From positions 33,072 through 97,071 of the forward strand of contig JASPKZ010009669.1 in assembly GCA_030220185.1 (NCBI GenBank): a DNA stretch of 64,000 nt. The letters are read 5' to 3'. The translations under genes and the position numbers were made by a program. The first letter of the stretch is position 1; every line of letters begins with the position of its first letter. The notes below the pieces were generated by a model, which was not told the origin of the DNA, did not search any database, and saw only the letters and a list, made by a program, of their open reading frames with translations. Source of the stretch: Diploptera punctata (lineage: Eukaryota; Arthropoda; Insecta; Blattodea; Blaberidae). Positions 1 to 64,000 of this stretch are shown one piece after another.

Positions 1-275
1 AATAATCGGCCGGCATATTAGGATTACATTTGCCTTGATATATCTTTTCCATAGCTGAAACCATTTGAGTTAGCTCATTTGGTTTTATTTTACAATGGAC
101 GAAAAAACGTTTATTAAAAAAATAATTATTTAAATCCATTAATTGAAATTGAAATAAAAAACTGTGGGTGATGGAGAAATTCCGAATACATATTTGAAAA
201 CACGATAAAAAAACTGCATTAAGTACAACTATTGGTACTCATGACACAAAAATCATGTTGACCAGTGTAATTAGT
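1..275 (-). pseudogene. Fragment of an unclassified transposon-like gene (YQGKW family)
   Basis: On the - strand bases 1-80 read NELTQMVSAMEKIYQGKC and NPNMPADY. The same motif set occurs at 55320-55450 (MEKRYQGKWSSNMLADYCW) and 39900-40340, and the flanking 130-275 aligns with 55977-56125, ending in the shared TTGACCAGTGT. So this is a dispersed family, broken here. I do not know its formal classification. Confidence 0.5.
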
Positions 276-1199
276 AACTTACATTTCTTATATATGATAA
301 CAAATTATATATGGGCCTACCTAATTAGACGTTTACGATTTTTCCTTGATGTCGATAAATATCCTTTATTTACAATTTAATTAGGCAAACGAGAAGAATA
401 TATGCTTAATGTTAATTTACCTGTAAATTCTGCTGTTTTTTTTCACCACATCCTCATTGGCTAATATAGGGTATTTTTTACTAAACTGTTTGAAAACATT
501 CAATAGTATATTACGATATGATGTTTTTTATTTTATTTATTTATTTACCTGATGGAGTTAAGACCATAAGGTCTTCTCTTCCACTTCACCAGGGTTAAAT
601 TATACATACAATAAGAATTATGATAAATGGGAAATGATTTTTACAGAATCAAGAAAACTGTTTAAAACCCAAGCGATAGCGAGGTTTTTAATTCCCGAGA
701 TTTTGTAAAACACTTCACAAATGTGCGTTGTACTTTATTTTTTTGCGCGATGGTGTTTTTCAAAATAATAAATAATAGTAAAATAATAACATCTTTGTTG
801 GAAATATTTACGTTCGTTATAAACAACTGACTTACGTTAACAGTGTGGGCAATGTTTATTAGTTCAAACTACAGGAGGCCGTGAGACCAATTAGTGATAA
901 AATGGCGGCAAGTACGTTTTTATTGTTTTATATAGTTTCAAATAAAGTTCAGTTATTTAAAATGCAGTGATTGTTTCGTATAATGTATATTAACACTACC
1001 TTTTGGATATTTTTTGTATATGCATGTATGTAGTATACATAGAGGGCAGTAGTTTTACTTCCCACACGCGTTTTGTAATGTGTAATATTTAGGTTGGCAA
1101 CCCCGAAAAGTAGGAAGTTGAACTTTCAAACATGGTCGCCATTGCTGTAAGTACGACACAACGCACTATCGCGCAAAAAAGTAATTTGTTTTCTCTCCG
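276..1199. other. AT-rich stretch without a gene; short repeat piece at 520-600
   Basis: No coding region recognised. Bases about 520-600 (acctgatggagttaag, then the AAGGTCTTCTCTTCCAC core) match, in reverse complement, 43970-44035, so both are pieces of one dispersed repeat. Sequences around 730-760 and 1140-1180 (GCGCAAAAAA) are inverted relative to each other. Confidence 0.4.
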
Positions 1200-1435
1200 C
1201 GTTTCAAAGTTGTCCGATATGTAAGACTTGTAGGAAAAGCCAGAGGGAAATACGCCCCAGACGGTAGACCAGAATGAGGTGGGAAAATAAAATGACCTAT
1301 GATTTGAGGGAAGTAGATTATACAGGGAATGATTGGAAAGCATTAGCTCAGGATAGGGATGTATGGAGAGCTTATGTCCGTGCGGCCATGAACCTACGGG
1401 TTCGAAGTAGTGCCAGTGAGTTAAGTGAGTGTGAT
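1200..1435 (+). mobile_element. LINE 3' tail fragment (family L1-like tail a)
   Basis: Decayed coding tail of a non-LTR reverse transcriptase: PRMRWEN, then HDLREVDYTGNDWKALAQD and RDVWRAYVRAAMNLR in overlapping frames. The same tail recurs at 22830, 28770, 32130, 32375 (-), 51010 (-), 58980 (-) and 61680, so this is one abundant family. Confidence 0.7.
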
Positions 1436-2689
1436 GCTTCAAGAATTGTATAGAGTAGACGAAGTACCATTTTAAACAATTGAAATTCTTAAAAAAATGT
1501 TATTTATTTAATATAGGCCTATATTAAAATTGTAATATAGGCCTATATATTTTTAAAATCTCCCATATAACTTATTTAGACATGTGCTAGATAATACATA
1601 TTTTTATTTTGTATTTTATATATATAAAGTTTTCGAAAGCGAACTAAATTTTCTTACACGCTTAAAGGTAAAAGTTCTTCAACCAATAAAAATATAATCC
1701 ATACATCTGGTTTGTTTATATTACAACTGGAACTTGGCTTGGAATAGTGTGAAGCCTATGTTATAGACATAATATAAACGTATTATTCCTATTTTTAAAT
1801 CTTTGCGTTTTGCAACATTGATTTCTAATTAAGACTTTGTAACATCTAAGGTCATATCGCGTCTGAATTGAACATTGTGAATTGGCAATTTATTTTTAAG
1901 ATAGTGTCCATTTGTGTTGGAATTCTGCGCGATGAATATTCAACTTGAAGTAAGATATGCGCAATATTTGCGTAACAATGTAAACAAAAGATGTGGCGAT
2001 GGAAGACATTTGTATGTTGCAGATTGTGCAAGTTAATGAACTTGAAATATCAGGTATTTACAGCCGCATAATTATTCTGAGGAATTAGCACAGCTTGCGC
2101 CCTTGACATGGAAAACTTTCCTTCATGAAACACATTTTAATAGCAACTTACAGATAAGGTATTATCAATGTGCTTCTAGCGCTATTAAGATTTTTCACAT
2201 GGATTGAAAATATGTATACGTCGGTAATTTAGCAGATTGGTTGGATGCTCATATGTCTGTTCTTGGTCCAAAGCATTAGGTAGCTATTAAAAACCAAACC
2301 GAAAGTGGCACTAGCTAATAAGCGACTCTAGACATAAATTACTAACAAAATGTTGAGTTATTTTTGTTAGCTTTTTAATGTAAGACCGACGAATTTCCAT
2401 TCGACGTACCTGGTAAATTACCCATCATTTACATTGTTACAATGAAATTATTTTGGTTAGTGTTTTTGAAGGTTAAGACTCAACTATTTTTTAAAAAGTT
2501 AACATATTCCTGTTAGTTTGACCGATAATGGAAACTAATCAGGACACATTCCCGGAAGTGCATTGTTTGGATGTCTGGGAATTATTTTCGAATACGTACC
2601 GGTACTGAGATATTGTGATGGATACATTTGGCCTTTGATCGAAACTGTTCCATCCACCATTTTAGGCGTTTTGACGCTGACCCAAATGA
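1436..2689. other. AT-rich intergenic stretch, nothing recognised
   Basis: No conserved reading frame, tRNA-like box pair or terminal repeat was recognised. A near palindrome 'aataggcctat' pair sits at 1513-1550. Confidence 0.4.
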
Positions 2690-3340
2690 TTATTATTCAT
2701 CATCCGGTATCATGGCAGCTGCCTTTGTCTCCCGGAAACCAGACGCCATTCCTATCTGTCCATCCATTGATCTTCCTCCAATCCTCTGATATCCATAGCT
2801 GTTTGTACCCCTTCTATCCAAGTTTTCTTCGGTCTTCCTGCTTTCTATTGGGATCAATTCCATAACAATTTTAGGCAATATTTGCTCTGGCATTCTTTTG
2901 ACATGGCCATACCACTGTAATATTTTCTTTTCTATAATGTCTATGATGTCCGGCTCCTCTTGTACACCCATAATTTCCCTTATTTATTTATTTCGTATTC
3001 TATCCATTCTACATTTTCCAGCTGATCTTCTTAAAACATCCATTTCTGTACTTAAAATTCTTTCCATTTCCCTGGCAGGAATTTGCCAGGCTTCAGCACC
3101 ATATGTTAAAATGCTCTGAATTATGGTTTGATATATTTGTAATTTTCTATTTTTTTAAATATTTTTGCTCAACCGAACGGAGTTTAAAGCATTTATTACT
3201 TGTTTTGTTTGTTTGAGCGATTCTATTTTTAATTTCCAATGTGTTATCGCTTGAGTGGTCTAATTTTGTTCCTAAATAAGTGCATTCAATGCTAGGTTTT
3301 ATTTCTTCTCCATTGTTGAAATGTATATTTTCCATTTCTT
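2690..3340 (-). mobile_element. LINE reverse transcriptase C-terminal fragment
   Basis: On the - strand, from 3335 down: CTYLGTKLDH, then NRIAQTNKTSNKCFKL; after frame breaks, ILQWYGHVKRMPEQ. YLG followed by a WYGHV..M motif is the thumb and C-terminal signature of RTE/craniofacial-type non-LTR reverse transcriptases. Stops and shifts make it dead. The 5' boundary abuts a (TTA)n tract. Confidence 0.7.

Positions 3341-3344
<4 letters not shown>

Positions 3345-3426
<82 letters not shown>
3345..3426. repeat. (TTA)n microsatellite
   Basis: About 27 perfect ATT/TTA triplets directly beside the LINE fragment on the left. A second, shorter tract is at 4798-4832. Confidence 0.95.
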
Positions 3427-3427
<1 letters not shown>

Positions 3428-4272
3428 AGAGGGCCTCTGTTCAAAATTAACCGACCGTTATCCATCCAAGTAATACCTTAGTTGTCTCACTGAGCCGATA
3501 TGCTGACCACATACCACTCGCTGACATCTGTAGGTAATTAAGCATAACTAAATTAGCTTAGTTAAAACACTCCCACTAGGAAGCGCCCAAATCTCCACAC
3601 GGGAAAGTTCGGGATATATAAAGGCTGCCCGCTCTTAAAGTGATTCTTATCAAAACAAAACCACATGACCTGCTCGCTTTTCATTGGTTATGGACACAGA
3701 CGTACGATGTAGAAGTAATAAGTACGTGAAAAAATAGTTTCCGCCATTAAATTGAAAACATGTCCTCTGAATATACTTGTTATTCTTTGTGAATGAAAAT
3801 AAGTTAATATTCAAAACACGGAAAATATTCTAAAATATACCTAATCAATAATTACAACTTAAAATAGTTTATTACATATGGATGATACTTTGAGTTATGT
3901 TTCAGTCGATTCTGATGCAACAAAATGGCTAAAGGTGTCGAGTCTTCTGTTGCTGTTTCGCCATCTAATTTTTAAAACACAAGCCTGGCAAACCTTTGAC
4001 TAATGGTCAAAAAAACAGTTATTTTAAATGTATTTCACAAGTTCAGTGAAAAATCTCACCAACATTTTTGTAATCTACCCCATTCAATGATCACATGTCT
4101 TATATCCTTCACACGTGCTCCCTATCAATGTGACAGCTATTGTGGCGCGAATGGCGGAAGGATACTATTGGCGTTTGTTTATGTTAGGATCACACTAATA
4201 CCGGATAAGGTACAGATAGTTTATTCTTTTTATTGCGAATGAACCCATGTAGGACTACTAAAAGTACTTAGT
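3427..4272. other. Non-repetitive stretch with a TATA-like sequence
   Basis: No gene recognised. ATATATAAAGGCTG at 3613-3627 is an excellent TATA-box match, followed about 30 bases later by a TCTTATC start-like site. It could be a promoter for an upstream exon of the Kelch gene, but no transcript evidence exists here. Confidence 0.25.
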
Positions 4273-4341
4273 GCGGAATTCATGAAGCCATCTTTACGCA
4301 AAGAGTCGCTCTTTGCGTAAAGATGGTTTCATGAATTCCGC
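4273..4341. repeat. 69-bp near-perfect palindrome
   Basis: Arms of 33 bases with a 3-base centre (TCG) and a single mismatch, starting GCGGAATTCATGAAG. It lacks the ATGAGGT motif of the PLE palindromes, so it is probably a distinct element. Confidence 0.85.
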
Positions 4342-4795
4342 CCTTAGATGCGTTTCCTTTTACTCCATATGTTCCTCATTTTTTTACTATGGGCTTTCTT
4401 TCTCTCTTTCTGTCCATGATGTTTCCGTTTTTTCCCCCTTGGGTTTGTCCTCTTGGTCACCTGCTTCTTGTGTTATCCATAATTCTAAATATATCTGTTT
4501 GATATCTTCTTGAGTAATTCCTGCCAATTTTAAGTTTTTTTTTTTACTTCACCAAGCCATTTTGTAGTATCCACTTGTGCTTTACTTCTATTTTCGTAGA
4601 ATTCTAATATTTGTTTAGAAAGTATTATTTGAGTCAATTTGTTTAATATGTCCATAAAATTTTAGCCTTCGTTTTCTATCATTATGAATGTCTGTACATA
4701 ATTTTATTTCCTTTTTACTTTTGAGTCTATATGCTTCGCCTATGACTTGATGACCTAAAATTTTTCTTATATAATTTTGCATTTTTTCCCTACTA
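4342..4795 (-). mobile_element. LINE C-terminal fragment
   Basis: On the - strand the segment codes, across frame breaks, a tail with KWLGEVKKK, LAGITQEDI and basic runs, of the non-LTR reverse-transcriptase C-terminal type. It ends at a (TTA)n tract on the right (4798-4832). Confidence 0.5.
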
Positions 4796-4797
4796 TA

Positions 4798-4834
<37 letters not shown>

Positions 4835-4924
4835 TATAAATAATAATCCTTGATTACAAATTACCTGGTCCTCTAGGTTGAGGGGTGTAGCAATGGGCCA
4901 GCTCCTCATTCTACTGAAAAATAT

Positions 4925-5235
4925 ACAATGCTAAAAAACCTAAAGAGAAGAATGCCGGACGGAATTACTTACAGATGAAAAACCGTTTGAAATGGTATGG
5001 ACACCTCATAAGAATGGAAGAAGAGAGAATACCAAAGAAGATCCTTAATTGGAAAGTTAATGGAAGAAGTGGAAGAGGCAGACCTAGAGAACGTTGGATA
5101 GATGGAGTGAGGAGAAGTATGGAAGCTAGAGATTTGAGGGAAGAAGATGCTCTAAACAGAAACCTCTGGCGACAAATCTCTTTGGGTTGTAGGAGAAACA
5201 CTATATTGTTCAATATTCGTAATAAAAAAATTAAT
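4925..5235 (+). mobile_element. LINE C-terminal fragment
   Basis: LKWYGHLIRMEEERIPKKI, then GRGRPRERWIDGVRR and a DLREEDALNRNLWR tail: the conserved end of RTE-type reverse transcriptases. The frame stays open to 5327 but only the terminal piece is present. Confidence 0.75.
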
Positions 5236-5640
5236 AACGAAATAAATATGACTATTGCGTCTGAAGAATGGAATATTTTGTTAGTAAACGTACTTGTAAA
5301 TTTAGAAGAGTGGAAAAGCACGTGGTAAAACTTGCGTTATTGTGTACAAATGACGCAGAACAGAGGTACATGTGATGACACACCTCCAGAGATTGGACGT
5401 CAGGACTCTGGCAGGGTTCCCGCGCTCGCCTTGTTTGGTGCGACCTTGTTGCCCGATGAGGACGTTGGCCCGCAGCATTTGTTGTGAGTGCTGTTGCACT
5501 GAATGAGCTGCCAGATAATGTAACTTCACCGTCCTCAGTATTCTATCTAACTACACTTTAACAGCTTAGGTCATTAGCGTTGGAGTGAAAGGACCGACAT
5601 ATTATTCTCACAAGGGAACTCTCAACCGTTGCATGTCGAA
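5236..5640. other. GC-richer non-repetitive stretch
   Basis: Bases 5380-5490 are clearly GC-richer than the surroundings and contain a donor-like TTGTT|GTGAGT near 5485. They could be a 5' non-coding exon of the Kelch gene; nothing else supports it. Confidence 0.2.
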
Positions 5641-6001
5641 AACTATATTGAAATATCGTTAAAACTTGCGCATGCGCCAAGAAAAGCGAAGCTATAATGG
5701 AGGAAAATCAAGTTACGCAAAACATGTAATTCAGGTTGCACACCATATGCATAACATCGATAACACCCTCACAATAGTACATAGAAAAAACATTCCAACG
5801 AGAATAAATATACTGGAGGAAATCGCAATCCTAAGAGAAATCAACAACAACCTGATTCTCAATGAATACACACCCAGTCCACACAATCCTCTGTACAAAA
5901 TTCTCACAACCAAGTCAGTGCTTCAACAAGGGTCAACAAGTACGGACCTAATGCATTCTGCTGATGATGGGACTGGTCCCGAAAGGCCTACAGAGTTTTA
6001 A
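5640..6001 (+). pseudogene. Penelope-like element: GIY-YIG endonuclease C-terminal fragment
   Basis: The reading frame 5666-6001 contains SSYAKHVIQVAHHMHNID, TIVHRKNIPTRINILEEIAI and NLILNEYTPSPHNPLYKIL. The spaced H (KHV..H), the LEE.EI helix and the N near the end are the order seen in the C-terminal half of PLE-type GIY-YIG endonucleases (family knowledge). The reverse transcriptase and GIY-YIG start are missing, so this is a 5'-truncated copy. Its last codons overlap a complete hammerhead-like core. Confidence 0.7.
5955..5995 (+). ncRNA. Hammerhead ribozyme motif (PLE-type)
   Basis: Stem I TTCTG/CAGAG (5956-5960 with 5991-5995, one wobble); CTGATGA at 5961-5967; one extra T; stem II GGGA/TCCC or GGGAC/GTCCC (5969-5980); GAAA at 5981-5984; short self-complementary stem III AGGCCT (5984-5989); expected cleavage after A5990. 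PLEs are known to carry such ribozymes. The very short stem III would favour cleavage as a dimer. Confidence 0.65.
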
Positions 6002-6049
6002 AATAACTTAAGTTGAGGAGGCAGACCTACAAAGTAACTATTTTATAGT

Positions 6050-6375
6050 TTTTAACCGTACATTATATTACTGTTTACACTATGGAATCACGGGATGCCG
6101 CCAACATATACACGATATTTTTAACGATGAAAGCTCTAACCTTTGAAAGACCAATCTAAAAGATAAGCTAACGCAATTTAAGCACTTTAACCTGTGAAAG
6201 AATGCAATGCCTAAAAATAAATGGTAAGTTCTGAAATTTTGAAGTATATGTTAACAGTGTGTGCAGTCTATTGGCTGCACTGGAACATATCTTACTTGTT
6301 GCAAAAAATATTCGTTAAAATCAATATGGGTGCCACGTCTTCATACTACGTATGTAGTTAAATATCATAGAAAAA
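6050..6375 (+). repeat. Dispersed repeat G, copy 1
   Basis: Starts around TTTACACTATGGAATCACGG and runs through CCTAAAAATAAATGGTAAG to the CACGTCTTCATACTACG end. It aligns over its length with 44875-45545 (same strand), where the copy is interrupted by a SINE. No coding capacity recognised. Confidence 0.7.
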
Positions 6376-6869
6376 TACAGGGTGTAACAGGACCTCACCG
6401 ACAAAATGATAGGGATGATAGGCCATGCAGAGCGGATCATTTTTTGTGAAGGAACGTAGAGTCACAAACATGTCTATGAATTATGCGCAGATGAAGGTGT
6501 TCACCCGTAAGGATCGAAATTGAATACAAACAATTGTTCACATTTCATTTTATTGAAAAAAGGCATTTTTTACAGTAAATGTTCAAACAATCGACCCTGT
6601 GCCTCATTGCATGGTTTGATATCGTCGCAGCAGTGATCGGCCAGCACGTCTTCGTATTTTTAAATGACATTTCCATGTCTACTCCACACGGATATAATTA
6701 TCTTAAGAGAGTTGCAACTTTTGTCTTTTGCAGTATCTTTAGTTGGTAAAAATTTATTCTAGCGAATAAAATGTGACGTCACTTAATATGCTAAATACTC
6801 ATGCATGCAAAAGAGACCTACCTAACCACATACCAAAGCACCTGTAAAGTATATGACTGAGCTAACTAT
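6376..6869. other. Intergenic, transposon debris
   Basis: Contains an ACAGGGTGTAACAGG end-like sequence at 6379 and a stretch 6580-6700 with unrecognised but GC-normal sequence. No gene supported. Confidence 0.3.
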
Positions 6870-7075
6870 ACTAGGATGATGAAGGTCAGTAAATTTTGCT
6901 TAGAGGCCTCTTTATTCATAAGTAAGGTTCTTTTATGATCCTAAAAATCTTCAGATTTGGGACCCAGAGGATGGAGGATTTATTCCCTGTATTTTTCCAT
7001 CCTAAAAATCCATTGATCCCATCCAGGTTTGTACCCGCGAACCTTGGGATAAACATTTTCATTGTCACAACTATT
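6870..7075 (-). mobile_element. SINE F fragment (tRNA-derived)
   Basis: Matches the SINE copies at 20480-20720, 22290-22800 and 46620-46890 (CTTAGAGGCCTCTTTATTCA, GATCCTAAAAATCTTCAG, then the B-box region GTTTGTACCCGCGAACC on the - strand). Confidence 0.65.
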
Positions 7076-7172
7076 CTTGATATAAAATAAGTCCATATCC
7101 CCATATGTGAAGATAAGACATTAAATAAGTATGAAATATGTTGCAGAATTCCCACTGACAGGATCAGATGCA

Positions 7173-7310
7173 ATGGTGGAACAGCTACAGCAGAATGAAG
7201 TGGCCAGTTCTGGAGGCCTCGTGTTCGAAGACGAACAACACAGCTCTCGCACCATGCAGTCCCTCAACATGATGCGCAAGAACAAACATTTCTGTGATGT
7301 CATTTTACAC
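7173..7310 (+). CDS. IVNS1ABP: IVNS1ABP homolog exon 1 (start of BTB)
   Basis: The first recognisable coding exon. It carries the family lead-in (GLVFEDEQ) and the start of the BTB fold (KNKHFCDVILHV) and ends in phase 0 at donor CAC|GTAAGT. I chose the ATG at 7173. An in-frame ATG lies at 7131, but between them is a plausible acceptor (ctgacag at 7155-7161), so the upstream ATG may be intronic and a non-coding 5' exon may lie further left. That 5' exon was not found with confidence. Confidence 0.75.
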
Positions 7311-7419
7311 GTAAGTTTACTTAATTAAAAACTTGTTTGTAACTTTGTGTTGCAATAGGCACATACAAGGGTTTTATCAACCCAATAAAATTTAATACCT
7401 ATAAATAACATATAAAGAA

Positions 7420-7595
7420 GAGATGATTTAAAAGTAGAGGAAATTAAAAAAGACAGGGTAGTATGGACACAATTTGTGCATGTTGACAGAGTACCAGAAG
7501 TATAGGTGCTCCTGACAAAACTAAGAGGGAAAAGACTAAGGGGAAAACCCAAAACTAGATGGTTAGATCAGATTACAGAAGATATTGAAAATTGA
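7420..7595 (+). mobile_element. LINE tail fragment in intron 1
   Basis: Reads EIKKDRVVWTQFVHVDR and RGKPKTRWLDQITEDIEN, a non-LTR reverse-transcriptase tail. Broken by stops. Confidence 0.55.
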
Positions 7596-7604
7596 GGACA
7601 AATA

Positions 7605-8130
7605 TGAACTCTGCTGAGCTGGCTCAGATGGTAGCATCCTTGCTTCCTGACTAGCAGGCCCGGGTTTGATACCTGGCAAGGTTGAAAGTTTTAATTGTTA
7701 TATTAATTAAATTACATTTTCAATCTTGGTGCCAGTAGAGGTGGTGGGGTACAATTTTTAATCGCTAGATTGTGCACCAGATTCCTGCATTAAATTACAA
7801 AACTCTCCACAATGCATGTGGTACTATTGATAGCGATTAATCCATCGGACGGGGACATTAAGAATGGTGACCCCCTTGGTGCTTTTTGATAGTAGTAGGC
7901 TATGTGTTGGCACCAGGTTTCACCTTCTCCTTTCTCTTTATCATCATCATCATCATTATCATCCTGCCCCATAAACACATTTTACACTACACAAACACAC
8001 AAACATAACACTCATCCTACACTCCTCTCTGTACAAGAATACGTCATCTACATATAGTGGTCTGCCGAAGTGGTGCATAAATCGAAAATAGACCACATTA
8101 ACGCCATCTATCCAACCAGTGTGGAACCTG
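7605..8130 (+). mobile_element. SINE H (tRNA-derived)
   Basis: Head at 7615-7680 resembles a tRNA: A box CTGGCTCAGATGGTAGCAT, B box GGGTTTGATACC. The body carries AGGTGGTGGGGTACAAT and a poor simple-sequence (CATCAT) tail region. A reversed partial copy is at 30050-30225. Confidence 0.65.
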
Positions 8131-8265
8131 AAGCACAGACCGTGCAGTGAGTGGCATTAAAACAAACGTACACATCTTTGTAATAGTTGATCCAAGATAT
8201 TGGAGATGATTTAAGCAAGAAGACCTATAATTTAAAAAATGCAAACATTAATGTATAAAATGTAT

Positions 8266-8895
8266 ATCCATCCATAGTAATTCTGCCCGAGGGCAGGTCT
8301 TTCACTGCAATCATAGCATTTTCATGCTATGCTTTGCAGCTTTACTAGGGAATTCTAGGTGTGGTAGCTTCCCATTGCTTTCCACACCGGTAAAGGATGA
8401 TGATGATGATGATGGCCATATGATTTCGGGGACCGTTTATGCCTTAAAGTTTTCCTGACATTTGTCTTACAGATGAGGAAAACCTCACCCAGAAAAACTG
8501 CCCTGAATGGGGATCGAACCTGGGCCCGCTGCGTGACAAGGCAGCATGCTACCTCGAGACCACAGCGGTGGACAAAATGTATATAAACCTTGCAATTTAA
8601 TTATAACTTGGCCCTGAACAAGTTTCTAATTGGCCATCACAAATATAAATATATGTATATACGATAAAGAAGTCCACCGCTGTGGTTCCAAGATAGCGTG
8701 CTGCCTTGTCATGCAGCAGGTCCGGGTTTGATCCCCGGCCAGGATACGTTTCCTGGGTGATGGCTTTTTTTCGGGGTTTTTCCTCACCTGTAAGATAAAT
8801 ATCAGGAAACTTTAAGCCCAAATTGTCTTGGAACATCATCTGGTCATTATTATCACACATTCCGTACCAGGCACTGAGCAGTCCTAGAAAATTCA
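8266..8895. mobile_element. SINE G head-to-head pair
   Basis: Left unit on the - strand (tRNA-like head near 8510-8575, tail CATCCATAGTAATTCTGCCC at 8270), right unit on the + strand from 8670 (CCACCGCTGTGGTTCCAAG, B box GGGTTTGATCCCC). About 95 bases lie between the heads. Other copies: 23900-24190 (+), 47290-47465 (-), 61221-61550 (-). Confidence 0.75.
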
Positions 8896-8960
8896 AATTT
8901 TGTACATACCTAAAGGAGATATCCTAGTAGGATTTGATGGAATAACTTGAGTCATTGACA

Positions 8961-9197
8961 TCACAATGGTATCGGCGTATCAATTTCAGGAAGTGGAAGT
9001 TCATCTTCACTTTCACTTTGTGAATCTTCTAATTCAGGAATCAGTTCTTCACCTGAATCATTATTATACAAAATATTCACTAATTCTTCTTCAGTGAGAT
9101 ATTTTTCTTTCGCCATGGTTTCACTCATGCACAAACAGCGCGATAACGAGAAACATATACGACTGCATTGGAGCAAGTTTGGGTGAACGAATTCCAT
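8961..9197 (-). pseudogene. Possible piggyBac-type transposase N terminus
   Basis: On the - strand an ATG near 9117 starts MAKEKYLTEEELVNILYNND and an acidic stretch rich in E, D and S. An acidic N terminus after a short helix is typical of piggyBac-type transposases, but no catalytic region is present and the assignment is weak. Confidence 0.3.
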
Positions 9198-9199
9198 GT

Positions 9200-9660
9200 G
9201 TTGTTTGTTTTAAAAATAAAAGGGGATTCACCAAGGTTAAATGTGTCAAACGGGAATAGAAAATATACATTTACATGCCATCTATGATCAAGACATACTA
9301 AGCCAACACTATTTAGGTGCCGAATATAAACGCGGTTTGTTTGCGCCCGCTCTTAAACGAGTTAACTGACCGACGGGCTGCATACACGATAGTCTCTTTA
9401 AATGCCTTAACTGGTTTACAGTACTGAATGTGTTAACATAATCATTAAGTTAGGATTAAGGCCTCTTCCTGGCACATCATTACCATCATCATTACATATC
9501 ATCGGAGTAGTATAACTCACCTTTCAGGCGCTCCAACCTCAGAAGTAGTTTACAATAACGCCATGCCAGGAGAGAATATGAGAATGTAGAATGACAATGT
9601 GGTGGCATTGAATTAAAAAAAAGTATATATAGAGTAAAGAATTGGATATGCTGTTTTCAG
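9200..9660. other. End of intron 1, nothing recognised
   Basis: No repeats with another copy in this window and no reading frame; a pyrimidine-poor acceptor precedes exon 2. Confidence 0.3.
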
Positions 9661-9848
9661 GTTGGCAACATGGAATTTCACGCTCACCGTGCTGTGCTTG
9701 CAAGTGCAAGCCCCCACCTGTTTGAATTGTTTACAGCAGATGATGAAACCAAAGGAAGTCAGCGTGAAAATATCATCACATACAAGCTGAATGGTGGATA
9801 TGACAGACTCGCACTTGAGAAGTTGATACATTATGCCTATACAGCCAG
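9661..9848 (+). CDS. IVNS1ABP: IVNS1ABP homolog exon 2 (BTB core)
   Basis: The acceptor is ttttcag at 9660; reading is phase 0 from exon 1 (VGNMEFHAHRAVLASAS). It contains the most conserved BTB segment, including HRAVLA and the YAYTA near the end. The donor is AG|GTGTGT, leaving a split Arg codon completed by exon 3. Confidence 0.85.
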
Positions 9849-10063
9849 GTGTGTATGCAGCTGAAAACTAATAAAAATATCATGTACCATAGATATGACC
9901 TTTCTTGTGCTTCCTCCTCTATGGTTTACCTCCTTGTTCTCCTAATTCGACCCCTTTTCCTTGCTCACTGTGGGTTTCAGTTTTCTCTCTCAATCGCACA
10001 CACTGGTTTTCTCAATGTCTGACCTATCCATCTCCATTTTCATTCATAAATTAATGATTCATT

Positions 10064-10658
10064 AAATTAATATTAAGAAGCTAAAGCTGTTACTATGATT
10101 GAAATAAGTATATTAAAGTACACTACTAAATTATTGTAATCAAATGGTAAAGAGAAAAATTTATGCCTGAACCGGGAATCGAACCCCGAACCTTCAGCTT
10201 TCCATGCTGATGCTCTAACCATTGAGCTAATCCAGGCTTCCTTCCCATCCAAGCACAAATCCTTCCTTTACCTTACTGTCTTGGTCCCACAAATTTTTCT
10301 CTTTACCATTTGATTACAATAATTTAGTAGTGTACTTTAATATACTTATTTCAATCATAGTAACAGCTTTAGCTTCTTAATATTAATTTAATAAATAATG
10401 CTATAGCTATGTGGAGTCCCTTCATGTCTTCTTCAGGTAGAAGCCATTCATTGTGTATTTGTGAATGATGATTCATAGCATTTGAATGTGGGACCAAGAC
10501 AGTAAGGTAAAGGAAGGATTTGTGCTTGGATGGGAAGGAAGCCTGGATTAGCTCAATGGTTAGAGCATCAGCATAGAAAGCTGAAGGTTCGGGGTTCGAT
10601 TCCCGGTTCAGGCATAAATTTTTCTCTTTACCATTTGATTACAATAATTTAGTAGTGT
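10064..10658. mobile_element. SINE A head-to-head dimer
   Basis: Left unit on the - strand, right units on the + strand; tRNA-like heads have A box TAGCTCAATGGTTAGAG and B box GGTTCGGGGTTCGATTCC. Flanked by AATGATTCATT at 10053-10063 and 10659-10669. The left end carries the complete tail (starts AAATTAATATTAAGAAG when read on +); the right end stops earlier, at TTTAGTAGTGT. Confidence 0.85.
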
Positions 10659-10719
10659 AATGATTCATTTTTCACATCTTACCTCATATTTTATGTTTCT
10701 TTAAACACGGGAACTAGTT

Positions 10720-10952
10720 ATATTTAAATTAATATTGGGAAGTAAACATTATGAGGTTATATCATTAATAGTGAGTGGAGAACATATTCTTATCGACTCC
10801 CCTCATATATTTTCAAATTTCTTTGATACTGGCGGTTTCAGACAATATCATGACTGAAGAGGGACATGATATTGTCCGAAACCGTCGGTATCAAAGAAAT
10901 TTGAAAATATATGAGGTGAGTCAATAAAAATATGTTCTCCACTCACTATTAA
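10720..10952. mobile_element. PLE-e inverted dimer
   Basis: TSD CGGGAACTAGTT at 10708-10719 and 10953-10964. The left end ATTTAAATTAATATTGGGAAG is complete; the right end stops at CACTCACTATTAA. Each arm carries a hammerhead-like core; on the right arm CTGAAGA 10854-10860, GAAA 10878-10881, ACC/GGT stem III, predicted cut after A10890. Confidence 0.8.
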
Positions 10953-11037
10953 CGGGAACTAGTTTTCAAGAAAAGGATCTCTCTCATTTTCAACCAACAT
11001 TATGACTATTATATTATTTCCCATATTTAACTAAGAA

Positions 11038-12270
11038 TCCATTTTCATTCTTTAATTTTAATTTTTATTTGAGGTTTTCTTTTTCACAGATCTTCATTTG
11101 GCTTCCTGATATTCAAAATTTTTCTCAGAGAACTAATTATAGAATTCGTAATTTACATATGAGCTGTTGAGTATTAAAAGGGTCATGTCCATAATGTCAC
11201 ATTTTGAGAACACACAATTTTCTTCTAAATGCTGGTTTAAATAATATATTATACATAGTAATACAAAGAACAGATATTTATTTTAATACACACTTGGTAA
11301 CAGTATAAAAATACAATTATAAACATGAATATGCCCTTGAGCTGTCAGTAGATGTGTTCACTTGTAAATGCATCAAAAGCGGACATGATCCTTTTTAATT
11401 CTTAAGGGCTCATATCTACATCATTTAGGAAAAAAACGGGTAAGTCTGAAAAGTTATTTTTTACAGGAGAGTGAAAACTAGTTCAATGACTTACATCAAA
11501 GAGTGTATACATTGAAGGTGGGTTGCTTGGTGTGATGTCCCAAGTTGTAGATTTGTGATTGTAATAATTTGAATCACTTTAATTCTGCCACGGCACTAAT
11601 AACTCCCATCAGGGGAATGAGGAAAAGTTTCTTACACAAATAACGACACTTTATTAACAGTTAAACTAAAAGTTATTTTATTAAAACTCTCACTTCAGTT
11701 TAGATGAATCTTGTAGATTAAAAAGACTCCGGCTTAGGTTAATAATTTTCTCTTATAAAAGATTACCATTTTATGTATATAATGGATGACGAATTCTAAC
11801 GGTCAATGCTTCAAGTATTATACTTTATTTCCACTTATGGACTATTTGTATTCAAGATGGATGAATTTTATATCACTATATGATCTTCCATAACTTTAAC
11901 ACTATTCTTTCAACTAATATCAAGAAAATAAACCACCGTTTTCTCATTCCTTGAGGAGCAGTTGCCTAACATGACTGACCTTCTTCAAGTATTGTAGCCA
12001 TCTTCTTATTCAGTTATAACCTCGAGGTTCTGATTGGTCCAACTGAAAAGGAAGGAGTACTTCTAGCTGACTTCTATCCAATTCGTCCAATCCCATTCAT
12101 TTCTTTATACAAATTATCAATTTGAATATTTAAAGTATTTTACATATGTTGCATCAGTTAGAAAAACATCTAACTGTATTAACAGTTTATATTGACCAGT
12201 TTGAATTTTTTATATACTTATAAACAATTTGAATTCTCTAAATCAATTTTATGTCATTCTTAATATAAAT
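11038..12270. other. Intron 2 stretch, nothing recognised
   Basis: AT-rich, no repeat partner found in the window and no coding signal; scattered CTTACCCATTTTT-like pieces at 11430 and 12530 on opposite strands may be ends of an unknown element. Confidence 0.3.
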
Positions 12271-12282
12271 AAATATAATTAT

Positions 12283-12400
12283 TAAGTTATGTAGATAGGA
12301 AATAACACTATGAGGTTCTTTAATATTGTTTATTTTTTATCATTTCACTCACCTCATACTTCATATGAAGTATGAGGTGAGTGAAATGATAAAAAATAAA
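12283..12400. mobile_element. Minimal PLE dimer (tails only)
   Basis: TSD AAATATAATTAT at 12271-12282 and 12401-12412. The element is almost only two tails back to back: AACACTATGAGGTT, CACTCACCTCATACTTC, ATATGAAGTATGAGGTGAG. The left terminus is complete (AAGTTATGTAGATAGG), the right one short. It has no endonuclease remnant and no ribozyme core. Confidence 0.8.
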
Positions 12401-12768
12401 AAATATAATTATATTTAAATATTAAATAAACAAAACAAAAACCCTTATTATTATTATATGGGGATAAATATCTGGTTTTAACATCGAAAATTCAATGCTT
12501 AATAACACCGTCAGTATTTGCTTGACGACTTACCCATTTTTACCGAATGTGCATTGGACCAAAAGCTTTCGGAGAATGTTAATAACTCATTTTCAACCAA
12601 AAGTTGACTTACCCGGTTTTTCCTAAATGATGTAGATATAATCTCAATATTGACAAAATGAACTTCAGCTGATTGCAAGTGTCACCGATATATTTCTCAC
12701 AAATTAACTGATATTGATGGATTTAATATAATGGCAAATGTGTTTATGCTTTCAACAATAAATTTAAT

Positions 12769-13321
12769 TTGTGTTGAGTTGTTTTTGACTCACCTCATAC
12801 TTCTTAACTCTCTTGCAGACTCGAGTTTCTTCACTGCATTTGTGACATTCTCAATGCTGTATCACGTTCACAACTGATGTCCAACGCCTCCTCTCCTGCA
12901 GACTGACCTCCGCCCCATCTGATGGCTGACCGACGAACTGACCGACGAACTTACAAATCAATCCCCTCTCCTTATCACTGGGTATTTCAAAATTTATAGT
13001 TGTGTTTTTATTCTTGCATATGTAAATTTTTTCCCAAATTGTGCAAGAATAAAACATAACTATGAATTTTGAAATACCCGGTGATAAGGAGAGGGGATTG
13101 ATTTGGAAGTTCATCGGTCAGCCATCAGACGGCGTGGAGGTCAGTCTGCAGGAGAGGAGGCCGTTGGACGTCAGTTGTGAACGTGATACAGCATTGAGAA
13201 TGTCACAAATGCATTGAAGAAACTCGAGTCTGCAAGGAGTTAAGAAGTATGAGGTGAGTCAAAAACAACTCAACACAAATTAAAATAAACCTCATAGTGT
13301 TATTTCCTACCTACATAACTT
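12769..13321. mobile_element. PLE inverted dimer with endonuclease remnants
   Basis: TSD AATAAATTTAAT at 12757-12768 and 13322-13333. Both arms, divergent from a centre near 13030, code a tail with NTTMNFEIPGDKERGLIWKF-type sequence then QPSDG, the C-terminal PLE endonuclease end, then a 3' UTR and AAGTATGAGGTGAGTC. Here the right terminus is the complete one (CCTCATAGTGTTATTTCCTA). Confidence 0.8.
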
Positions 13322-13494
13322 AATAAATTTAATCTAAGAGCTAGAAACTTTACTGAACATTAGTAATAAAACAGGCAATAGAAAAAATATTTGTATTTTG
13401 GTTATTATTAGGTACTAAAGTTCGGTTGGAGATACTACCTCAAACCTGTTTGTGCATGTGTTTATCAGTTCTTGATAGTCATGCAAATAGCATT

Positions 13495-13690
13495 GTAGAT
13501 TATTTAAGTAAAATTGTATCACCTCACCTCATATTCTTCTTCTTCTTCGACCGGTTTCAGGACCATATTCGGTTCCATCCTCAGTACTTTTACAATCATC
13601 ATGAAAGTATTGAAGATGGAATTGGGTAAGGTCCCAAAACCAGTCTAAGAAGAAGAAAAATATGAGGTGAGGTGGTGCAATTTTACTTAC
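13495..13690. mobile_element. PLE inverted dimer, hammerhead-like arms
   Basis: Arms CACCTCACCTCATATTCTTC and its complement enclose GACCGGTTTCAGGACCA and CCTCAGTAC; the - strand reads CTGAGGA, a T, a stem, GAAA, ACCGGTC. The right arm has decayed cores (TTGAAGA, AAAA). Confidence 0.7.
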
Positions 13691-13739
13691 TTAATACTTA
13701 ATACATGCTTTCCACTTTACAGCAGTTCGCCCTTAATTC

Positions 13740-14109
13740 CTGATTACCAGAGATTCTTATCTTTCCATTGTCCTTCCATACCCCTCTTCATTGTGACATT
13801 ATATATTCCCTCATACCATGTTCTTCTACTTCTCCCCCTCTTCCTTCTGCCTGGTACCATCCAATCCAACACCTGTTTAAGCCACTGTTCATCCGACATC
13901 CATTGTACATGTCCATATCACTGTAAAGCTCTCTTTGTTATCCTATCGATAACAGTTTCTTGTGCATCCATTTCTTGTCTGATATATGTATTTCTAATAT
14001 GTTGTAACCTGGATATTCTCATACTTCTCAAAATATATCCATTTCTGTCGCCAAGATTCTTTTCTACATCCTTTCATTTATTGTCCAGCTTTCTGATACA
14101 TATGTAAGT
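13740..14109 (-). mobile_element. LINE 3' part, left half of an interrupted copy
   Basis: On the - strand reads a broken reverse-transcriptase tail. Together with 16378-16680 it forms one LINE split by the SINE A array. Confidence 0.6.
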
Positions 14110-14121
14110 ATACTTTCTATT

Positions 14122-16365
14122 AAATTAATATTAAGAAGCTAAAGCTGTTACTATGATTGAAATAAGTATATTAAAGTACACTACTAAATTATTGTAATCA
14201 AATGGTAAAGAGAAAAATTTATGCCTGAACCGGGAATCGAACCCCGAACCTTCAGCTTTCCGTGCTGATGCTCTAACCATTGAGCTAATCCAGGCTTCCT
14301 TCCCCTCCAAGCATAAATCCTTCCTTTACCTTACTGTCTTGGTCCCACATTCAAATGCTATGAATCATCATTCACAAGTACACAATGAATGGCTTCTACC
14401 TGAAGACATGAAGGGACTCCACATAGCTATAGCATTATTTATTAAATTAATATTAAGAAGCTAAAGCTGTTACTATGATTGAAATAAGTATATTAAAGTA
14501 CACTACTAAATTATTGTAATCAAATGGTAAAGAGAAAAATTTATGCCTGAACCGGGAATCGAACCCCGAACCTTCAGCTTTCCGTGCTGATGCTCTAACC
14601 ATTGAGCTAATCCAGGCTTCCTTCCCATCCAAGCATAAATCCTTCCTTTACCTTATTGTCTTGGTCCCACATTCAAATGCTATGAATCATCATTCACAAG
14701 TACACAATGAATGGCTTCTACCTGAAGACATGAAGGGACTCCACATAGCTATAGCATTATTTATTAAAAAATATTAAGAAGCTAAAGCTGTTACTATGAT
14801 TGAAATAAGTATATTAAAGTACACTACTAAATTATTGTAATTAAATGGTAAAGAGAAAAAATTTTATGCCTGAACCGGGAATCGAACCCCGAACCTTCAG
14901 CTTTCCGTGCTGATGCTCTAACCATTGAGCTAATCCAGGCTTCCTTCCATCCAAGCATTAAATCCTTCCTTTACCTTACTGTCTTGGTCCCACATTCAAA
15001 TGCTATGAATCATCATTCACAAGTACACAATGAATGGCTTCTACCTGAAGACATGAAGGGACTCCACATAGCTATAGCATTATTTATTAAATTAATATTA
15101 AGAAGCTAAAGCTGTTACTATGATTGAAATAAGTATATTAAAGTACACTACTAAATTATTGTAATCAAATGGTAAAGAGAAAAATTTTATGCCTGAACCG
15201 GGAATCGAACCCCGAACCTTCAGCTTTCCGTGCTGAAAAATTTGTGGGACCAAGACAGTAAGGTAAAGGAAGGATTTATGCTTGGATGGGAAGGAAGCCT
15301 GGATTAGCTCAATGGTTAGAGCATCAGCACGGAAAGCTGAAGGTTCGGGGTTCGATTCCCGGTTCAGGCATAAATTTTTCTCTTTACCATTTGATTACAA
15401 TAATTTAGTAGTGTACTTTAATATACTTATTTCAATCATAGTAACAGCTTTAGCTTCTTAATATTAATTTAATAAATAATGCTATAGCTATGTGGAGTCC
15501 CTTCATGTCTTCAGGTAGAAGCCATTCATTGTGTACTTGTGAATGATGATTCATAGCATTTGAATGTGGGACCAAGACAGTAAGGTAAAGGAAGGATTTA
15601 TGCTTGGATGGGAAGGAAGCCTGGATTAGCTCAATGGTTAGAGCATCAGCACGGAAAGCTGAAGGTTCGGGGTTCGATTCCCGGTTCAGGCATAAATTTT
15701 TCTCTTTACCATTTGATTACAATAATTTAGTAGTGTACTTTAATATACTTATTTCAATCATAGTAACAGCTTTAGCTTCTTAATATTAATTTAATAAATA
15801 ATGCTATAGCTATGTGGAGTCCCTTCATGTCTTCAGGTAGAAGCCATTCATTGTGTACTTGTGAATGATGATTCATAGCATTTGAATGTGGGACCAAGAC
15901 AGTAAGGTAAAGGAAGGATTTATGCTTGGATGGGAAGGAAGCCTGGATTAGCTCAATGGTTAGAGCATCAGCACGGAAAGCTGAAGGTTCGGGGTTCGGT
16001 TCCCGGTTCAGGCATAAATTTTTCTCTTTACCATTTGATTACAATAATTTAGTAGTGTACTTTAATATACTTATTTCAATCATAGTAACAGCTTTAGCTT
16101 CTTAATATTAATTTAATAAATAATGCTATAGCTATGTGGAGTCCCTTCATGTCTTCAGGTAGAAGCCATTCATTGTGTACTTGTGAATGATGATTCATAG
16201 CATTTGAATGTGGGACCAAGACAGTAAGGTAAAGGAAGGATTTATGCTTGGATGGGAAGGAAGCCTGGATTAGCTCAATGGTTAGAGCATCAGCACGGAA
16301 AGCTGAAGGTTCGGGGTTCGATTCCCGGTTCAGGCATAAATTTTTCTCTTTACCATTTGATTACA
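14122..16365. mobile_element. SINE A inverted tandem array (8 tRNA-like units)
   Basis: Four units on the - strand (tRNA-like heads near 14222-14300, 14542-14620, 14866-14945, 15189-15237; the last is cut) are followed by four on the + strand (near 15295-15370, 15617-15692, 15940-16014, 16258-16336); the unit is about 320 bases. The switch of strand is at about 15237. The whole block is flanked by ATACTTTCTATT at 14110-14121 and 16366-16377, so it behaves as a single insertion. Heads fold like a tRNA with GCCTGGA/TTCAGGC acceptor ends, but base 33 is C in most units and the unit lies in a repeat, so I do not call tRNA genes. Confidence 0.9.
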
Positions 16366-16377
16366 ATACTTTCTATT

Positions 16378-16680
16378 GTCTGTATAATCTCTTTTTTTTT
16401 TTTCTGGTCAAATTTCTATTCCATAAAAGACCATTCAGGGATCTAATCGCCTTCCTTGCACAATTTACTCTGTTAATAATATGTTTTTCACAAGTACCAG
16501 ATTTATCTATTATAGAACCAAGATATTCAAATTCTTCAACACATTTAATTACCATATTATTTATTTGTAGGTCTTCTGAATTTCCTCCGATTACCATATA
16601 TTCTGTTTTCATATAATTTATCTTCAGTCCCCCTACCTCAAATGCATCTACCAACTTTCTAATCATATATTCTATATATT
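16378..16680 (-). mobile_element. LINE reverse transcriptase fragment (right half)
   Basis: On the - strand: LVDAFEVGGLKINYMKTEYM, then EEFEYLGSIIDKSGTCEKHI and a basic end. K[IL]NxxKTE.M with a following YLGS is the thumb-side region of non-LTR reverse transcriptases. Interrupted by the SINE A array. Confidence 0.8.
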
Positions 16681-16737
16681 TTTTACTTCATAGTGTTAAT
16701 TCCTAAAGAGTTAAGCATTGTATATTGTTTGTTACAG

Positions 16738-16935
16738 ACTAGAAGTAAACAATTCACAGGTAAAGGCAGTTTATCTTGCTGCTTGTCACCTTAAGATGGA
16801 CCGTGTGGTAAGAGAATGTATCGTCATCTCATCAAGAACCTAAATGTGGACAACTGCATTGAAACTCGTTCCCTCCCAGGCATAAACAAGAACAAGGCAT
16901 TTATGGATCAAGTGGATGCTTATATTGCCAAAGAA
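16738..16935 (+). CDS. IVNS1ABP: IVNS1ABP homolog exon 3 (end of BTB, start of BACK), one-base gap
   Basis: The acceptor gttacag at 16737 completes the Arg codon (R-LEVNNSQVKAVYLAACHL). After VVREC the frame moves: only two bases (16820-16821) sit between TGT and CGT, where a full codon is expected. Reading resumes as RHLIKNLNVDNC and runs to AAA GAA|GTGAGT in phase 0. As given, the uncorrected frame stops within a few codons. A lost base in the assembly or a real frameshift are both possible. Confidence 0.8.
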
Positions 16936-17240
16936 GTGAGTTTATTTAAATACGTAGCCAGTAAAATCAACTAAAAAAATAATATATATCAACATATAAA
17001 ATGTATCTTCTCAGCTTCACATACCTTTGTAATTTAGCATTTCAAAGAGACGGATGTTCGACTAACCACAATATAACCTGGATTGTACGCATTCCTTTTG
17101 TTTCATGCATTGTCACCCTAATTCATAAATCTCAGAATTACACTTTTGGTGATTTTTATGTTTTTTCAACTCTCTAGAGGAAATTGTATCATTTAATCAG
17201 AGTGAAATACAATATACTCTGAAAACATTAAGAAATTATA
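16936..17240. other. Start of intron 3, nothing recognised
   Basis: AT-rich, no repeats with partners in this window. Confidence 0.3.
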
Positions 17241-17244
17241 TATT

Positions 17245-17425
17245 TTAAAGGACAAATTACTATGAGGTTTAATTTTAAATTTAAATTAAAATTCTTTATA
17301 TCTCACCTCATATCCTGTCTTCTAATTATTATTAATTATCTAATGTAATTATAATTAATATTTTTATAATTAATAATTATAATTAATTAGAAGACAGGAT
17401 ATGAGGTAAGATATAAAGAATTTTT
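17245..17425. mobile_element. PLE inverted dimer (17.3 kb)
   Basis: Tails GACAAATTACTATGAGGTTT on the left, CTCACCTCATATCCTGTC and its complement GACAGGATATGAGGTAAG around a short AT-rich centre. Its right end (ATATAAAGAAT) was used as target by a SINE B. Confidence 0.7.
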
Positions 17426-17803
17426 TTATTATTGATTTAACATTTCTCACTGAAAGATAAATGTTATTTGAAGAGAAATTTTCGCCTAGACCAAGACTCG
17501 AACCCGGGACCTTTGGTGAGAAATGTTAAATCAATAATAAAAACATCATTAGAAGCCTTACTAGCTTTATAAAGTAATGTTAAATTTCCAATAAATGTCT
17601 TCTTAACTAAGAAGCTGCCATTTGCAAAGATAGAAACAATGGTTTCAAAAGCATTTGGCGAGAGGGAATTACAACGTATATAAGAGGAAAATTTGCATCT
17701 AGATTGTAACTCACCTCGGTAGCTCAGTTGGTAGAGCATTTGGCCCGGCAAGCCAAAGGTCCCAGGTTCAAGTCTCGGTCTAGGCAAAAATTTTTCTCTT
17801 CAA
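17422..17803. mobile_element. SINE B head-to-head dimer, left unit cut
   Basis: TSD ATATAAAGAAT at 17411-17421 and 17804-17814. Right unit on + with A box TAGCTCAGTTGGTAGAGCA and B box GGTTCAAGTC; left unit on - stops inside its head. The left outer end has the full tail (ATTGATTTAACATTTCTCAC); the right end stops at CTCTTCAAAT. Confidence 0.8.
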
Positions 17804-17814
17804 ATATAAAGAAT

Positions 17815-18060
17815 ATAAAAATAAAACTTACAGTTTTATTTGATATTCATATTTATTAAGATATAATTTAGTTACAGCTGTTCTGGTACACACTGTACCT
17901 TCTTCAGACATGTTAACAAATTAATGTATTAATTAATACAATTCATTAATTTAACATGTCTGAAGAAGGTACAGTGTACCGAAACAGCTGTAACTAAATT
18001 ATATCTTAATAAATATGAAAATCAAATAAAACTGTAAGTTTTATTTTTATTTAATTAAAA
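17815..18060. mobile_element. PLE inverted dimer (17.9 kb) with hammerhead-like core
   Basis: Long arms around ATTAATACAATTCATTAAT. The right arm carries CTGAAGA 17960-17966, an extra A, stem II GGTAC/GTACC, GAAA 17981-17984, self-complementary ACAGCTGT as stem III and predicted cut after A17992. The left-arm core is mutated (AGAA for GAAA). Confidence 0.75.
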
Positions 18061-18274
18061 AAGTAATGGATTTTCATCAAGTAAACACCAGCTCAATTGA
18101 TTACTTGAAGAATTTTAATTTAAATCTTATGATATCTATCTATATAAAAATGAATATATGTAATGTTCATCCTTTATAGACTTCTAAACTGCTGAACTGA
18201 TCTTTATGAGAATTTGTACATACAGGTTTTTAGATATGGCAAATGTTTAGCCACTATCTATTATGGTAATAAAA

Positions 18275-18405
18275 GATTCTGGGCTATGTGGCCGTGGTCT
18301 ATAACTGGCGTTTCTTCCAGTTTCGATGGAAGAAACGCCAGTTATAGACCACGGCCACATAGCCCGGAATCTTTTATTAATGATTACCGGCCGTGAAAGC
18401 CTGCA
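18275..18405. mobile_element. PLE-type palindrome (cggccgtg end)
   Basis: GGCTATGTGGCCGTGGTCTA and its complement flank a short loop; the right side continues into GGCCGTGAAAGCCTGC, which also ends the 23.4 kb PLE. No endonuclease remnant. Confidence 0.65.
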
Positions 18406-18699
18406 TTCCACCACTATCTATTATGTTTTAAAACCATCAGGTGTAGGAGTTCACCTGAAACAAAAATTTAAAAATTGCTCTAGCAGTTGAAATTTTCAAT
18501 GTTTCAATGAAACATGCTATTAAAATAAACAGAGGTAGGTATTTTCCAAAAAATCAGCGAAATCCGATTGTTAGAAGTGGGGTTCACCTGAAATAAAAAA
18601 TTAACTATCGCCATGTTTTGTTATTTGCAATGTATACCATACAATTTAATTAACCTCTAATTTTCTTCTTATTTATTCAACTAAAAATAAATACACATA

Positions 18700-19289
18700 A
18701 ATTATATTTGAAGAGAAAAATTTTTGCCTAGACCGAGACTCGAACCCGGGACCTTTGGCTTGCCAGGCCAAATGCTCTACCGACTGAGCTACCGAGGCGA
18801 GTTATGATCTAGACGCAAATTTTTCTCTTATATGCGTTGTAATTCCCTCTCGCCAAATGCTTTTGAAATCATTGCTTCTATCTTTGCAAATGGTGGCTTC
18901 TTAGTTAAGAAGACATTTATTGGGAATTTAACATTACTTTATAAAGGTAGTAAGGCTTCTAATTATTTATAATAAAAACATCATTAGAAGTCTTACTAGC
19001 TTTATAAAGTAATGTTAAATTCCCAATAAATGTCTTCTTAACTAAGAAGCCACCATTTGCAAAGATAGAAGCAATGGTTTCAAAAGCATTTGGCGAGAGG
19101 GAATTACAACGCATATAAGAGAAAAATTTGTGTCTAGATCGTAACTCGCCTCGGTAGCTCAGTTGGTAGAGCATTTGGCCCGGCAAGCCAAAGGTCCCAG
19201 GTTCGAGTCTCGGTCTAGGAAAAAATTTTTCTCTTCAAATATAATTTATCTTTCAGTGAGAAATGTTAAATCAATAATAAAAACATCAT
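18700..19289. mobile_element. SINE B head-to-head dimer
   Basis: TSD AAATACACATA at 18689-18699 and 19290-19300. Left unit on -, right unit on +. Here the right outer end is the complete one (GTTAAATCAATAATAAAAAC) and the left is short, the mirror image of the 17.4 kb copy. Confidence 0.85.
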
Positions 19290-19854
19290 AAATACACATA
19301 TCTAATTTATTTAGGTGCAGCAGCTCATGCTGGGTATTACCTAGTACAATATAAACATATTCCTTTAAAATTGGGGCATCAAAATATTTTTGTTTGAAAA
19401 ATGGAGACACGAGGTTTGTCAGAATGATAGAATGATAATGTCAGTTCTTTGTAAATGATGGGGTAAGAGTCAAATGTTCTATTATTATCAATCTGAAGTA
19501 GACTACTATTTATTTTGCAATTGTTGTGTTTGGTTCATCAAATAAAATAAGATGTGTAAATGAATGATGACATTAGACATACACAGCCTACTGTTATACG
19601 TCCAAAAATCATATATTATGATATGTATAAAGATGATGCAGCTCAAATAAGATTAATAGGGCACTTAGTTATTGCTTGTGTGTGTCAACTTGTTATGAAA
19701 TGGTTAAAAGAAACAGACAAAACAAGCTGCGGTCAGAATTAAGCTCTGTGGCATCTACATCTACAATGGTGTAACAGCCCAACATTGGACCTTAGCCTCT
19801 CCTTTGTTAGGAATTATTAGACCAAATTAATTTAGTTACACTTCAATGTTTTAT

Positions 19855-20405
19855 TACTAATTTCATACATCTCAATGATGGATAAATCATATTTGAAGAG
19901 AAAAATTATATGCTCAGACTAGGACTTGAACCCAGGACCCTTGGTTCTCTAGACCAAGTGCTCTACCACCTGAGCAAGTACCGATCTAAACGCAAATTTT
20001 TCTCTATATACGTTGTAATTCCCATCCTCCAAATGCTATGAGGCCTTTGCTTTTATCTTTACAAATGGCAGCTCCTATATTAAGAAGACATGTTTGGGAA
20101 TTATACATTACATTATAAATGCCAGTACATCATTGAGATGTATGAAATTAGTAATAAAAACATTGAAAAAAGCCGTACTGGCATTTATAATGTATAATTC
20201 CCAAATATGTCTTCTTAATATAGGAGCCGCCATTTGCAAAGGCTTCATAGCATTTGGTAGGCAGGAATTACAACGTATATAGAGAAAAATTTGCATTTAC
20301 ATCGGTATTTGCTCAGGTAGCTCAGATGGTAGAGCATTTGGTCTAGACAACCAAGGGTCCCTTCAAGTTCCGGTCTGAGCATATAATTTTTCTCTTCAAA
20401 TATGA
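19855..20405. mobile_element. SINE C head-to-head dimer
   Basis: TSD TTAGTTACACTT at 19843-19854 and 20406-20417. Heads carry the CTCAGGTAGCTCAGATGG A box and a GTCCCTTCAAGTTCC type B box. The right unit head starts near 20305. Inserted inside a SINE F copy. Confidence 0.85.
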
Positions 20406-20479
20406 TTAGTTACACTTATTTCTCTACATATATCATGAATGTGGTCAACATACCCACTCAATGAGACATCTAGTAGGCA

Positions 20480-20720
20480 ATTAGGTTTTGCTAGGATGAT
20501 GAAGGTCAGTAAAATTTGCTTAGAGGTCTCTTTATTCAGCCTTAAGGTTCTTTTACGGGCCTGAAAAATCTTCAGACTTGGGACCCATGGCCTAAAGTCC
20601 TTCCTAAAGGACTTCTCCTTGGATTTTTGCATCCTAAAAAATCCCAAGACCAGGTTTGGCCAGGTTTGAACCCATGACCCTCAGGACCAGAGGCAACGAG
20701 CATAACCACTAGACCACTGC
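20480..20720 (-). mobile_element. SINE F (tRNA-derived)
   Basis: On the - strand the head (near 20650-20720) has AGTGGTTATGCTCGTTGCC and GGGTTCAAACC boxes; the body has GATTTTTCAGGCCCG. Same family as 6870, 22150-22800 and 46620. Confidence 0.75.
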
Positions 20721-21440
20721 AGCTGACAGCTCTATGGCATTACAGGTCTAAAATGCCTCACATGCCATGTATCGATCACAAAATTGGACAATCATTCTGG
20801 CAGTATAGGGGTGACAGTTCTCAGCCACTATTTATCATAGCTCAATTCCTCGGGATGCTGAGTGTAGCCCAATCCATTCATTAGTCTAAATTCCTCAGAA
20901 AATGTATTCCCTCAGCAACTTAAATGTGTACATATCTATTAGCTCTGTGCCATGACATATCTTAGACAATTTCCTATGATGCAGGGCACAACAAATCTTC
21001 ATTACATGTATCCAGCCATAGCTGATGACACGAATCCATTGTATACTTATGCTATAAGTTGCAATGGGGCTGCATTTAAACATGCAGCTTATGTGGGCAT
21101 TCAAGGTGAGTGTCCACGAGATTAAAAGAAAGAGATATAGGAAAGACAGAAATGAACCCTTCGGCCTCGAATACTCTTAATACCATCAGGGTCGAAGAAA
21201 ACAAGAGGTCAGGCAAGGGAGACTGGATAGGAAAGTAAAAGAGGGATCTGGTATTAGAAAAGGAAGAAATACTAGATCAGTTAAAGATAAAAATTAGGAG
21301 CAAAACACAACTAAATGGAAGCAATGTTTTGGTCAGCTCGGGCACCTTGTTGTTGCCATCCACATATCTGCTACATGGGGACCCCTGAGGGTGGACACAA
21401 GAAAAAACATTGAAATAAAAAGTTATGTTTTGTTGTTGCA
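20721..21440. other. End of intron 3; short SINE fragment at 21320-21400
   Basis: 21320-21400 (GGTCAGCTCGGGCACCTTG, CTACATGGGGACCCCTGAGG) looks like a piece of another dispersed repeat. The remainder shows no gene. Confidence 0.35.
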
Positions 21441-21441
21441 G

Positions 21442-21624
21442 TTTGAAAATGTGTGTAAATCAAAGATCCTGCTGTCTCTCCCCTGTATACGTATTGAGGT
21501 GCTAAACCAAACCCGGCAGGAGATGTCATTGGTGGTAGGAGAGTCTGTGTGTCAGCTGGTGTTAGACTGGGTACGGCGACAGTCAGAAGACGATGCCATA
21601 AACATGGATCAGCTCATGGAAAAG
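21442..21624 (+). CDS. IVNS1ABP: IVNS1ABP homolog exon 4 (BACK)
   Basis: The acceptor is gttgcag at 21441 and the donor AAG|GTAAGA; both boundaries are phase 0. The peptide (ILLSLPCIRIEVL, then VCQLVLDWVRR) has the leucine pattern and the VxxWV motif typical of BACK helices. The frame is intact. Confidence 0.85.
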
Positions 21625-21719
21625 GTAAGAGCAACATAAACTGAACTCTATATTTCACAGCAGACAATTTTAACTGAGAATGATTTAATTAAATGTTCAT
21701 ATTCTCTATCTCCACAGTG

Positions 21720-21849
21720 GCATAACAGTCAATGTTGGGCCTTTTGTTAGGAATTACTACATCAAATTAATTTGGTTACGCTTATTTGCCTACAGATGTC
21801 ATGAATAGTATGTGGTCAATATATCAACCCAATGAGACATCTAGTAGGC
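21720..21849 (-). mobile_element. SINE F fragment
   Basis: GGCCTTTTGTTAGGAATTAC through AATTTGGTTACGCTTATTTG, matching the tail of the 20.4 kb copy. It is split by the following PLE insertion and resumes near 22152. Confidence 0.55.
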
Positions 21850-21862
21850 AACTGAGATATTA

Positions 21863-22138
21863 TATTAAATTAATGTTGGGAAGTAAACATTATGAGGTAT
21901 AATCATTCAAATTCATCGGAGAACATTTTGTTTAAACAACTCACCTCATAGGATTCATGCTTCCATGATACTGCGGTTTCAAACACAGTCGTGTTCATCT
22001 TCAGCCATAACTCCGACTGACGAAATTCTTTGGAGTTATGGCTGAAGATGAACACAACTGTGTTTGAAACCGCGGTATCATGGAAGCATGAATCCTATGA
22101 GGTGAGTTGTTTAAACAAAATGTTCTCCGATGAATTTT
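21863..22138. mobile_element. PLE-e related inverted dimer
   Basis: TSD AACTGAGATATTA at 21850-21862 and 22139-22151. Left end complete (TATTAAATTAATGTTGGGAAG), right end short (TTCTCCGATGAATTTT). Right-arm hammerhead-like core CTGAAGA 22042-22048, stem AACACA/TGTGTT, GAAA 22066-22069, stem III ACCGCGGT. Confidence 0.85.
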
Positions 22139-22149
22139 AACTGAGATAT

Positions 22150-22800
22150 TACTGGGGTGATGCGATCAGTAAATTTTGCTTAGAGGCCTCTTTATTCAGG
22201 ATTAAGAATCTTTTCTTCTTTTTATATCTTGTAAGCCCATATTTCCCTTAACAGAGATTTAGGCGCTCTCCCCCTACAGGGAAGAATTTGAACCATACTA
22301 ATTTAGTTACACTTGTTTCGTATAGATGTCATTTGAGTGGTCCGTGGTCAGCGTTCTGCCTCATACTGACATCTAGGAAACCAAGGTAGTACTAGGACGG
22401 GAAAATTCAGTAAATTTTGCTTAGAGGCCTTTCATTTAGGCTTAAGGATCTTTTACGAGCCTGAAAATCTTCAGACTCGGGACCCACGGCTTAAAGTCCC
22501 TCCCGGAGGACTTGCTCCTTGGATTTTTCCATCCTAAAAAAATCCATCGACCCTGGCCAGGTTAGAACCCGCGACCCTTGGGACCAGAGGCAAGGAGCAT
22601 AAAAACTAGTCCACCGTGCCCCGATTAAGAATCTTTTACAAGCCTAAAAATCTTCAGACTCGGTACTCAGGGCTTAAAGTTTCTCCTGGAGGACTTGCTC
22701 CTTGGATTTTTTTTGTCCTAAAAAATCCATTGATCCTGGCTGGCTTTGAACCCATAACCCTCAAGATCAGAGAATAGGAACATAACACTAATCCTATACA
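22150..22800 (-). mobile_element. SINE F copies, at least two
   Basis: Three body regions (22150-22220, 22405-22610, 22625-22800) each with CTTAGAGGCC or GATCTTTTACGAGCC and tRNA-like ends GTTAGAACCCGCGACCC, TTTGAACCCATAACCC (- strand B boxes). The copies overlap head to tail. Confidence 0.65.
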
Positions 22801-22829
22801 GCCGACACATTTTTTTTAAGGTAGTTATA

Positions 22830-23045
22830 TTTCCAAAATGGGGGATAAAAGAGGTGCATGGAAGCTTCTTATAGGAAAACTATAAGGAAAACGCCCAGTT
22901 GGTAGACCAAGAATGAGGTGGGAGAATAACAATATCCATGATTTGAGGGAAGTAGATTATACAGGTGATGATTTGGAAAACATTAGCTCAGGATAGGGGT
23001 GTATGGAGAGTTTGTCCATGCAGCCATGAACCTACAGGTTTGATA
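22830..23045 (+). mobile_element. LINE tail (family tail a)
   Basis: Reads GDKRGAWKLLIGK, then RPRMRWENNNIHD and DYTGDD with frame breaks, ending at CATGAACCTACAGGTT. Confidence 0.7.
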
Positions 23046-23280
23046 GAGCAGTGAATTAGTTATATTTCCAAAAAAGAAGCCTAAGATTATTACACTTAGT
23101 TGTGGATTTAATTTTTTTATTATATTTATATAAAGAACATGCTAACTTTTGAGCGTTTGCTCTTTATTTTATGAAAAATGCTAGTTCTCAGTTTTATTTT
23201 ATTTATTATGTTTACAAGCTTAATTCTTTAGAAACCTAGATATATATTTGATATAACAACATAATTTTGTGTTCTGACAG

Positions 23281-23412
23281 ACACATTTGCTGTACCTAGC
23301 GATGGACAACTCGCTACAGGATTGTACAGAACTACCTACAGGCGATGTCAGTGACACAGAGATTGTGCAGGATTATAAAAAATTATCTAAACGTAATCAA
23401 GCCAACAACAAG
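23281..23412 (+). CDS. IVNS1ABP: IVNS1ABP homolog exon 5 (end of BACK, linker)
   Basis: The acceptor is tctgacag at 23280; the exon reads THLLYLAMDNSLQDC and then a polar linker. The donor is AAC AAG|GTGAGA. A PLE insertion ten bases inside the intron has copied this donor: the same 13 bases recur at 23660-23672. Confidence 0.8.
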
Positions 23413-23422
23413 GTGAGAATTG

Positions 23423-23659
23423 TATTGACTTAGGCTTTCACGGCCGGAGTTGCTATGATGATCTTGAAGAAGATTTCCGGGCTGTAGGCCGTGGTCTTGA
23501 AGCTTGAAGTTCCCCAACGTTTCGCCAGAGATTGCGTCTGGCATCCTCAAAGTTTGTCTTACCCTTGAGGATGCTAGACGCAGTCTCTGGCAAAACGTCG
23601 GGGAATTTCAAGCTTCGAGACCACGGCCTACAGCCCGGAAATCTTCTTCAAGGTCATTA
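23423..23659. mobile_element. PLE palindrome beside exon 5 (donor duplication)
   Basis: Starts CTTTCACGGCCGGAG and ends with its complement-like half; the - strand of the left arm has TTGAGGA, T, stem II GCCAGA/TCTGGC, GAAACG. Flanked by AAGGTGAGAATTG at 23410-23422 and 23660-23672, which is the exon 5 donor, so the insertion copied a functional splice site. Confidence 0.85.
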
Positions 23660-23669
23660 AAGGTGAGAA

Positions 23670-23900
23670 TTGCATGATATGTATAAGTTCTTTTTCTTCT
23701 TCTTCCTCTTTTCCCTTCTGTCTATTGTGTTGGGACTACCTCAATCCACTTCATCTACTCTATTCTTTCTTTTGTCATTCTATTTAATTCTCCATCTTCT
23801 TTCCCAATTCTTCTTGCTATATCATTGGTACTATCCATGTATTTTTTCTTTGACATTCCTCTATTCCCTTCTGTTATTGCTTCCATTATTTGATTCCCGA
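23670..23900 (-). mobile_element. Probable LINE tail fragment
   Basis: On the - strand: NDIARRIGKEDGELNRM after a basic run, of the reverse-transcriptase tail type. Weak. Confidence 0.4.
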
Positions 23901-24190
23901 TCGGGATAGGCTCCTTGGTGAGTTTTTCTCAAGGTTTTTCCTCACCTGTAAGACAAATGTCAGGAAGCTTAGAGCCCAATGGTCCCTGAAAGTCATCTGG
24001 CCTTCATCATCATCATCACCCTTCGTCGGTGTGAAAAGCAACAGGAAGCTACCACATCTATAATCCCCTAGTAAAGCTGCAAAGCATAGCATGAAAATGC
24101 TATGATTGCAGTGAAAGACCTGCCCTCGTGCAGAATTACTATGGATATATCTATTAACAAGGGAACTGTCAACCATTGCATGCCAGAACC
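23900..24190 (+). mobile_element. SINE G, 5'-truncated
   Basis: GATTCCCGATCGGGATAGG then TTTTTCCTCACCTGTAAGAC, AAGTCATCTGGCCTTC and (CAT)n, tail CAGAATTACTATGGATATAT. Same family as 8266. Confidence 0.75.
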
Positions 24191-24669
24191 TACCTTGAAA
24201 TTTCTCCCAAAGAAAGGCCATGTACAAAAAATTATCTGCCACTTATAACTGCAAGGCACTAAAATCTGGCCAGATCTGTCATTTAAACTACAGGGAAGTA
24301 ATATAACTTCTGACTTGTTGGATTGGGTAACCTTCAAATCTGCCATTTGTGCCGTGCTAAAAAAAGGGCGTTCCACATTATGCAAAGTTAGAAATGATTA
24401 AATAATAAAAAGTCAAAGGTATCTGAAAGGAAAGATTCCAGATAAATCGAATGTCTTGAGAATCCTTTATTGAATGAATACTGACTCCTGCACATGTAAA
24501 TAATATTGCCTTGAATAAAGCATGAATTAATAAGTGAAAAAAATCCAATCCAGCAAATCCTAAAGATAGAATACTAATCATTAAACCCAACTGTCTTAAG
24601 GTGGAAAGAGAAATAATTTTCTTTTCAATAATTTCACTTCACTCCACTCTTATTCATGCAGGAAGTCTA

Positions 24670-24985
24670 TCTGCTTTGATTAATGTATTTTATGTCTTTC
24701 GGGCTAAAAGGCCGTGGTTTGGTTTTATTATCACTCAATGTTTCGTCTACTACTGCAGTAGACATCCTCAGGAGATTCTGCGTGCTCTTTGACCTCCTAA
24801 CTCTTCAAATTTTGGCTGCACAGCCAGTCTGCAGCCGACATTTGAAGAGTTAGGAGGTCAAAGAGCACGCAGAATCTCCTGAGGATGTCTACCGCAGTAG
24901 TAGACGAAACGTTGAGTGATAATAAAACCAAACCACGGACATTTAGCTCGAAAGACATAAAATACATTAATCAAAACACCTGCCA
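24670..24985. mobile_element. PLE inverted dimer (24.8 kb), hammerhead-like cores in both arms
   Basis: Arms of about 130 bases from ATGTATTTTATGTCTTTCGG. Right-arm core: CTGAGGA 24879-24885, T, stem II GTCTAC/GTAGAC (24887-24892 with 24900-24905), GAAA 24906-24909, ACGT stem III, stem I CTC/GAG. The left arm holds the mirror core on the - strand. One of the better preserved ribozyme-like motifs. Confidence 0.8.
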
Positions 24986-25013
24986 TGAAAGTCTATAATT
25001 TTATATCTATCTG

Positions 25014-25508
25014 TTAAATTAATATTAAGAAGCTAAAGCTGTTACTATGATTGAAATAAGTATATTAAAGTACACAACTAAATTATTGTAATCAAATGAT
25101 GCTCATGGGCATCAGCATGGAAAGATGAAGGTTCGGGGTTCGATTCCCGGTTCAGGCATAAATTTTTCTCTTTACCATTTGATTACAATAATTTAGTTGT
25201 GTACTTTAATATGCTTATTTCAATCATAGTAACAGCTTTAGCTTCTTAATATTAATTTAATAAATAATGCTATAGCTATGTGGAGTCCCTTCATGTCTTC
25301 TTCAGGTAGAAGCCATTCATTGTGTATTTGTGAATGATGATTCATAGCATTTGAATGTGGGACCAAGACAGTAAGGTAAAGGAAGGATTTATGCTTGGAT
25401 GGGAAGGAAGCCTGGATTAGCTCAATGGTTAAGAGCATCAGCACAGAAAGCTGAAGGTTCGGGGTTCGATTTCTGGTTCAGGCATAAATTTTTCTCTTTA
25501 CCATTTGA
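25014..25508. mobile_element. SINE A head-to-head dimer (25 kb)
   Basis: TSD TTTATATCTATCTG at 25000-25013 and 25509-25522. Left (-) unit with complete tail TTAAATTAATATTAAGAAG is truncated at its head near 25095; right (+) units end at TTTACCATTTGA. Confidence 0.85.
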
Positions 25509-25522
25509 TTTATATCTATCTG

Positions 25523-25795
25523 CTTTGTACAGTGGGTTGATGTTGCTGAATTCCCCAACTGTCTTAAGGTGGAAAGAGCAATATTATAAAAAAAAAATTC
25601 ACTCCACTCTTATCCATGCAGGAAGTGTATCTGCTTCGTACAGTGGGTCGATGTTGCTGGATTCTGGCTTTGATTTTTGTGCCTTGCAGTTAAAAATGGT
25701 AGATTTTGGAAATGCACTTAGTACATCGAAATGCTTCTCTGGAAGAAATTTGAAGGTAGTTTTTGGTAAGCGATGGTTGACAATCACCTATATAG
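25523..25795 (-). mobile_element. Dispersed repeat fragment, also at 24590-24665
   Basis: CTGTCTTAAGGTGGAAAGAG and CACTCCACTCTTATCCATGC occur here and at 24592-24665, where the copy is cut by the PLE at 24670. On the - strand 25640-25790 reads NHRLPKTTFKF-type sequence shared with 24150-24240. Confidence 0.5.
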
Positions 25796-26070
25796 GTTTT
25801 CTCTCCTCTTCTGTTTTCATTACTTGTCCAAACCACTTCGCTTGTTTCCTTTTTAATTTGTCTTTAGTTGATATACAAACAGTATTAATCCCTCACTGCT
25901 CCTTTCATTCCTTATTTCTGCTCATTCGTATCTTCCCTATTATACGTCTGTGACATTTCATTTCCACAGCAGTTATGATCCATATTTATTGATTTCTCAC
26001 TGGCCAGCTTCCTCCTCCATAACATAATGTTGATTCAATTACTGTTTTATACAAAATTTAAAATAAGATT
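25796..26070 (-). mobile_element. LINE tail fragment
   Basis: On the - strand the region codes a broken reverse-transcriptase end (basic, with KRSEVVWTSN). Followed by a PLE piece ATTCTTTTTACTTCACCTCA at 26070-26110. Confidence 0.45.
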
Positions 26071-26269
26071 CTTTTTACTTCACCTCATATCCTGTCTTCT
26101 AATTATTCATTTCTATTATTTTTTTTATTTTTAGAATTTTGCTCATCATTGAGGGTTTTCTCCAACCAATCTTAGTAATTAACATGAATTAAAAAAACAT
26201 AATAAATATAAATGACTACGGATTTATAGACTATCAGTTTGCAACAAACATTCACAAATTTCCCTTAAT

Positions 26270-26720
26270 TAAAGTTCTCCATCGTTCTCTGTCCTCTGTG
26301 TCTTCATCCGTTACACCAAATTTCCACATTGAATTTTGAATGTTGTTTTTCCAGGTTGTTCATGGTCTTCCTTTTCTGTTCCTTCTTTCAGTTTTCCATG
26401 CATAGATGGCCTTTGGTACTCTTCCATCCTGCATTCTTCTTACGTGTCCATACCATTTTAACCTTCTGTGTTCAATCTCATCCATTATATTTCTTTCTGC
26501 ATTCATCCATTTTCTAATTTCTGTATTTCTAATTTTTTCCAGTCTAGATTTTCTGGCAGCTCCATTTCAACTGAAGTTATTCTGTTGGCATGTTGTTGTG
26601 TCATTGTCCAGACTTCCGATCCATATAACATTATACTTTCTAGGATGAATTTATAAATTAGTTGTTTTGTTCTGTTAATTATGTTTTTACTCCATAGTAT
26701 AGAGTTTAACATTCCTATTC
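26270..26720 (-). mobile_element. LINE reverse transcriptase C-terminal fragment
   Basis: On the - strand: KNIINRTKQLIYKFILESIM, LYGSEVWTMTQQHANRI, then after breaks a KVKMVWTRKK tail. The LYG.E.W motif is diagnostic of the reverse-transcriptase thumb end. Confidence 0.75.
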
Positions 26721-26739
26721 TACTCTATTATTTTGAAAA

Positions 26740-27020
26740 GAAAAATTAATGCCTGAATCGGGATTTGAACCCAAAACCTCTAGCTCTGTAAGCTAGTGTG
26801 CAAACCAATTCATCATTTTAGGCTCCTGATGCAAACATTAATTTTTCTTCCTCATATACGATTTATTATTCTCTTTATTGTCAGAAGCAGATGGCTGTCG
26901 CTACCAGAGCTATCTGACAGCTTCTGATTCAAGAACACATTTTTAATGGTTAGCACACTGGTACAGAGCTATAGGTTTTGGGTTCAAATCCTGATTCAGG
27001 GGTTAATTTTTCTTTCCAAA
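26740..27020. mobile_element. SINE D head-to-head dimer
   Basis: Left unit (-) head 26750-26830, right unit (+) head near 26945-27015, with B box GGGTTCAAATCC. Between them is CATACGATTTATTATTC. Related dimers: 49866-50221, and the hairpin at 61858. Confidence 0.7.
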
Positions 27021-27159
27021 TTTAATAATTGTCCTTCATTGTGAATGTTAAAATTTAAATTAATACATCAACGTATACATTTATATTTTAGAATTCTGCA
27101 GGAAGCTTGTTTTCCTGTATCCATAATCTGCTTTTCACTTACATGAGCGTTGTTTGTAG

Positions 27160-27286
27160 GCACGTCGTAAAGCTCCAATACAACCTGCAAAACCTCGGGT
27201 GTTGATATATTCTAGAGATATTGGAGAAAGAACTGAAGAAGAGAAGGAAACAGACTGGAAAATGATCACAGCAGCCAAAGTGGGAG
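27160..27286 (+). CDS. IVNS1ABP: IVNS1ABP homolog exon 6 (linker)
   Basis: The acceptor is tttgtag at 27159. The exon codes a basic then acidic linker (ARRKAPIQPAKPRVL, EERTEEEKETDWKMI style) leading to the DWKMITA segment that corresponds to the EWKIVAS segment of vertebrate homologs. The donor is GGA G|GTGAGC, phase 1. Confidence 0.75.
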
Positions 27287-27727
27287 GTGAGCAAAATAAT
27301 GTCCAATTATGCAATATCAATTTAATCAAAATCACGGTGACTATGATGGAAATGTACAGCTAATGACAAATGAGGGAAATTTTGAAGAAGTGGCTGATTT
27401 CAGATATCTAGGAAAAATAGATTCAAACAGAAATGAGATGCACAAATAAAATTAGACATAGGTTCAATTCTAGAAATGCGTGCTATTATGCATTACTGGG
27501 ACTCTTATCGTCCCAACTTCTCTCAAAAAAATGTAAACTGAAAATGTATAAAACTGTTATTCTTCTAGTTATATTATATGGATGTGAAACATGGACTGTT
27601 ACTTTAAGGTAGAAAAGAAGATTACAAGTTTTTGAGAATAAAGTTCTTAGAAAGATTTTTGGACCAAAGAGAGTTGAACAGACAGGTGAATGGAGAAAAC
27701 TACATGGTCTATATAGGAAGGCAGAAA

Positions 27728-28045
27728 TAATATATATATATATTTTTGTCTAATGCCACCAGGTTCTTTTATGACATTTCTAGTTTTGTCCCCTGGCATT
27801 GGCAGAGTTGTAATCAGTTTCTTAGGTTGGGGCACCTGGAAGGCTGAGTTAGGTTACCCTGATTATATGATGGGTGATAAATGATCATGAAGTGCCAGAA
27901 GTTCTTAACCTAAATTCCAGACCATGGGCAACCACAGGAATAATTCCCTTTAAGGAAACATTTCTATGGTTTGACTGGGAATTGAACCTGGGACCTCGTG
28001 AACAGTAGTCAGAAATGCTGACCACTAGCCCATGAGGCTGGTTAA
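27728..28045 (-). mobile_element. SINE I (tRNA-derived)
   Basis: CTAATGCCACCAGGTTCTTT through CCCTGGCATTGGCAG, with - strand B box near 27966-28000 (GGGAATTGAACCTGGGACC). It follows a (TA)n stretch. A partial copy is at 46890-47290. Confidence 0.7.
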
Positions 28046-28124
28046 AGAACACTTAAGTCTCGTAGACTGTGATGTTCAGGACATGTGGCATGAGTGGGGA
28101 ATGAAAGTGGGGCATGGAAAAGAA

Positions 28125-28768
28125 TCAAATGAATCGTGATTTCTTCTTACCTCATATGTTTTTTTAAACACAGCACTGCAGTATCGACGACCATCATCAG
28201 CTGTTTTCACGACTCAATTTTTTCTTTGCCAGTAATTATCCAAACTGCCATCTGGTGTTCTTTTGAAGGAGTCATTTTCTAAACTGCCATCTGTTGTATT
28301 TTTGAAGAACTTTGTAATCAAGCTTGGTTTGTCCAGAATCTCGAAGTTCATGGTTCCAATATGCTTTTTTTGAATATATATCTTTTCCCAAACTGTTAAA
28401 TCCAAAGGTTTAGATAAATGATTTAACAGTTTGGGAAAAGATATATATTCAAAAAAACCATACTAGAACCATGAATTTGAGATTCCGGATGAACCAAGCT
28501 TGATTACAAAGTTCTTCAAAAAATACAACAGATGGCAGTTAAGAAAATGACTCCTTCAAAAGAACACCAGATGGCAGTTTGGATAATTACCGGCAAAAGA
28601 AAAAATTGACAGTCGTGAAAACAGCTGACGATGGTCGCTGATACTGCGGTACTGTGTTTAAAAAACATAGAAGTATGAGGTAAGAAGAATTCACGATTCA
28701 TTTGATTCTTATCAATAAAACCTCATAATATTAAAAATTCCCAAATTTATTATATTAAAGAAAAGGGG
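28125..28768. mobile_element. PLE inverted dimer (28.4 kb) with endonuclease remnants
   Basis: Inserted in the LINE with near-TSD GGGCATGGAAA/GGGTATGGAAA. Arms code KTEMNFEI-like tails (LTVWEKIYIQKKHIGTMNFE on the - strand) and ..ITKFFKNTTDGS. The right terminus is complete (AACCTCATAATATTAAAAAT). Core: CTGACGATGGTC then GATACTGCGG (GAAA mutated to GATA). Confidence 0.8.
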
Positions 28769-29069
28769 GGGGGTATGGAAACTCATTGTAGAAATCCAGA
28801 GGGTAAGTGCTCAATTGGCAGGCTATGAATGAGGTGGGAGAATAACATTAACCATGATTTGAGGAAGTAGATTATACTGGGGATGATTGGAAAACATTAG
28901 CTCAGATAGGGGTGTGTTGGAGAGCTTATGTGTGTTTATAGCCATGAACCTACGGTTACGATAGTGTCCATGGTTTAGTATCGGATAGATATTTCAAATT
29001 TTGAGAAATGTAGAAATGTGCTATGTATTCAGTCTGATGGTGAAAATGATTGTTGTGTGTAATTTACAG

Positions 29070-29291
29070 AACACACATTCCTGGCATTGGTGACTATAAA
29101 TGGAAATATTGCAACGATGTCTGTCATGTTGCGTCTTAATCAGCCATCAAGTCCATCTCCCATCGCAACACCAGAAACAAGCCGACCAGCAAGCGAGGAG
29201 AAGCCAGACCTATACTGTGTGATGGCCAACATGAATTCCGTCAAATGTGCTGCTGGCTGTGCAAACCTCAACAATTCCCTCCTTGTCTGTG
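29070..29291 (+). CDS. IVNS1ABP: IVNS1ABP homolog exon 7 (linker, first Kelch strand)
   Basis: The acceptor is atttacag at 29069. The exon codes EHTFLALVTINGNI, then a Ser/Pro-rich stretch (PSSPSPIATPETS) matching the position of the SPQSSPTSTP stretch in vertebrates, and ends in LLVCG, the first Kelch strand. The donor is TGT G|GTGAGT; the Gly-Gly pair is completed by exon 8. Confidence 0.8.
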
Positions 29292-30049
29292 GTGAGTATT
29301 ACATTCATAAAGTCAAAACATCAATCAGATATTTTTTTATGCCTCACTTCATAAAATAAGTTCTTTTCATCTGAACATGTTTCCCAAAACCATCATCTCC
29401 ATTGTAAAGTGATGTCCTGGGTTCTTGTCGTAGCACAAGAATCGAGAGATGCTTGGTTCACTCAATAGCTAGTGACGCGATTGGTATTTCTATGCTGGGA
29501 TAGAGTTCGGCCGTCCAAGCTCTTTAAACGGGCCCGATGTGTGGACTGTATACCAAAAGCTCTCAGAAGAGTATATACAAAACTAATTTATTTAGACACT
29601 AAAATTCTGTGAGGATACAACAGGTGGTAACTTACGTTAGCAACGAGGCACTCTGCACGATGAAGTCACAAATCACATTATTTGGTATTGGATGCGAATT
29701 AAACAACACTTTTCACAATACCTATACTTAAGTCCTAATCGTGGACTGAATGATTTTCTTAGATCCTACAATTATATCGAGAAATGCCGTATCACTTCCC
29801 GGACACTGGTAGTGCGACCACTTCGACCGTTGATGAAACCAAGAGTGTGTGTTCGTGTTGCAACTTCTTCCTGCAGAGCGCCAACAACTTAACAAAACAA
29901 AAATATCACTGAAGTGAAAACTTAACAAACTAAAATATCTCTAATACATAAACTTGAGAGACTGAAATAGTCTCCATCCATTTTCAACTAAATTCTGACT
30001 GGCTGAATTGAGCTGTCAACAGCAACTGTTTTTTTGTATCTCTGGTGGA
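29292..30049. other. Intron 7, mostly unrecognised
   Basis: 29400-29560 is GC-richer with no coding signal; 29690-29900 contains an open frame without a family match. No feature is claimed. Confidence 0.3.
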
Positions 30050-30225
30050 GAGTAAATGGATTTTGAGATCAAATGCAGATGTTTGCAATTTAATGCAGGA
30101 ATCTGGCAGACAATTTAGCAATTAGAAATTGTACACCACCACCTTTTCTGGCTCCAAAATTGAAAATTTTACAATTAAATTAATTTAACAATAAAAATTT
30201 TCAACCTCGTCAGATACCAACTTAA
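30050..30225 (-). mobile_element. SINE H fragment
   Basis: Reverse of 7680-7800: AATGCAGGAATCTGGCAGAC, ACAATTTAGCAATTAG, ending AAAATTTTCAACCTCG. Confidence 0.6.
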
Positions 30226-30324
30226 AATGTAAGTAAATAAATCCAGGTATAGAGTAGGCCATGCTATAATGGCCTTATTTCACCCCCTAAGAAACCTAAG
30301 CTAATACAACTACCAAATAAGAAT

Positions 30325-30665
30325 TAAATTAATCGTGATTTCTTCTTACCTCATACTTCTATGTTTTAAAAAAACACAGCACTGCAGTATCAGTGACCAT
30401 TGTCACCATCATAAGCTATTTTCACGACTGTCAATTTTTTTCTTTTGCCGGTAATTATCCAAATTGCCATCTGGTGTTCTTTTGAAGGAATTATTTTCTA
30501 AATTGCCATCTGGTGTTCTTTTGAGTGAATCATTTTCTAAACTGCCATCTGTTGTATTTTTTAAAAACTTTGTAATCAAGCTCGGTTCGTCTGGAGATGA
30601 ATCCTATTAGGTGAGTTGTTTAAACAAAATGTTCTCCGATGAATTTTAATAAAAACCTCATAGTG
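30325..30665. mobile_element. Chimeric PLE remnant
   Basis: The left part matches the 28.4 kb PLE arm (TCTTCTTACCTCATACTTCT and AATTGCCATCTGGTGTTC); from about 30592 it changes to the right tail of the 21.9 kb PLE (CTATTAGGTGAGTTGTTTAA, AACCTCATAGTGTTATTTCT). A template jump or recombination between two PLE families. Confidence 0.65.
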
Positions 30666-30669
30666 TTAT

Positions 30670-31550
30670 TTCTATTATTGATTTAACATTTTTCACTGAA
30701 AGATAAATTATATTTGAAGAGAAAAATTTTTGCCTAGACCGAGACTCGAACCCGGGACCCTTGGCTTTCTGGGCCAAGTGCTCTACCAACTGAGCTACCG
30801 AGGCGAGTTACGATTTAGATGCAAATTTTTCTCTTATATACATTGTAATTCCCTATCGCCAAATGCTTTTGAAACCTTTGCTTCTATCTTTGCAAATGGC
30901 GGCTTCTTAGTTAAGAAGACATTTATTGGGAATTTAACATTACTTTATAAAGCTAGTAAGGCTTCTAATGATGTTTTTATTATTGATTTAACATTTCTCA
31001 CTGAAAGATAAATTATATTTGAAGAGATAGAAGCAATGGTTTCAAAAGCATTTGGCAATAGGGAATTACAACGTATATAAGAGAAAAATTTGCGTCTAAA
31101 TCGTAACTCGCCTCGGTAGCTCAGTTGGTAGAGCACTTGGCCTGGAAAGCCAAGGTCCCGGGTTCGAGTCTTGGTCTAGGCGAAAATTTTTCTCTTCAAA
31201 TATAATTTATCTTTCAGTGAGAAATGTTAAATCAATAATAAAAACATCATTAGAAGCCTTACTAGCTTTATAAAGTAATGTTAAATTCCCAATAAATGTC
31301 TTCTTAACTAAGAAGCCGCCATTTGCAAAGATAGAAGCATTGGTTTCAAAAGCATTTGGCGAGAGGGAATTACAACATATTATAAGAGAAAGATTTGCGT
31401 CTAAATCGTAACTCGCCTCGGTAGCTCAGTTGGTAGAGCATTTGGCCCGGCAAGCCAAAGGTTCCGGGTTCGAGTCTCAGTCTGGCGAAAATTTTTCTCT
31501 TCAAATATAATTTATCTTTCAGTGAGAAATGTTAAATCAATAATAAAAAC
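30670..31550. mobile_element. SINE B cluster (one - unit, two + units)
   Basis: The first unit is on - (head near 30735-30805); two units on + have heads at 31110-31185 and 31420-31490 (GCCTCGGTAGCTCAGTTGG, GGGTTCGAGTC). It is like a small version of the SINE A array, with the strand switch near 31020. Confidence 0.8.
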
Positions 31551-31623
31551 ATAACTAAAAATGAGTTCAATAAAAATTTGTGTTGACTATTTTGTTAATG
31601 TTTGTGATGTGCTATTGCTACAG

Positions 31624-31867
31624 GTGGTTATGATCGGGCAGAGTGTCTCAAATGTGTGGAAGTGTATAATCCAGAAACAAATCTATGGGACACTCTAGCG
31701 TCAATGAAGGAAGCACGCGGTCGCTTTGATATTGCTGTGGTAAATGGCAAAGTATATGCTATGGTGGTAGCAATGGCACAACAGAACTCTCAACTGTTGA
31801 GATGTACGATCCTCAAGCTAAGAAGTGGAGTCACATAACTCTTTGCCCCTTGCAAGGTGCAATATAG
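31624..31867 (+). CDS. IVNS1ABP: IVNS1ABP homolog exon 8 (Kelch 1-2), two one-base gaps, GC donor
   Basis: The acceptor is ttgctacag at 31623, reading GGYDRAECLKCVEVYNPE. At 31763 the expected Met-Gly-Gly-Ser lacks one G in a G run, so the frame shifts; it resumes as GSNGTTELSTVEMYDP. Near 31862 one more A is missing (Ala-Asn-Ile-Gly expected). The exon then ends at ATAG|GCAAGT, a strong GC-type donor. The alternative donor at 31857 (G|GTGCAA) needs no second gap but shortens the Kelch blade by four residues: with the GC donor the Trp-to-Gly spacing (W+20) equals that of the neighbouring repeats. Confidence 0.7.
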
Positions 31868-32129
31868 GCAAGTATACAACATGACATGTCATTTTATGGT
31901 AATATATAGAGAACTTACAAGTTGCCAAAGAATTCATTGCTTAATCTGAGGTTAAATCATTTTAAAACAAAGATTTTATGAATAAATGAAATATGGGAGA
32001 CAGAAAAATATATTTATATTTCAATGAAGAATTTAGCAAGTAGCAAATGTTCAAGGATTTACATTAACTCTTAGTAGTCTTGAACTTTTATAGGAAAAAT
32101 CACTATGAGTTTTAGTTTAAGATTTAAAT

Positions 32130-32230
32130 TTAAAATGATACAGGGGATGATTGGAAAATATTAGCTCGGGGAGCTTATGTCCGTGCGGCCATGAACCTAT
32201 AGATTCAATAGAGCCAGTGAGTTAGTTAGT
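32130..32230 (+). mobile_element. LINE tail piece
   Basis: GATACAGGGGATGATTGGAA, GTCCGTGCGGCCATGAACC, GAGCCAGTGAGTTAG: last 100 bases of tail a, with a gap. Confidence 0.65.
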
Positions 32231-32374
32231 TAGTTATTAAGTATAAAGAATTTTAATGTAAATCTTTAGTAGTCATTGGTGCAATTTCTTATCAGTTCAA
32301 TTTTCTGATTAATTAGATTTTTAAAATTTTATTTTATTCATAGAAAAGTCAACCAATCAGGTTGAGCACTGGTT

Positions 32375-32700
32375 CAAGTCCCCCATAACTAACTATCTAA
32401 CTCATTGGCACTGTCGAACCCATAGGATCATAACCATATGGGCATAAGCTCTCCATACATCCCTATCCCGAGCTGTTTCCAATCATCCATTTATAATCTG
32501 CTTCTCTCAAATCTCGGTTAATATTATTCTCTCATCTTATTCTTGGCCTGCCTGTTGGTTGCTTTCCCTCTGGTTTTCCTATAAGGAGTATCCATGCACC
32601 TCTTTCATTCCCTATTTGTGCACATATCCTGGCCATCGCAGTCTGTGAGACTTAATTTTTTCTTATTGTATCCGGTTTCCCATAAAGATCATGCAGCATC
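32375..32700 (-). mobile_element. LINE tail (family tail a)
   Basis: ACTCATTGGCACTGTCGAAC at the left, then the - strand WENNINRDLRE..., ending at CATCGCAGTCTGTGAGAC. The longer copy at 58980-59465 shows the same order. Confidence 0.7.
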
Positions 32701-33089
32701 TAGTCATATACCTTCGTGTGAAGTGACTAAATCCAGCGGTGATTTATTTAATTCCTGTATTAATATTTCTATTGCTCCACTGTTATGTCTTAACAGTCCA
32801 TGTTCCTGTATTTAAAGCTTTGCCGTGGAATATCTGGAAGTGTCCCCACCTGGAGAACCGAATGGGGGACTATTTTACCTCTGGAAAATTTTACCCCAGT
32901 AGGACCCATGTCCACATTTATTGACTTGAATTTTTATGGTGAAAATACTCATCACTCTTTTGACCAAGAATACTTTTTTATCTGGTTTATTGCCTTTGAC
33001 CTCTCTGGATGGGTAACACTCCATGATTCAATACTTTATGTCCTTGTAGCTTACAAGAAGCAATCAATAATCATGAAGAAACTTATGAT

Positions 33090-33475
33090 CATTAATTAGA
33101 TGACTGGCAGCAATGCTACTGCTGGCTGAGCTTTTGGGTCATTTAAGCACATAAGCTACTCCACCACAACAAGGTAAAGATGTAGGGTTCAAGTCCCCAT
33201 AAGGAAGAAGTTTTCTCATGGAATTTCAGCCAGCATATGGGACCAGAGCCCACCCAGATATTTGGGTTGCTGTGATTAGTGGCTCTAAGATGAGAAAACC
33301 AGATAATGGCTGGGAGATCCAACAATTTTTTGGTCCATGCATATATAGTGAGGCCAAGCAGTTGGTTGTAGTGACTCCAAATGAGAAAACCAGATAATGA
33401 CTGGGAGATCCAGCACTTCTTTGATCCCTACATACATATGAGGCCAGCAGTTGGTTGTAGACCAAGGACTCTCTA
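33090..33475 (+). mobile_element. SINE J, two partial overlapping copies
   Basis: The head region GTTCAAGTCCCCATAAGG at 33187 (B box) and bodies TGGAATTTCAGCCAGCATAT; repeated CTGGGAGATCCA at 33310 and 33402. Complete reversed copies are at 44979-45321 and 48193-48541. Confidence 0.6.
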
Positions 33476-33487
33476 GGACTTGTAAAT

Positions 33488-33910
33488 TAATGAGTCATTT
33501 TTTACATCTTATCTCATATTTCATGATTTCTTTAAACACGGGAACTAGTTATATTTAAATTAATATTGGGAAGTAAACATTATGAGGTTATATCATTAAT
33601 AGTGAGTGGAGAATATATTTTTAACGACTCACCTCATATGATTTCAAATTTCTTTGATACCAGTGGTTTCAGACATATTAGACTGAAGAGGGACAAGATA
33701 TTGTCTGAAACTGCCGGTATCAAGAAATTTGAAATCATATTTACGGGAACTAGTTTCAAGAGAAACATCTCTCTCATATTATGACTACCAGTTGAAAATG
33801 AGAGAGATGTTTCTCTTGAAAACTAGTTCCCGTGTTTAAAGAAATCATGAAATATGAGATAAGGACGTAAAAAAATTACGAATTAAGAACCACGTAATGT
33901 TATTTTCCAT
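33488..33910. mobile_element. PLE-f with nested PLE-e (second nest)
   Basis: The same insertion point as at 10.7 kb: PLE-e starts right after CACGGGAACTAGTT (33551) and ends near 33740 before ACGGGAACTAGTT. Here the right PLE-e arm is shortened (ends AATCATATTT). The right end of PLE-f is CATATTTAACTATGAA near 33905. Confidence 0.75.
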
Positions 33911-33939
33911 ATTTAACTATGAACTATAGGATTTGCAAA

Positions 33940-34110
33940 AATCGTAGCAACGGCTTGTAGCATTTGGGGTTAGGGAATTAACTATGTGTAAGAGAAAAAT
34001 ACGCGTTTAGATTGGAGGCCTAGGTGGCTCAGATGGAAGCGCATTGACATAGAAAGTCCTGGGTTCAAACCCCAGTCTAGGCATATATTTTTCTTTTCAA
34101 ATATAACTAT
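33940..34110 (+). mobile_element. SINE E (tRNA-derived)
   Basis: Head at 34017-34085: AGGTGGCTCAGATGGAAGC (A box) and GGGTTCAAACCCCAG (B box), then ATTTTTCTTTTCAAATAT. Second copy at 49130-49235. Confidence 0.75.
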
Positions 34111-34324
34111 AGGATTGTTTACTTTTAATGTAAATCCAGTAATGCAAAGTGATCATTTGTACTGTATGCAAACAACTTTTTAAATATAAATGTATTTGCA
34201 CACATACACACATAAATTGACACTTACCCTTGTGCATAAAATAATTTACATGTGAATATTTAGCCCACAATGGTTATTTGATATCATCATAACATTTTTT
34301 TCCTAAACAAATATATGTGTTTTA

Positions 34325-34875
34325 AAAAAACACAATGAGAAGTAACACTATGAGGTAATTTACAGTTTGTATAATCGAATCAGATATTATTTTTACATCT
34401 CACTTCATAAAACTCCATGATTCTCATTGAACTGGTTCTGAAGGCATCCTTCTATCCTCAGATAAAAAACTCCTACTGTCCTGCTTCTGCTGTCACCACC
34501 AACTTTTCAACTGCCATCTGGTGCTAGTTTGATGAACTTTGAGACAAATCTTGCTCACCAGGAACTTCAAAATTCATGGATTTTTATTTGTTCTTCTGAA
34601 TGTATATCTTTTCTCTCAAGAGAAGCCTTTGGAATTAACAGTTTGGGTAAAGATATACATTCAGAAGAACAAATATAGATCCATGAATTTTGAAGTTCCA
34701 GTGACCCAAGATTTGATCTCATATTAATTAAACTGGCGCTAAATGGCAGTTAGAAAGTCGGTACTGGCAGTGGAAGTTTGACAGAGGATATAATAGATGC
34801 CTTCAGAAACTGGTCCTGCAAGAATCGTTGAAATTTATGAGTTGAGATGTAAAATGGTACCTGTTTAATTTATTT
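34325..34875. mobile_element. PLE inverted dimer (34.6 kb)
   Basis: Left end complete: AGAAGTAACACTATGAGGT. Both arms code LTVWVKIYIQKNKYRSMNFE and a VPVTQDLIS tail. The right arm ends GAGTTGAGATGTAAAATGG without the terminal segment. Core weakly preserved. Confidence 0.75.
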
Positions 34876-34948
34876 CAATATGTAGGGTATCTCAAATGAA
34901 AAAGGACTAGAAACATTGAAAAGACAAAGTTTAAACAGCATTGAATAT

Positions 34949-35758
34949 ATTTAAATTAATATTGGGAAGTAAACATTATGAGGTTATATCATTAATAGTG
35001 AGTGGAGAACATATTTTTATCGACTCACCTCATATGATTTCAAATTTCTTTGATACCGACAGTTTCAGACAATATCATGTCCCTCTTCAGCCATGGCTTC
35101 CACTGATGAAACTCTGTGATTGTTGATTTCTCTAATGACATCACTTCTTGTGCTGCCATCTTTCGTTGGGATTATAAACTTTGTAATTAAAATTTTATCT
35201 ACCGGAATATCGAAATTCATAGATCGATCTTTATTCTTCTGAATGAATATCATTTCCCAAATTGTCAATTCCAACGGTTTATCCAATTGTTTCAAAAGTT
35301 TTGTCTCTTTTTCAATTTTATGATGTTCTAGCAAACTATGTGCAACAATTGCTGATTTTTCAAATAGAAATATTAAAAATTGTGAAATTGAAAAATCAGT
35401 AATTGCTGCACATAGTTTGCTAGAACATCATAAAATTGAAAAAGAGACAAAACTTTTGAAACAATTGGATAAACTGTTGGAATTGACAATTTGGGAAATG
35501 ATATTCATTCAGAAGAATAAATATCGATCTATGAATTTCGATATTCTGGTGGATAAAAATTAATTACAAAGTTTATAATCCCAACGAAAGATGGCAGCAC
35601 AAGAGGTGATGTCATTAGAGAAATCAACAATCACAGAATTTCATCAGTGGAAGCCATGACTGAAGAGGGACATGATATTGTCTGAAACCGTTGGTATCAA
35701 AGAAATTTGAAATCATATGAGGTGAGTTGATAAAAATATGTTCTCCACTCACTATTAA
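34949..35758. mobile_element. PLE-e long inverted dimer with endonuclease domain remnants
   Basis: TSD AGCATTGAATAT at 34937-34948 and 35759-35770. Divergent arms, centre near 35355. Each codes about 75 residues: AAHSLLEHHKIEKETKLL, then LELTIWEMIFIQKNK and SMNFDI. The H.LLEHH, E.I.I and MNF pattern is the end of the GIY-YIG endonuclease of PLEs. Left terminus complete (ATTTAAATTAATATTGGG), right terminus stops at CACTCACTATTAA. Hammerhead-like cores follow both frames (right arm from CTGAAGA near 35660). Confidence 0.85.
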
Positions 35759-35834
35759 AGCATTGAATATTTCTAATAATTTGCTTTGTTCCCTTATTTA
35801 AATTTAATATTAACTATATATTCATATATTAATA

Positions 35835-36065
35835 CTGGGAATTTTATATTATGAGGTTTTCAATTAATGAAATCAATTTGAATATTGATATATCTACGTT
35901 TTTTAACCAAGAACTGCAGTATCAAGAGCCATTGTTCCCTTCCTCAGACTGTTAATCGACGTCATGACAACAGCTGATGATTCTTGATACTGCAGTTCTG
36001 TGTTAAAAAACATAGATATGAGGTAAGATAATCAGAATTCAAATTTATTTCATTAATTAACCGTA
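35835..36065. mobile_element. PLE inverted dimer (36 kb)
   Basis: GGGAATTTTATATTATGAGG on the left; arms TATCTACGTTTTTTAACC and complement. Core CTGATGATTCTTGATACTGC, decayed. Right part AGATATGAGGTAAGATAATC. Confidence 0.65.
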
Positions 36066-36350
36066 TAATTTGAATATGTGTGCAGAATTAAAAGAATCTG
36101 AAATTTTTTTTTAATCTCTCTTCAGAATATTCCTAAAAATCTTTGTTTTAGATGATAAATGCTACTAAGCATATTAAAACTATTTTGAATTCCGATGTCA
36201 GTGTATATGAATCTACCAAATAATTTTTAAGCTGAATATTAGTTTTTGTATCACTCTTGGAGAAAAAGAACCAACCATTCCTTTGCTTTTCTTTATGAGT
36301 TTTATAAATGAATGAATTGATAAATATTTTAGTTTACAAGTCTTATATCT

Positions 36351-37058
36351 TGAACTATCATAGGAAATATTACTTTGAGGTTCAATTTAAAATTTAAAAT
36401 AAAATTCTTTACACTTCACCTCATATCCTGTATTATAATTAGACTGGTTTTGTAACCTTTTTGGTTACATCTTCGGTAGTTAAATGACCAATGTTCTGTC
36501 ATCCAGGGGCACTGCTTTTTACTCCATCTGTTGGTGGAGCCAAGAACCTCCCAATCAAATCAATTTCCCTGGGAATTTAAAAATTTATTAATTTTTCTTT
36601 CGTAGTTTTATCAATGTGGATTTTTTCCCAAACAGTGAGCTCCTTAGATTTTTCTATTTGTTTTATTAAACTGGCATTTCTTTCAATTTGACATTTTTCT
36701 GACAATTTTCAAAAATGGGGAATTGGAAAAATCAGCAGTAGCTGCTCATGCAAGATGAAAAAAAAATCAGATTGAAAGAAAAATTATTCTAACAGAAAAC
36801 CTAAGGAGCTCACTGTTTGGGGGAAAAAATCCATCAAAAAAACTAAGAAAGACAAATTAATGAATTTTGAAATTCCCAGGAGAGTTGATTTGACGGGAGG
36901 TTCATTGTACACCAACAGATGGAGTAAGAAGCAGTGCTCCTGGACGACAGGACAATGGTCATGTAACTACTGAAGATGTAACCACCAAGGTTAGAAAACT
37001 GGTCTAATTAGAAGACAGGATATGAAGTGAGGTGTAAAGAATTTTATTTAAAATTTTC
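36351..37058. mobile_element. PLE inverted dimer (36.7 kb) with endonuclease remnants
   Basis: TSD AGTCTTATATCT at 36339-36350 and 37059-37070. Right arm reads KELTVWGKK then LMNFEIPRRVD. Core: CTGAAGATGTAACC with AAGGTTAG, AAAAC (GAAA mutated), ACTGGTC. Left terminus complete (TAGGAAATATTACTTTGAGG). Confidence 0.8.
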
Positions 37059-37070
37059 AGTCTTATATCT

Positions 37071-37705
37071 CCTAAGCCTAACTTTATAATTATTAAAATC
37101 TTTCATGACTACATATTACAAAAATCTGTTATATCCTTTTAACATCAAGTTGGTTTTAAGAAGTAGTTTTTTGGTTGAAGTAATGGTATCCAGTAATCCT
37201 AATTTAAGTGAGATTGTTAAATTGTCATTTTGTACATTCTTAGAATCAACCAGTAACAAGGTTAGTATTCATGTATCTAAAGGAAGGTAACTGGACACCA
37301 TTTCTTCAGTTTTATATAAAACTGTTTCTCAAAAAGTAATTTGAAATAAAATTCACTTACTTTGAATTCAGATAATAATAAATTGTTGCTACACAGAAGT
37401 GAAATAGAAGTCAGGGTGCAATGAGGTCAGCTTAGAGACACATAGTGTTATATATTTGAGATGAACAATGTGGAGGAAATGTAAATTTAGAATTACTTCT
37501 CCTCCATATTTTCTAATAAACTGTAAAATATCCCTCTTGCTATATACTTGGTTTACTTTAAAGAAAATTGCTGCAAGTAGTCTTTTCTGACAGTGTACAA
37601 TTCTTCCAGGTTAAAAAGAAGAATTAACAATGTTTTTCTTTTAAACTACCTAAACCCAGTCATGCTTCCCTGTGGCTAAATCTGATATCAAGTGAATAGG
37701 AAAGT
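37071..37705. other. Intron 8 stretch, nothing recognised
   Basis: AT-rich; no repeat partner and no conserved frame. Confidence 0.3.
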
Positions 37706-37718
37706 AAATAAAAGTATT

Positions 37719-38238
37719 AAGTTATGTAGATAGGAAATAACACTATGAGGTTTTTTAATATTGTTTATTTTTTCTTTCACTCACCTCATACTTCATAACT
37801 CCTCTCAGACCCGGGTTTCGTCACATCATTTGTGACATTCTCAATGCTGTGTCACGTTCACAACTGACATCCAATGGCCTTCTATCCTGCAGACTGACCT
37901 CCACGCCATCTGATGGCTGACTGACGCACTTCCAAATCAATCCCCTCTCCTTATAACCAGGTATTTCAAAATTCATAGTTGTGTTTTCATTCAATTTACA
38001 TATGCAAGAATGAAAACACAACTATGAATTTTGAAATACCCGGTTATAAGGAGAGGGGATTGATTTGGAAGTTCGTCGGTCAGCCATCAGATGGCACGGA
38101 GGTCAGTCTGCAGGATAGAAGGCCGTTGGACGTCAGTTGTGAACGTGGCACAGCATTGAGAATGTCACAATATGTGATGAAACCCGGGTCTGAGAGGAGT
38201 TATGAAGTATGAGGTGAGTGAAAGAAAAAATAAACAAT
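37719..38238. mobile_element. PLE inverted dimer (38 kb)
   Basis: Near-TSD AAATAAAAGTATT / AAATAAAACTATT (37706-37718, 38239-38251). Same family as 12769: NTTMNFEIPGYKERGLIWKF and QPSDG in both arms, centre near 37995. Left end complete (AAGTTATGTAGATAGG). Confidence 0.85.
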
Positions 38239-38251
38239 AAATAAAACTATT

Positions 38252-38739
38252 CTAGTGAACATAGAATCACTGAGAAAACATATCATTCAATTCAGTACCC
38301 TGCCTTGCATTGTTGTTGTAAGGGATTGAAATGAAACAAGGAAAAAAATATTCTTTTAATAGAAATTATTTTTTTAATGTAAAGGTAATGGATTGACTAA
38401 TTTTTTGTTAATATAAATAATATACAACAATCAGTATCAAATTAATCATATTTCGTTTTTTCAAAAACAGATAATCAAATAATATCCATCGATTGATTAT
38501 GCACATCAGTGTGAATGAAACTCGTAATATGCTCCATGAAAACAGAAATGACAACTAACTGTGTTGCACTGTGTATCAAAATAAGTGCGTATTCGAATGC
38601 AACATTGTGTCAAAATTTCAAGTTTTATACTCAAGGGCTAGCACAATTGGTACTTCTATGGCTGTAATAATTTGCTATCATTAAATCTTGAATAGCACTA
38701 TTCATAATTTTATATAACTATTATCAAGAAATCTAACGA
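38252..38739. other. Intron 8 stretch, nothing recognised
   Basis: No repeat or coding signal. Confidence 0.3.
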
Positions 38740-38880
38740 GATCTAAGAAGACATGGATAGAGGGAATTATGAATTTGATAAGGTATAGGTGACTGCAGGA
38801 TGGTGATTGGAAGGATAGAGATGAATGGAGGAATAGAATCAAAACTTTATATTGTGCACAGGAAGATGTATATTAGTCAT
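38740..38880 (+). mobile_element. LINE tail piece
   Basis: SKKTWIEGIMNLIRYR, then GDWKDRDEWRNRIKTL: short reverse-transcriptase tail of a different family from tail a. Confidence 0.55.
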
Positions 38881-39464
38881 TCAAAATATCTCTGCAGGCA
38901 GACACATTGCGAAGCACTGCTTGTTGATACATGTGACGTAATATAAGGCAGTGTACAGTGGGCAAAGAATCACAGTTACCTTTTAATAGCACTTGTAACC
39001 ACATCGTTCACTCTTGAACAGTGATTTTGTGTCGATACAACAATTTGTATTGTATAAGTGTGGAGACACCTGAAAGTCTCCAAGGAAACTGATTAATTCA
39101 CAATGCAGAAGGATAATTTACATATTGCATTGTGCACGCTAACAAACTTTCTACTAGTCTGTACTGTCAGCGTCCCGTGTCCCATTCCCCTCTGCACTTC
39201 ATAGGTAGCAGTGTCATGTGTTCTGTTCCTGCATAAATACGACTGCAGTGCCCTCCGTCAACAACTGCGCTTACTCCGTAAACGGGTAATATATTTATAA
39301 CCTGTTGAATGAAAATAAATTATCAATTATAATAATGCAATGGTACCACACCGGATAATTAAAAAAACTGATCTATGTGAACTGACAGCTGTATCATAAA
39401 GCAAATTATTTAAGCAATCAGTTTCATATTTTGTATTTCTGAACAAATAATTTTCTTAAATATA

Positions 39465-39500
39465 TGTAGGAAATGACACTATGAGGTTTATTTTAATTAC
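39465..39500 (-). mobile_element. Solo PLE 3' terminus
   Basis: TATATGTAGGAAATGACACT then ATGAGGTTTATTTTAATT, the outer end seen on palindromic copies, without any partner arm. Confidence 0.5.
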
Positions 39501-39629
39501 ACAGCTCTACAAAAAAAAATAGTTGCCCTGGATATCTCAGCGAATTTCTATGTTTTCAAGTGCACAGTTTACGAATATATTCATGAAAGTGCTGAAACAG
39601 TAAACGGCTTGTTACTAATAAAATGTATG

Positions 39630-40345
39630 TTTCCAGTCATGATTTGATTTCTGCACATTTTTTTTGCATATACAAACATCACGTGATCCCCACTCTCACA
39701 CCCCTCACTCCGCACATCGACCATGATCTCAGTTATTTGACAAAATTAAAGTACTCACGACGTGCATCTGGATATGATAAAACAATTTGTCAAAGCGTTG
39801 GACAAGGAAGGAAAATGTTTCAAATACATTAGTAGAACATTTCCTAAGCTCAGTATGTGAAAGTTAAAAGGCAGAATATTTGATGGTCCTCATATTCCGC
39901 AATTGATGAAAGATGCAAATTTTATCAAAGTTATGACTGTTCTGGAAAGTGAAGCTTGGAAGGATTTTGTATTGGTAGTAGAAAATTTCCTAGGTAACTA
40001 TAAAGCACCAAATTATAAAGAAATTGTGCAAAACATGTTGATAAGCTTCAAGATTCTGGGAGCAAATATGAGTATAAAGTTACACTTTCTCTACAGTCAC
40101 CTGGATAGATTTCTGGATAATTTAGAGAAATTATAGCGACGAACAGGGAGTGTGCTTTCACTAGGATCTAAAAGTAATGGAGGAAAGGTAGATGGGACCG
40201 TCACATGATGGCAGATTACTGCTAGTCTAAAAAGAGATTGCCCCTAAAAAATTATAGAAGAAAATCTTATAAAGGCATTTCACTGAAGTATAACATGGGT
40301 TTTCGATATTTTCCTTTCTATTTATGTCAGTGCATACTAATTTTT
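39630..40345 (+). pseudogene. Unclassified transposon-like gene remnant (YQGKW family)
   Basis: Bases 39903-40133 read IKVMTVLESEAWKDFVLVV, ENFLGNYKAPNYKEIVQNML, NMSIKLHFLYSHLDRFLDN. After frame breaks, 40200-40250 gives MADYC and KKRDCP, the same end as the 55.3 kb fragment. The LGNYKAPNY and SLKIHFLHSHLDFF-type motifs are common in dispersed insect genes of this kind. Dead copy, class unknown to me. Confidence 0.55.
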
Positions 40346-40384
40346 CAAAAAACAATTGACATTATAAATATATCGTATATTTTT

Positions 40385-40801
40385 TCATATTTTCCGATTT
40401 TTGTAGTGTAAAATGAAAATAAAGATAAAAAACAGAGCAAATCTTACAAAATCATTGATAGTTTCATGAATTGTGAGCATAAATATATCCAAAATTAATC
40501 TTATATCAACGACAACAAAACCACTGTTGACCAGTGTTATTAATAACCAACTCACTAATAAATAATTTTCTGTTTGCTTCTTGTAAAACCTGTCATATTG
40601 ACTTTCTTCATTATTAAAGTCTATTATGATGTCAAACAATAGTTCAAATTCACTTGTACTTTGATTGAGTGGCAAGAAAAATGCAATACTTAAAAATATG
40701 ACAGTTGTGTCTCTAATCTGATGTAATACATGTGATATGCTAGAAAGAGCTAGTTTTATTTCCTTAAGTTCTAGCAAATCTTGCTCATGACATTCTGTCA
40801 C
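40385..40801 (-). pseudogene. Unidentified ORF with membrane-like segments
   Basis: 138 codons from ATG at 40799 on -, with TTVIFLSIAFFLPL, LLVSWLLITLVNSGFVVVDI and RFALFFIFIFIL as hydrophobic stretches. A chemoreceptor fragment would be possible, but I see no diagnostic motif. It may be a chance frame in AT-rich DNA. Confidence 0.25.
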
Positions 40802-41800
40802 TATGTTGTCAAATTATATTCTTTGTCCATTATCTCTGCCAAAACTGCAGCAAATAGCAATTTGTATGAATGAATGTTTGTGAAATCACTTATTTAATAT
40901 TTTATGACTAACTTAATTGATTAACACTCCAAGGGATCAAAGAAACTTGGGAAGACATAAAAATATGATAAATGGAGACAATGATAAACCTCTTGGTCTA
41001 ATATGCGATATGCTTATGATGATGGCAAAGTGCCCCCTTCTATATTATACCACCAAGTTAACTTCGCACGGGCGGAGGGGAAGAGTTTTAGCGCTAGTTT
41101 CGACCGATCTACTGAATCTGTGGAAGGGATGTAGTGGAAGACTATACTTCTGATCAAGTACTGAATTTTTTCAACTTCACATGTTGGGGGATAATCTCTA
41201 AACACGTGTGAAAGATCTTAACATGGTTGTTAAATTAGTCATTTAAGCACGGAATGCTCAAGCGGTTGGATCTTTGAAAATCACAGTTACCAGCCTGACA
41301 ATAAATCACAAGTGGCAACATGCAATGAGAAAGGCAAGGAAGGGACAGCTCATTCCTAGACGTAACCCCAAAAGTAACAGGGTTGTCAAGTTAGTCATTC
41401 TGCCACTGACCGTGCAGAACGACAGATCATTAAAATACATAGTATTTGTCCGCTCTCTACCTGACAATCAAACAACATAATACAAAGGACAGGAAGTGGC
41501 AACATAGTAAGGGAGAGAAAGAGAAAGACAGTTTGTTAGTTAACATATTTTCCGCCTACACAAAACACTTAGAGGAGTAATACTTTCTCAAACCCTAATG
41601 CAATTATCAAATTTATAATTCTGATATATTCCATTTTTATGATGGCGATTACAGTTCTTCTTGTATCTTCAAAAACTTCTTATTATTTACAATTTTTTAT
41701 CACAATCCACTCAGATTTGATGTTTTTGATCTGATTAGGATTAGAGTTCAACAATGTAATAGTTTCCAGACTATTTCAGTTTAATGATAAGTATAATAAA
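40802..41800. other. Intron 8 stretch; no gene recognised
   Basis: 40917-41040 resembles a LINE tail (RDQRNLGRHKNMINGDN is not conserved enough). 41040-41480 is GC-richer, unrecognised. Confidence 0.3.
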
Positions 41801-42210
41801 ACTATATTTGAAGAGGAAAATGTACGCCTAGGCTGGGATTTGAACCCAGGACCTTTAGCATTTATATGCTAATGCTCTGCCACTGAGCTATCCCAATCTA
41901 AACGCAATTTTTTCCTCTTATAAATTTTAATTCCCGAGAGCGCCAAAGGCTTGCGAACCATTGCTCGACATGCGAATGGCAACTTGTTATTTACGAAGAC
42001 TCACTGGAAATTAATTACATTATAAAGCCAGTAGAGCTTCTTTCAATGTTTTTATTATAACTTTAACATTTCTTATTGAAGGACAGATTACATTTGAAGA
42101 GAAAAATACATGCCTAGATCTTTTGCTTTATACGCTAATGCCCTGCCACTTAGGCGTATATATATTTGTCTTCAAATATACTTTGACCTTTAATGAGAAG
42201 TGTTAAATTT
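41800..42210. mobile_element. SINE B-like dimer, divergent
   Basis: The first head (-) at 41825-41905 has GGGATTTGAACCCAGGACC and TGCCACTGAGCTATCCCA; the body includes TTCCCGAGAGCGCCAAAGG, AACTTTAACATTTCTTATTG. A second cut head is near 42110-42160. Older member of the SINE B group. Confidence 0.65.
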
Positions 42211-42705
42211 GTAATGAAAACATAATATGATCATGTTTTTATGTTGTATTATTATGTTAAATCTTTTAATTCATAGGATCCTCTCTCTATAAAATACTAC
42301 AAACATCAGCGCCTAATTATTTATCACGCTGCTTCATTAGACTCTCTGACACACATAATTTAGAAACTTGATCCCATCAGCACATTGCCTTCATATCCTT
42401 CTTAATCACACTATGTATTAGTCACAATCTTTCAGTTGTCAAAACTTGTAATTCCCTTCTGGCCCTTCAGAGACTGTCAGACTATAACATCGTTCAAAAA
42501 CTAACTTACACACCTCAATCATAGTATTCTTTTAGCAATTAATAATAATTCATTTTTTAAAAAGAGTATTAAGATTGACAAATATTTTAGGTAGGTTTTT
42601 TAATATTGTATAACCACAAATTAGTTTATTATATCTATTTATTTTTATTTGTATTTTTTTTTTTTTTTTTTTTTTCCATGTCTATCAAAGAATTTAATTT
42701 ATTTT
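42211..42705. other. Intron 8 stretch, T-run at 42654-42676
   Basis: Nothing recognised apart from a T homopolymer tract and AT-rich low complexity. Confidence 0.35.
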
Positions 42706-42709
42706 AAAT

Positions 42710-42945
42710 CATTAGGAAAGTAACATTATGAGATTTATAAGAATTAAATGAATCATGATTTCTTCTTACCTCATACTTCTATGTTTTTTTAAACACAGCA
42801 CTGCAGTATCAGGGACAATGGTTGCTGATACTGCAGTGCTGTGTTTAAAAAAACATAGAAGTATGAGGTAAGAAGAAATCACGATTCCTTTAATTCTTAT
42901 GAATTGAACCTCATAATGTTAAAAATTTCCAAATTTATTATATAA
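42710..42945. mobile_element. PLE inverted dimer, short (42.8 kb)
   Basis: Same family as 28.4 and 60 kb (CTTACCTCATACTTCTATG, AACACAGCACTGCAGTATCA) but with the endonuclease part absent; centre at GGGACAATGGTTGC. Both ends carry AGTAACATTATGAG and CCTCATAATGTTAAAAATTT. Confidence 0.8.
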
Positions 42946-42949
42946 AATT

Positions 42950-43062
42950 ATGAGGTTTAATTTAATAATTGAGTTTGTATTTTTTAACATTCTTACAAAC
43001 ATATGAGGTAAGAATGTTAAAAATACAAACTCAATTATTAATTTATCTTGCTTCTATACATT
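42950..43062. mobile_element. Minimal PLE dimer
   Basis: ATTATGAGGTTTAATTTAAT, then TTAACATTCTTACAAACATA, complement AAGAATGTTAAAAATAC. Tails only. Confidence 0.65.
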
Positions 43063-43094
43063 TTATTATTAGTTTTCTTTTATTTTAATATTTA

Positions 43095-43835
43095 AAGGAA
43101 GTGACACTATGAGGTTTATTTTAAATAATATGAGTGGAAAATACATGACTCACCTCATTTTTGTAGTTTCTTGGAGACCCAGGGTTTCGACATGTGTCAT
43201 TGCCAATTCTTTCTATGTTAGAAAGAATTGACAATGACACACAGTGCGTGAAAACCATGTGTAGTTTCTTGAAGACCCAGGGTTTCTACACATGTCATTG
43301 TCAATTCTTTCTAAGTTAGAAAGAATTGACAATGACACGTAGTGTGTCAAAACCATGTGTAGTTTCTTGAAGACCCAGGGTTTTGACACATGTCATTGTC
43401 AATTCTTTGTAAGTTAGAAAGAATTGACACATGTCATTGTCAATTCTTTCTAAGTTAGAAAGAATTGACAATGACACATAGTGTGTCAAAACCATGTGTA
43501 GTTTCTTGAAGAAGACCCAGGGTTTTGACACATGTCATTGTCAATTCTTTGTAAGTTAGAAAGAATTGACAATGACACATAGTGTGTCAAACCATGTGTA
43601 GTTTCTTGAAGACCCAGGGTTTTGACACATGTCATTGTTAATTCTTTGTAAGTTAGAAAAAATTGACAATGATACATAGTGTGTTGAAACCATGTGTAGT
43701 TTCTTGAAGACCCAGGGTTTCGACACATGTCATTGTCAATTCTTTGTAAGTTAGAAAGAATTGACAATGACACATAGTGTGTCAAAACCATGGGTCTTCA
43801 ATAAACTACAGATATGAGGTGAGTCATGTATTATT
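43095..43835. mobile_element. PLE with tandem hairpin array
   Basis: Outer tails GACACTATGAGGTTTATT, GACTCACCTCATTTTTG (left) and GATATGAGGTGAGTCATG (right). Inside, a unit of about 115 bases (AAGAATTGACAATGACAC, GTGTGTCAAAACCATGTG, TAGTTTCTTGAAGACCCAGG, then the reverse half) repeats about five to six times. Each unit contains two opposed hammerhead-like halves: TTGACAA T GACAC..GTGTC AAAACC on + and GAAACCCTGGGTC-type on -. Confidence 0.85.
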
Positions 43836-43964
43836 TTTATTTTTAATTCTAATTATCGTTAACATTATTATATTATCTTACTCTTATAAATATTATTTTA
43901 ATGGTCAAATTTCATTTAGTATTTAATATTAGAGTTAGTTGTGGTTGGTGTATTCTAATACATA

Positions 43965-44040
43965 ACATATGTTTATCCTGGTGAATGGAAGAGAAGGCCA
44001 CGTGGCCTTAACCCCACAAAGTTAAATAAATAAAAACATA
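43965..44040 (+). repeat. Dispersed repeat end (reverse of 520-600)
   Basis: GGTGAATGGAAGAGAAGGCC, CACGTGGCCTTAACCC, then AAATAAATAAAAAC. Confidence 0.6.
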
Positions 44041-44259
44041 AGAAAAAGGTTGATAAAAATAATATTTCGTTTTCAGTTTTAGATGCTAAAAATCTAAATT
44101 TAAAAAAAAATTATCAAGACAGAGAACCAAGTGATGAGAGAATGTGTTTTCAGATTTTGCGGAAAGAATGGCAACAAGAATAAATTTGTCAACACTGTGT
44201 AACAGAGTTTTTAATGCAAGAGAGTGTAATATTTTTCAGGAGCATTTTCCACAGTTTTT

Positions 44260-44600
44260 TTGTATTTGAGTTCTGTTCCCAGATTCTCCTGCTCACAGAG
44301 CCATGGTAGGGTTTTGTCAGGTAAGCAATCGGCCGTCAATTTTAATTTTTTGACGCTCGATTCTCATTTACTAAAAATGTTTAAATTTCAGGATTCGTGT
44401 TTGGACTTTACACATGATGTCATTAAAACGTGTGTTTGTTTCCCATTTCCTTTTCAGCTTCTGTTGAAAGTGCTGGAGGCGGATGAATTGTGGACTCCAC
44501 ATTACCATGTAACCAGTTCAGTTAGGCCATGTCTACCTTGTACAAGGTTATATAAAATACATATTCCTCCTACCGTTAGCCGCAAACCCCAGACTTAATG
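44260..44600 (+). pseudogene. Carbohydrate sulfotransferase-like fragment
   Basis: After an acceptor-like TTTCCTTTTCAG (44446-44457) the frame reads LLLKVLEADELWTPHYHVTS, then RPCLPCTRLYK. H/Y.P...C.PC...Y is the conserved region downstream of the catalytic domain in the CHST11-14 type family, as I know it. The frame then becomes unrelated. It is an isolated exon or retrotransposed piece; no 5'-PSB or 3'-PB motif is visible. Confidence 0.45.
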
Positions 44601-44874
44601 TATGTAAACAGCAGAACCTCATCTATACAAACTACACCTGAAATACCGTATTTACCCACGTAATAGATATACTTTTTTTCTTTCCAAATTTTTATAAGAA
44701 AAATCATTAAACAAGGAAAAAATCTACTAAAAGACATATTAAAGGAAGTGCTATTTTGAATAGTGAAAAAAAATCAGCTGCCTGTAGTGACAGTAATATA
44801 TTGGGAAATATTTACAACACGTGACGCAGAAATTTTTCTAAGTTCCAATCATACACCATGCACCAACAAATGCA

Positions 44875-45550
44875 AAGTGGTTTACACTATGGAATCACAG
44901 GATGCAGCCAACATATACACAATATTTAACGAACCTAAAAGCTAACCTAACATAATTTAAATACTCTAACCTGTGAAAAAAAAAACTCCAAATGCAACAG
45001 GCCTAGAATGCCCTTGGTCTACCGGCCGGCTGCTGGCTTCACATCCACACGTGTTAATCACAGAGATAGACGATCGAGCCAGTGTAGGGATGACATGTGG
45101 TCAGCATGTCAGGTCCCCCAGCCATTATAGCTGGTCTTCTCAACCTGGAGTTGCTACTTATTGTTGCTATCCAAATGCCTCACGATGCTGGGTGGGCACC
45201 TGTCCCATACTGGCCGAAATTCCATGAAAAAATGTCTTCCCCGTGGGGACTCGAATCAGTGCAAGTCCCGTATCTTCGCACCACGGCTTCTTGCCTTAAC
45301 CACTCGACTATGGCACAGGATAACCTGTGAAAGACTAACCTAAAAGCTAACCTAATGCAATTTAAGCATCCTAACCTGTAAAAGAATGCAACACCCAAAA
45401 ATAAATAGTAAGTTCTGAAGTATATGTGTATAGTTAATTAGTACATACTCTATGTTGCATATCTTTATTGTTGCATAGCATATTCATAAAAAACAATATG
45501 GCTGCCACGTCTTCATGCTACATATGTAGTTAAAAGTTATAGAGAAATAT
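44875..45550 (+). repeat. Dispersed repeat G, copy 2, split by SINE J
   Basis: Aligns with 6050-6375: TTTACACTATGGAATCAC (44880), AACCTGTGAAA, then after the SINE, CCTAACCTGTAAAAGAATGC and CACGTCTTCATGCTACATA. Confidence 0.7.
44979..45321 (-). mobile_element. SINE J (tRNA-derived)
   Basis: TSD AACCTGTGAAA at 44968-44978 and 45322-45332. The - strand head is class II tRNA-like (TAGTCGAGTGGTTAAGG and TTCGAGTCCC). Body: ACGATCGAGCCAGTGTAGGG, ATTATAGCTGGTCTTCTC. Confidence 0.85.
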
Positions 45551-45926
45551 ATTGGAATAATCATTAGAAAAAATGTAAAAATCATTGTAAATGTAGGGAA
45601 ATAATTTGAAAAATGAAGCCCTAAAATAAAATTTGACACGAGTTTAAAAAGGAATTAAAAAAGTCGCGTCACAGGTTGTAAAGTTTATTCATTATGTTTG
45701 TGCATTAAAAACAAGATAATTAGAGATTTCATTGCTGTTTAAACATGAATTTAAATGCAAGTTTTCCAGTTTTACGGATTTAAATATGTAATATTGGGAC
45801 AATTTTTTTGTTAAAAATAAGAAGCATACATTGTGTGGGGAATATTTTTTCAAAATTTTAAAGGAATTGCCATGGGTTGTCCATTATGCGAGTAAATACG
45901 GCAAGTGAGTTAAACATTTCCATTAA

Positions 45927-46145
45927 CTTTTAATATTTAATTTTAGGAAGTGATATTTTGAGGTTATTTTAATTATATTATTTTTAGTCTGATTATCTTA
46001 CCTCAATATTAATGTTGATTTGTTCTTGAACATGTTTCAAAACAATTCTGTTTTATCGTCAGCTTGTCCAGACTCAGTCTGAAACATGTTCAAGAACAAA
46101 TCAACATTAATATTGAGGTAAGATGATCAGACTAAAAATAATATA
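45927..46145. mobile_element. PLE inverted dimer (46 kb) with good hammerhead core
   Basis: TSD ATTTCCATTAA at 45916-45926 and 46146-46156. - strand core in the left arm: CTGACGA (46062-46056), T, stem II AAAACA/TGTTTT, GAAA (46038-46035), stem III ACATGT. Left terminus complete (TTTTAGGAAGTGATATTTTG). Confidence 0.85.
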
Positions 46146-46156
46146 ATTTCCATTAA

Positions 46157-46619
46157 TTGTTACCCATTCACTTTTAGTTTAAAAAGATTTTGCCTGTGGT
46201 ATAGTAGATGATATATTGGATTATGTTTACAATTGCTGAAGTAACTGGCTGTAATGTGTTAAACAAATACCTCAGAGTTAGGATCCCTAAGAAAGTATAC
46301 CGAATGGATGAGGGGCATGAACGCAAGAATATGATTCTCATATTAGTGACACAAGAAGTAGGTAGGTAGCTAGTCCCACATTATAATAAACTTTATATCC
46401 AGGATAATTTCTGGTATTCATTTTATAGGAGGCTGAGTGGGACTCAGGACTATTGTGGATACATTTGTATGAAGAAGAATTTCATTCCATCTCTCTCTGG
46501 AATGATAACTTGACCGTCTAGTCAATTCAGATGGGTGACTTAACATACTTTTAAGCTCTTTGTATACCCTTATGTCCTTCTTTGAGTCATAGGTGCCACT
46601 ATTGGGAAGTATCTTCATG
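46157..46619. other. Intron 8 stretch, nothing recognised
   Basis: Unpaired with other regions; 46430-46615 is GC-normal without a recognised frame. Confidence 0.3.
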
Positions 46620-46889
46620 CTAATTTAGTTACACTTGTTTACCTATATATGTCAGTGAGTGGCACATGATCAGTGTTCCGACTCAATGAGGCAACTAAGG
46701 TATTACTAGGATGAAAGTCGGTTAAATTTCACACAGATGATTTTTATTCAGGTTTGTGGTTCTTTTACAAGTCTGAAAATCTTCAGACTCGGGATCCATG
46801 GTTTAAAGTCTCTCCCAGAGGACTTGCCCCTTGTATTTTTCCATACTAAAAAATCCATCAACCCCGTCCAGGTTTATAAGTGTTTTTTT
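46620..46889 (-). mobile_element. SINE F
   Basis: CTAATTTAGTTACACTTGTT, ATATGTCAGTGAGTGGCAC, AGTCTGAAAATCTTCAGACT-type body. The 3' side runs directly into SINE I at about 46885, so the head is replaced. Confidence 0.65.
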
Positions 46890-47290
46890 TTATTCAATGC
46901 CACCAGTTTTTCATTTCAACATTTCTGGTATTCTCTCCTGGCATTGGCTTATTGTAACCCACTTCTGAGGTTAGAGTGCCTGGAAGGTGGGGTTATGCTG
47001 GCAGCTATTGCCGCTGGAAGCCAGGAAGAAAAAGGGATCTGAGCTCTTTTTGTTATACCAGTCAAAACAACTAATAAACTAATTAATTCTATTTCAATTC
47101 TATTCTTTATGCAATCCAAATAATAAACAAAATTTCATCTACCAAAATTTAATATCCAAGCAATAGCCATTAATAAAGCTACATCGCCAATACAATTAGA
47201 TAACGCAGTTAGTATCCCACCATTATATGATGGGTGATGATAGTGTAGTGCCAAGAGAGTCCCTAATCCTAAACTTAATCTAAGGTGAAT
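46890..47290 (-). mobile_element. SINE I fragment
   Basis: AATGCCACCAGTTTTTCATT, CTCCTGGCATTGGCTTATTG then a GATGGGTGATGATAG region after an unrelated AT-rich stretch. Matches 27728-28045 in two blocks. Confidence 0.55.
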
Positions 47291-47465
47291 ATGAATGATG
47301 ACGATTTTGATGGTCATATGCTGTTTGGACACCATTTGGGCCTTAAAGTTTCCTGACTTTGTCTTACAGGTGAGAAAAAACCCCAAAAAAACCTCACCCA
47401 GGAAACTTGTCCTCACTGGGGATCAAAGGCAGCATGCTACCTCGAGACCCAGCAGTGGACATTTT
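47290..47465 (-). mobile_element. SINE G fragment
   Basis: TTTGGGCCTTAAAGTTTCC, GGCAGCATGCTACCTCGAG at the head, on the - strand. Confidence 0.7.
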
Positions 47466-48138
47466 TTTTAAGTAGATACAATAGAAAAGTCAAGTATTGT
47501 CAGAAAGTCTTCCACTATAGCACAGGCAATTGAATACGCTGATAATGAATGGTTAGCATTTAAAAGTTAAAATGTAAATTGTATAAAACACAAGTTTCTG
47601 TTTTGCAAAACAAAAAGTGTGCAATTATTGTTTACCAACACACAAATTAACAATGAAATGATATAATTTTCATTGTTTAATCTTGTTCTTGGTAAAAGTT
47701 GCAGTGTGATCTGTTAGTTAAAGCAACTATAAATAACAAAAATTGAATAAAAATTTTCAACATAACAGGAGACTTGTGTTTAGATAATGCAATATTTAAA
47801 AAAGTTACGTAAAACTAATGTAAGGATAGAAATGCATCAATGTGCAAATCGATGTTGCAAAAAACTTCATTATGTTGATCAAGTCACTAGACATTCTTAT
47901 AGCTTAAATAAGTACAATTTTTTTAGAAATTGGAGCTAACATTTAAAAATATTCCTTGCAGATACATTTGGTTATCAACTTTTTTTACACTTTTGATTTA
48001 AAAGAAATGAATGCACAACTTGATATTTACATATTGCACTGCCACCAAAAAATTATTGTTTTTTACCAACAGAAAATATTATTCTGTAATATACTTTTAA
48101 TGAAATGCCTTCTTTGTTAAAGAAATATGTTGGTAAAT
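47466..48138. other. Intron 8 stretch, nothing recognised
   Basis: AT-rich; no repeat partner. Confidence 0.3.
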
Positions 48139-48150
48139 TAAATCTAATAT

Positions 48151-48823
48151 ATTTAACTTTCACAGGGGAAAAAACACTATGAGGTTTAATTTCCGATCCG
48201 ATTGAGGGTCTTTCCACTTTTCAGCGGTTGCCCTTTACCAGCCGGCTGCTGGCCCTTCACATCCACATGTGTCAATCACAGAGGTAGATGATCAACAGCC
48301 AGTGTAGGGGTGACATGTGGTTAGCATGTCGAGTCTCCCAGCCGTTATAGCTGGTTCCTCAACCTGGAGCCACTACTTATGGTAGCTACCCAATTGCCCA
48401 CGATGCTGGGTTGGCACCGGTCCCATACTGGCCGAAATACCATGAGAAAATTTCTTCCCCCATGGAGACTCGAACCAGCGCAAGTCCCATAGCTCTGCGC
48501 CAAGGATTCCTACCTTAACCGCTCGGCTACGGCGCGGGACTAGGTTTAATTTAAGAATTAAATTAATGTTTTATTACCTCACCTCATATCCTTTTTCTTC
48601 TAGACTGCAGTTTTGGAGCTTATTTCCATCATCACTAGCCTCTAGCCAACCGGTGTTATGTTGTTTCTTGGCAGTTTTCTTCGATAGAAGGAAGAAAGAA
48701 AACCGCCAAGAAACGACATAATACCGTCGACCAGAGGCTACTGATGATGGAGATAAGCTCCGAAACTGCATTCTAGAAAAAAAAGGATATGAGGTGAGGT
48801 AATAAAAACATTAATTTAATTCT
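48151..48823. mobile_element. PLE inverted dimer (48.6 kb) with hammerhead core
   Basis: TSD TAAATCTAATAT at 48139-48150 and 48824-48835. Right-arm core: stem I CTA/TAG, CTGATGA 48741-48747, T, stem II GGAG/CTCC, GAAA 48762-48765. Left terminus complete (GGGGAAAAAACACTATGAGG). It contains a SINE J inserted in the left tail. Confidence 0.85.
48193..48541 (-). mobile_element. SINE J nested in PLE
   Basis: TSD AGGTTTAATTT at 48182-48192 and 48542-48552. The head on - is TAGCCGAGCGGTTAAGG and GGTTCGAGTCTCC, a class II tRNA-like pair. Confidence 0.85.
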
Positions 48824-49129
48824 TAAATCTAATATCTTGGAAATCCATATTGTTAGTAAGACCAGCAACCTAAAAAAAGACCTTTGGCACATTTTGTTCA
48901 GGAGTGTACAGGATAATGTATAATAAAGAAGCATATAATGGTGAGAGTTATAAATTATATAAAGAACCAGTTCATGTATTCAAATGAGAAGATCATGTGT
49001 CAATGAAAGAGAATAATTTGATGCCAGAGATAATTAAACATGGAATTTCCAAGGATGGTGTGAAAGATTTCTTGTTATCCTTGAAGATTGTAGGTGAAAG
49101 AAATTGGAAAAGAATAATACTAAACATTG

Positions 49130-49235
49130 AAAGAGGCCTAGGTGGCTCAGATGGAAGAGCATTGACATAGAAAGTCAAAAGGTCCTGGGTTCAAACCCCA
49201 GTCTAGGCGTATATTTTTCTTTTCAAATAAATTAT
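49130..49235 (+). mobile_element. SINE E
   Basis: CTAGGTGGCTCAGATGGAAG and GGGTTCAAACCCCAGTC, then TTTTTCTTTTCAAAT. Short monomer. Confidence 0.75.
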
Positions 49236-49663
49236 TAAATCTGTAAAGATATAACTTTTATAGCATTATTAGTAATGCACATAATTTGACGTTTGAGTAA
49301 CATATTGAAAGTTTCTTGCAACATCCTGACGTTATAAGAACTAGCAAATGAGTAAGTATAGTTTAATAATACATTTTTGCATTGCTATGCTTGCTTTAGT
49401 ATTGAGGTTAGGAAGTAGGGTGTAATTGTTTTGGTGAGCTTCTGCTGGGGTGGAAGTGTATTCTGTGTGACTTTGCGTAGGAGTCATGGCATCATTGAGC
49501 TCGGTGTTGACGACGCTGCAGTCGAAATGGTGAGTAATCAGTAGAATGAGTTTTTGGGGAAATGCTCCTGAAGTCGATTGCTATGAATTGCCTTTTGCAG
49601 CGAAAAATACTGGGGGGTTTTGATGCTGATCTTATGACTCACAGTTCAATTACATGTTGACAG

Positions 49664-49789
49664 GAGTATGTGATCTTAACAACAAGATATACTGCATTGG
49701 TGGCTGGAACGGTCAGGTTGGCATCAAACAGTGTGATGTGTTGGATCCTGAAACAGGAACATGGAGCTCCATTGCATCCCTTCAGACAG
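49664..49789 (+). CDS. IVNS1ABP: IVNS1ABP homolog exon 9 (Kelch 3)
   Basis: The acceptor is gttgacag at 49663. The exon starts with GA, completing a Gly codon, then VCDLNNKIYCIGGWNGQVG and the blade end TGTWSSI. The donor is ACA G|GTAACA. It follows an intron of about 17.8 kb, the longest of the gene. Confidence 0.85.
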
Positions 49790-49865
49790 GTAACATCAAG
49801 TTTTATTCTAACTCCCAGTTAAGTTCCAGTTGTACTCTAAACAAACTTGCATATAATATTATAAT

Positions 49866-50221
49866 GATATTGTGAAAAAAAAAAAAATGCCTGAACCAGG
49901 AATCGAACCATGGACCTCTAGTTTTCCAGACTAGTGTGCAGCCCACTACACCATTCGAGACTTGGCACAAACATTAACAATTCTTTCCACATATACAATT
50001 TATAATTCTCGTTTCGTCCGCTGTCAAAATTTCTCAAATATAGATACTTCTAAATGAAGCTGGTGATGGTAGTGACACCTACCTGACAGCGGACAAACCA
50101 AGAATTATAGATTTGTATATGTGGAAAGAATTGTTAATGTTTGTGCCAAGTCTAGAATGGTGTAGTGGGCTGCACGCTAGTCAGGAGAACTAGAGGTCCA
50201 CGGTTCGATTCCAATATCATT
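49866..50221. mobile_element. SINE D head-to-head dimer
   Basis: TSD ATAATATTATAAT at 49853-49865 and 50222-50234. Left unit (-) head near 49890-49970, right (+) near 50145-50210 (B box GGTTCGATTCC). Centre near 50050, TGACAGCGG. Confidence 0.8.
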
Positions 50222-50234
50222 ATAATATTATAAT

Positions 50235-51004
50235 ATGATCCATTATTGGAACTGTGTTAAAATAACAGTTTGGAAAATGTTAAAAAAACTTGCCATATGT
50301 TATTACTGTGTCTATATAGGAAAACTGTGGTACCACTTTTATCCCCCATATGACCTGAATTGTGTACGAAACTGTCAATGATAGAAACTTTGTTCTTAGG
50401 CAATATCGTATTTTACAGGAAATAAGACTGAATACGAGATAAGATGTTACCAATAATTAGGAACTCCCTCCATTTCTTATTTACTAGGGCATTTGATAAG
50501 CAATAGCAATACTGCTATAATGTCACAAAAATTATTTAGGTTATTTTTGGTATTACAAACTTCATTTATAGTCTCCTGTCAAGTCAACTATATATTGTCA
50601 AATCCTTGGAAGATGGTGCACTCCATCTGCAGTACCATTTCTGGAATCTCTCTTACTGATGGATCTAGTGCTTTCTGGATTTCAACTCTTGATTGAAATT
50701 GAATGTTTCATAGAGGTTCATGGATCTCTAAGAATAAGTTATGGTTACAAGGGCTCGTATCTGGTGAATTTGGTGAATGTTTGAGTACTTCCCAATTCCA
50801 CCTTCTAAACAAATTCTATTGAACATCTTTTTAGGGCGGTATTACTTTACTAAAAGTGAGATACAATGAATATATTCACAAAATATTGCTGTTTTAAGAC
50901 TTTCAATATTACAGATTTATACAACAAAGACCGCTTAACAGCATGTTACAAGATCACTGCCTAAGTCAGCATGGTGGAGAACTAAATTGTAAAATATTCC
51001 ATAT
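50235..51004. other. Intron 9 stretch, nothing recognised
   Basis: No repeat or frame with a family match. Confidence 0.3.
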
Positions 51005-51245
51005 AAACTAACTAAACTAACTCATTGGCTCTATCAAACCCATAGGTTCATGGCCATTTGGACATAAGCTCTCCATATATCTCTATCCCGAGCTAATGTT
51101 TTCCAATCATCACCTGTATTATCTACTTTCCTCAAATCATGGTTAATGTTATTCTCCCACCTCATTCTTGGTCTGCCAACTGGGCATTTTCTCCATGCAC
51201 CTTTTTCATTCCTCATTTGTGCCACATGTCCTGCACATTGCAGAA
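51005..51245 (-). mobile_element. LINE tail (family tail a)
   Basis: On - : RMRWENNINHDLRKVDNTGD, WKTLARDRDIWRAYVQMAMN. Nearly intact over 60 residues. Confidence 0.8.
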
Positions 51246-51349
51246 AAAATCCATATCCAAATTATGATAATTAGGGTAATGAAATCTCCTATAGTAGAGA
51301 AAAGTATAAGAATAAGCTTGTATAGAACTTTTTTTTATACCTTTACTCT

Positions 51350-51830
51350 TTTATGATCCTCATATCGTGTCCTCCTTTTGGAACATCAATTCAAATATGC
51401 TTCCAACTATCTCTATCTTCCCATGTTTTCATTCTTTTTAGTTCTTCCCAGTCGTATACTCTTCCTTGTAAACTTTTCTTCACTTGGTTAATCCATCTTT
51501 CTCGAGATCTAACTCGTGGTCATTTTCCTTGTATCTTGAGATTTAACATCTTTGTGGTAGTTTTTCCTTTTCCATTCTTTTTAAGTGTCCAAATCATTTT
51601 AGTCTATTTTTTTTGTATGTCTATTAATTTCTCTCCATTTAATGTCTCCCTGATTTTGTCATTCCTTATTCTATCTCTCCTTGTTTTATGTACCGTTCCA
51701 CTTTCTGTAGCTTGGAGTCTGCTCAATTCCTTCTTTGTATATATCCAAGTCTCAGCTGCATATGTTACAACTGGTTTGAAATAAGTTTTGTACATTGCCA
51801 TTTTACTCATGATGGTATTTTATGATAATG
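51350..51830 (-). mobile_element. LINE reverse transcriptase C-terminal fragment
   Basis: On -: MYKTYFKPVVTYAAETWIYT, KELSRLQATESG; then, after breaks, KMIWTLKKNGKGK and RSRERWINQVKK. TY..E.W is the reverse-transcriptase thumb-end motif. Confidence 0.75.
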
Positions 51831-51834
51831 AGGC

Positions 51835-52090
51835 ATTAAAATGGATAAATATAAATAGAATAAGGCCTCAAGAGGCCCTTGAGGTAGTGGGAGGTTAAGG
51901 CTCCCACTTTTTTCTAGACAATCGCCACTTTATAAGCGCCTGGTACTCATTTCCGTTAGAGGCTGAGTCGACCCCAGGGCTACAGTGCTGCCAGAGGGTT
52001 TGGGTCAGTTTAAAAATCCTGAACCCAACGGGACTTGAACCCTCGACCTTCCGGCTTGTATCTCAGTGCCTTAACCACTAGCTACGGCAT
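51835..52090 (-). mobile_element. SINE K (tRNA-derived)
   Basis: - strand head near 52020-52090: TAGCTAGTGGTTAAGGCAC and GGGTTCAAGTCCCG; body with GGCCTCAAGAGGCCCTTGAG and GGCTGAGTCGACCCCAGG. Only copy in the window. Confidence 0.65.
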
Positions 52091-52189
52091 AGAATAATAT
52101 GAAACAAAATTTATAAGGACAAAGAGACATACAGAATGAAACTTAGGGTCGTATGCAAATACATTACTCTCTACTCAAATTACTTCCAA

Positions 52190-52570
52190 TCACTGGTGAG
52201 CTGAGATCGAATTAACGGCCGCCTTAACCGGTCATGCATGAATGTTGACGTTTTCGTAATATTGGCAACGAATTACCCAGAATTCTCGGCGATAAAACAC
52301 TTCTGTTATTTTCGTCTGCTTTAGAGGAATGCATTTATGCTTGCATCCCGCAAATAATACCGTATACAAACACGTCTGCGACGCGCAATATTACGCCGAT
52401 TCCCCTGTTCTTCCAGTTGAATTCTTTGGTAGACTCTATCAAATTCCTCTTCTCCGCGTATACCGAAAACATGATCGAAGTCTTCAAGTCCGACATCTTG
52501 GATAAGTTTCAAACTACATCGGTTACCATCGGTGCCCTTCGGGATTTTCACATAAGTTTATATCTTGAGC
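52190..52570 (-). other. GC-richer segment with an unidentified ORF
   Basis: From 52551 down on -: LKLIQDVGLEDFDHVFGIRG, EEEFDRVYQRIQLEEQGN, then an ARRRRVCIRYYL end. Composition is unlike the neighbours and the amino-acid use looks protein-like; I do not recognise it. An N-terminal transposase piece is possible. Confidence 0.3.
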
Positions 52571-52869
52571 TACGATCTTAAGGTACCTTGTCAGGTAGCT
52601 TTACAATTATTACCGCGTGAATAGATTTCTGAGTAAGAAAAATGTGTTTGAATAAAACTTTATCAGCAGAGAACGCCTTTTACTGTCTAATGCGTTCAAA
52701 CATTCGACCCTTAGTCTGTTACAGTATTCTATTTCATTTAGGTGTATCAAAATACTGGATGTGTCATCTACCAATCCTATGTAAAGAAATTTCCTTATTA
52801 GATCATAAATATTCAATAAGCCCAAACACTTTTGTAGATGATAACAACTTGTAATTATTGTTGTTTCAG

Positions 52870-53043
52870 GTCGTTACCAGGCAGGTGTGTGTTCAATGGA
52901 CGGGCTGGTGTTTGCTGCAGGAGGCTGTGATGCTTGGAATTGCCTGAGCTCAGTGGAGGTTTATGATCCACAGACTAACATGTGGACCTTTGCTAAAGGA
53001 ATGATTACAGCCAGGAGAGGTTGTGGACTTGCTTTCTTCAATG
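52870..53043 (+). CDS. IVNS1ABP: IVNS1ABP homolog exon 10 (Kelch 4)
   Basis: The acceptor is tgtttcag at 52869. It reads GRYQAGVCSMDGLVFAAGG and then the CDAWNCLSSVEVYDP blade, close to the AESWNCLNTVERYNP blade of the vertebrate protein, which is the most diagnostic segment for this family. The donor is AAT G|GTGAGC. The frame is intact. Confidence 0.88.
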
Positions 53044-53059
53044 GTGAGCGACTGTAGCA

Positions 53060-53880
53060 TAGATTTTTTTTTTAAATTCTAGAAAAAAATTATAATTAAA
53101 TAAAAAAAGAGAAGATTTGTTTGCCTAGACCGAGATTGAACCTGGACCTTTGGCTTTTTGGGCCAAATGCTTTACCAACTGAGCTACTGAGGTGAGTTGC
53201 GATCTAGATGCAATTTTTTCTCTTATACGTTGTAATTCCCTCGTGCCAAATGCTTTGAAACCGTTGCTTCTATCTTTGCAAATGGCAGCCTCTTAGTTAA
53301 GAAGACATTAATTGGGAATTTAACACTACTATATAAAGCCTGTATGGCTTCTATTGATGTTTTTATTATTAATTTAACACTTCTCACTGAAGGATACATT
53401 ATATTTGAAAAGAAAATTTTTCGCCTAGACTGAGACTTGAACCCAGGATCTTTGGTTTCTGGGCCAAATGCTCTACCAACTGAGCTACTGAGGCAAGTTG
53501 TGATCTAGATGCAAATTTTTCTCTTTATACGTTGTAATTCCCTCGTGCCAAATGCTCTGAAACCGTTTTTCTCTTCAAATATAATTTATCCTTCAGTGAG
53601 AAGTTTTAAATTAATAATAAAAACATCAATAGAAACCCTACTGGCTTTATAAAGTAGTGTTAAATTCCCAATTAATGTCTTCTTAACTAAGAGGCTGCCA
53701 TAAGCAAAGATAGAAGCAACGGTTTCAAAGCATTTGGCACGAGGGAATTACAACGTATAAAGAGAAAAAATTGCATCTAGATCGCAACTCGCCTCGGTAG
53801 CTCAATTGGTAGAGCATTTGGCCCGGAAAGCCAAAGGTCCCGGGTTCGAGTCTCGGTCTGGGCAGAAATTTTTCTCTTCA
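53060..53880. mobile_element. SINE B cluster in intron 10
   Basis: Heads on - near 53115-53195 and 53415-53500 and on + near 53780-53870 (CGCCTCGGTAGCTCAATTGG, GGGTTCGAGTC). Strand switch near 53570, a mixture of tandem and inverted copies. Right edge CAAATATAATTACC, beside a PLE-like CCTCATAGTG at 53891. Confidence 0.8.
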
Positions 53881-53931
53881 AATATAATTACCTCATAGTG
53901 TGACTTGATTATATTGCTTTGTTATTTGTAG

Positions 53932-54101
53932 GTAAATTGTATTCAGTGGGTGGTTCAGATGGATCTCATTCATTGTGTTCTACTGAGATTTATGATCCAG
54001 TAGAGAAGACGTGGACACCCGGCCCTAACATGACAACAGCTCGAGCCAATGTAGGTGTTGCAGTGATTGGCAGTCGATGTACGCAGTTGGAGGATTCTCA
54101 G
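53932..54101 (+). CDS. IVNS1ABP: IVNS1ABP homolog exon 11 (Kelch 5), one-base gap
   Basis: The acceptor is atttgtag at 53931. It reads GKLYSVGGSDGSHSL and the blade end KTWTPGPNM. After GSR one base is missing at about 54078 (Leu-Tyr-Ala-Val-Gly-Gly expected); the frame then returns to GGFSG and ends TCA G|GTAAAG. Confidence 0.8.
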
Positions 54102-54277
54102 GTAAAGTTGTCATCAGTAAGCAACGGCACAATTTTCAAGTCAGATATTAAGGCTTACTGCTTAAAAATTATTTCTTTAATAGAAGCTGGTCATTGGCTA
54201 TCGATAGCACCATCTAGCTGCCTTTGCACGATTTGAAAATTGTATACAAGGAAAGAAATGTTAACTTTTGTATTGTT

Positions 54278-54540
54278 TAAATTAATATTGAGAAGCTAAA
54301 GCTATTACTATGATAAAAATAAGTAAATTAATGAACACAAATTATTGTAAATCAATGGTAAAGAGAGAAATTTTTGCCTGAACTGGGAATCGAACCCCGA
54401 ACATTTAGCTTTCCGTGCTAATGCTCTGACCACTGGGAATGAAGCCTGGATTAGCTCAGTGGTCAGAGCATTAGCACGGAAAGCTAAAGGTTTGGGGTTC
54501 GATTCCCGGTTCAGGCAAAAATTTTTCTCTTTACCATTGA
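54278..54540. mobile_element. SINE A head-to-head dimer, compact
   Basis: TSD TTTTGTATTGTT at 54266-54277 and 54541-54552. Left end TAAATTAATATTGAGAAGC differs from the PLE-e end by one base over 17; heads (CTCAGTGGTCAGAGC, GGGGTTCGATTCCC) almost touch (centre near 54440). Confidence 0.88.
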
Positions 54541-54689
54541 TTTTGTATTGTTGTTTGAATGGTGTAATGGATTGCATACTCAAGCATAGAATGAGAGGTC
54601 CAGAATTTAAATCCCAGTTCAAATGTTAATTTTTCTTTAAAAAAACTATGTGATTTTTTTATAAAAGTTCAAAAATATGAATATTATTT

Positions 54690-55145
54690 ATTAATTAGTT
54701 GGTTATTTTGACTCACCTCGTATTTCTTGATTTTTGTGCCGACCAGGTTTCGTCATTTTTGCGCGACATTGTCAATGCATTTCAACTGTCGTTTTGCAGT
54801 TGTCCATCCTGTAAGTTGATTTCTGCTCCCTCTGCTGGCAGACCGATGAACTTCCAAGTCAATTTTTTTTTCCCTGGGAGTTTCAAAATTCATGATTTTG
54901 AATTTTGAAATTCCCAGAGAAAAAGAAAAAAAAATTGGAAGATCATCGGTCAGCCAGCAAAGGAATCAGAAATCAATTTACAGGATGGACAACCGCAAAA
55001 CAACAGTTGGAATTCATTGACAGTGTCGCGCAGAGCGACGAAACCTGGTCTGCATAAAAATCAAGAAATATGAGGTGTGTCAAAAATAACCAACTCATTA
55101 ATAACACTGGTTGATAAAAAGAATACAATTATGAGATTTTAGAAG
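54690..55145. mobile_element. PLE inverted dimer (54.9 kb) with hammerhead-like core
   Basis: Arms code MNFEIP-like ends (centre near 54895). Core on the right arm: TTGACAG, T, stem II GTCGC/GCGAC, GAAACC, TGGTC. The left-arm - strand has TTGACAATGTCGC. Right terminus looks complete (ACACTGGTTGATAAAAAG region less certain). Confidence 0.7.
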
Positions 55146-55269
55146 TATTTTTCATCCTGAATTTAAATATCATTTCAGTTTTTTCCTATCAGGCAAGAGT
55201 TTTCTGTGATATTCATTTACATTTTTTTATAATTTTTAATAAAATCCATCTAACTCTAACTCATTCTGA

Positions 55270-56125
55270 CTTACCTAGAAAGTAGTAGATAGTGATTTTT
55301 GGGCATATTTTGCATCTGGAACATCTCTCTTCTTGGTCCAACAGTAGTCAGCCAGCATATTAGAACTCCACTTGCCTTGGTACCTCTTTTCCATTGTGGA
55401 AATTTGCTGATGAAAAAGTTCACCGTGCTCATCAGATACAGCCCTTAAATACAGCTTGAATAAAATCGCTACGTATAAGGTGAAGTTTCATATGACAGGT
55501 CAAAGAGAATGCTAAAATCTTCTTCTTCTTAAACTTAATTTGTAGGATTTTCATCCTGTTTATTTCCAAATCACTCCTCGGAGGAAGACGTATTGGATGT
55601 GCATTCACTGTCTATCCATCTCTTTGCTTTCTGGTCTTCCTCTGTCTTCTCCCGTCCATTGGTCTATCATCTTTAGCTCATTTTGCAAGCCGGTTTTCTT
55701 CCATTCTTTCTATATGACCCTTCCAATATTTTCTCTATCTATAATAAATTTGGTTATGTCTCGAATATGGCATTTGCCCCTAATTTCTGTGTTGTGTATT
55801 TTATCAAATAATGTTTCCCCCTGAGTAGTTCTTAAGATTTTCATTTCACATGTCCTTATTACTTGTTTAGTTTTTGTTGTATCAGCCCTAGTTCTGCTCC
55901 ATATACGATAACTGGTCGAACTATCGTTTTGTATATGCGGGTTTTGCTTTCTATTGACATATGTTTGTTGACATATGCTAAAATCAATTTTAAAAAAGTA
56001 GCTGTCACAAAAAAGCTGTGCCTGATGGAAAAATTCTGACTATATATCTGAATCCAGTATGAAAAAATGCACTAGATTCACTAATCAGATTTCTTGTGAA
56101 GAAAACCTTGCCGACCAGTGTAATT
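55270..56125 (-). pseudogene. Transposon-like gene remnant (YQGKW family), split by a LINE
   Basis: 55310-55480 on -: SDEHGE, FHQ, STMEKRYQGKWSSNMLADYC. 55977-56125 aligns with 130-275 at the left edge of the window. The LINE fragment 55525-55975 sits between. Confidence 0.55.
55525..55975 (-). mobile_element. LINE reverse transcriptase C-terminal fragment
   Basis: On -: KTRIYKTIVRPVIVYGAEL, then LEGSYRKNGRKPAC after breaks. Inserted in the previous feature. Confidence 0.65.
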
Positions 56126-56184
56126 AAAAGAAACCTCGCCGTGTTATTTCCTACATGTATTAAATATGAGTATTATTTTTACAG

Positions 56185-56330
56185 GCAAGACATTCTTGAA
56201 CAGCATAGAGTACCTGGATGAAAAGACTAATGAATGGACCACGTTTGTTCCAAAACATAATGTTTCGGAAGACTCCATCACCTTGATGAATATTGAAGAA
56301 GCTTGTCAGAGGTTACAAGAAGCGAGTTAA
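56185..56330 (+). CDS. IVNS1ABP: IVNS1ABP homolog exon 12 (Kelch 6, C terminus)
   Basis: The acceptor is tttacag at 56184. It completes Gly and reads KTFLNSIEYLDEKTNEW, the last blade, followed by a polar tail ending QEAS and stop TAA at 56328-56330. Confidence 0.82.
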
Positions 56331-56690
56331 TAAGGCTCGGACTAATAATGACATGTCAGTTCCATATATACTCAAGACTAGAGGATCAAAGCAATTCTCG
56401 TACATTTTAAAAATGTCCAGGGACACATCAAGCTCACCCTGATGTTCTATGTAATAAATGTGTTTCCATAATCTGTTCTGGAGTACACAGTGCATTTCTC
56501 ATTTCTCTTTTTGTGGACCAACTGTCAAGATTTTTGGCGATAAATTAGCAACTCCAGATGTTAAAACCATCTCAGGATTCGATCCATCTTTTTCAATTCT
56601 TTTAATTCAACAGGGTACCAAAAAGAATATTCAAATTTTACCACATGCATTGATAATTAAATAAAAAGAAGGAAAAAAAAAAGTATAATT
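56331..56690 (+). other. IVNS1ABP homolog 3' UTR with poly(A) signals (putative)
   Basis: AT-rich non-coding sequence after the stop codon. A canonical AATAAA lies at 56660-56665 and another at 56867-56872. Which one is used cannot be told from sequence. Confidence 0.4.
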
Positions 56691-57304
56691 TTATATTGCA
56701 GAAGTTTCTTAATTTGAAAAGAAAATCATTTTACAATGGATACAAGATTTGAATTCCAATTATTTGTATATTGAGAGACGGGATTTCTTTCTTTTTTACT
56801 AGAGTTTATAAAACTCATTACTGTTGCACCGTTAGGCCTAAGTAGCTATGTTTGCTAGTGCATATAAATAAATGTATGTCTCCTACTTAAACATTTGGTT
56901 GATTTGTTCAAACCTACCAATGTACAAGCATTAGTTTCTATTAAAACTTAAAAAAACTTTGTATTCATTTTAGTATTTATTACTCTTTGGCTCCCTTCCA
57001 CCTAATTGCCTCCTTCTTATATCAAGGACTGCCCGACTCAAAAACAATTTGAAAAAAGTTCACCAAATATTTCTGTAGACAATATGGTACACTAGCTGAT
57101 TATCTAGTGTTTCTCGGGAATCTACATTTCCCGATCTTCTTGATATCAATGAGCTGAAAGACAAAAATGATTATTGTGAGTTATCTGTAAAAGATAAGAC
57201 ATATGCTGTCGTGAACTTTTTTGTAGAATTGTTTGAGATAATCAGTTCTGTGTATATTAATTTGGTGTATTTGTTATGGTTTAGGCAGCATAAGCCATTT
57301 AAGC
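56691..57304. other. Intergenic, nothing recognised
   Basis: Downstream of the Kelch gene; AT-rich, no repeats. Confidence 0.35.
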
Positions 57305-57316
57305 ATCCAAAAAGCA

Positions 57317-57503
57317 TTCGTAAATTAATGAGTCATTTACATCTTACCTCATATTTCATGTTTCTTTAAACACGGGAACTAGTTTTCAAGAGAAAAATCT
57401 CTCTCATTTTCAACCGATGTTACGACTGAGGTAAGATGTAAAAATGACTCATTAATTTACGAATTAAGAACCTTATAATGTTATTTCTCATATTTAACTA
57501 TGA
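57317..57503. mobile_element. PLE-f inverted dimer, compact
   Basis: TSD ATCCAAAAAGCA at 57305-57316 and 57504-57515. Left ATTAATGAGTCATTTACATC and CTTACCTCATATTTCATG, right GAGGTAAGATGTAAAAATG, right terminus complete (TTATTTCTCATATTTAACTA). Reference copy for the nested versions at 10.0 and 33.5 kb. Confidence 0.8.
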
Positions 57504-57858
57504 ATCCAAAAAGCAACTTTTTTTTTGCTCTGGCCCTTTACATAACACAATGTATATACTATATATGTTAACTGTCCCAGAAAAATTCTCTAAATGATTG
57601 CAAAAACCCCCATTCAAATCGGTCAAGAGTTATTTGATCCCATAACAGACTTGCTCATTTTTTATATATAAAGATAACCATGTTTCAGCTATATTTTTAT
57701 TATTCTTTTATATTTTGCACTTCCTTTACCAAGCCAATAATTTAATCAAATTATAGGTTGTTGTTTCTTAAACAGCTGTCTGAGAAAAATCCTTCTCATG
57801 TTTTGGCCAAATATTATTTGCAATCAAAATCTATGGAAACAAACAAATTAAGAATCTT

Positions 57859-58344
57859 AATGAATGAGTTGGAGAAATGCTTTTAACATCTCACCTCATA
57901 AAGTTGTATGCCTTCACGATACTCGTTTCAAAAGTATAGTTTTACTTCCATCTTCAGTCAAACTCCAACTGTCGAAATTTCACCATTTCATCTTCAGAAC
58001 TGCCAGTTAAGTTTGAGTTTGACTGAAGATGGAAGTAAAACTATACTCAATGTTTTTATTATTAATTTCATACATCTCAATGATGGATAAATCATATTTA
58101 AAGAGAGATCAGTACTTGCTCAGGTAGCTCAAATGGTAGAGCACTTGGACTAGAAAACCAAGGGTCCCGGGTTCAAGTCCCGGTCTGAGCGTATAATTTT
58201 TCTCTTTAAATATGTAAAACTATACTTTTGAAACCGGTATCGTGAAGACATGCAACTTTATGAGGTGAGATGTTAAAGCATTTTCTCCAACTCATTCAAT
58301 AATGTAAATACCTCATAGTATCTCCTCCCACTGTAATGTTGATT
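57859..58344. mobile_element. PLE inverted dimer (58 kb) with nested SINE C
   Basis: Near-TSD AAATTAAGAATCTT / AAATTAAGAACCTT at 57845-57858 and 58345-58358. Arms TCTCACCTCATAAAGTTG and complement. The right hammerhead-like core starts CTGAAGATGGAAG (58023) and is cut in its stem II by SINE C (TSD TAAAACTATACT). Confidence 0.8.
58048..58214. mobile_element. SINE C nested in a PLE
   Basis: TSD TAAAACTATACT at 58036-58047 and 58215-58226. Head on + 58108-58190 (CTCAGGTAGCTCAAATGG, CCCGGGTTCAAGTCCCGG). The left edge CAATGTTTTTATTATTAATT is a reversed tail, so the unit is a short inverted dimer. Confidence 0.85.
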
Positions 58345-58589
58345 AAATTAAGAACCTTTTGATATCCAAATGAAAAGGAGGAAATAAAGATGGATTGGTT
58401 ATATTCTTAGGAAGAATTGGTATGCTATAGTCGGTTCCAGATGTCTACGGAGCAGTTGTAAACAGTGGTTGTAACGGCGAAAAAGCGTGCTTCACAAGCG
58501 GATAAACCTTACGAGTACATCGACACGCAATTACGGTTTCATAACATTTGTTTAACAACAATAAAATGCAATACTGACAATAATAATGA

Positions 58590-58807
58590 AATTAATAATA
58601 ATAATATAATAGTAATAATATATTAATAAATAATAATAAATACCAATAATAATAATAATCTCTAATCGCCATGTGAAAGTTCTCCTTCAATAACGTTTTA
58701 TAAACGTTTATAATTGTCTGTATTTCTCCCGAACGAAATCCTTTCCTCTGTTTATGTTTCTTCACAGGAGACATTCCGGAAAGACCTGGCATAGAATTAT
58801 CGGACAT
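58590..58807 (-). pseudogene. N-terminal fragment of a possible transposase
   Basis: ATG at 58805 on -: MSDNSMPGLSGMSPVKKHKQ, RKGFRSGEIQTIINVYKTLL, then loss into a (TAA)-rich tract. A basic N terminus followed by a helix of the helix-turn-helix type is common in DDE transposases; assignment is weak. Confidence 0.3.
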
Positions 58808-58979
58808 CTTTTCAGAAAGGGATACTGCACTTATTAAAAAAACACTTGCACACGCCTGCTAAATATATCACATTCACTACTGTAGGCTCAACACTTATTT
58901 AATTTTACTGAACATAACGCTTCATCAATACTTGAGCACATAAGTGATACTAAGGGAAAAAACAAGAACTTGTGTTGTA

Positions 58980-59465
58980 ATAACTAACTAACTCACTGGC
59001 ACAATCGAAACCGTAGATTCATGGCCGTGCGGACATAAGCTCTCCATACATCCATATCCTGATCTAATGTTTTCCAATCATTCCCTGTATAAGCTGCTTC
59101 CCTCAAATCATAGTTAGTTATTCTACCTCATTATTGGTCTACCAACTGGGTGTTTTCCCCTCTGGTTTTCCTATAAGAAGTTTCCATGCAAGTCTTTCAT
59201 TCCCCATACGCGCAACATGCCCTGCCCATCGCAGTATACGAGACTTAACTGTTCTTATTATATCTGGCTTCCTATAAAGACACTGTAGTTCACTGTTATG
59301 TAGTCTTCTGCATTCAACTGTCTGTTCATCTCTCTTTGGTCCAAAAATTTCCCTAAGAACTTTATTCTCAAATACTCGTAATCTCCTTTCTTCCCTTAAA
59401 GTAAGAGTCCATGTTTCGCATCCATATAATATAACTAGTAGAATAATAGTTTTACATATTTTCAT
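58980..59465 (-). mobile_element. LINE reverse transcriptase fragment with tail a
   Basis: On - from 59465: KTIILLVILYGCETWTLTLR, EERRLRVFENKVLREIFGPK, CLYRKPDIIRTVKSRILRWA, GHVARMGNERLAWKLL. Longest intact reading frame of the tail a family (108 codons). Right neighbour 59470-59860 is possibly more of a LINE tail. Confidence 0.85.
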
Positions 59466-59864
59466 TTTTACGTTTTTTTAAAGGAGTTGGGACGAGAAGA
59501 GTCTCTGGCTTATATCGTAATATTGTGAATAATGCTGCTGTGGGATTTCCCAGCAGACACTTGCAATGCAACCAATGATGCGCCAGCATTTTAAATAAAG
59601 GGGAGGGCTAGCTTACTGCTTTGTTCCGAAGACATCTGGAATATGGTATAGTGAGAGAGAAGCCCTGAGGGCCAGAGAAAAAAAAGAGGAAGTCAGTGAC
59701 TATCATGGAGGAGGAAGCCAATGGAAGGAAAGACTTGGGGAGAGTTGAAGTTTCTGGCTTGGAATAGGGTGGACTGGAACTGCTTCTTTGAGTCCCTAAG
59801 CTCTGGATAAGAGCAATAGGAGATAATACTACTACTGCTGCTATAGGTTGTTGTTATTATTTTA

Positions 59865-60725
59865 ATATAATAATTTGGGAATTTTTAACATTATGAGGTT
59901 TTATTGATAAGAATCAAATGAATCGTGAATTCTTCTTACCTCATACTTCTATGTTTTTTTAACACAGCACCGCAGTATCGGGAACCATCGTCACAATCAT
60001 CAGCTGTTTTCACGACTCAATTTTTTTTTTGCCAGTAATTATCCGAACTGCCATCTGGTGTTCTTTTGAAGGAATAATTTTCTAAACTGCCAGCTGTTGT
60101 ATTTTCGAAGAACTTTGTAAAGAAGCTTGGTTCGTCTGGAATCTCGGAAGTTCATGGTTCTAGTATGGTTTTTTTTTAATATATCTTTTTCCAAACTGTT
60201 AAATCCAAGGTTTGGATAGATGTTTCAAAAGTGTTGCTTCTTTTTCAATTCTATGATTCTCTATGTTTTTTTTATTATTAATTTCATACATCTCAATGAT
60301 GGATAAATCATATTTAAAGAGAAAAATTATACGCTCAGACCGGGACTGAACCCGGGACCCTTGGTTTTCTAGTCCGAAAAACATTTAATTGAATCAAAAG
60401 CTAGTCTAATTAAACAAATAGACAAACAAAAGGAACTCACGGTTTGGGAAAAGATCCACATTCAGAAAAACAAAAGAAAACTTATGAACTTCGAAATTCC
60501 CGCAAATTTTGACCTGATCCAGAGGTTCATCGGTCCACCAACAGAGGGAAGAAGAAGAGTTTCTTCCAATCACTATAACACCAGTCGCCAACAAAGTTCT
60601 GATCATGAGACAGTTATGGTCTCGAAATCGCAATCAACTTAGAAAATATATACGAGGAGAGGTAAGAAACATTTTATTTCATCATAAATTAAACCTCGTA
60701 GTGATTAATTCCTATAAAAGTTAAA
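59865..60725. mobile_element. PLE composite (two PLE families and a SINE C)
   Basis: The left half is the 28.4 kb PLE family (GGGAATTTTTAACATTATGA). From 60265 a SINE C piece (60270-60375, on -) follows. From 60380 the frame reads LTVWEKIHIQKNKRKLMNFE and IPANFDLIQRFIGPPTEG, a different PLE family, with core CTGATCATGAGAC..GTCTCGAAATC and right end AACCTCGTAGTGATTAATTC. Looks like a fusion or two adjoining insertions. Confidence 0.65.
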
Positions 60726-61065
60726 TAAAGACATAACTCTGTTTTCATTAGATACCATTACATCAAAATGACTTTAAGACTATTATCATAATAATGTATT
60801 AATTTCATTGACTGTTCATGCTGACTGCATGTAGTGTTTAAATTGGTCTCTGTCATGGGGCTGAAGTGGACATGTGTAATAGATTTATATATTTAAGAGT
60901 GGTTCTTGTAATTATACACATTTAAGTGTTTGTATATAGCATTCAAAAGGGAAATAAATGCTTATTTACATGGAATAAACAGTAATTATTAAATTAAGTT
61001 TAAAAAGATTTTTAATTACGTGTTCAAAAATATGTCCACACTAACCCCATGCTTCCTGTTATATA

Positions 61066-61815
61066 GATATGAAATATTGGACTCTTACTTTAAGGGAGGA
61101 GAAAAGACGGGTGTTTGAGAATAAAGTTCTTAGGAACATTTTTGTACCAAAGAAGGTGAATGAAGAAGACTTACATAACAGTGAGATAGCAGTACATGAT
61201 CTTCATGGAAAACTAGATATCCATCCATCCATAGTAATTCTGCCCGAAGGCAGGTCCTTCACTGGAATCATAGCATTTTCATGCTATGCTTTTGCAGCTT
61301 TACTAGGGAATTGTAGGTGTGGTAGCTTCCCGTTGCTTTCCACACCGGTGAAGGATGATGATAATGATAAGGGTGATGATGATGATGATGGCCATATGAT
61401 TTCGGGGACCATTTGGGCCTTAAAGTTTTCCTGACATTTGTCTTACAGGTGAGGAAAAACCTCACCCAGAAAACTGCCTCGACCGGGGATCGAACCTGGG
61501 GCCGCTGCATGACAAGGCAGCATGCTGCTTCGAGACCACAGCGGTGGACAAAAACTAGATATAATAAGAGTTAAGTCTCATAGACTGCAATGGATAGAAC
61601 ATGTGGCACAAACAGGGAATGTAAGAGGGACATGGAAACTAGAAGGAAAACTTGAGGGAAAATGCCCAACATACAAGCCAAGAATGAGGTGGGAGAAAAA
61701 TATTAACCATGATTTGAGGGAAATTTATTACACAGGGGATGATTAGTAAACATTAGGTCAGGTTAGGGATGTATGGAGAGCTTGTGTCCACCCGGCCATG
61801 AACCTACGGGTTCAA
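61066..61815 (+). mobile_element. LINE fragment (tail a) split by SINE G
   Basis: 61066-61220: YWTLTLREEKRRVFENKVLR, then 61563-61815: RVKSHRLQWIEHVAQTGNVR, RMRWEKNINHDLREIYYTGD and the CATGAACCTACGGGTTC end. Confidence 0.8.
61221..61550 (-). mobile_element. SINE G nested in LINE
   Basis: TSD AAAACTAGATAT at 61209-61220 and 61551-61562. Complete monomer: tail CCATCCATCCATAGTAATTC, head near 61495-61550 (CCACCGCTGTGGTCTCG on -). It is a monomer, unlike the dimers elsewhere. Confidence 0.88.
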
Positions 61816-61827
61816 TGGTGCCAGAGT

Positions 61828-61832
<5 letters not shown>

Positions 61833-61864
<32 letters not shown>

Positions 61865-61991
61865 AGAAAAATGAATGCTTGAGTGTACAGAGTTTAGAGA
61901 CTCGGGTTCAAATCCCGACTCAAGCATTCATTTTTCTTTTCATATCATATTTGCCTTCATTGCTAAATGTCAAAAATATAGTAATAACATC

Positions 61992-62026
<35 letters not shown>
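61833..62026. repeat. Two (AT)n tracts flanking a SINE D-like hairpin
   Basis: (AT)n at about 61830-61860 and 61995-62026. Between them, GAAAAGAAAAATGAATGCTT and AAGCATTCATTTTTCTTTTC are inverted, with a tRNA-like B box GGGTTCAAATCCCG between. Confidence 0.7.
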
Positions 62027-62034
<8 letters not shown>

Positions 62035-62557
62035 CCAGTGGATTCATTATTTAATATCAGTAGAATGTTCGCGAGTGCTATTTATTTATACGTATTATAA
62101 AACGTTATTTTTTATTCAATTACAGGATAACCATATATGTAATCGGGTTTTTTTAGTTTAATTGGATATTTGAGTAATTTTATGAGATTCAATTTTTTTT
62201 ACAGGTGCAGATTAGCCAATACGGCCACTCAAAGCTAAATCTAAATATATTTATTAATAATATCTTTACATTTCATGGTTTAACCAAATTATTTACGTAA
62301 ATAATAAATATAATATAATGGCTGAGGTTCACCCACTAGTACCTAATTAATAATTTTAATTTTAGTCATATTTAGATTTATTTTATTACGCAATTTTGGC
62401 TATGGTGGTTGGAGAAATAAATAGGACAGACATAACCTCGAAGTTATAAATTGTGTTGATGCTGGCTATTTTTAAAAGTAACATAATTATAATTTTAAAG
62501 ATTTAAATGACTGAAAGTAAAACATAAATTAGTAAGCTGACCGTTTTACTTGGCATA
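62027..62557. other. Upstream region of AAR2, nothing recognised
   Basis: AT-rich. No TATA box at a convincing distance from 62558. Confidence 0.3.
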
Positions 62558-62742
62558 ATGAGTAATATCTCTGAAATGGACCAGGCTCTTGCTCGCCGAC
62601 TTCTTATTGAAGGGGCTACTTTAGTTTTCCTTGATGTTCCACCTGGAACTGAATTTGGTATTGATATGAAATCATGGAATACTGGCGATAATTTCAAAGG
62701 AGTGAAAATGATTCCACCAGGACTTCATTATGTTTATTACAG
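62558..62742 (+). CDS. AAR2: AAR2 homolog exon 1
   Basis: ATG at 62558 opens a frame reading [15 protein letters not shown], then [15 protein letters not shown] and [14 protein letters not shown]. These are the hallmark N-terminal motifs of AAR2 ([21 protein letters not shown]). AAR2 is a chaperone-like factor that binds PRP8 during U5 snRNP assembly (family knowledge). The donor is TAC AG|GTAAGT. No in-frame ATG upstream looks better; no promoter element was recognised in the AT-rich 450 bases before it. Confidence 0.88.
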
Positions 62743-63761
62743 GTAAGTTAGAATCAAGGTTATTGTCAAGAATAAGTTACTGAACTATTCTTACTTTTAA
62801 CACTTTTAAAATTCATTTCGTAGTTCACATTTAGGAATTATTTCCATTTTCGGGTACTTTTTATGTCTGTTTTCTTTCCTCTCAAAGTGAATCTGGAAGT
62901 TTTGGAAGATTGGTAGAAGTAGGTTCAATCTTAATTTTTCAATCAGGACAGGGAAAAACAGCGCTTAAACTAGCGTGAAATATTTTCAACAATCGGGACA
63001 GGGAAAACTGCACTTAAACTAGCGTGAAATATTTTGAAAGTCCTATAGAACAACAATGTGCATGCGCCAGAGTTTATAGAGCCAGCGATATCAGGACAGG
63101 GAAAAACTGCACTTAAACTAGTATGAAATATTTTAAGTCCTATAGACAACAATGCGCATGCGCCAGAGTTTATAGAGCCAGCGATAAACCACAATCGAAC
63201 CACATATCGAATATCATCCTCGATTACTATCTGTCGCTATGAAATTTAAATGACCAATATTTGCAATAAATCCCCAAATCTATGTTAAAAAATATATCAA
63301 TAATATTAAAATTACCAAACATTTATTAAAAATGGGTGTACACTTACTTAGCAGTCCCTAACGTTGATCCAACTAGCGATAACCCAAAACAGCAATAGAA
63401 AAATCATAGACTAAGTAATATACTCTGTGGAGAAAATAGCAGTTAGCATCACAATATTGTCTAACAGTGTCATAATATTGTGATTTGCATATTTAAATAA
63501 ATATTTCAAAACTGCCTAATAATGTGAAAAAAATTGTTTCAAAAAGTTTAAAATATTAAAAATTGTTGGTAAATACAGAAGACCTATAGTTTACAACAAT
63601 GAAAAATCAAGTGCTAGTAGAAGTGCAGTTGAGCCTCAGGGAAGTTTTTTTTCTTCGTTTACTAATATGGACGGAAAGTTATTTGATATGCTAAGACCAA
63701 CTACATTAATAAGGAATAAGTAAATAGAGAAACATTTTATGTAATTTTTTATTGTTGACAG
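62743..63761. other. AAR2 intron 1
   Basis: Apart from the tandem repeat at 62944-63190, nothing was recognised. The reading frame 63636-63872 on - overlaps exon 2 and is treated as a shadow. Confidence 0.5.
62944..63190 (+). repeat. Direct tandem repeat in AAR2 intron 1
   Basis: A unit of roughly 95-125 bases beginning GGACAGGGAAAAAC and ending GTTTATAGAGCCAGCGATA is present about 2.5 times (starts near 62948, 62997 and 63093), with a related fragment (TCTATAGAATCACAGTGCGC) at 63957-63980. Copies differ by small indels. Confidence 0.7.
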
Positions 63762-63877
63762 CGCAGTAAACAAAGAGGGAGATTCAGCCCCCAGAGTTGG
63801 ATTTGTGCACAACTTCAAGAAATTAGAAATGGTTGTTATGAAATGGGACCATGCATCTGAGGATATTAGCACAGAAG
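63762..63877 (+). CDS. AAR2: AAR2 homolog exon 2 (gene continues past the window)
   Basis: The acceptor ttgttgacag at 63761 completes a Ser codon and reads AVNKEGDSAPRVGFVHNF, then LEMVVMKWDHASED, matching the SSVD..PRMGFF..LRW region of AAR2. The donor is GAA G|GTGATT, weak at +5/+6 but in the right place. The remaining exons lie beyond 64000. Confidence 0.82.
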
Positions 63878-64000
63878 GTGATTATTGTTACATGTAATAT
63901 AGCTTTTGGAAAAAGTCCACTATTTGTCAATCATTTACTCCATGAATTCTTTTAAGTTCTATAGAATCACAGTGCGCATGTGCGAGTTGCTCTAATGCTT

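Follow-up and report, generated by a model that had tools for sequence, protein, structure and literature searches.

A tRNA-type SINE of Diploptera punctata shares its terminal sequence and its insertion anatomy with Penelope-like elements

SINE A, a tRNA-containing, non-autonomous element of Diploptera punctata, probably relies for its copying and insertion on the protein of Penelope-like elements (PLEs) of two families, PLE-e and PLE-f, a protein with reverse transcriptase (RT) and GIY-YIG domains; we infer that mobilisation occurs in trans. Short SINEs are normally mobilised by LINE enzymes and usually copy the 3′ end of the driver LINE. SINE A appears to use a PLE enzyme instead, because its end sequence and its lopsided head-to-head scar are those of PLE-e/f. 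A Penelope-like driver had been proposed in an original prediction, made from a 64,000-nt stretch of DNA (here called the window), and is supported by the common tip, by the PLE insertion signature and by a census of the first 100 tip places, among which there is no LINE. The insertions in the window are as follows (TSD, target-site duplication; negative numbers give the position of a shortened end).

10064-10657: SINE A insertion, head-to-head; left arm on the minus strand with the full 3′ end, right arm on the plus strand, shortened, made up of one unit and part of another; TSD TAATGATTCATT at 10052-10063 and 10658-10669
14122-16365: SINE A array of eight matched segments, four minus then four plus, with a unit of 322 nt; left end full, right end shortened; TSD ATACTTTCTATT at 14110-14121 and 16366-16377
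25014-25508: SINE A insertion, head-to-head; left end full, right end shortened; TSD TTTATATCTATCTG
54278-54540: SINE A insertion, subfamily A2 (GAGAAG tip), head-to-head; left end full, right end shortened; TSD TTTTGTATTGTT
10720-10951: PLE-e insertion, head-to-head; left end full, right end shortened by about 43 nt; TSD ACGGGAACTAGTT; nested within another repeat with PLE-type ends
33551-33742: second PLE-e insertion in this nested site, again with TSD ACGGGAACTAGTT; right arm deleted, ending deeper (-83)
34949-35758: PLE-e insertion, head-to-head; left end full, right end shortened by 43 nt; TSD AGCATTGAATAT; part of a PLE-like reading frame lies in the arms
21863-22138: head-to-head insertion of a relative, PLE-f, with tip TTAAATTAATGTTGGGAAG; one end shortened (-45); TSD AACTGAGATATTA
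17420-17809: SINE B insertion, head-to-head; left end full, right end shortened (-42); TSD ATATAAAGAAT
18697-19286: SINE B insertion, head-to-head; left end shortened (-37), right end full; TSD ATAAATACACATA
58048-58214: SINE C insertion, head-to-head; left end full, right end shortened (-44); TSD GTAAAACTATACT

In the window, SINE A (four insertions) and PLE-e (three insertions) start at the same kind of junction, with sequences that differ by one or two bases, in agreement with the predicted sharing of termini. Read directly, the SINE at 54.3 kb differs from PLE-e by one base over TTTAAATTAATATTGRGAAG, as had been claimed, and the other three show two differences over the 19-nt tip. With at most one mismatch allowed, the window has 27 matches to the sequence TAAATTAATATT, where 4.2 would be expected, and none of 100 shuffles reached this count. 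The tip of subfamily A3 is that of PLE-e in 19 of 19 letters, and A2 and A1 have one or two mismatches. The match exceeds the AATTAATATT core, outside of which divergence would have told against a partnership, and extends to GGGAAG in A3. The consensuses, whose alignment was also proposed at the outset, are the same over the 19-nt tip and, after one extra base, in TAAA; further in they diverge, and SINE A and PLE-e/f are unrelated there (about 50% identity). The common sequence is short and AT-rich, which counts against the proposed driver. Inside this sequence, the insertion boundaries of SINE A and PLE-e/f are no more than about 4 nt apart.

It had been conceded that such a match could arise by chance in AT-rich sequence. 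Anchored at the end, the identity of the tip to the best PLE family, in a comparison set of nine families catalogued by hand, is 17/20 for A1, 18/20 for A2 and 19/20 for A3. Mononucleotide shuffles equalled these values 9, 1 and 0 times in 20000, respectively, and dinucleotide shuffles 3 times (A1) and once (A2) in 5000. Among the nine families the match is specific to e/f. The shuffles make chance unlikely, and on their results and those of the first 100 tip places described below it was rejected. Outside the tip, shuffles did as well as the SINE A tail against PLE tails in 5 of 1000 cases for A2 and in 223 of 1000 for A1 (not significant); the corresponding figures for SINEs B, C and D are 469, 815 and 778 of 1000. 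Since the likeness past the tip is weak except in A2, it is not used as general evidence. A comparison of the SINE A tail with a viral collection gave 0 matches.

The search was extended to the 3.1-Gb host assembly, where every pattern count is a lower bound. The neutral tip TTAAATTAATRTTRRGAAG has at least 26,201 matches, the SINE form of the tip at least 10,598, the GGG form at least 8,645 and a 34-nt PLE-e/f end at least 9,441; each of these counts was paired with a reversed-pattern control, and all controls gave 0. The first 100 of the neutral-tip places, on contigs C1-C6, were classified by hand as 50 PLE-e/f, 49 SINE A, one ambiguous (L073) and 0 LINE; this census is the basis for how tip places divide between SINE A and PLE across the genome. 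The first 24 GGG-tip places comprise 18 PLE-e (one interrupted by an insertion) and six SINE A; 20 of them were fetched and read together, the remaining four being in loci L010, L025 and L079.

The census bears directly on a rival explanation, that a LINE moves SINE A, the likeness to PLEs being due to chance in AT-rich sequence and the inverted arms to twin priming. LINE fragments are indeed common in the window and the loci (24 matches, one of them the query), and the tip is AT-rich. We nevertheless consider this explanation highly improbable: none of the 100 places is a LINE, the LINE family that was sampled ends differently, GTTA or AAGT repeats following in many copies, and the identity of the tip was reached by 0 to 9 of 20000 shuffles. 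A LINE with a better match, which would have weakened the prediction, was found neither among the 100 places nor in the one sampled family, which has another end. One LINE copy (L047) directly adjoins a SINE A tip; because the SINE A there has its own TSD, we interpret this as an insertion of SINE A next to the LINE. It should be noted that LINE-1 twin priming splits one RNA between two arms. In SINE A the two arms cover overlapping unit coordinates, and whole units are present in some of them. Twin priming was rejected because of this overlap.

The anatomy of the insertions is the published "tail" signature of PLEs, and it is stronger evidence than the tip. In the available parts of the sources, a PLE protein cleaves and extends both DNA strands, and reverse transcription begins at two adjacent internal sites of the RNA, which define the genomic tail (PMC11167929); rotifer Penelope elements are described as inverted copies, mainly head-to-head, that have TSDs and may have a 31-bp tail (PMC3846280). 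The head-to-head arrangement claimed at the outset, in which one end is full and the other shortened, is seen in SINE A and PLE-e of the window, except that 14122-16365 is an eight-segment array and not a plain dimer; the window TSDs, 12-14 bp long, agree with the 11-14 bp claimed. Among 54 SINE A arrays, 20 have a TSD, and 15 of these 20 combine a full with a short end, all head-to-head. The 49 PLE-e/f copies gave nearly the same picture (17 with a TSD, 15 full plus short, all head-to-head). Two full ends occur in 0 of the 54 arrays and 0 of the 49 copies. Target duplications measure about 11-16 bp in both. The distance from the full end to the upstream end site, however, differs (about 67 nt in SINE A vs. 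about 42 nt in PLE-e/f), which counts against the proposal.

The counts depend on how ends and duplications were called. SINE A TSDs were called by a script with at most one mismatch, and two of the 20 (L010 and L021) are doubtful; the same settings gave calls in 4 of 150 and 3 of 150 random intervals. The SINE A loci were chosen by the tip, and therefore one full end is given by selection. The short-end class is defined by our own bins (unit positions 238-272 for SINE A, -60 to -25 for PLE), inside which fall 33 SINE A and 30 PLE ends, with 12 and 5 3′-side ends elsewhere. The median identity of SINE A segments is 98.8% within an insertion (48 inverted pairs) vs. 90.8% between insertions (5,510 pairs).

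SINEs B and C show this anatomy as well. Full plus short ends, head-to-head, are found in 8 of 14 distinct TSD-bearing copies of SINEs B and C, and their short site, at -37 to -47, is close to the PLE value. The idea that every SINE family pairs with a PLE terminus was not supported by sequence: the tips of SINEs B, C and D match none of the nine catalogued PLEs, and therefore pairing by sequence is shown for SINE A alone. A genome-wide pattern search for a PLE with the B or C tip gave 17 matches vs. 3 in the control and no such PLE; the full-plus-short anatomy thus arises in these two families without a recognised common tip. There is about an even chance that PLEs drive the whole tRNA-SINE cohort (A, B, C and perhaps D) as a further class of SINE driver beside LINEs; the SINEs would then have their own pair of internal start sites for reverse transcription, and SINE A would in addition have the tip of a single PLE family. 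SINEs B and C also lend some weight to the notion that PLE machinery moves SINE A regardless of its tip, a suitable structure of the tRNA-SINE RNA being sufficient and the tip secondary or neutral. That appears rather unlikely, as PLE-e/f alone of the nine PLE families match the SINE A tip, this tip is present in thousands of copies, and the boundary of the insertions lies at almost the same position within it.

SINE A itself consists of units of 322-326 nt, in tandem and dispersed. A tRNA-like segment was found in the units of all four window insertions (ARAGORN; Rfam RF00005), at about unit positions 148-221, and a run of five T residues (226-230) precedes both end sites. A candidate hairpin spans the unit junction with the start site in its loop, but it is weak (z of -0.76 in A1 and -2.39 in A2). 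Tandem units of this length would also suit a retrozyme-like circular-RNA element, with multimers and inverted arms made by rolling-circle copying and the driver left unspecified; one account, in its available part, places metazoan retrozymes among the SINEs and describes them as having circular RNA and an unknown driver (PMC7761336). This origin is quite improbable for SINE A, since the hammerhead core pattern is absent inside its four window insertions, whereas nearby PLE copies have one, and since it has a tRNA-like core.

The hammerhead core pattern has 21 matches in the window, some of them surely due to chance, and those in PLE copies are the following.

35660-35692, plus strand: hammerhead-type core in PLE-e, CTGAAGA...GAAAC followed by GGTA; core pattern only
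10854 (plus strand), 33683 (plus strand) and 35058 (minus strand): further hammerhead-type cores in PLE-e; core pattern only
22042 (plus strand) and 21969 (minus strand): hammerhead-type cores in PLE-f; core pattern only

Rfam, at E values up to 3, gave no hammerhead match in 9800-26000 and 33000-36500; its micro-RNA matches there were all below gathering scores and are read as palindromes. Evidence for an autonomous partner comes from PLE-f copies at two loci, L025 and L041. In each, two overlapping frames have RT and GIY-YIG domains that score above cut-off (PF00078 RVT_1 and PF01541). The frames of L025, a broken copy, lead into a PLE-f 3′ end. PLE-e coding sequence was seen as a fragment only, and the fragment in the window has no Pfam match.

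The tip of SINE A was likely acquired from a PLE-e-like element, as the analogy with LINE-SINE pairs suggests. Sequence sharing alone gives no direction, and both families number in the thousands; the tip of PLE-e/f could have come from SINE A, or both from a third element, with the partnership arising later. Median copy identities (96.9% for A1, 91.7% for A2, 96.9% for A3 from three pairs only, 92.2% for PLE-e and 80.0% for PLE-f from eight pairs) yield no age order in support of either course, nor do they uphold A3 as the oldest SINE A subfamily. The reversed direction is nonetheless doubtful: PLE-e and PLE-f are alike also in the region adjoining the tip, and their ends conform to the layout of the catalogued PLEs, a family-specific tip, GGAA and then a TATGAGG motif.

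If SINE A is moved by PLE-e/f, the insertion may proceed as follows. The PLE protein would take up SINE A RNA via the common 3′ tip and cut the two target strands a dozen bases apart. Reverse transcription would start inside the RNA on each strand, from the full site on one and from the upstream site on the other, and the two cDNAs would then join head to head. Template jumping could account for arms of several units, as could SINE A RNA in multimeric or circular form.

SINE A resembles the SINEs of known SINE-LINE pairs in its tRNA-like core, lack of a reading frame, high copy number, TSDs and possession of the autonomous partner's 3′ end. It differs in that the partner is a PLE, the copies consist of head-to-head arms of which one reaches the full end and the other stops short, a tandem unit encloses the tRNA, and the full end is neither poly(A) nor a microsatellite. 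With PLEs of the RT plus GIY-YIG type it has in common head-to-head arms, tail asymmetry, TSDs, tandem arrangement and the terminal tip, but it is without RT or endonuclease, has no hammerhead core in the window copies and is unrelated past the tip. Like metazoan retrozymes it is short, multimeric and non-coding; unlike them it has a tRNA core and, in the window copies, no hammerhead core, and its common end names a driver, whereas none is named for retrozymes in the part of the account available (PMC7761336). Helenus and Ajax, TRIMp3 elements that contain tRNA or 5S segments, are also small-RNA-derived with a non-LINE driver, but their driver is an LTR retrotransposon and they have LTRs, PBS and PPT, as far as the available part of the source goes (PMC10886601). 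A literature search by titles and abstract openings, largely outside subscription journals, found no PLE-driven tRNA-SINE. If the proposal is true, PLEs are a new kind of SINE driver beside LINEs, and thousands of SINE insertions are natural read-outs of a poorly known PLE mechanism with two start sites and two strands. It would also give a concrete lead on the movement of other small multimeric elements, such as retrozymes.

Finally, the PLE-e insertions at 10720-10951 and 33551-33742 share a TSD within the same host repeat, and they are therefore probably one event that was later duplicated.

The 64-kb window, taken from a genome of 3.12 Gb in 10,165 contigs, is densely packed with short palindromic repeats, four of which are SINE A and several others Penelope-like elements (PLEs). 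The SINE A unit is 322-326 nt long and has inside it a tRNA-like core, serine-type by ARAGORN. Units run head to tail inside arms, and the arms stand head to head. In all four window insertions the minus arm starts (TT)AAATTAATATT[AA or GA]GAAGC, adjoining the left target-site duplication (TSD), and the plus arm, at the right TSD, ends 56-75 nt before the full tip. The PLE-e copy at 34949-35758 is arranged likewise: its tip reads ATTTAAATTAATATTGGGAAG, and its plus arm ends 43 nt before the full end. The main points of the original prediction, a 3′ terminus common to SINE A and PLE-e and head-to-head dimers with one shortened end, stand; the SINE A copy at 14-16 kb, however, is an eight-segment array. 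Of the three PLE-e copies, two have one common TSD and probably represent a single event. These (window 10707-10964 and 33538-33755) are probably one PLE-e insertion with its TSD, nested in another repeat and occurring twice, so the composite itself would have been duplicated or copied. At 43162-43832, palindromic units of about 98 bp stand in tandem within a repeat bearing PLE-type ends.

Chance had been named as a real alternative for so short and AT-rich a likeness. The insertion ends of both families are set by target duplications and agree to about 4 nt, which leaves little room to slide the tip alignment; the PLE-e end carries 2-4 extra bases (AT or ATAT). For comparison, nine PLE family ends were compiled by hand from 102 PLE 3′ motif matches in 311 kb, some of them chance or internal matches. 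The nine families (window ~10.7-60.7 kb and fetched loci) have a common 3′ layout of AT-rich tip, GGAA and TATGAGG motif, the family-specific tip being its most variable part. With families e and f the tip of SINE A agrees at 16-18 of 20 positions, vs. 10-14 of 20 with the other seven. Dinucleotide shuffles matched the observed score (best of nine families) in 3 of 5000 trials for subfamily A1 and 1 of 5000 for A2. With mononucleotide shuffles the counts were 9 (A1), 1 (A2) and 0 (A3) per 20,000. Subfamily A3 (the GGGAAG form) is PLE-e letter for letter across TTAAATTAATATTGGGAAG, after which it reads CTAAA vs. TAAA in PLE-e. The common stretch is short, a point against a PLE driver.

The usual definition of SINEs includes a LINE partner, and the alternative that a LINE matches the tip better was weighed on tip matches from the genome. 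The neutral tip pattern TTAAATTAATRTTRRGAAG has 26,201 matches (reversed pattern, 0), the 34-nt PLE-e/f end 9,441 and the SINE form TAAATTAATATTRAGAAGC 10,598. The first 100 neutral-tip places listed (contigs C1-C6, in genome order and hence non-random) were classified by hand: 50 are PLE-e/f, counting one PLE-e copy broken by insertion (L050); 49 are SINE A, counting L021, where 19 nt stand next to a SINE A unit, and the deletion copy L010; and one, a short SINE A-like piece (L073), is ambiguous. None of the 100 is a LINE, in a census that misses elements with a looser tip because the pattern derives from SINE A and PLE-e/f. In the one LINE family sampled from the window, represented by 24 matches with the query counted, GTTA or AAGT repeats follow many of the copies. 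A LINE partner was sought for SINE A and not found in these two comparisons. One copy of the sampled LINE, in locus L047, adjoins a SINE A tip, and SINE A there has its own TSD. On the minus strand of L047 (1-2428) are frames full of MWFGPRLGRR-type repeats, which we take to resemble a pyrokinin-type neuropeptide precursor.

The mode of insertion is a further line of evidence. A scripted survey of the window and 40 loci chosen by the SINE A tip, with tRNA-only matches and arrays of <100 aligned bases dropped beforehand, found 54 SINE A arrays. A TSD (≤1 mismatch) is present in 20, two of them doubtful (L010, and L021, whose repeat coincides with the tip). Fifteen of the 20 combine a full end (complete 3′ tip) with a short end (an arm stopping upstream of it), three are 5′-truncated + full, one is otherwise truncated + full and one is short + short. 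One full end is given, because loci were chosen by tip; the rule beyond that choice is that the second end is short, never full (two full ends, 0/54). The short bin, which we defined as unit position 238-272, holds 33 ends (246-270, median 255), and 12 3′-side ends lie elsewhere. Segments inside one insertion have a median identity of 98.8% (48 inverted pairs) vs. 90.8% for segments from different insertions (5,510 pairs), a contrast inflated by subfamilies, with many of the pairs supplied by the eight-segment array. By eye, inner (5′) junctions recur in several insertions at unit ~93-94 and 204-207, which might reflect ends of the RNA or pausing of the enzyme.

PLE-e/f copies, from the same loci plus later tip-chosen ones, number 49, none with two full ends. 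Of 17 with a TSD, 15 are full + short; the other two are the 33.5 kb copy with a deeper end and L063 with a doubtful 9-bp TSD. Their short ends number 30 (-55 to -25, median -41.5), with five 3′-side ends elsewhere. All 15 SINE A and 15 PLE-e/f full + short insertions run minus arm, then plus arm. Identical settings called TSDs in 4/150 and 3/150 random intervals.

A study of an Anolis PLE shows that the protein cleaves and extends both target strands and that reverse transcription begins at two neighboring positions within the RNA, which bound the genomic tail of 30-40 bp (PMC11167929). Inverted PLE copies are described as mostly head-to-head; a 31-bp tail may be present, and 8-10 bp is given for the TSDs (PMC3846280). 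SINE A follows the same rule with a longer tail, the gap between its two end sites exceeding that of PLE-e/f, which is another point against such a driver. LINE-1 twin priming, which divides one RNA between two arms, was rejected for SINE A since its arms overlap (e.g., unit 93-246 and 81-322 in L011).

SINE B and SINE C were surveyed through TSD-bearing copies only (20 rows, 14 distinct copies). Eight of the 14 combine a full with a short end in head-to-head arms, the short ends lying at -37 to -47. Copies with this PLE-like arrangement include:

Window 17420-17809, SINE B copy, full + short, head-to-head
Window 18697-19286, SINE B copy, full + short, head-to-head
Window 58048-58214, SINE C copy, full + short, head-to-head
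Loci L015, L034, L037 and L043, SINE B/C copies, full + short, head-to-head

SINE B and SINE C have the tip AATAATAAAAACAT in common. The tips of SINE B, C and D match none of the nine catalogued PLEs (4700, 4720 and 4988 of 5000 shuffles do equally well), and the idea that all SINE families pair with PLE termini finds no support at this level. Across the genome, the B/C tip stands beside the PLE motif at 17 places, vs. 3 for the control, and no PLE with that tip was found.

As to the candidate driver, L025 has two overlapping frames with reverse transcriptase (PF00078) and GIY-YIG (PF01541) domains leading into a PLE-f 3′ end, and L041 likewise has both domains; both copies are frame-broken. 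For PLE-e the coding sequence seen is a fragment of a reading frame, for which Pfam gave no match. A hammerhead-like core (CTGAAGA...GAAAC) occurs in PLE-e/f copies as a pattern match, on which its assignment rests since Rfam reported no hammerhead in the two window stretches searched. PLEs are described as carrying minimal hammerheads in the accessible part of PMC7761336. Window copies of SINE A lack a core of this type.

A T5 run lies directly 3′ of the tRNA-like part of SINE A (unit 226-230; e.g., window 16019-16023), and both inferred start sites of reverse transcription lie downstream of it. Such a run should terminate pol III, hence before either end site, and the template RNA is therefore unlikely to be made simply by pol III. 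Copy divergence gave no age order for SINE A and PLE-e/f. In all, SINE A is quite likely best explained as a tRNA-SINE mobilized by PLE-e/f: by anatomy it is a SINE, while it would work like a PLE passenger. No report of a PLE-mobilized tRNA-SINE was found in the open literature, as judged by titles and abstract openings.

Between the repeats of the window lie coding-looking pieces (~21.4-21.6, 23.3-23.4, 27.2, 29.1-29.3, 31.6-31.9, 49.7-49.8 and 53.9-54.1 kb) that may be read as exons of a kelch-repeat gene.
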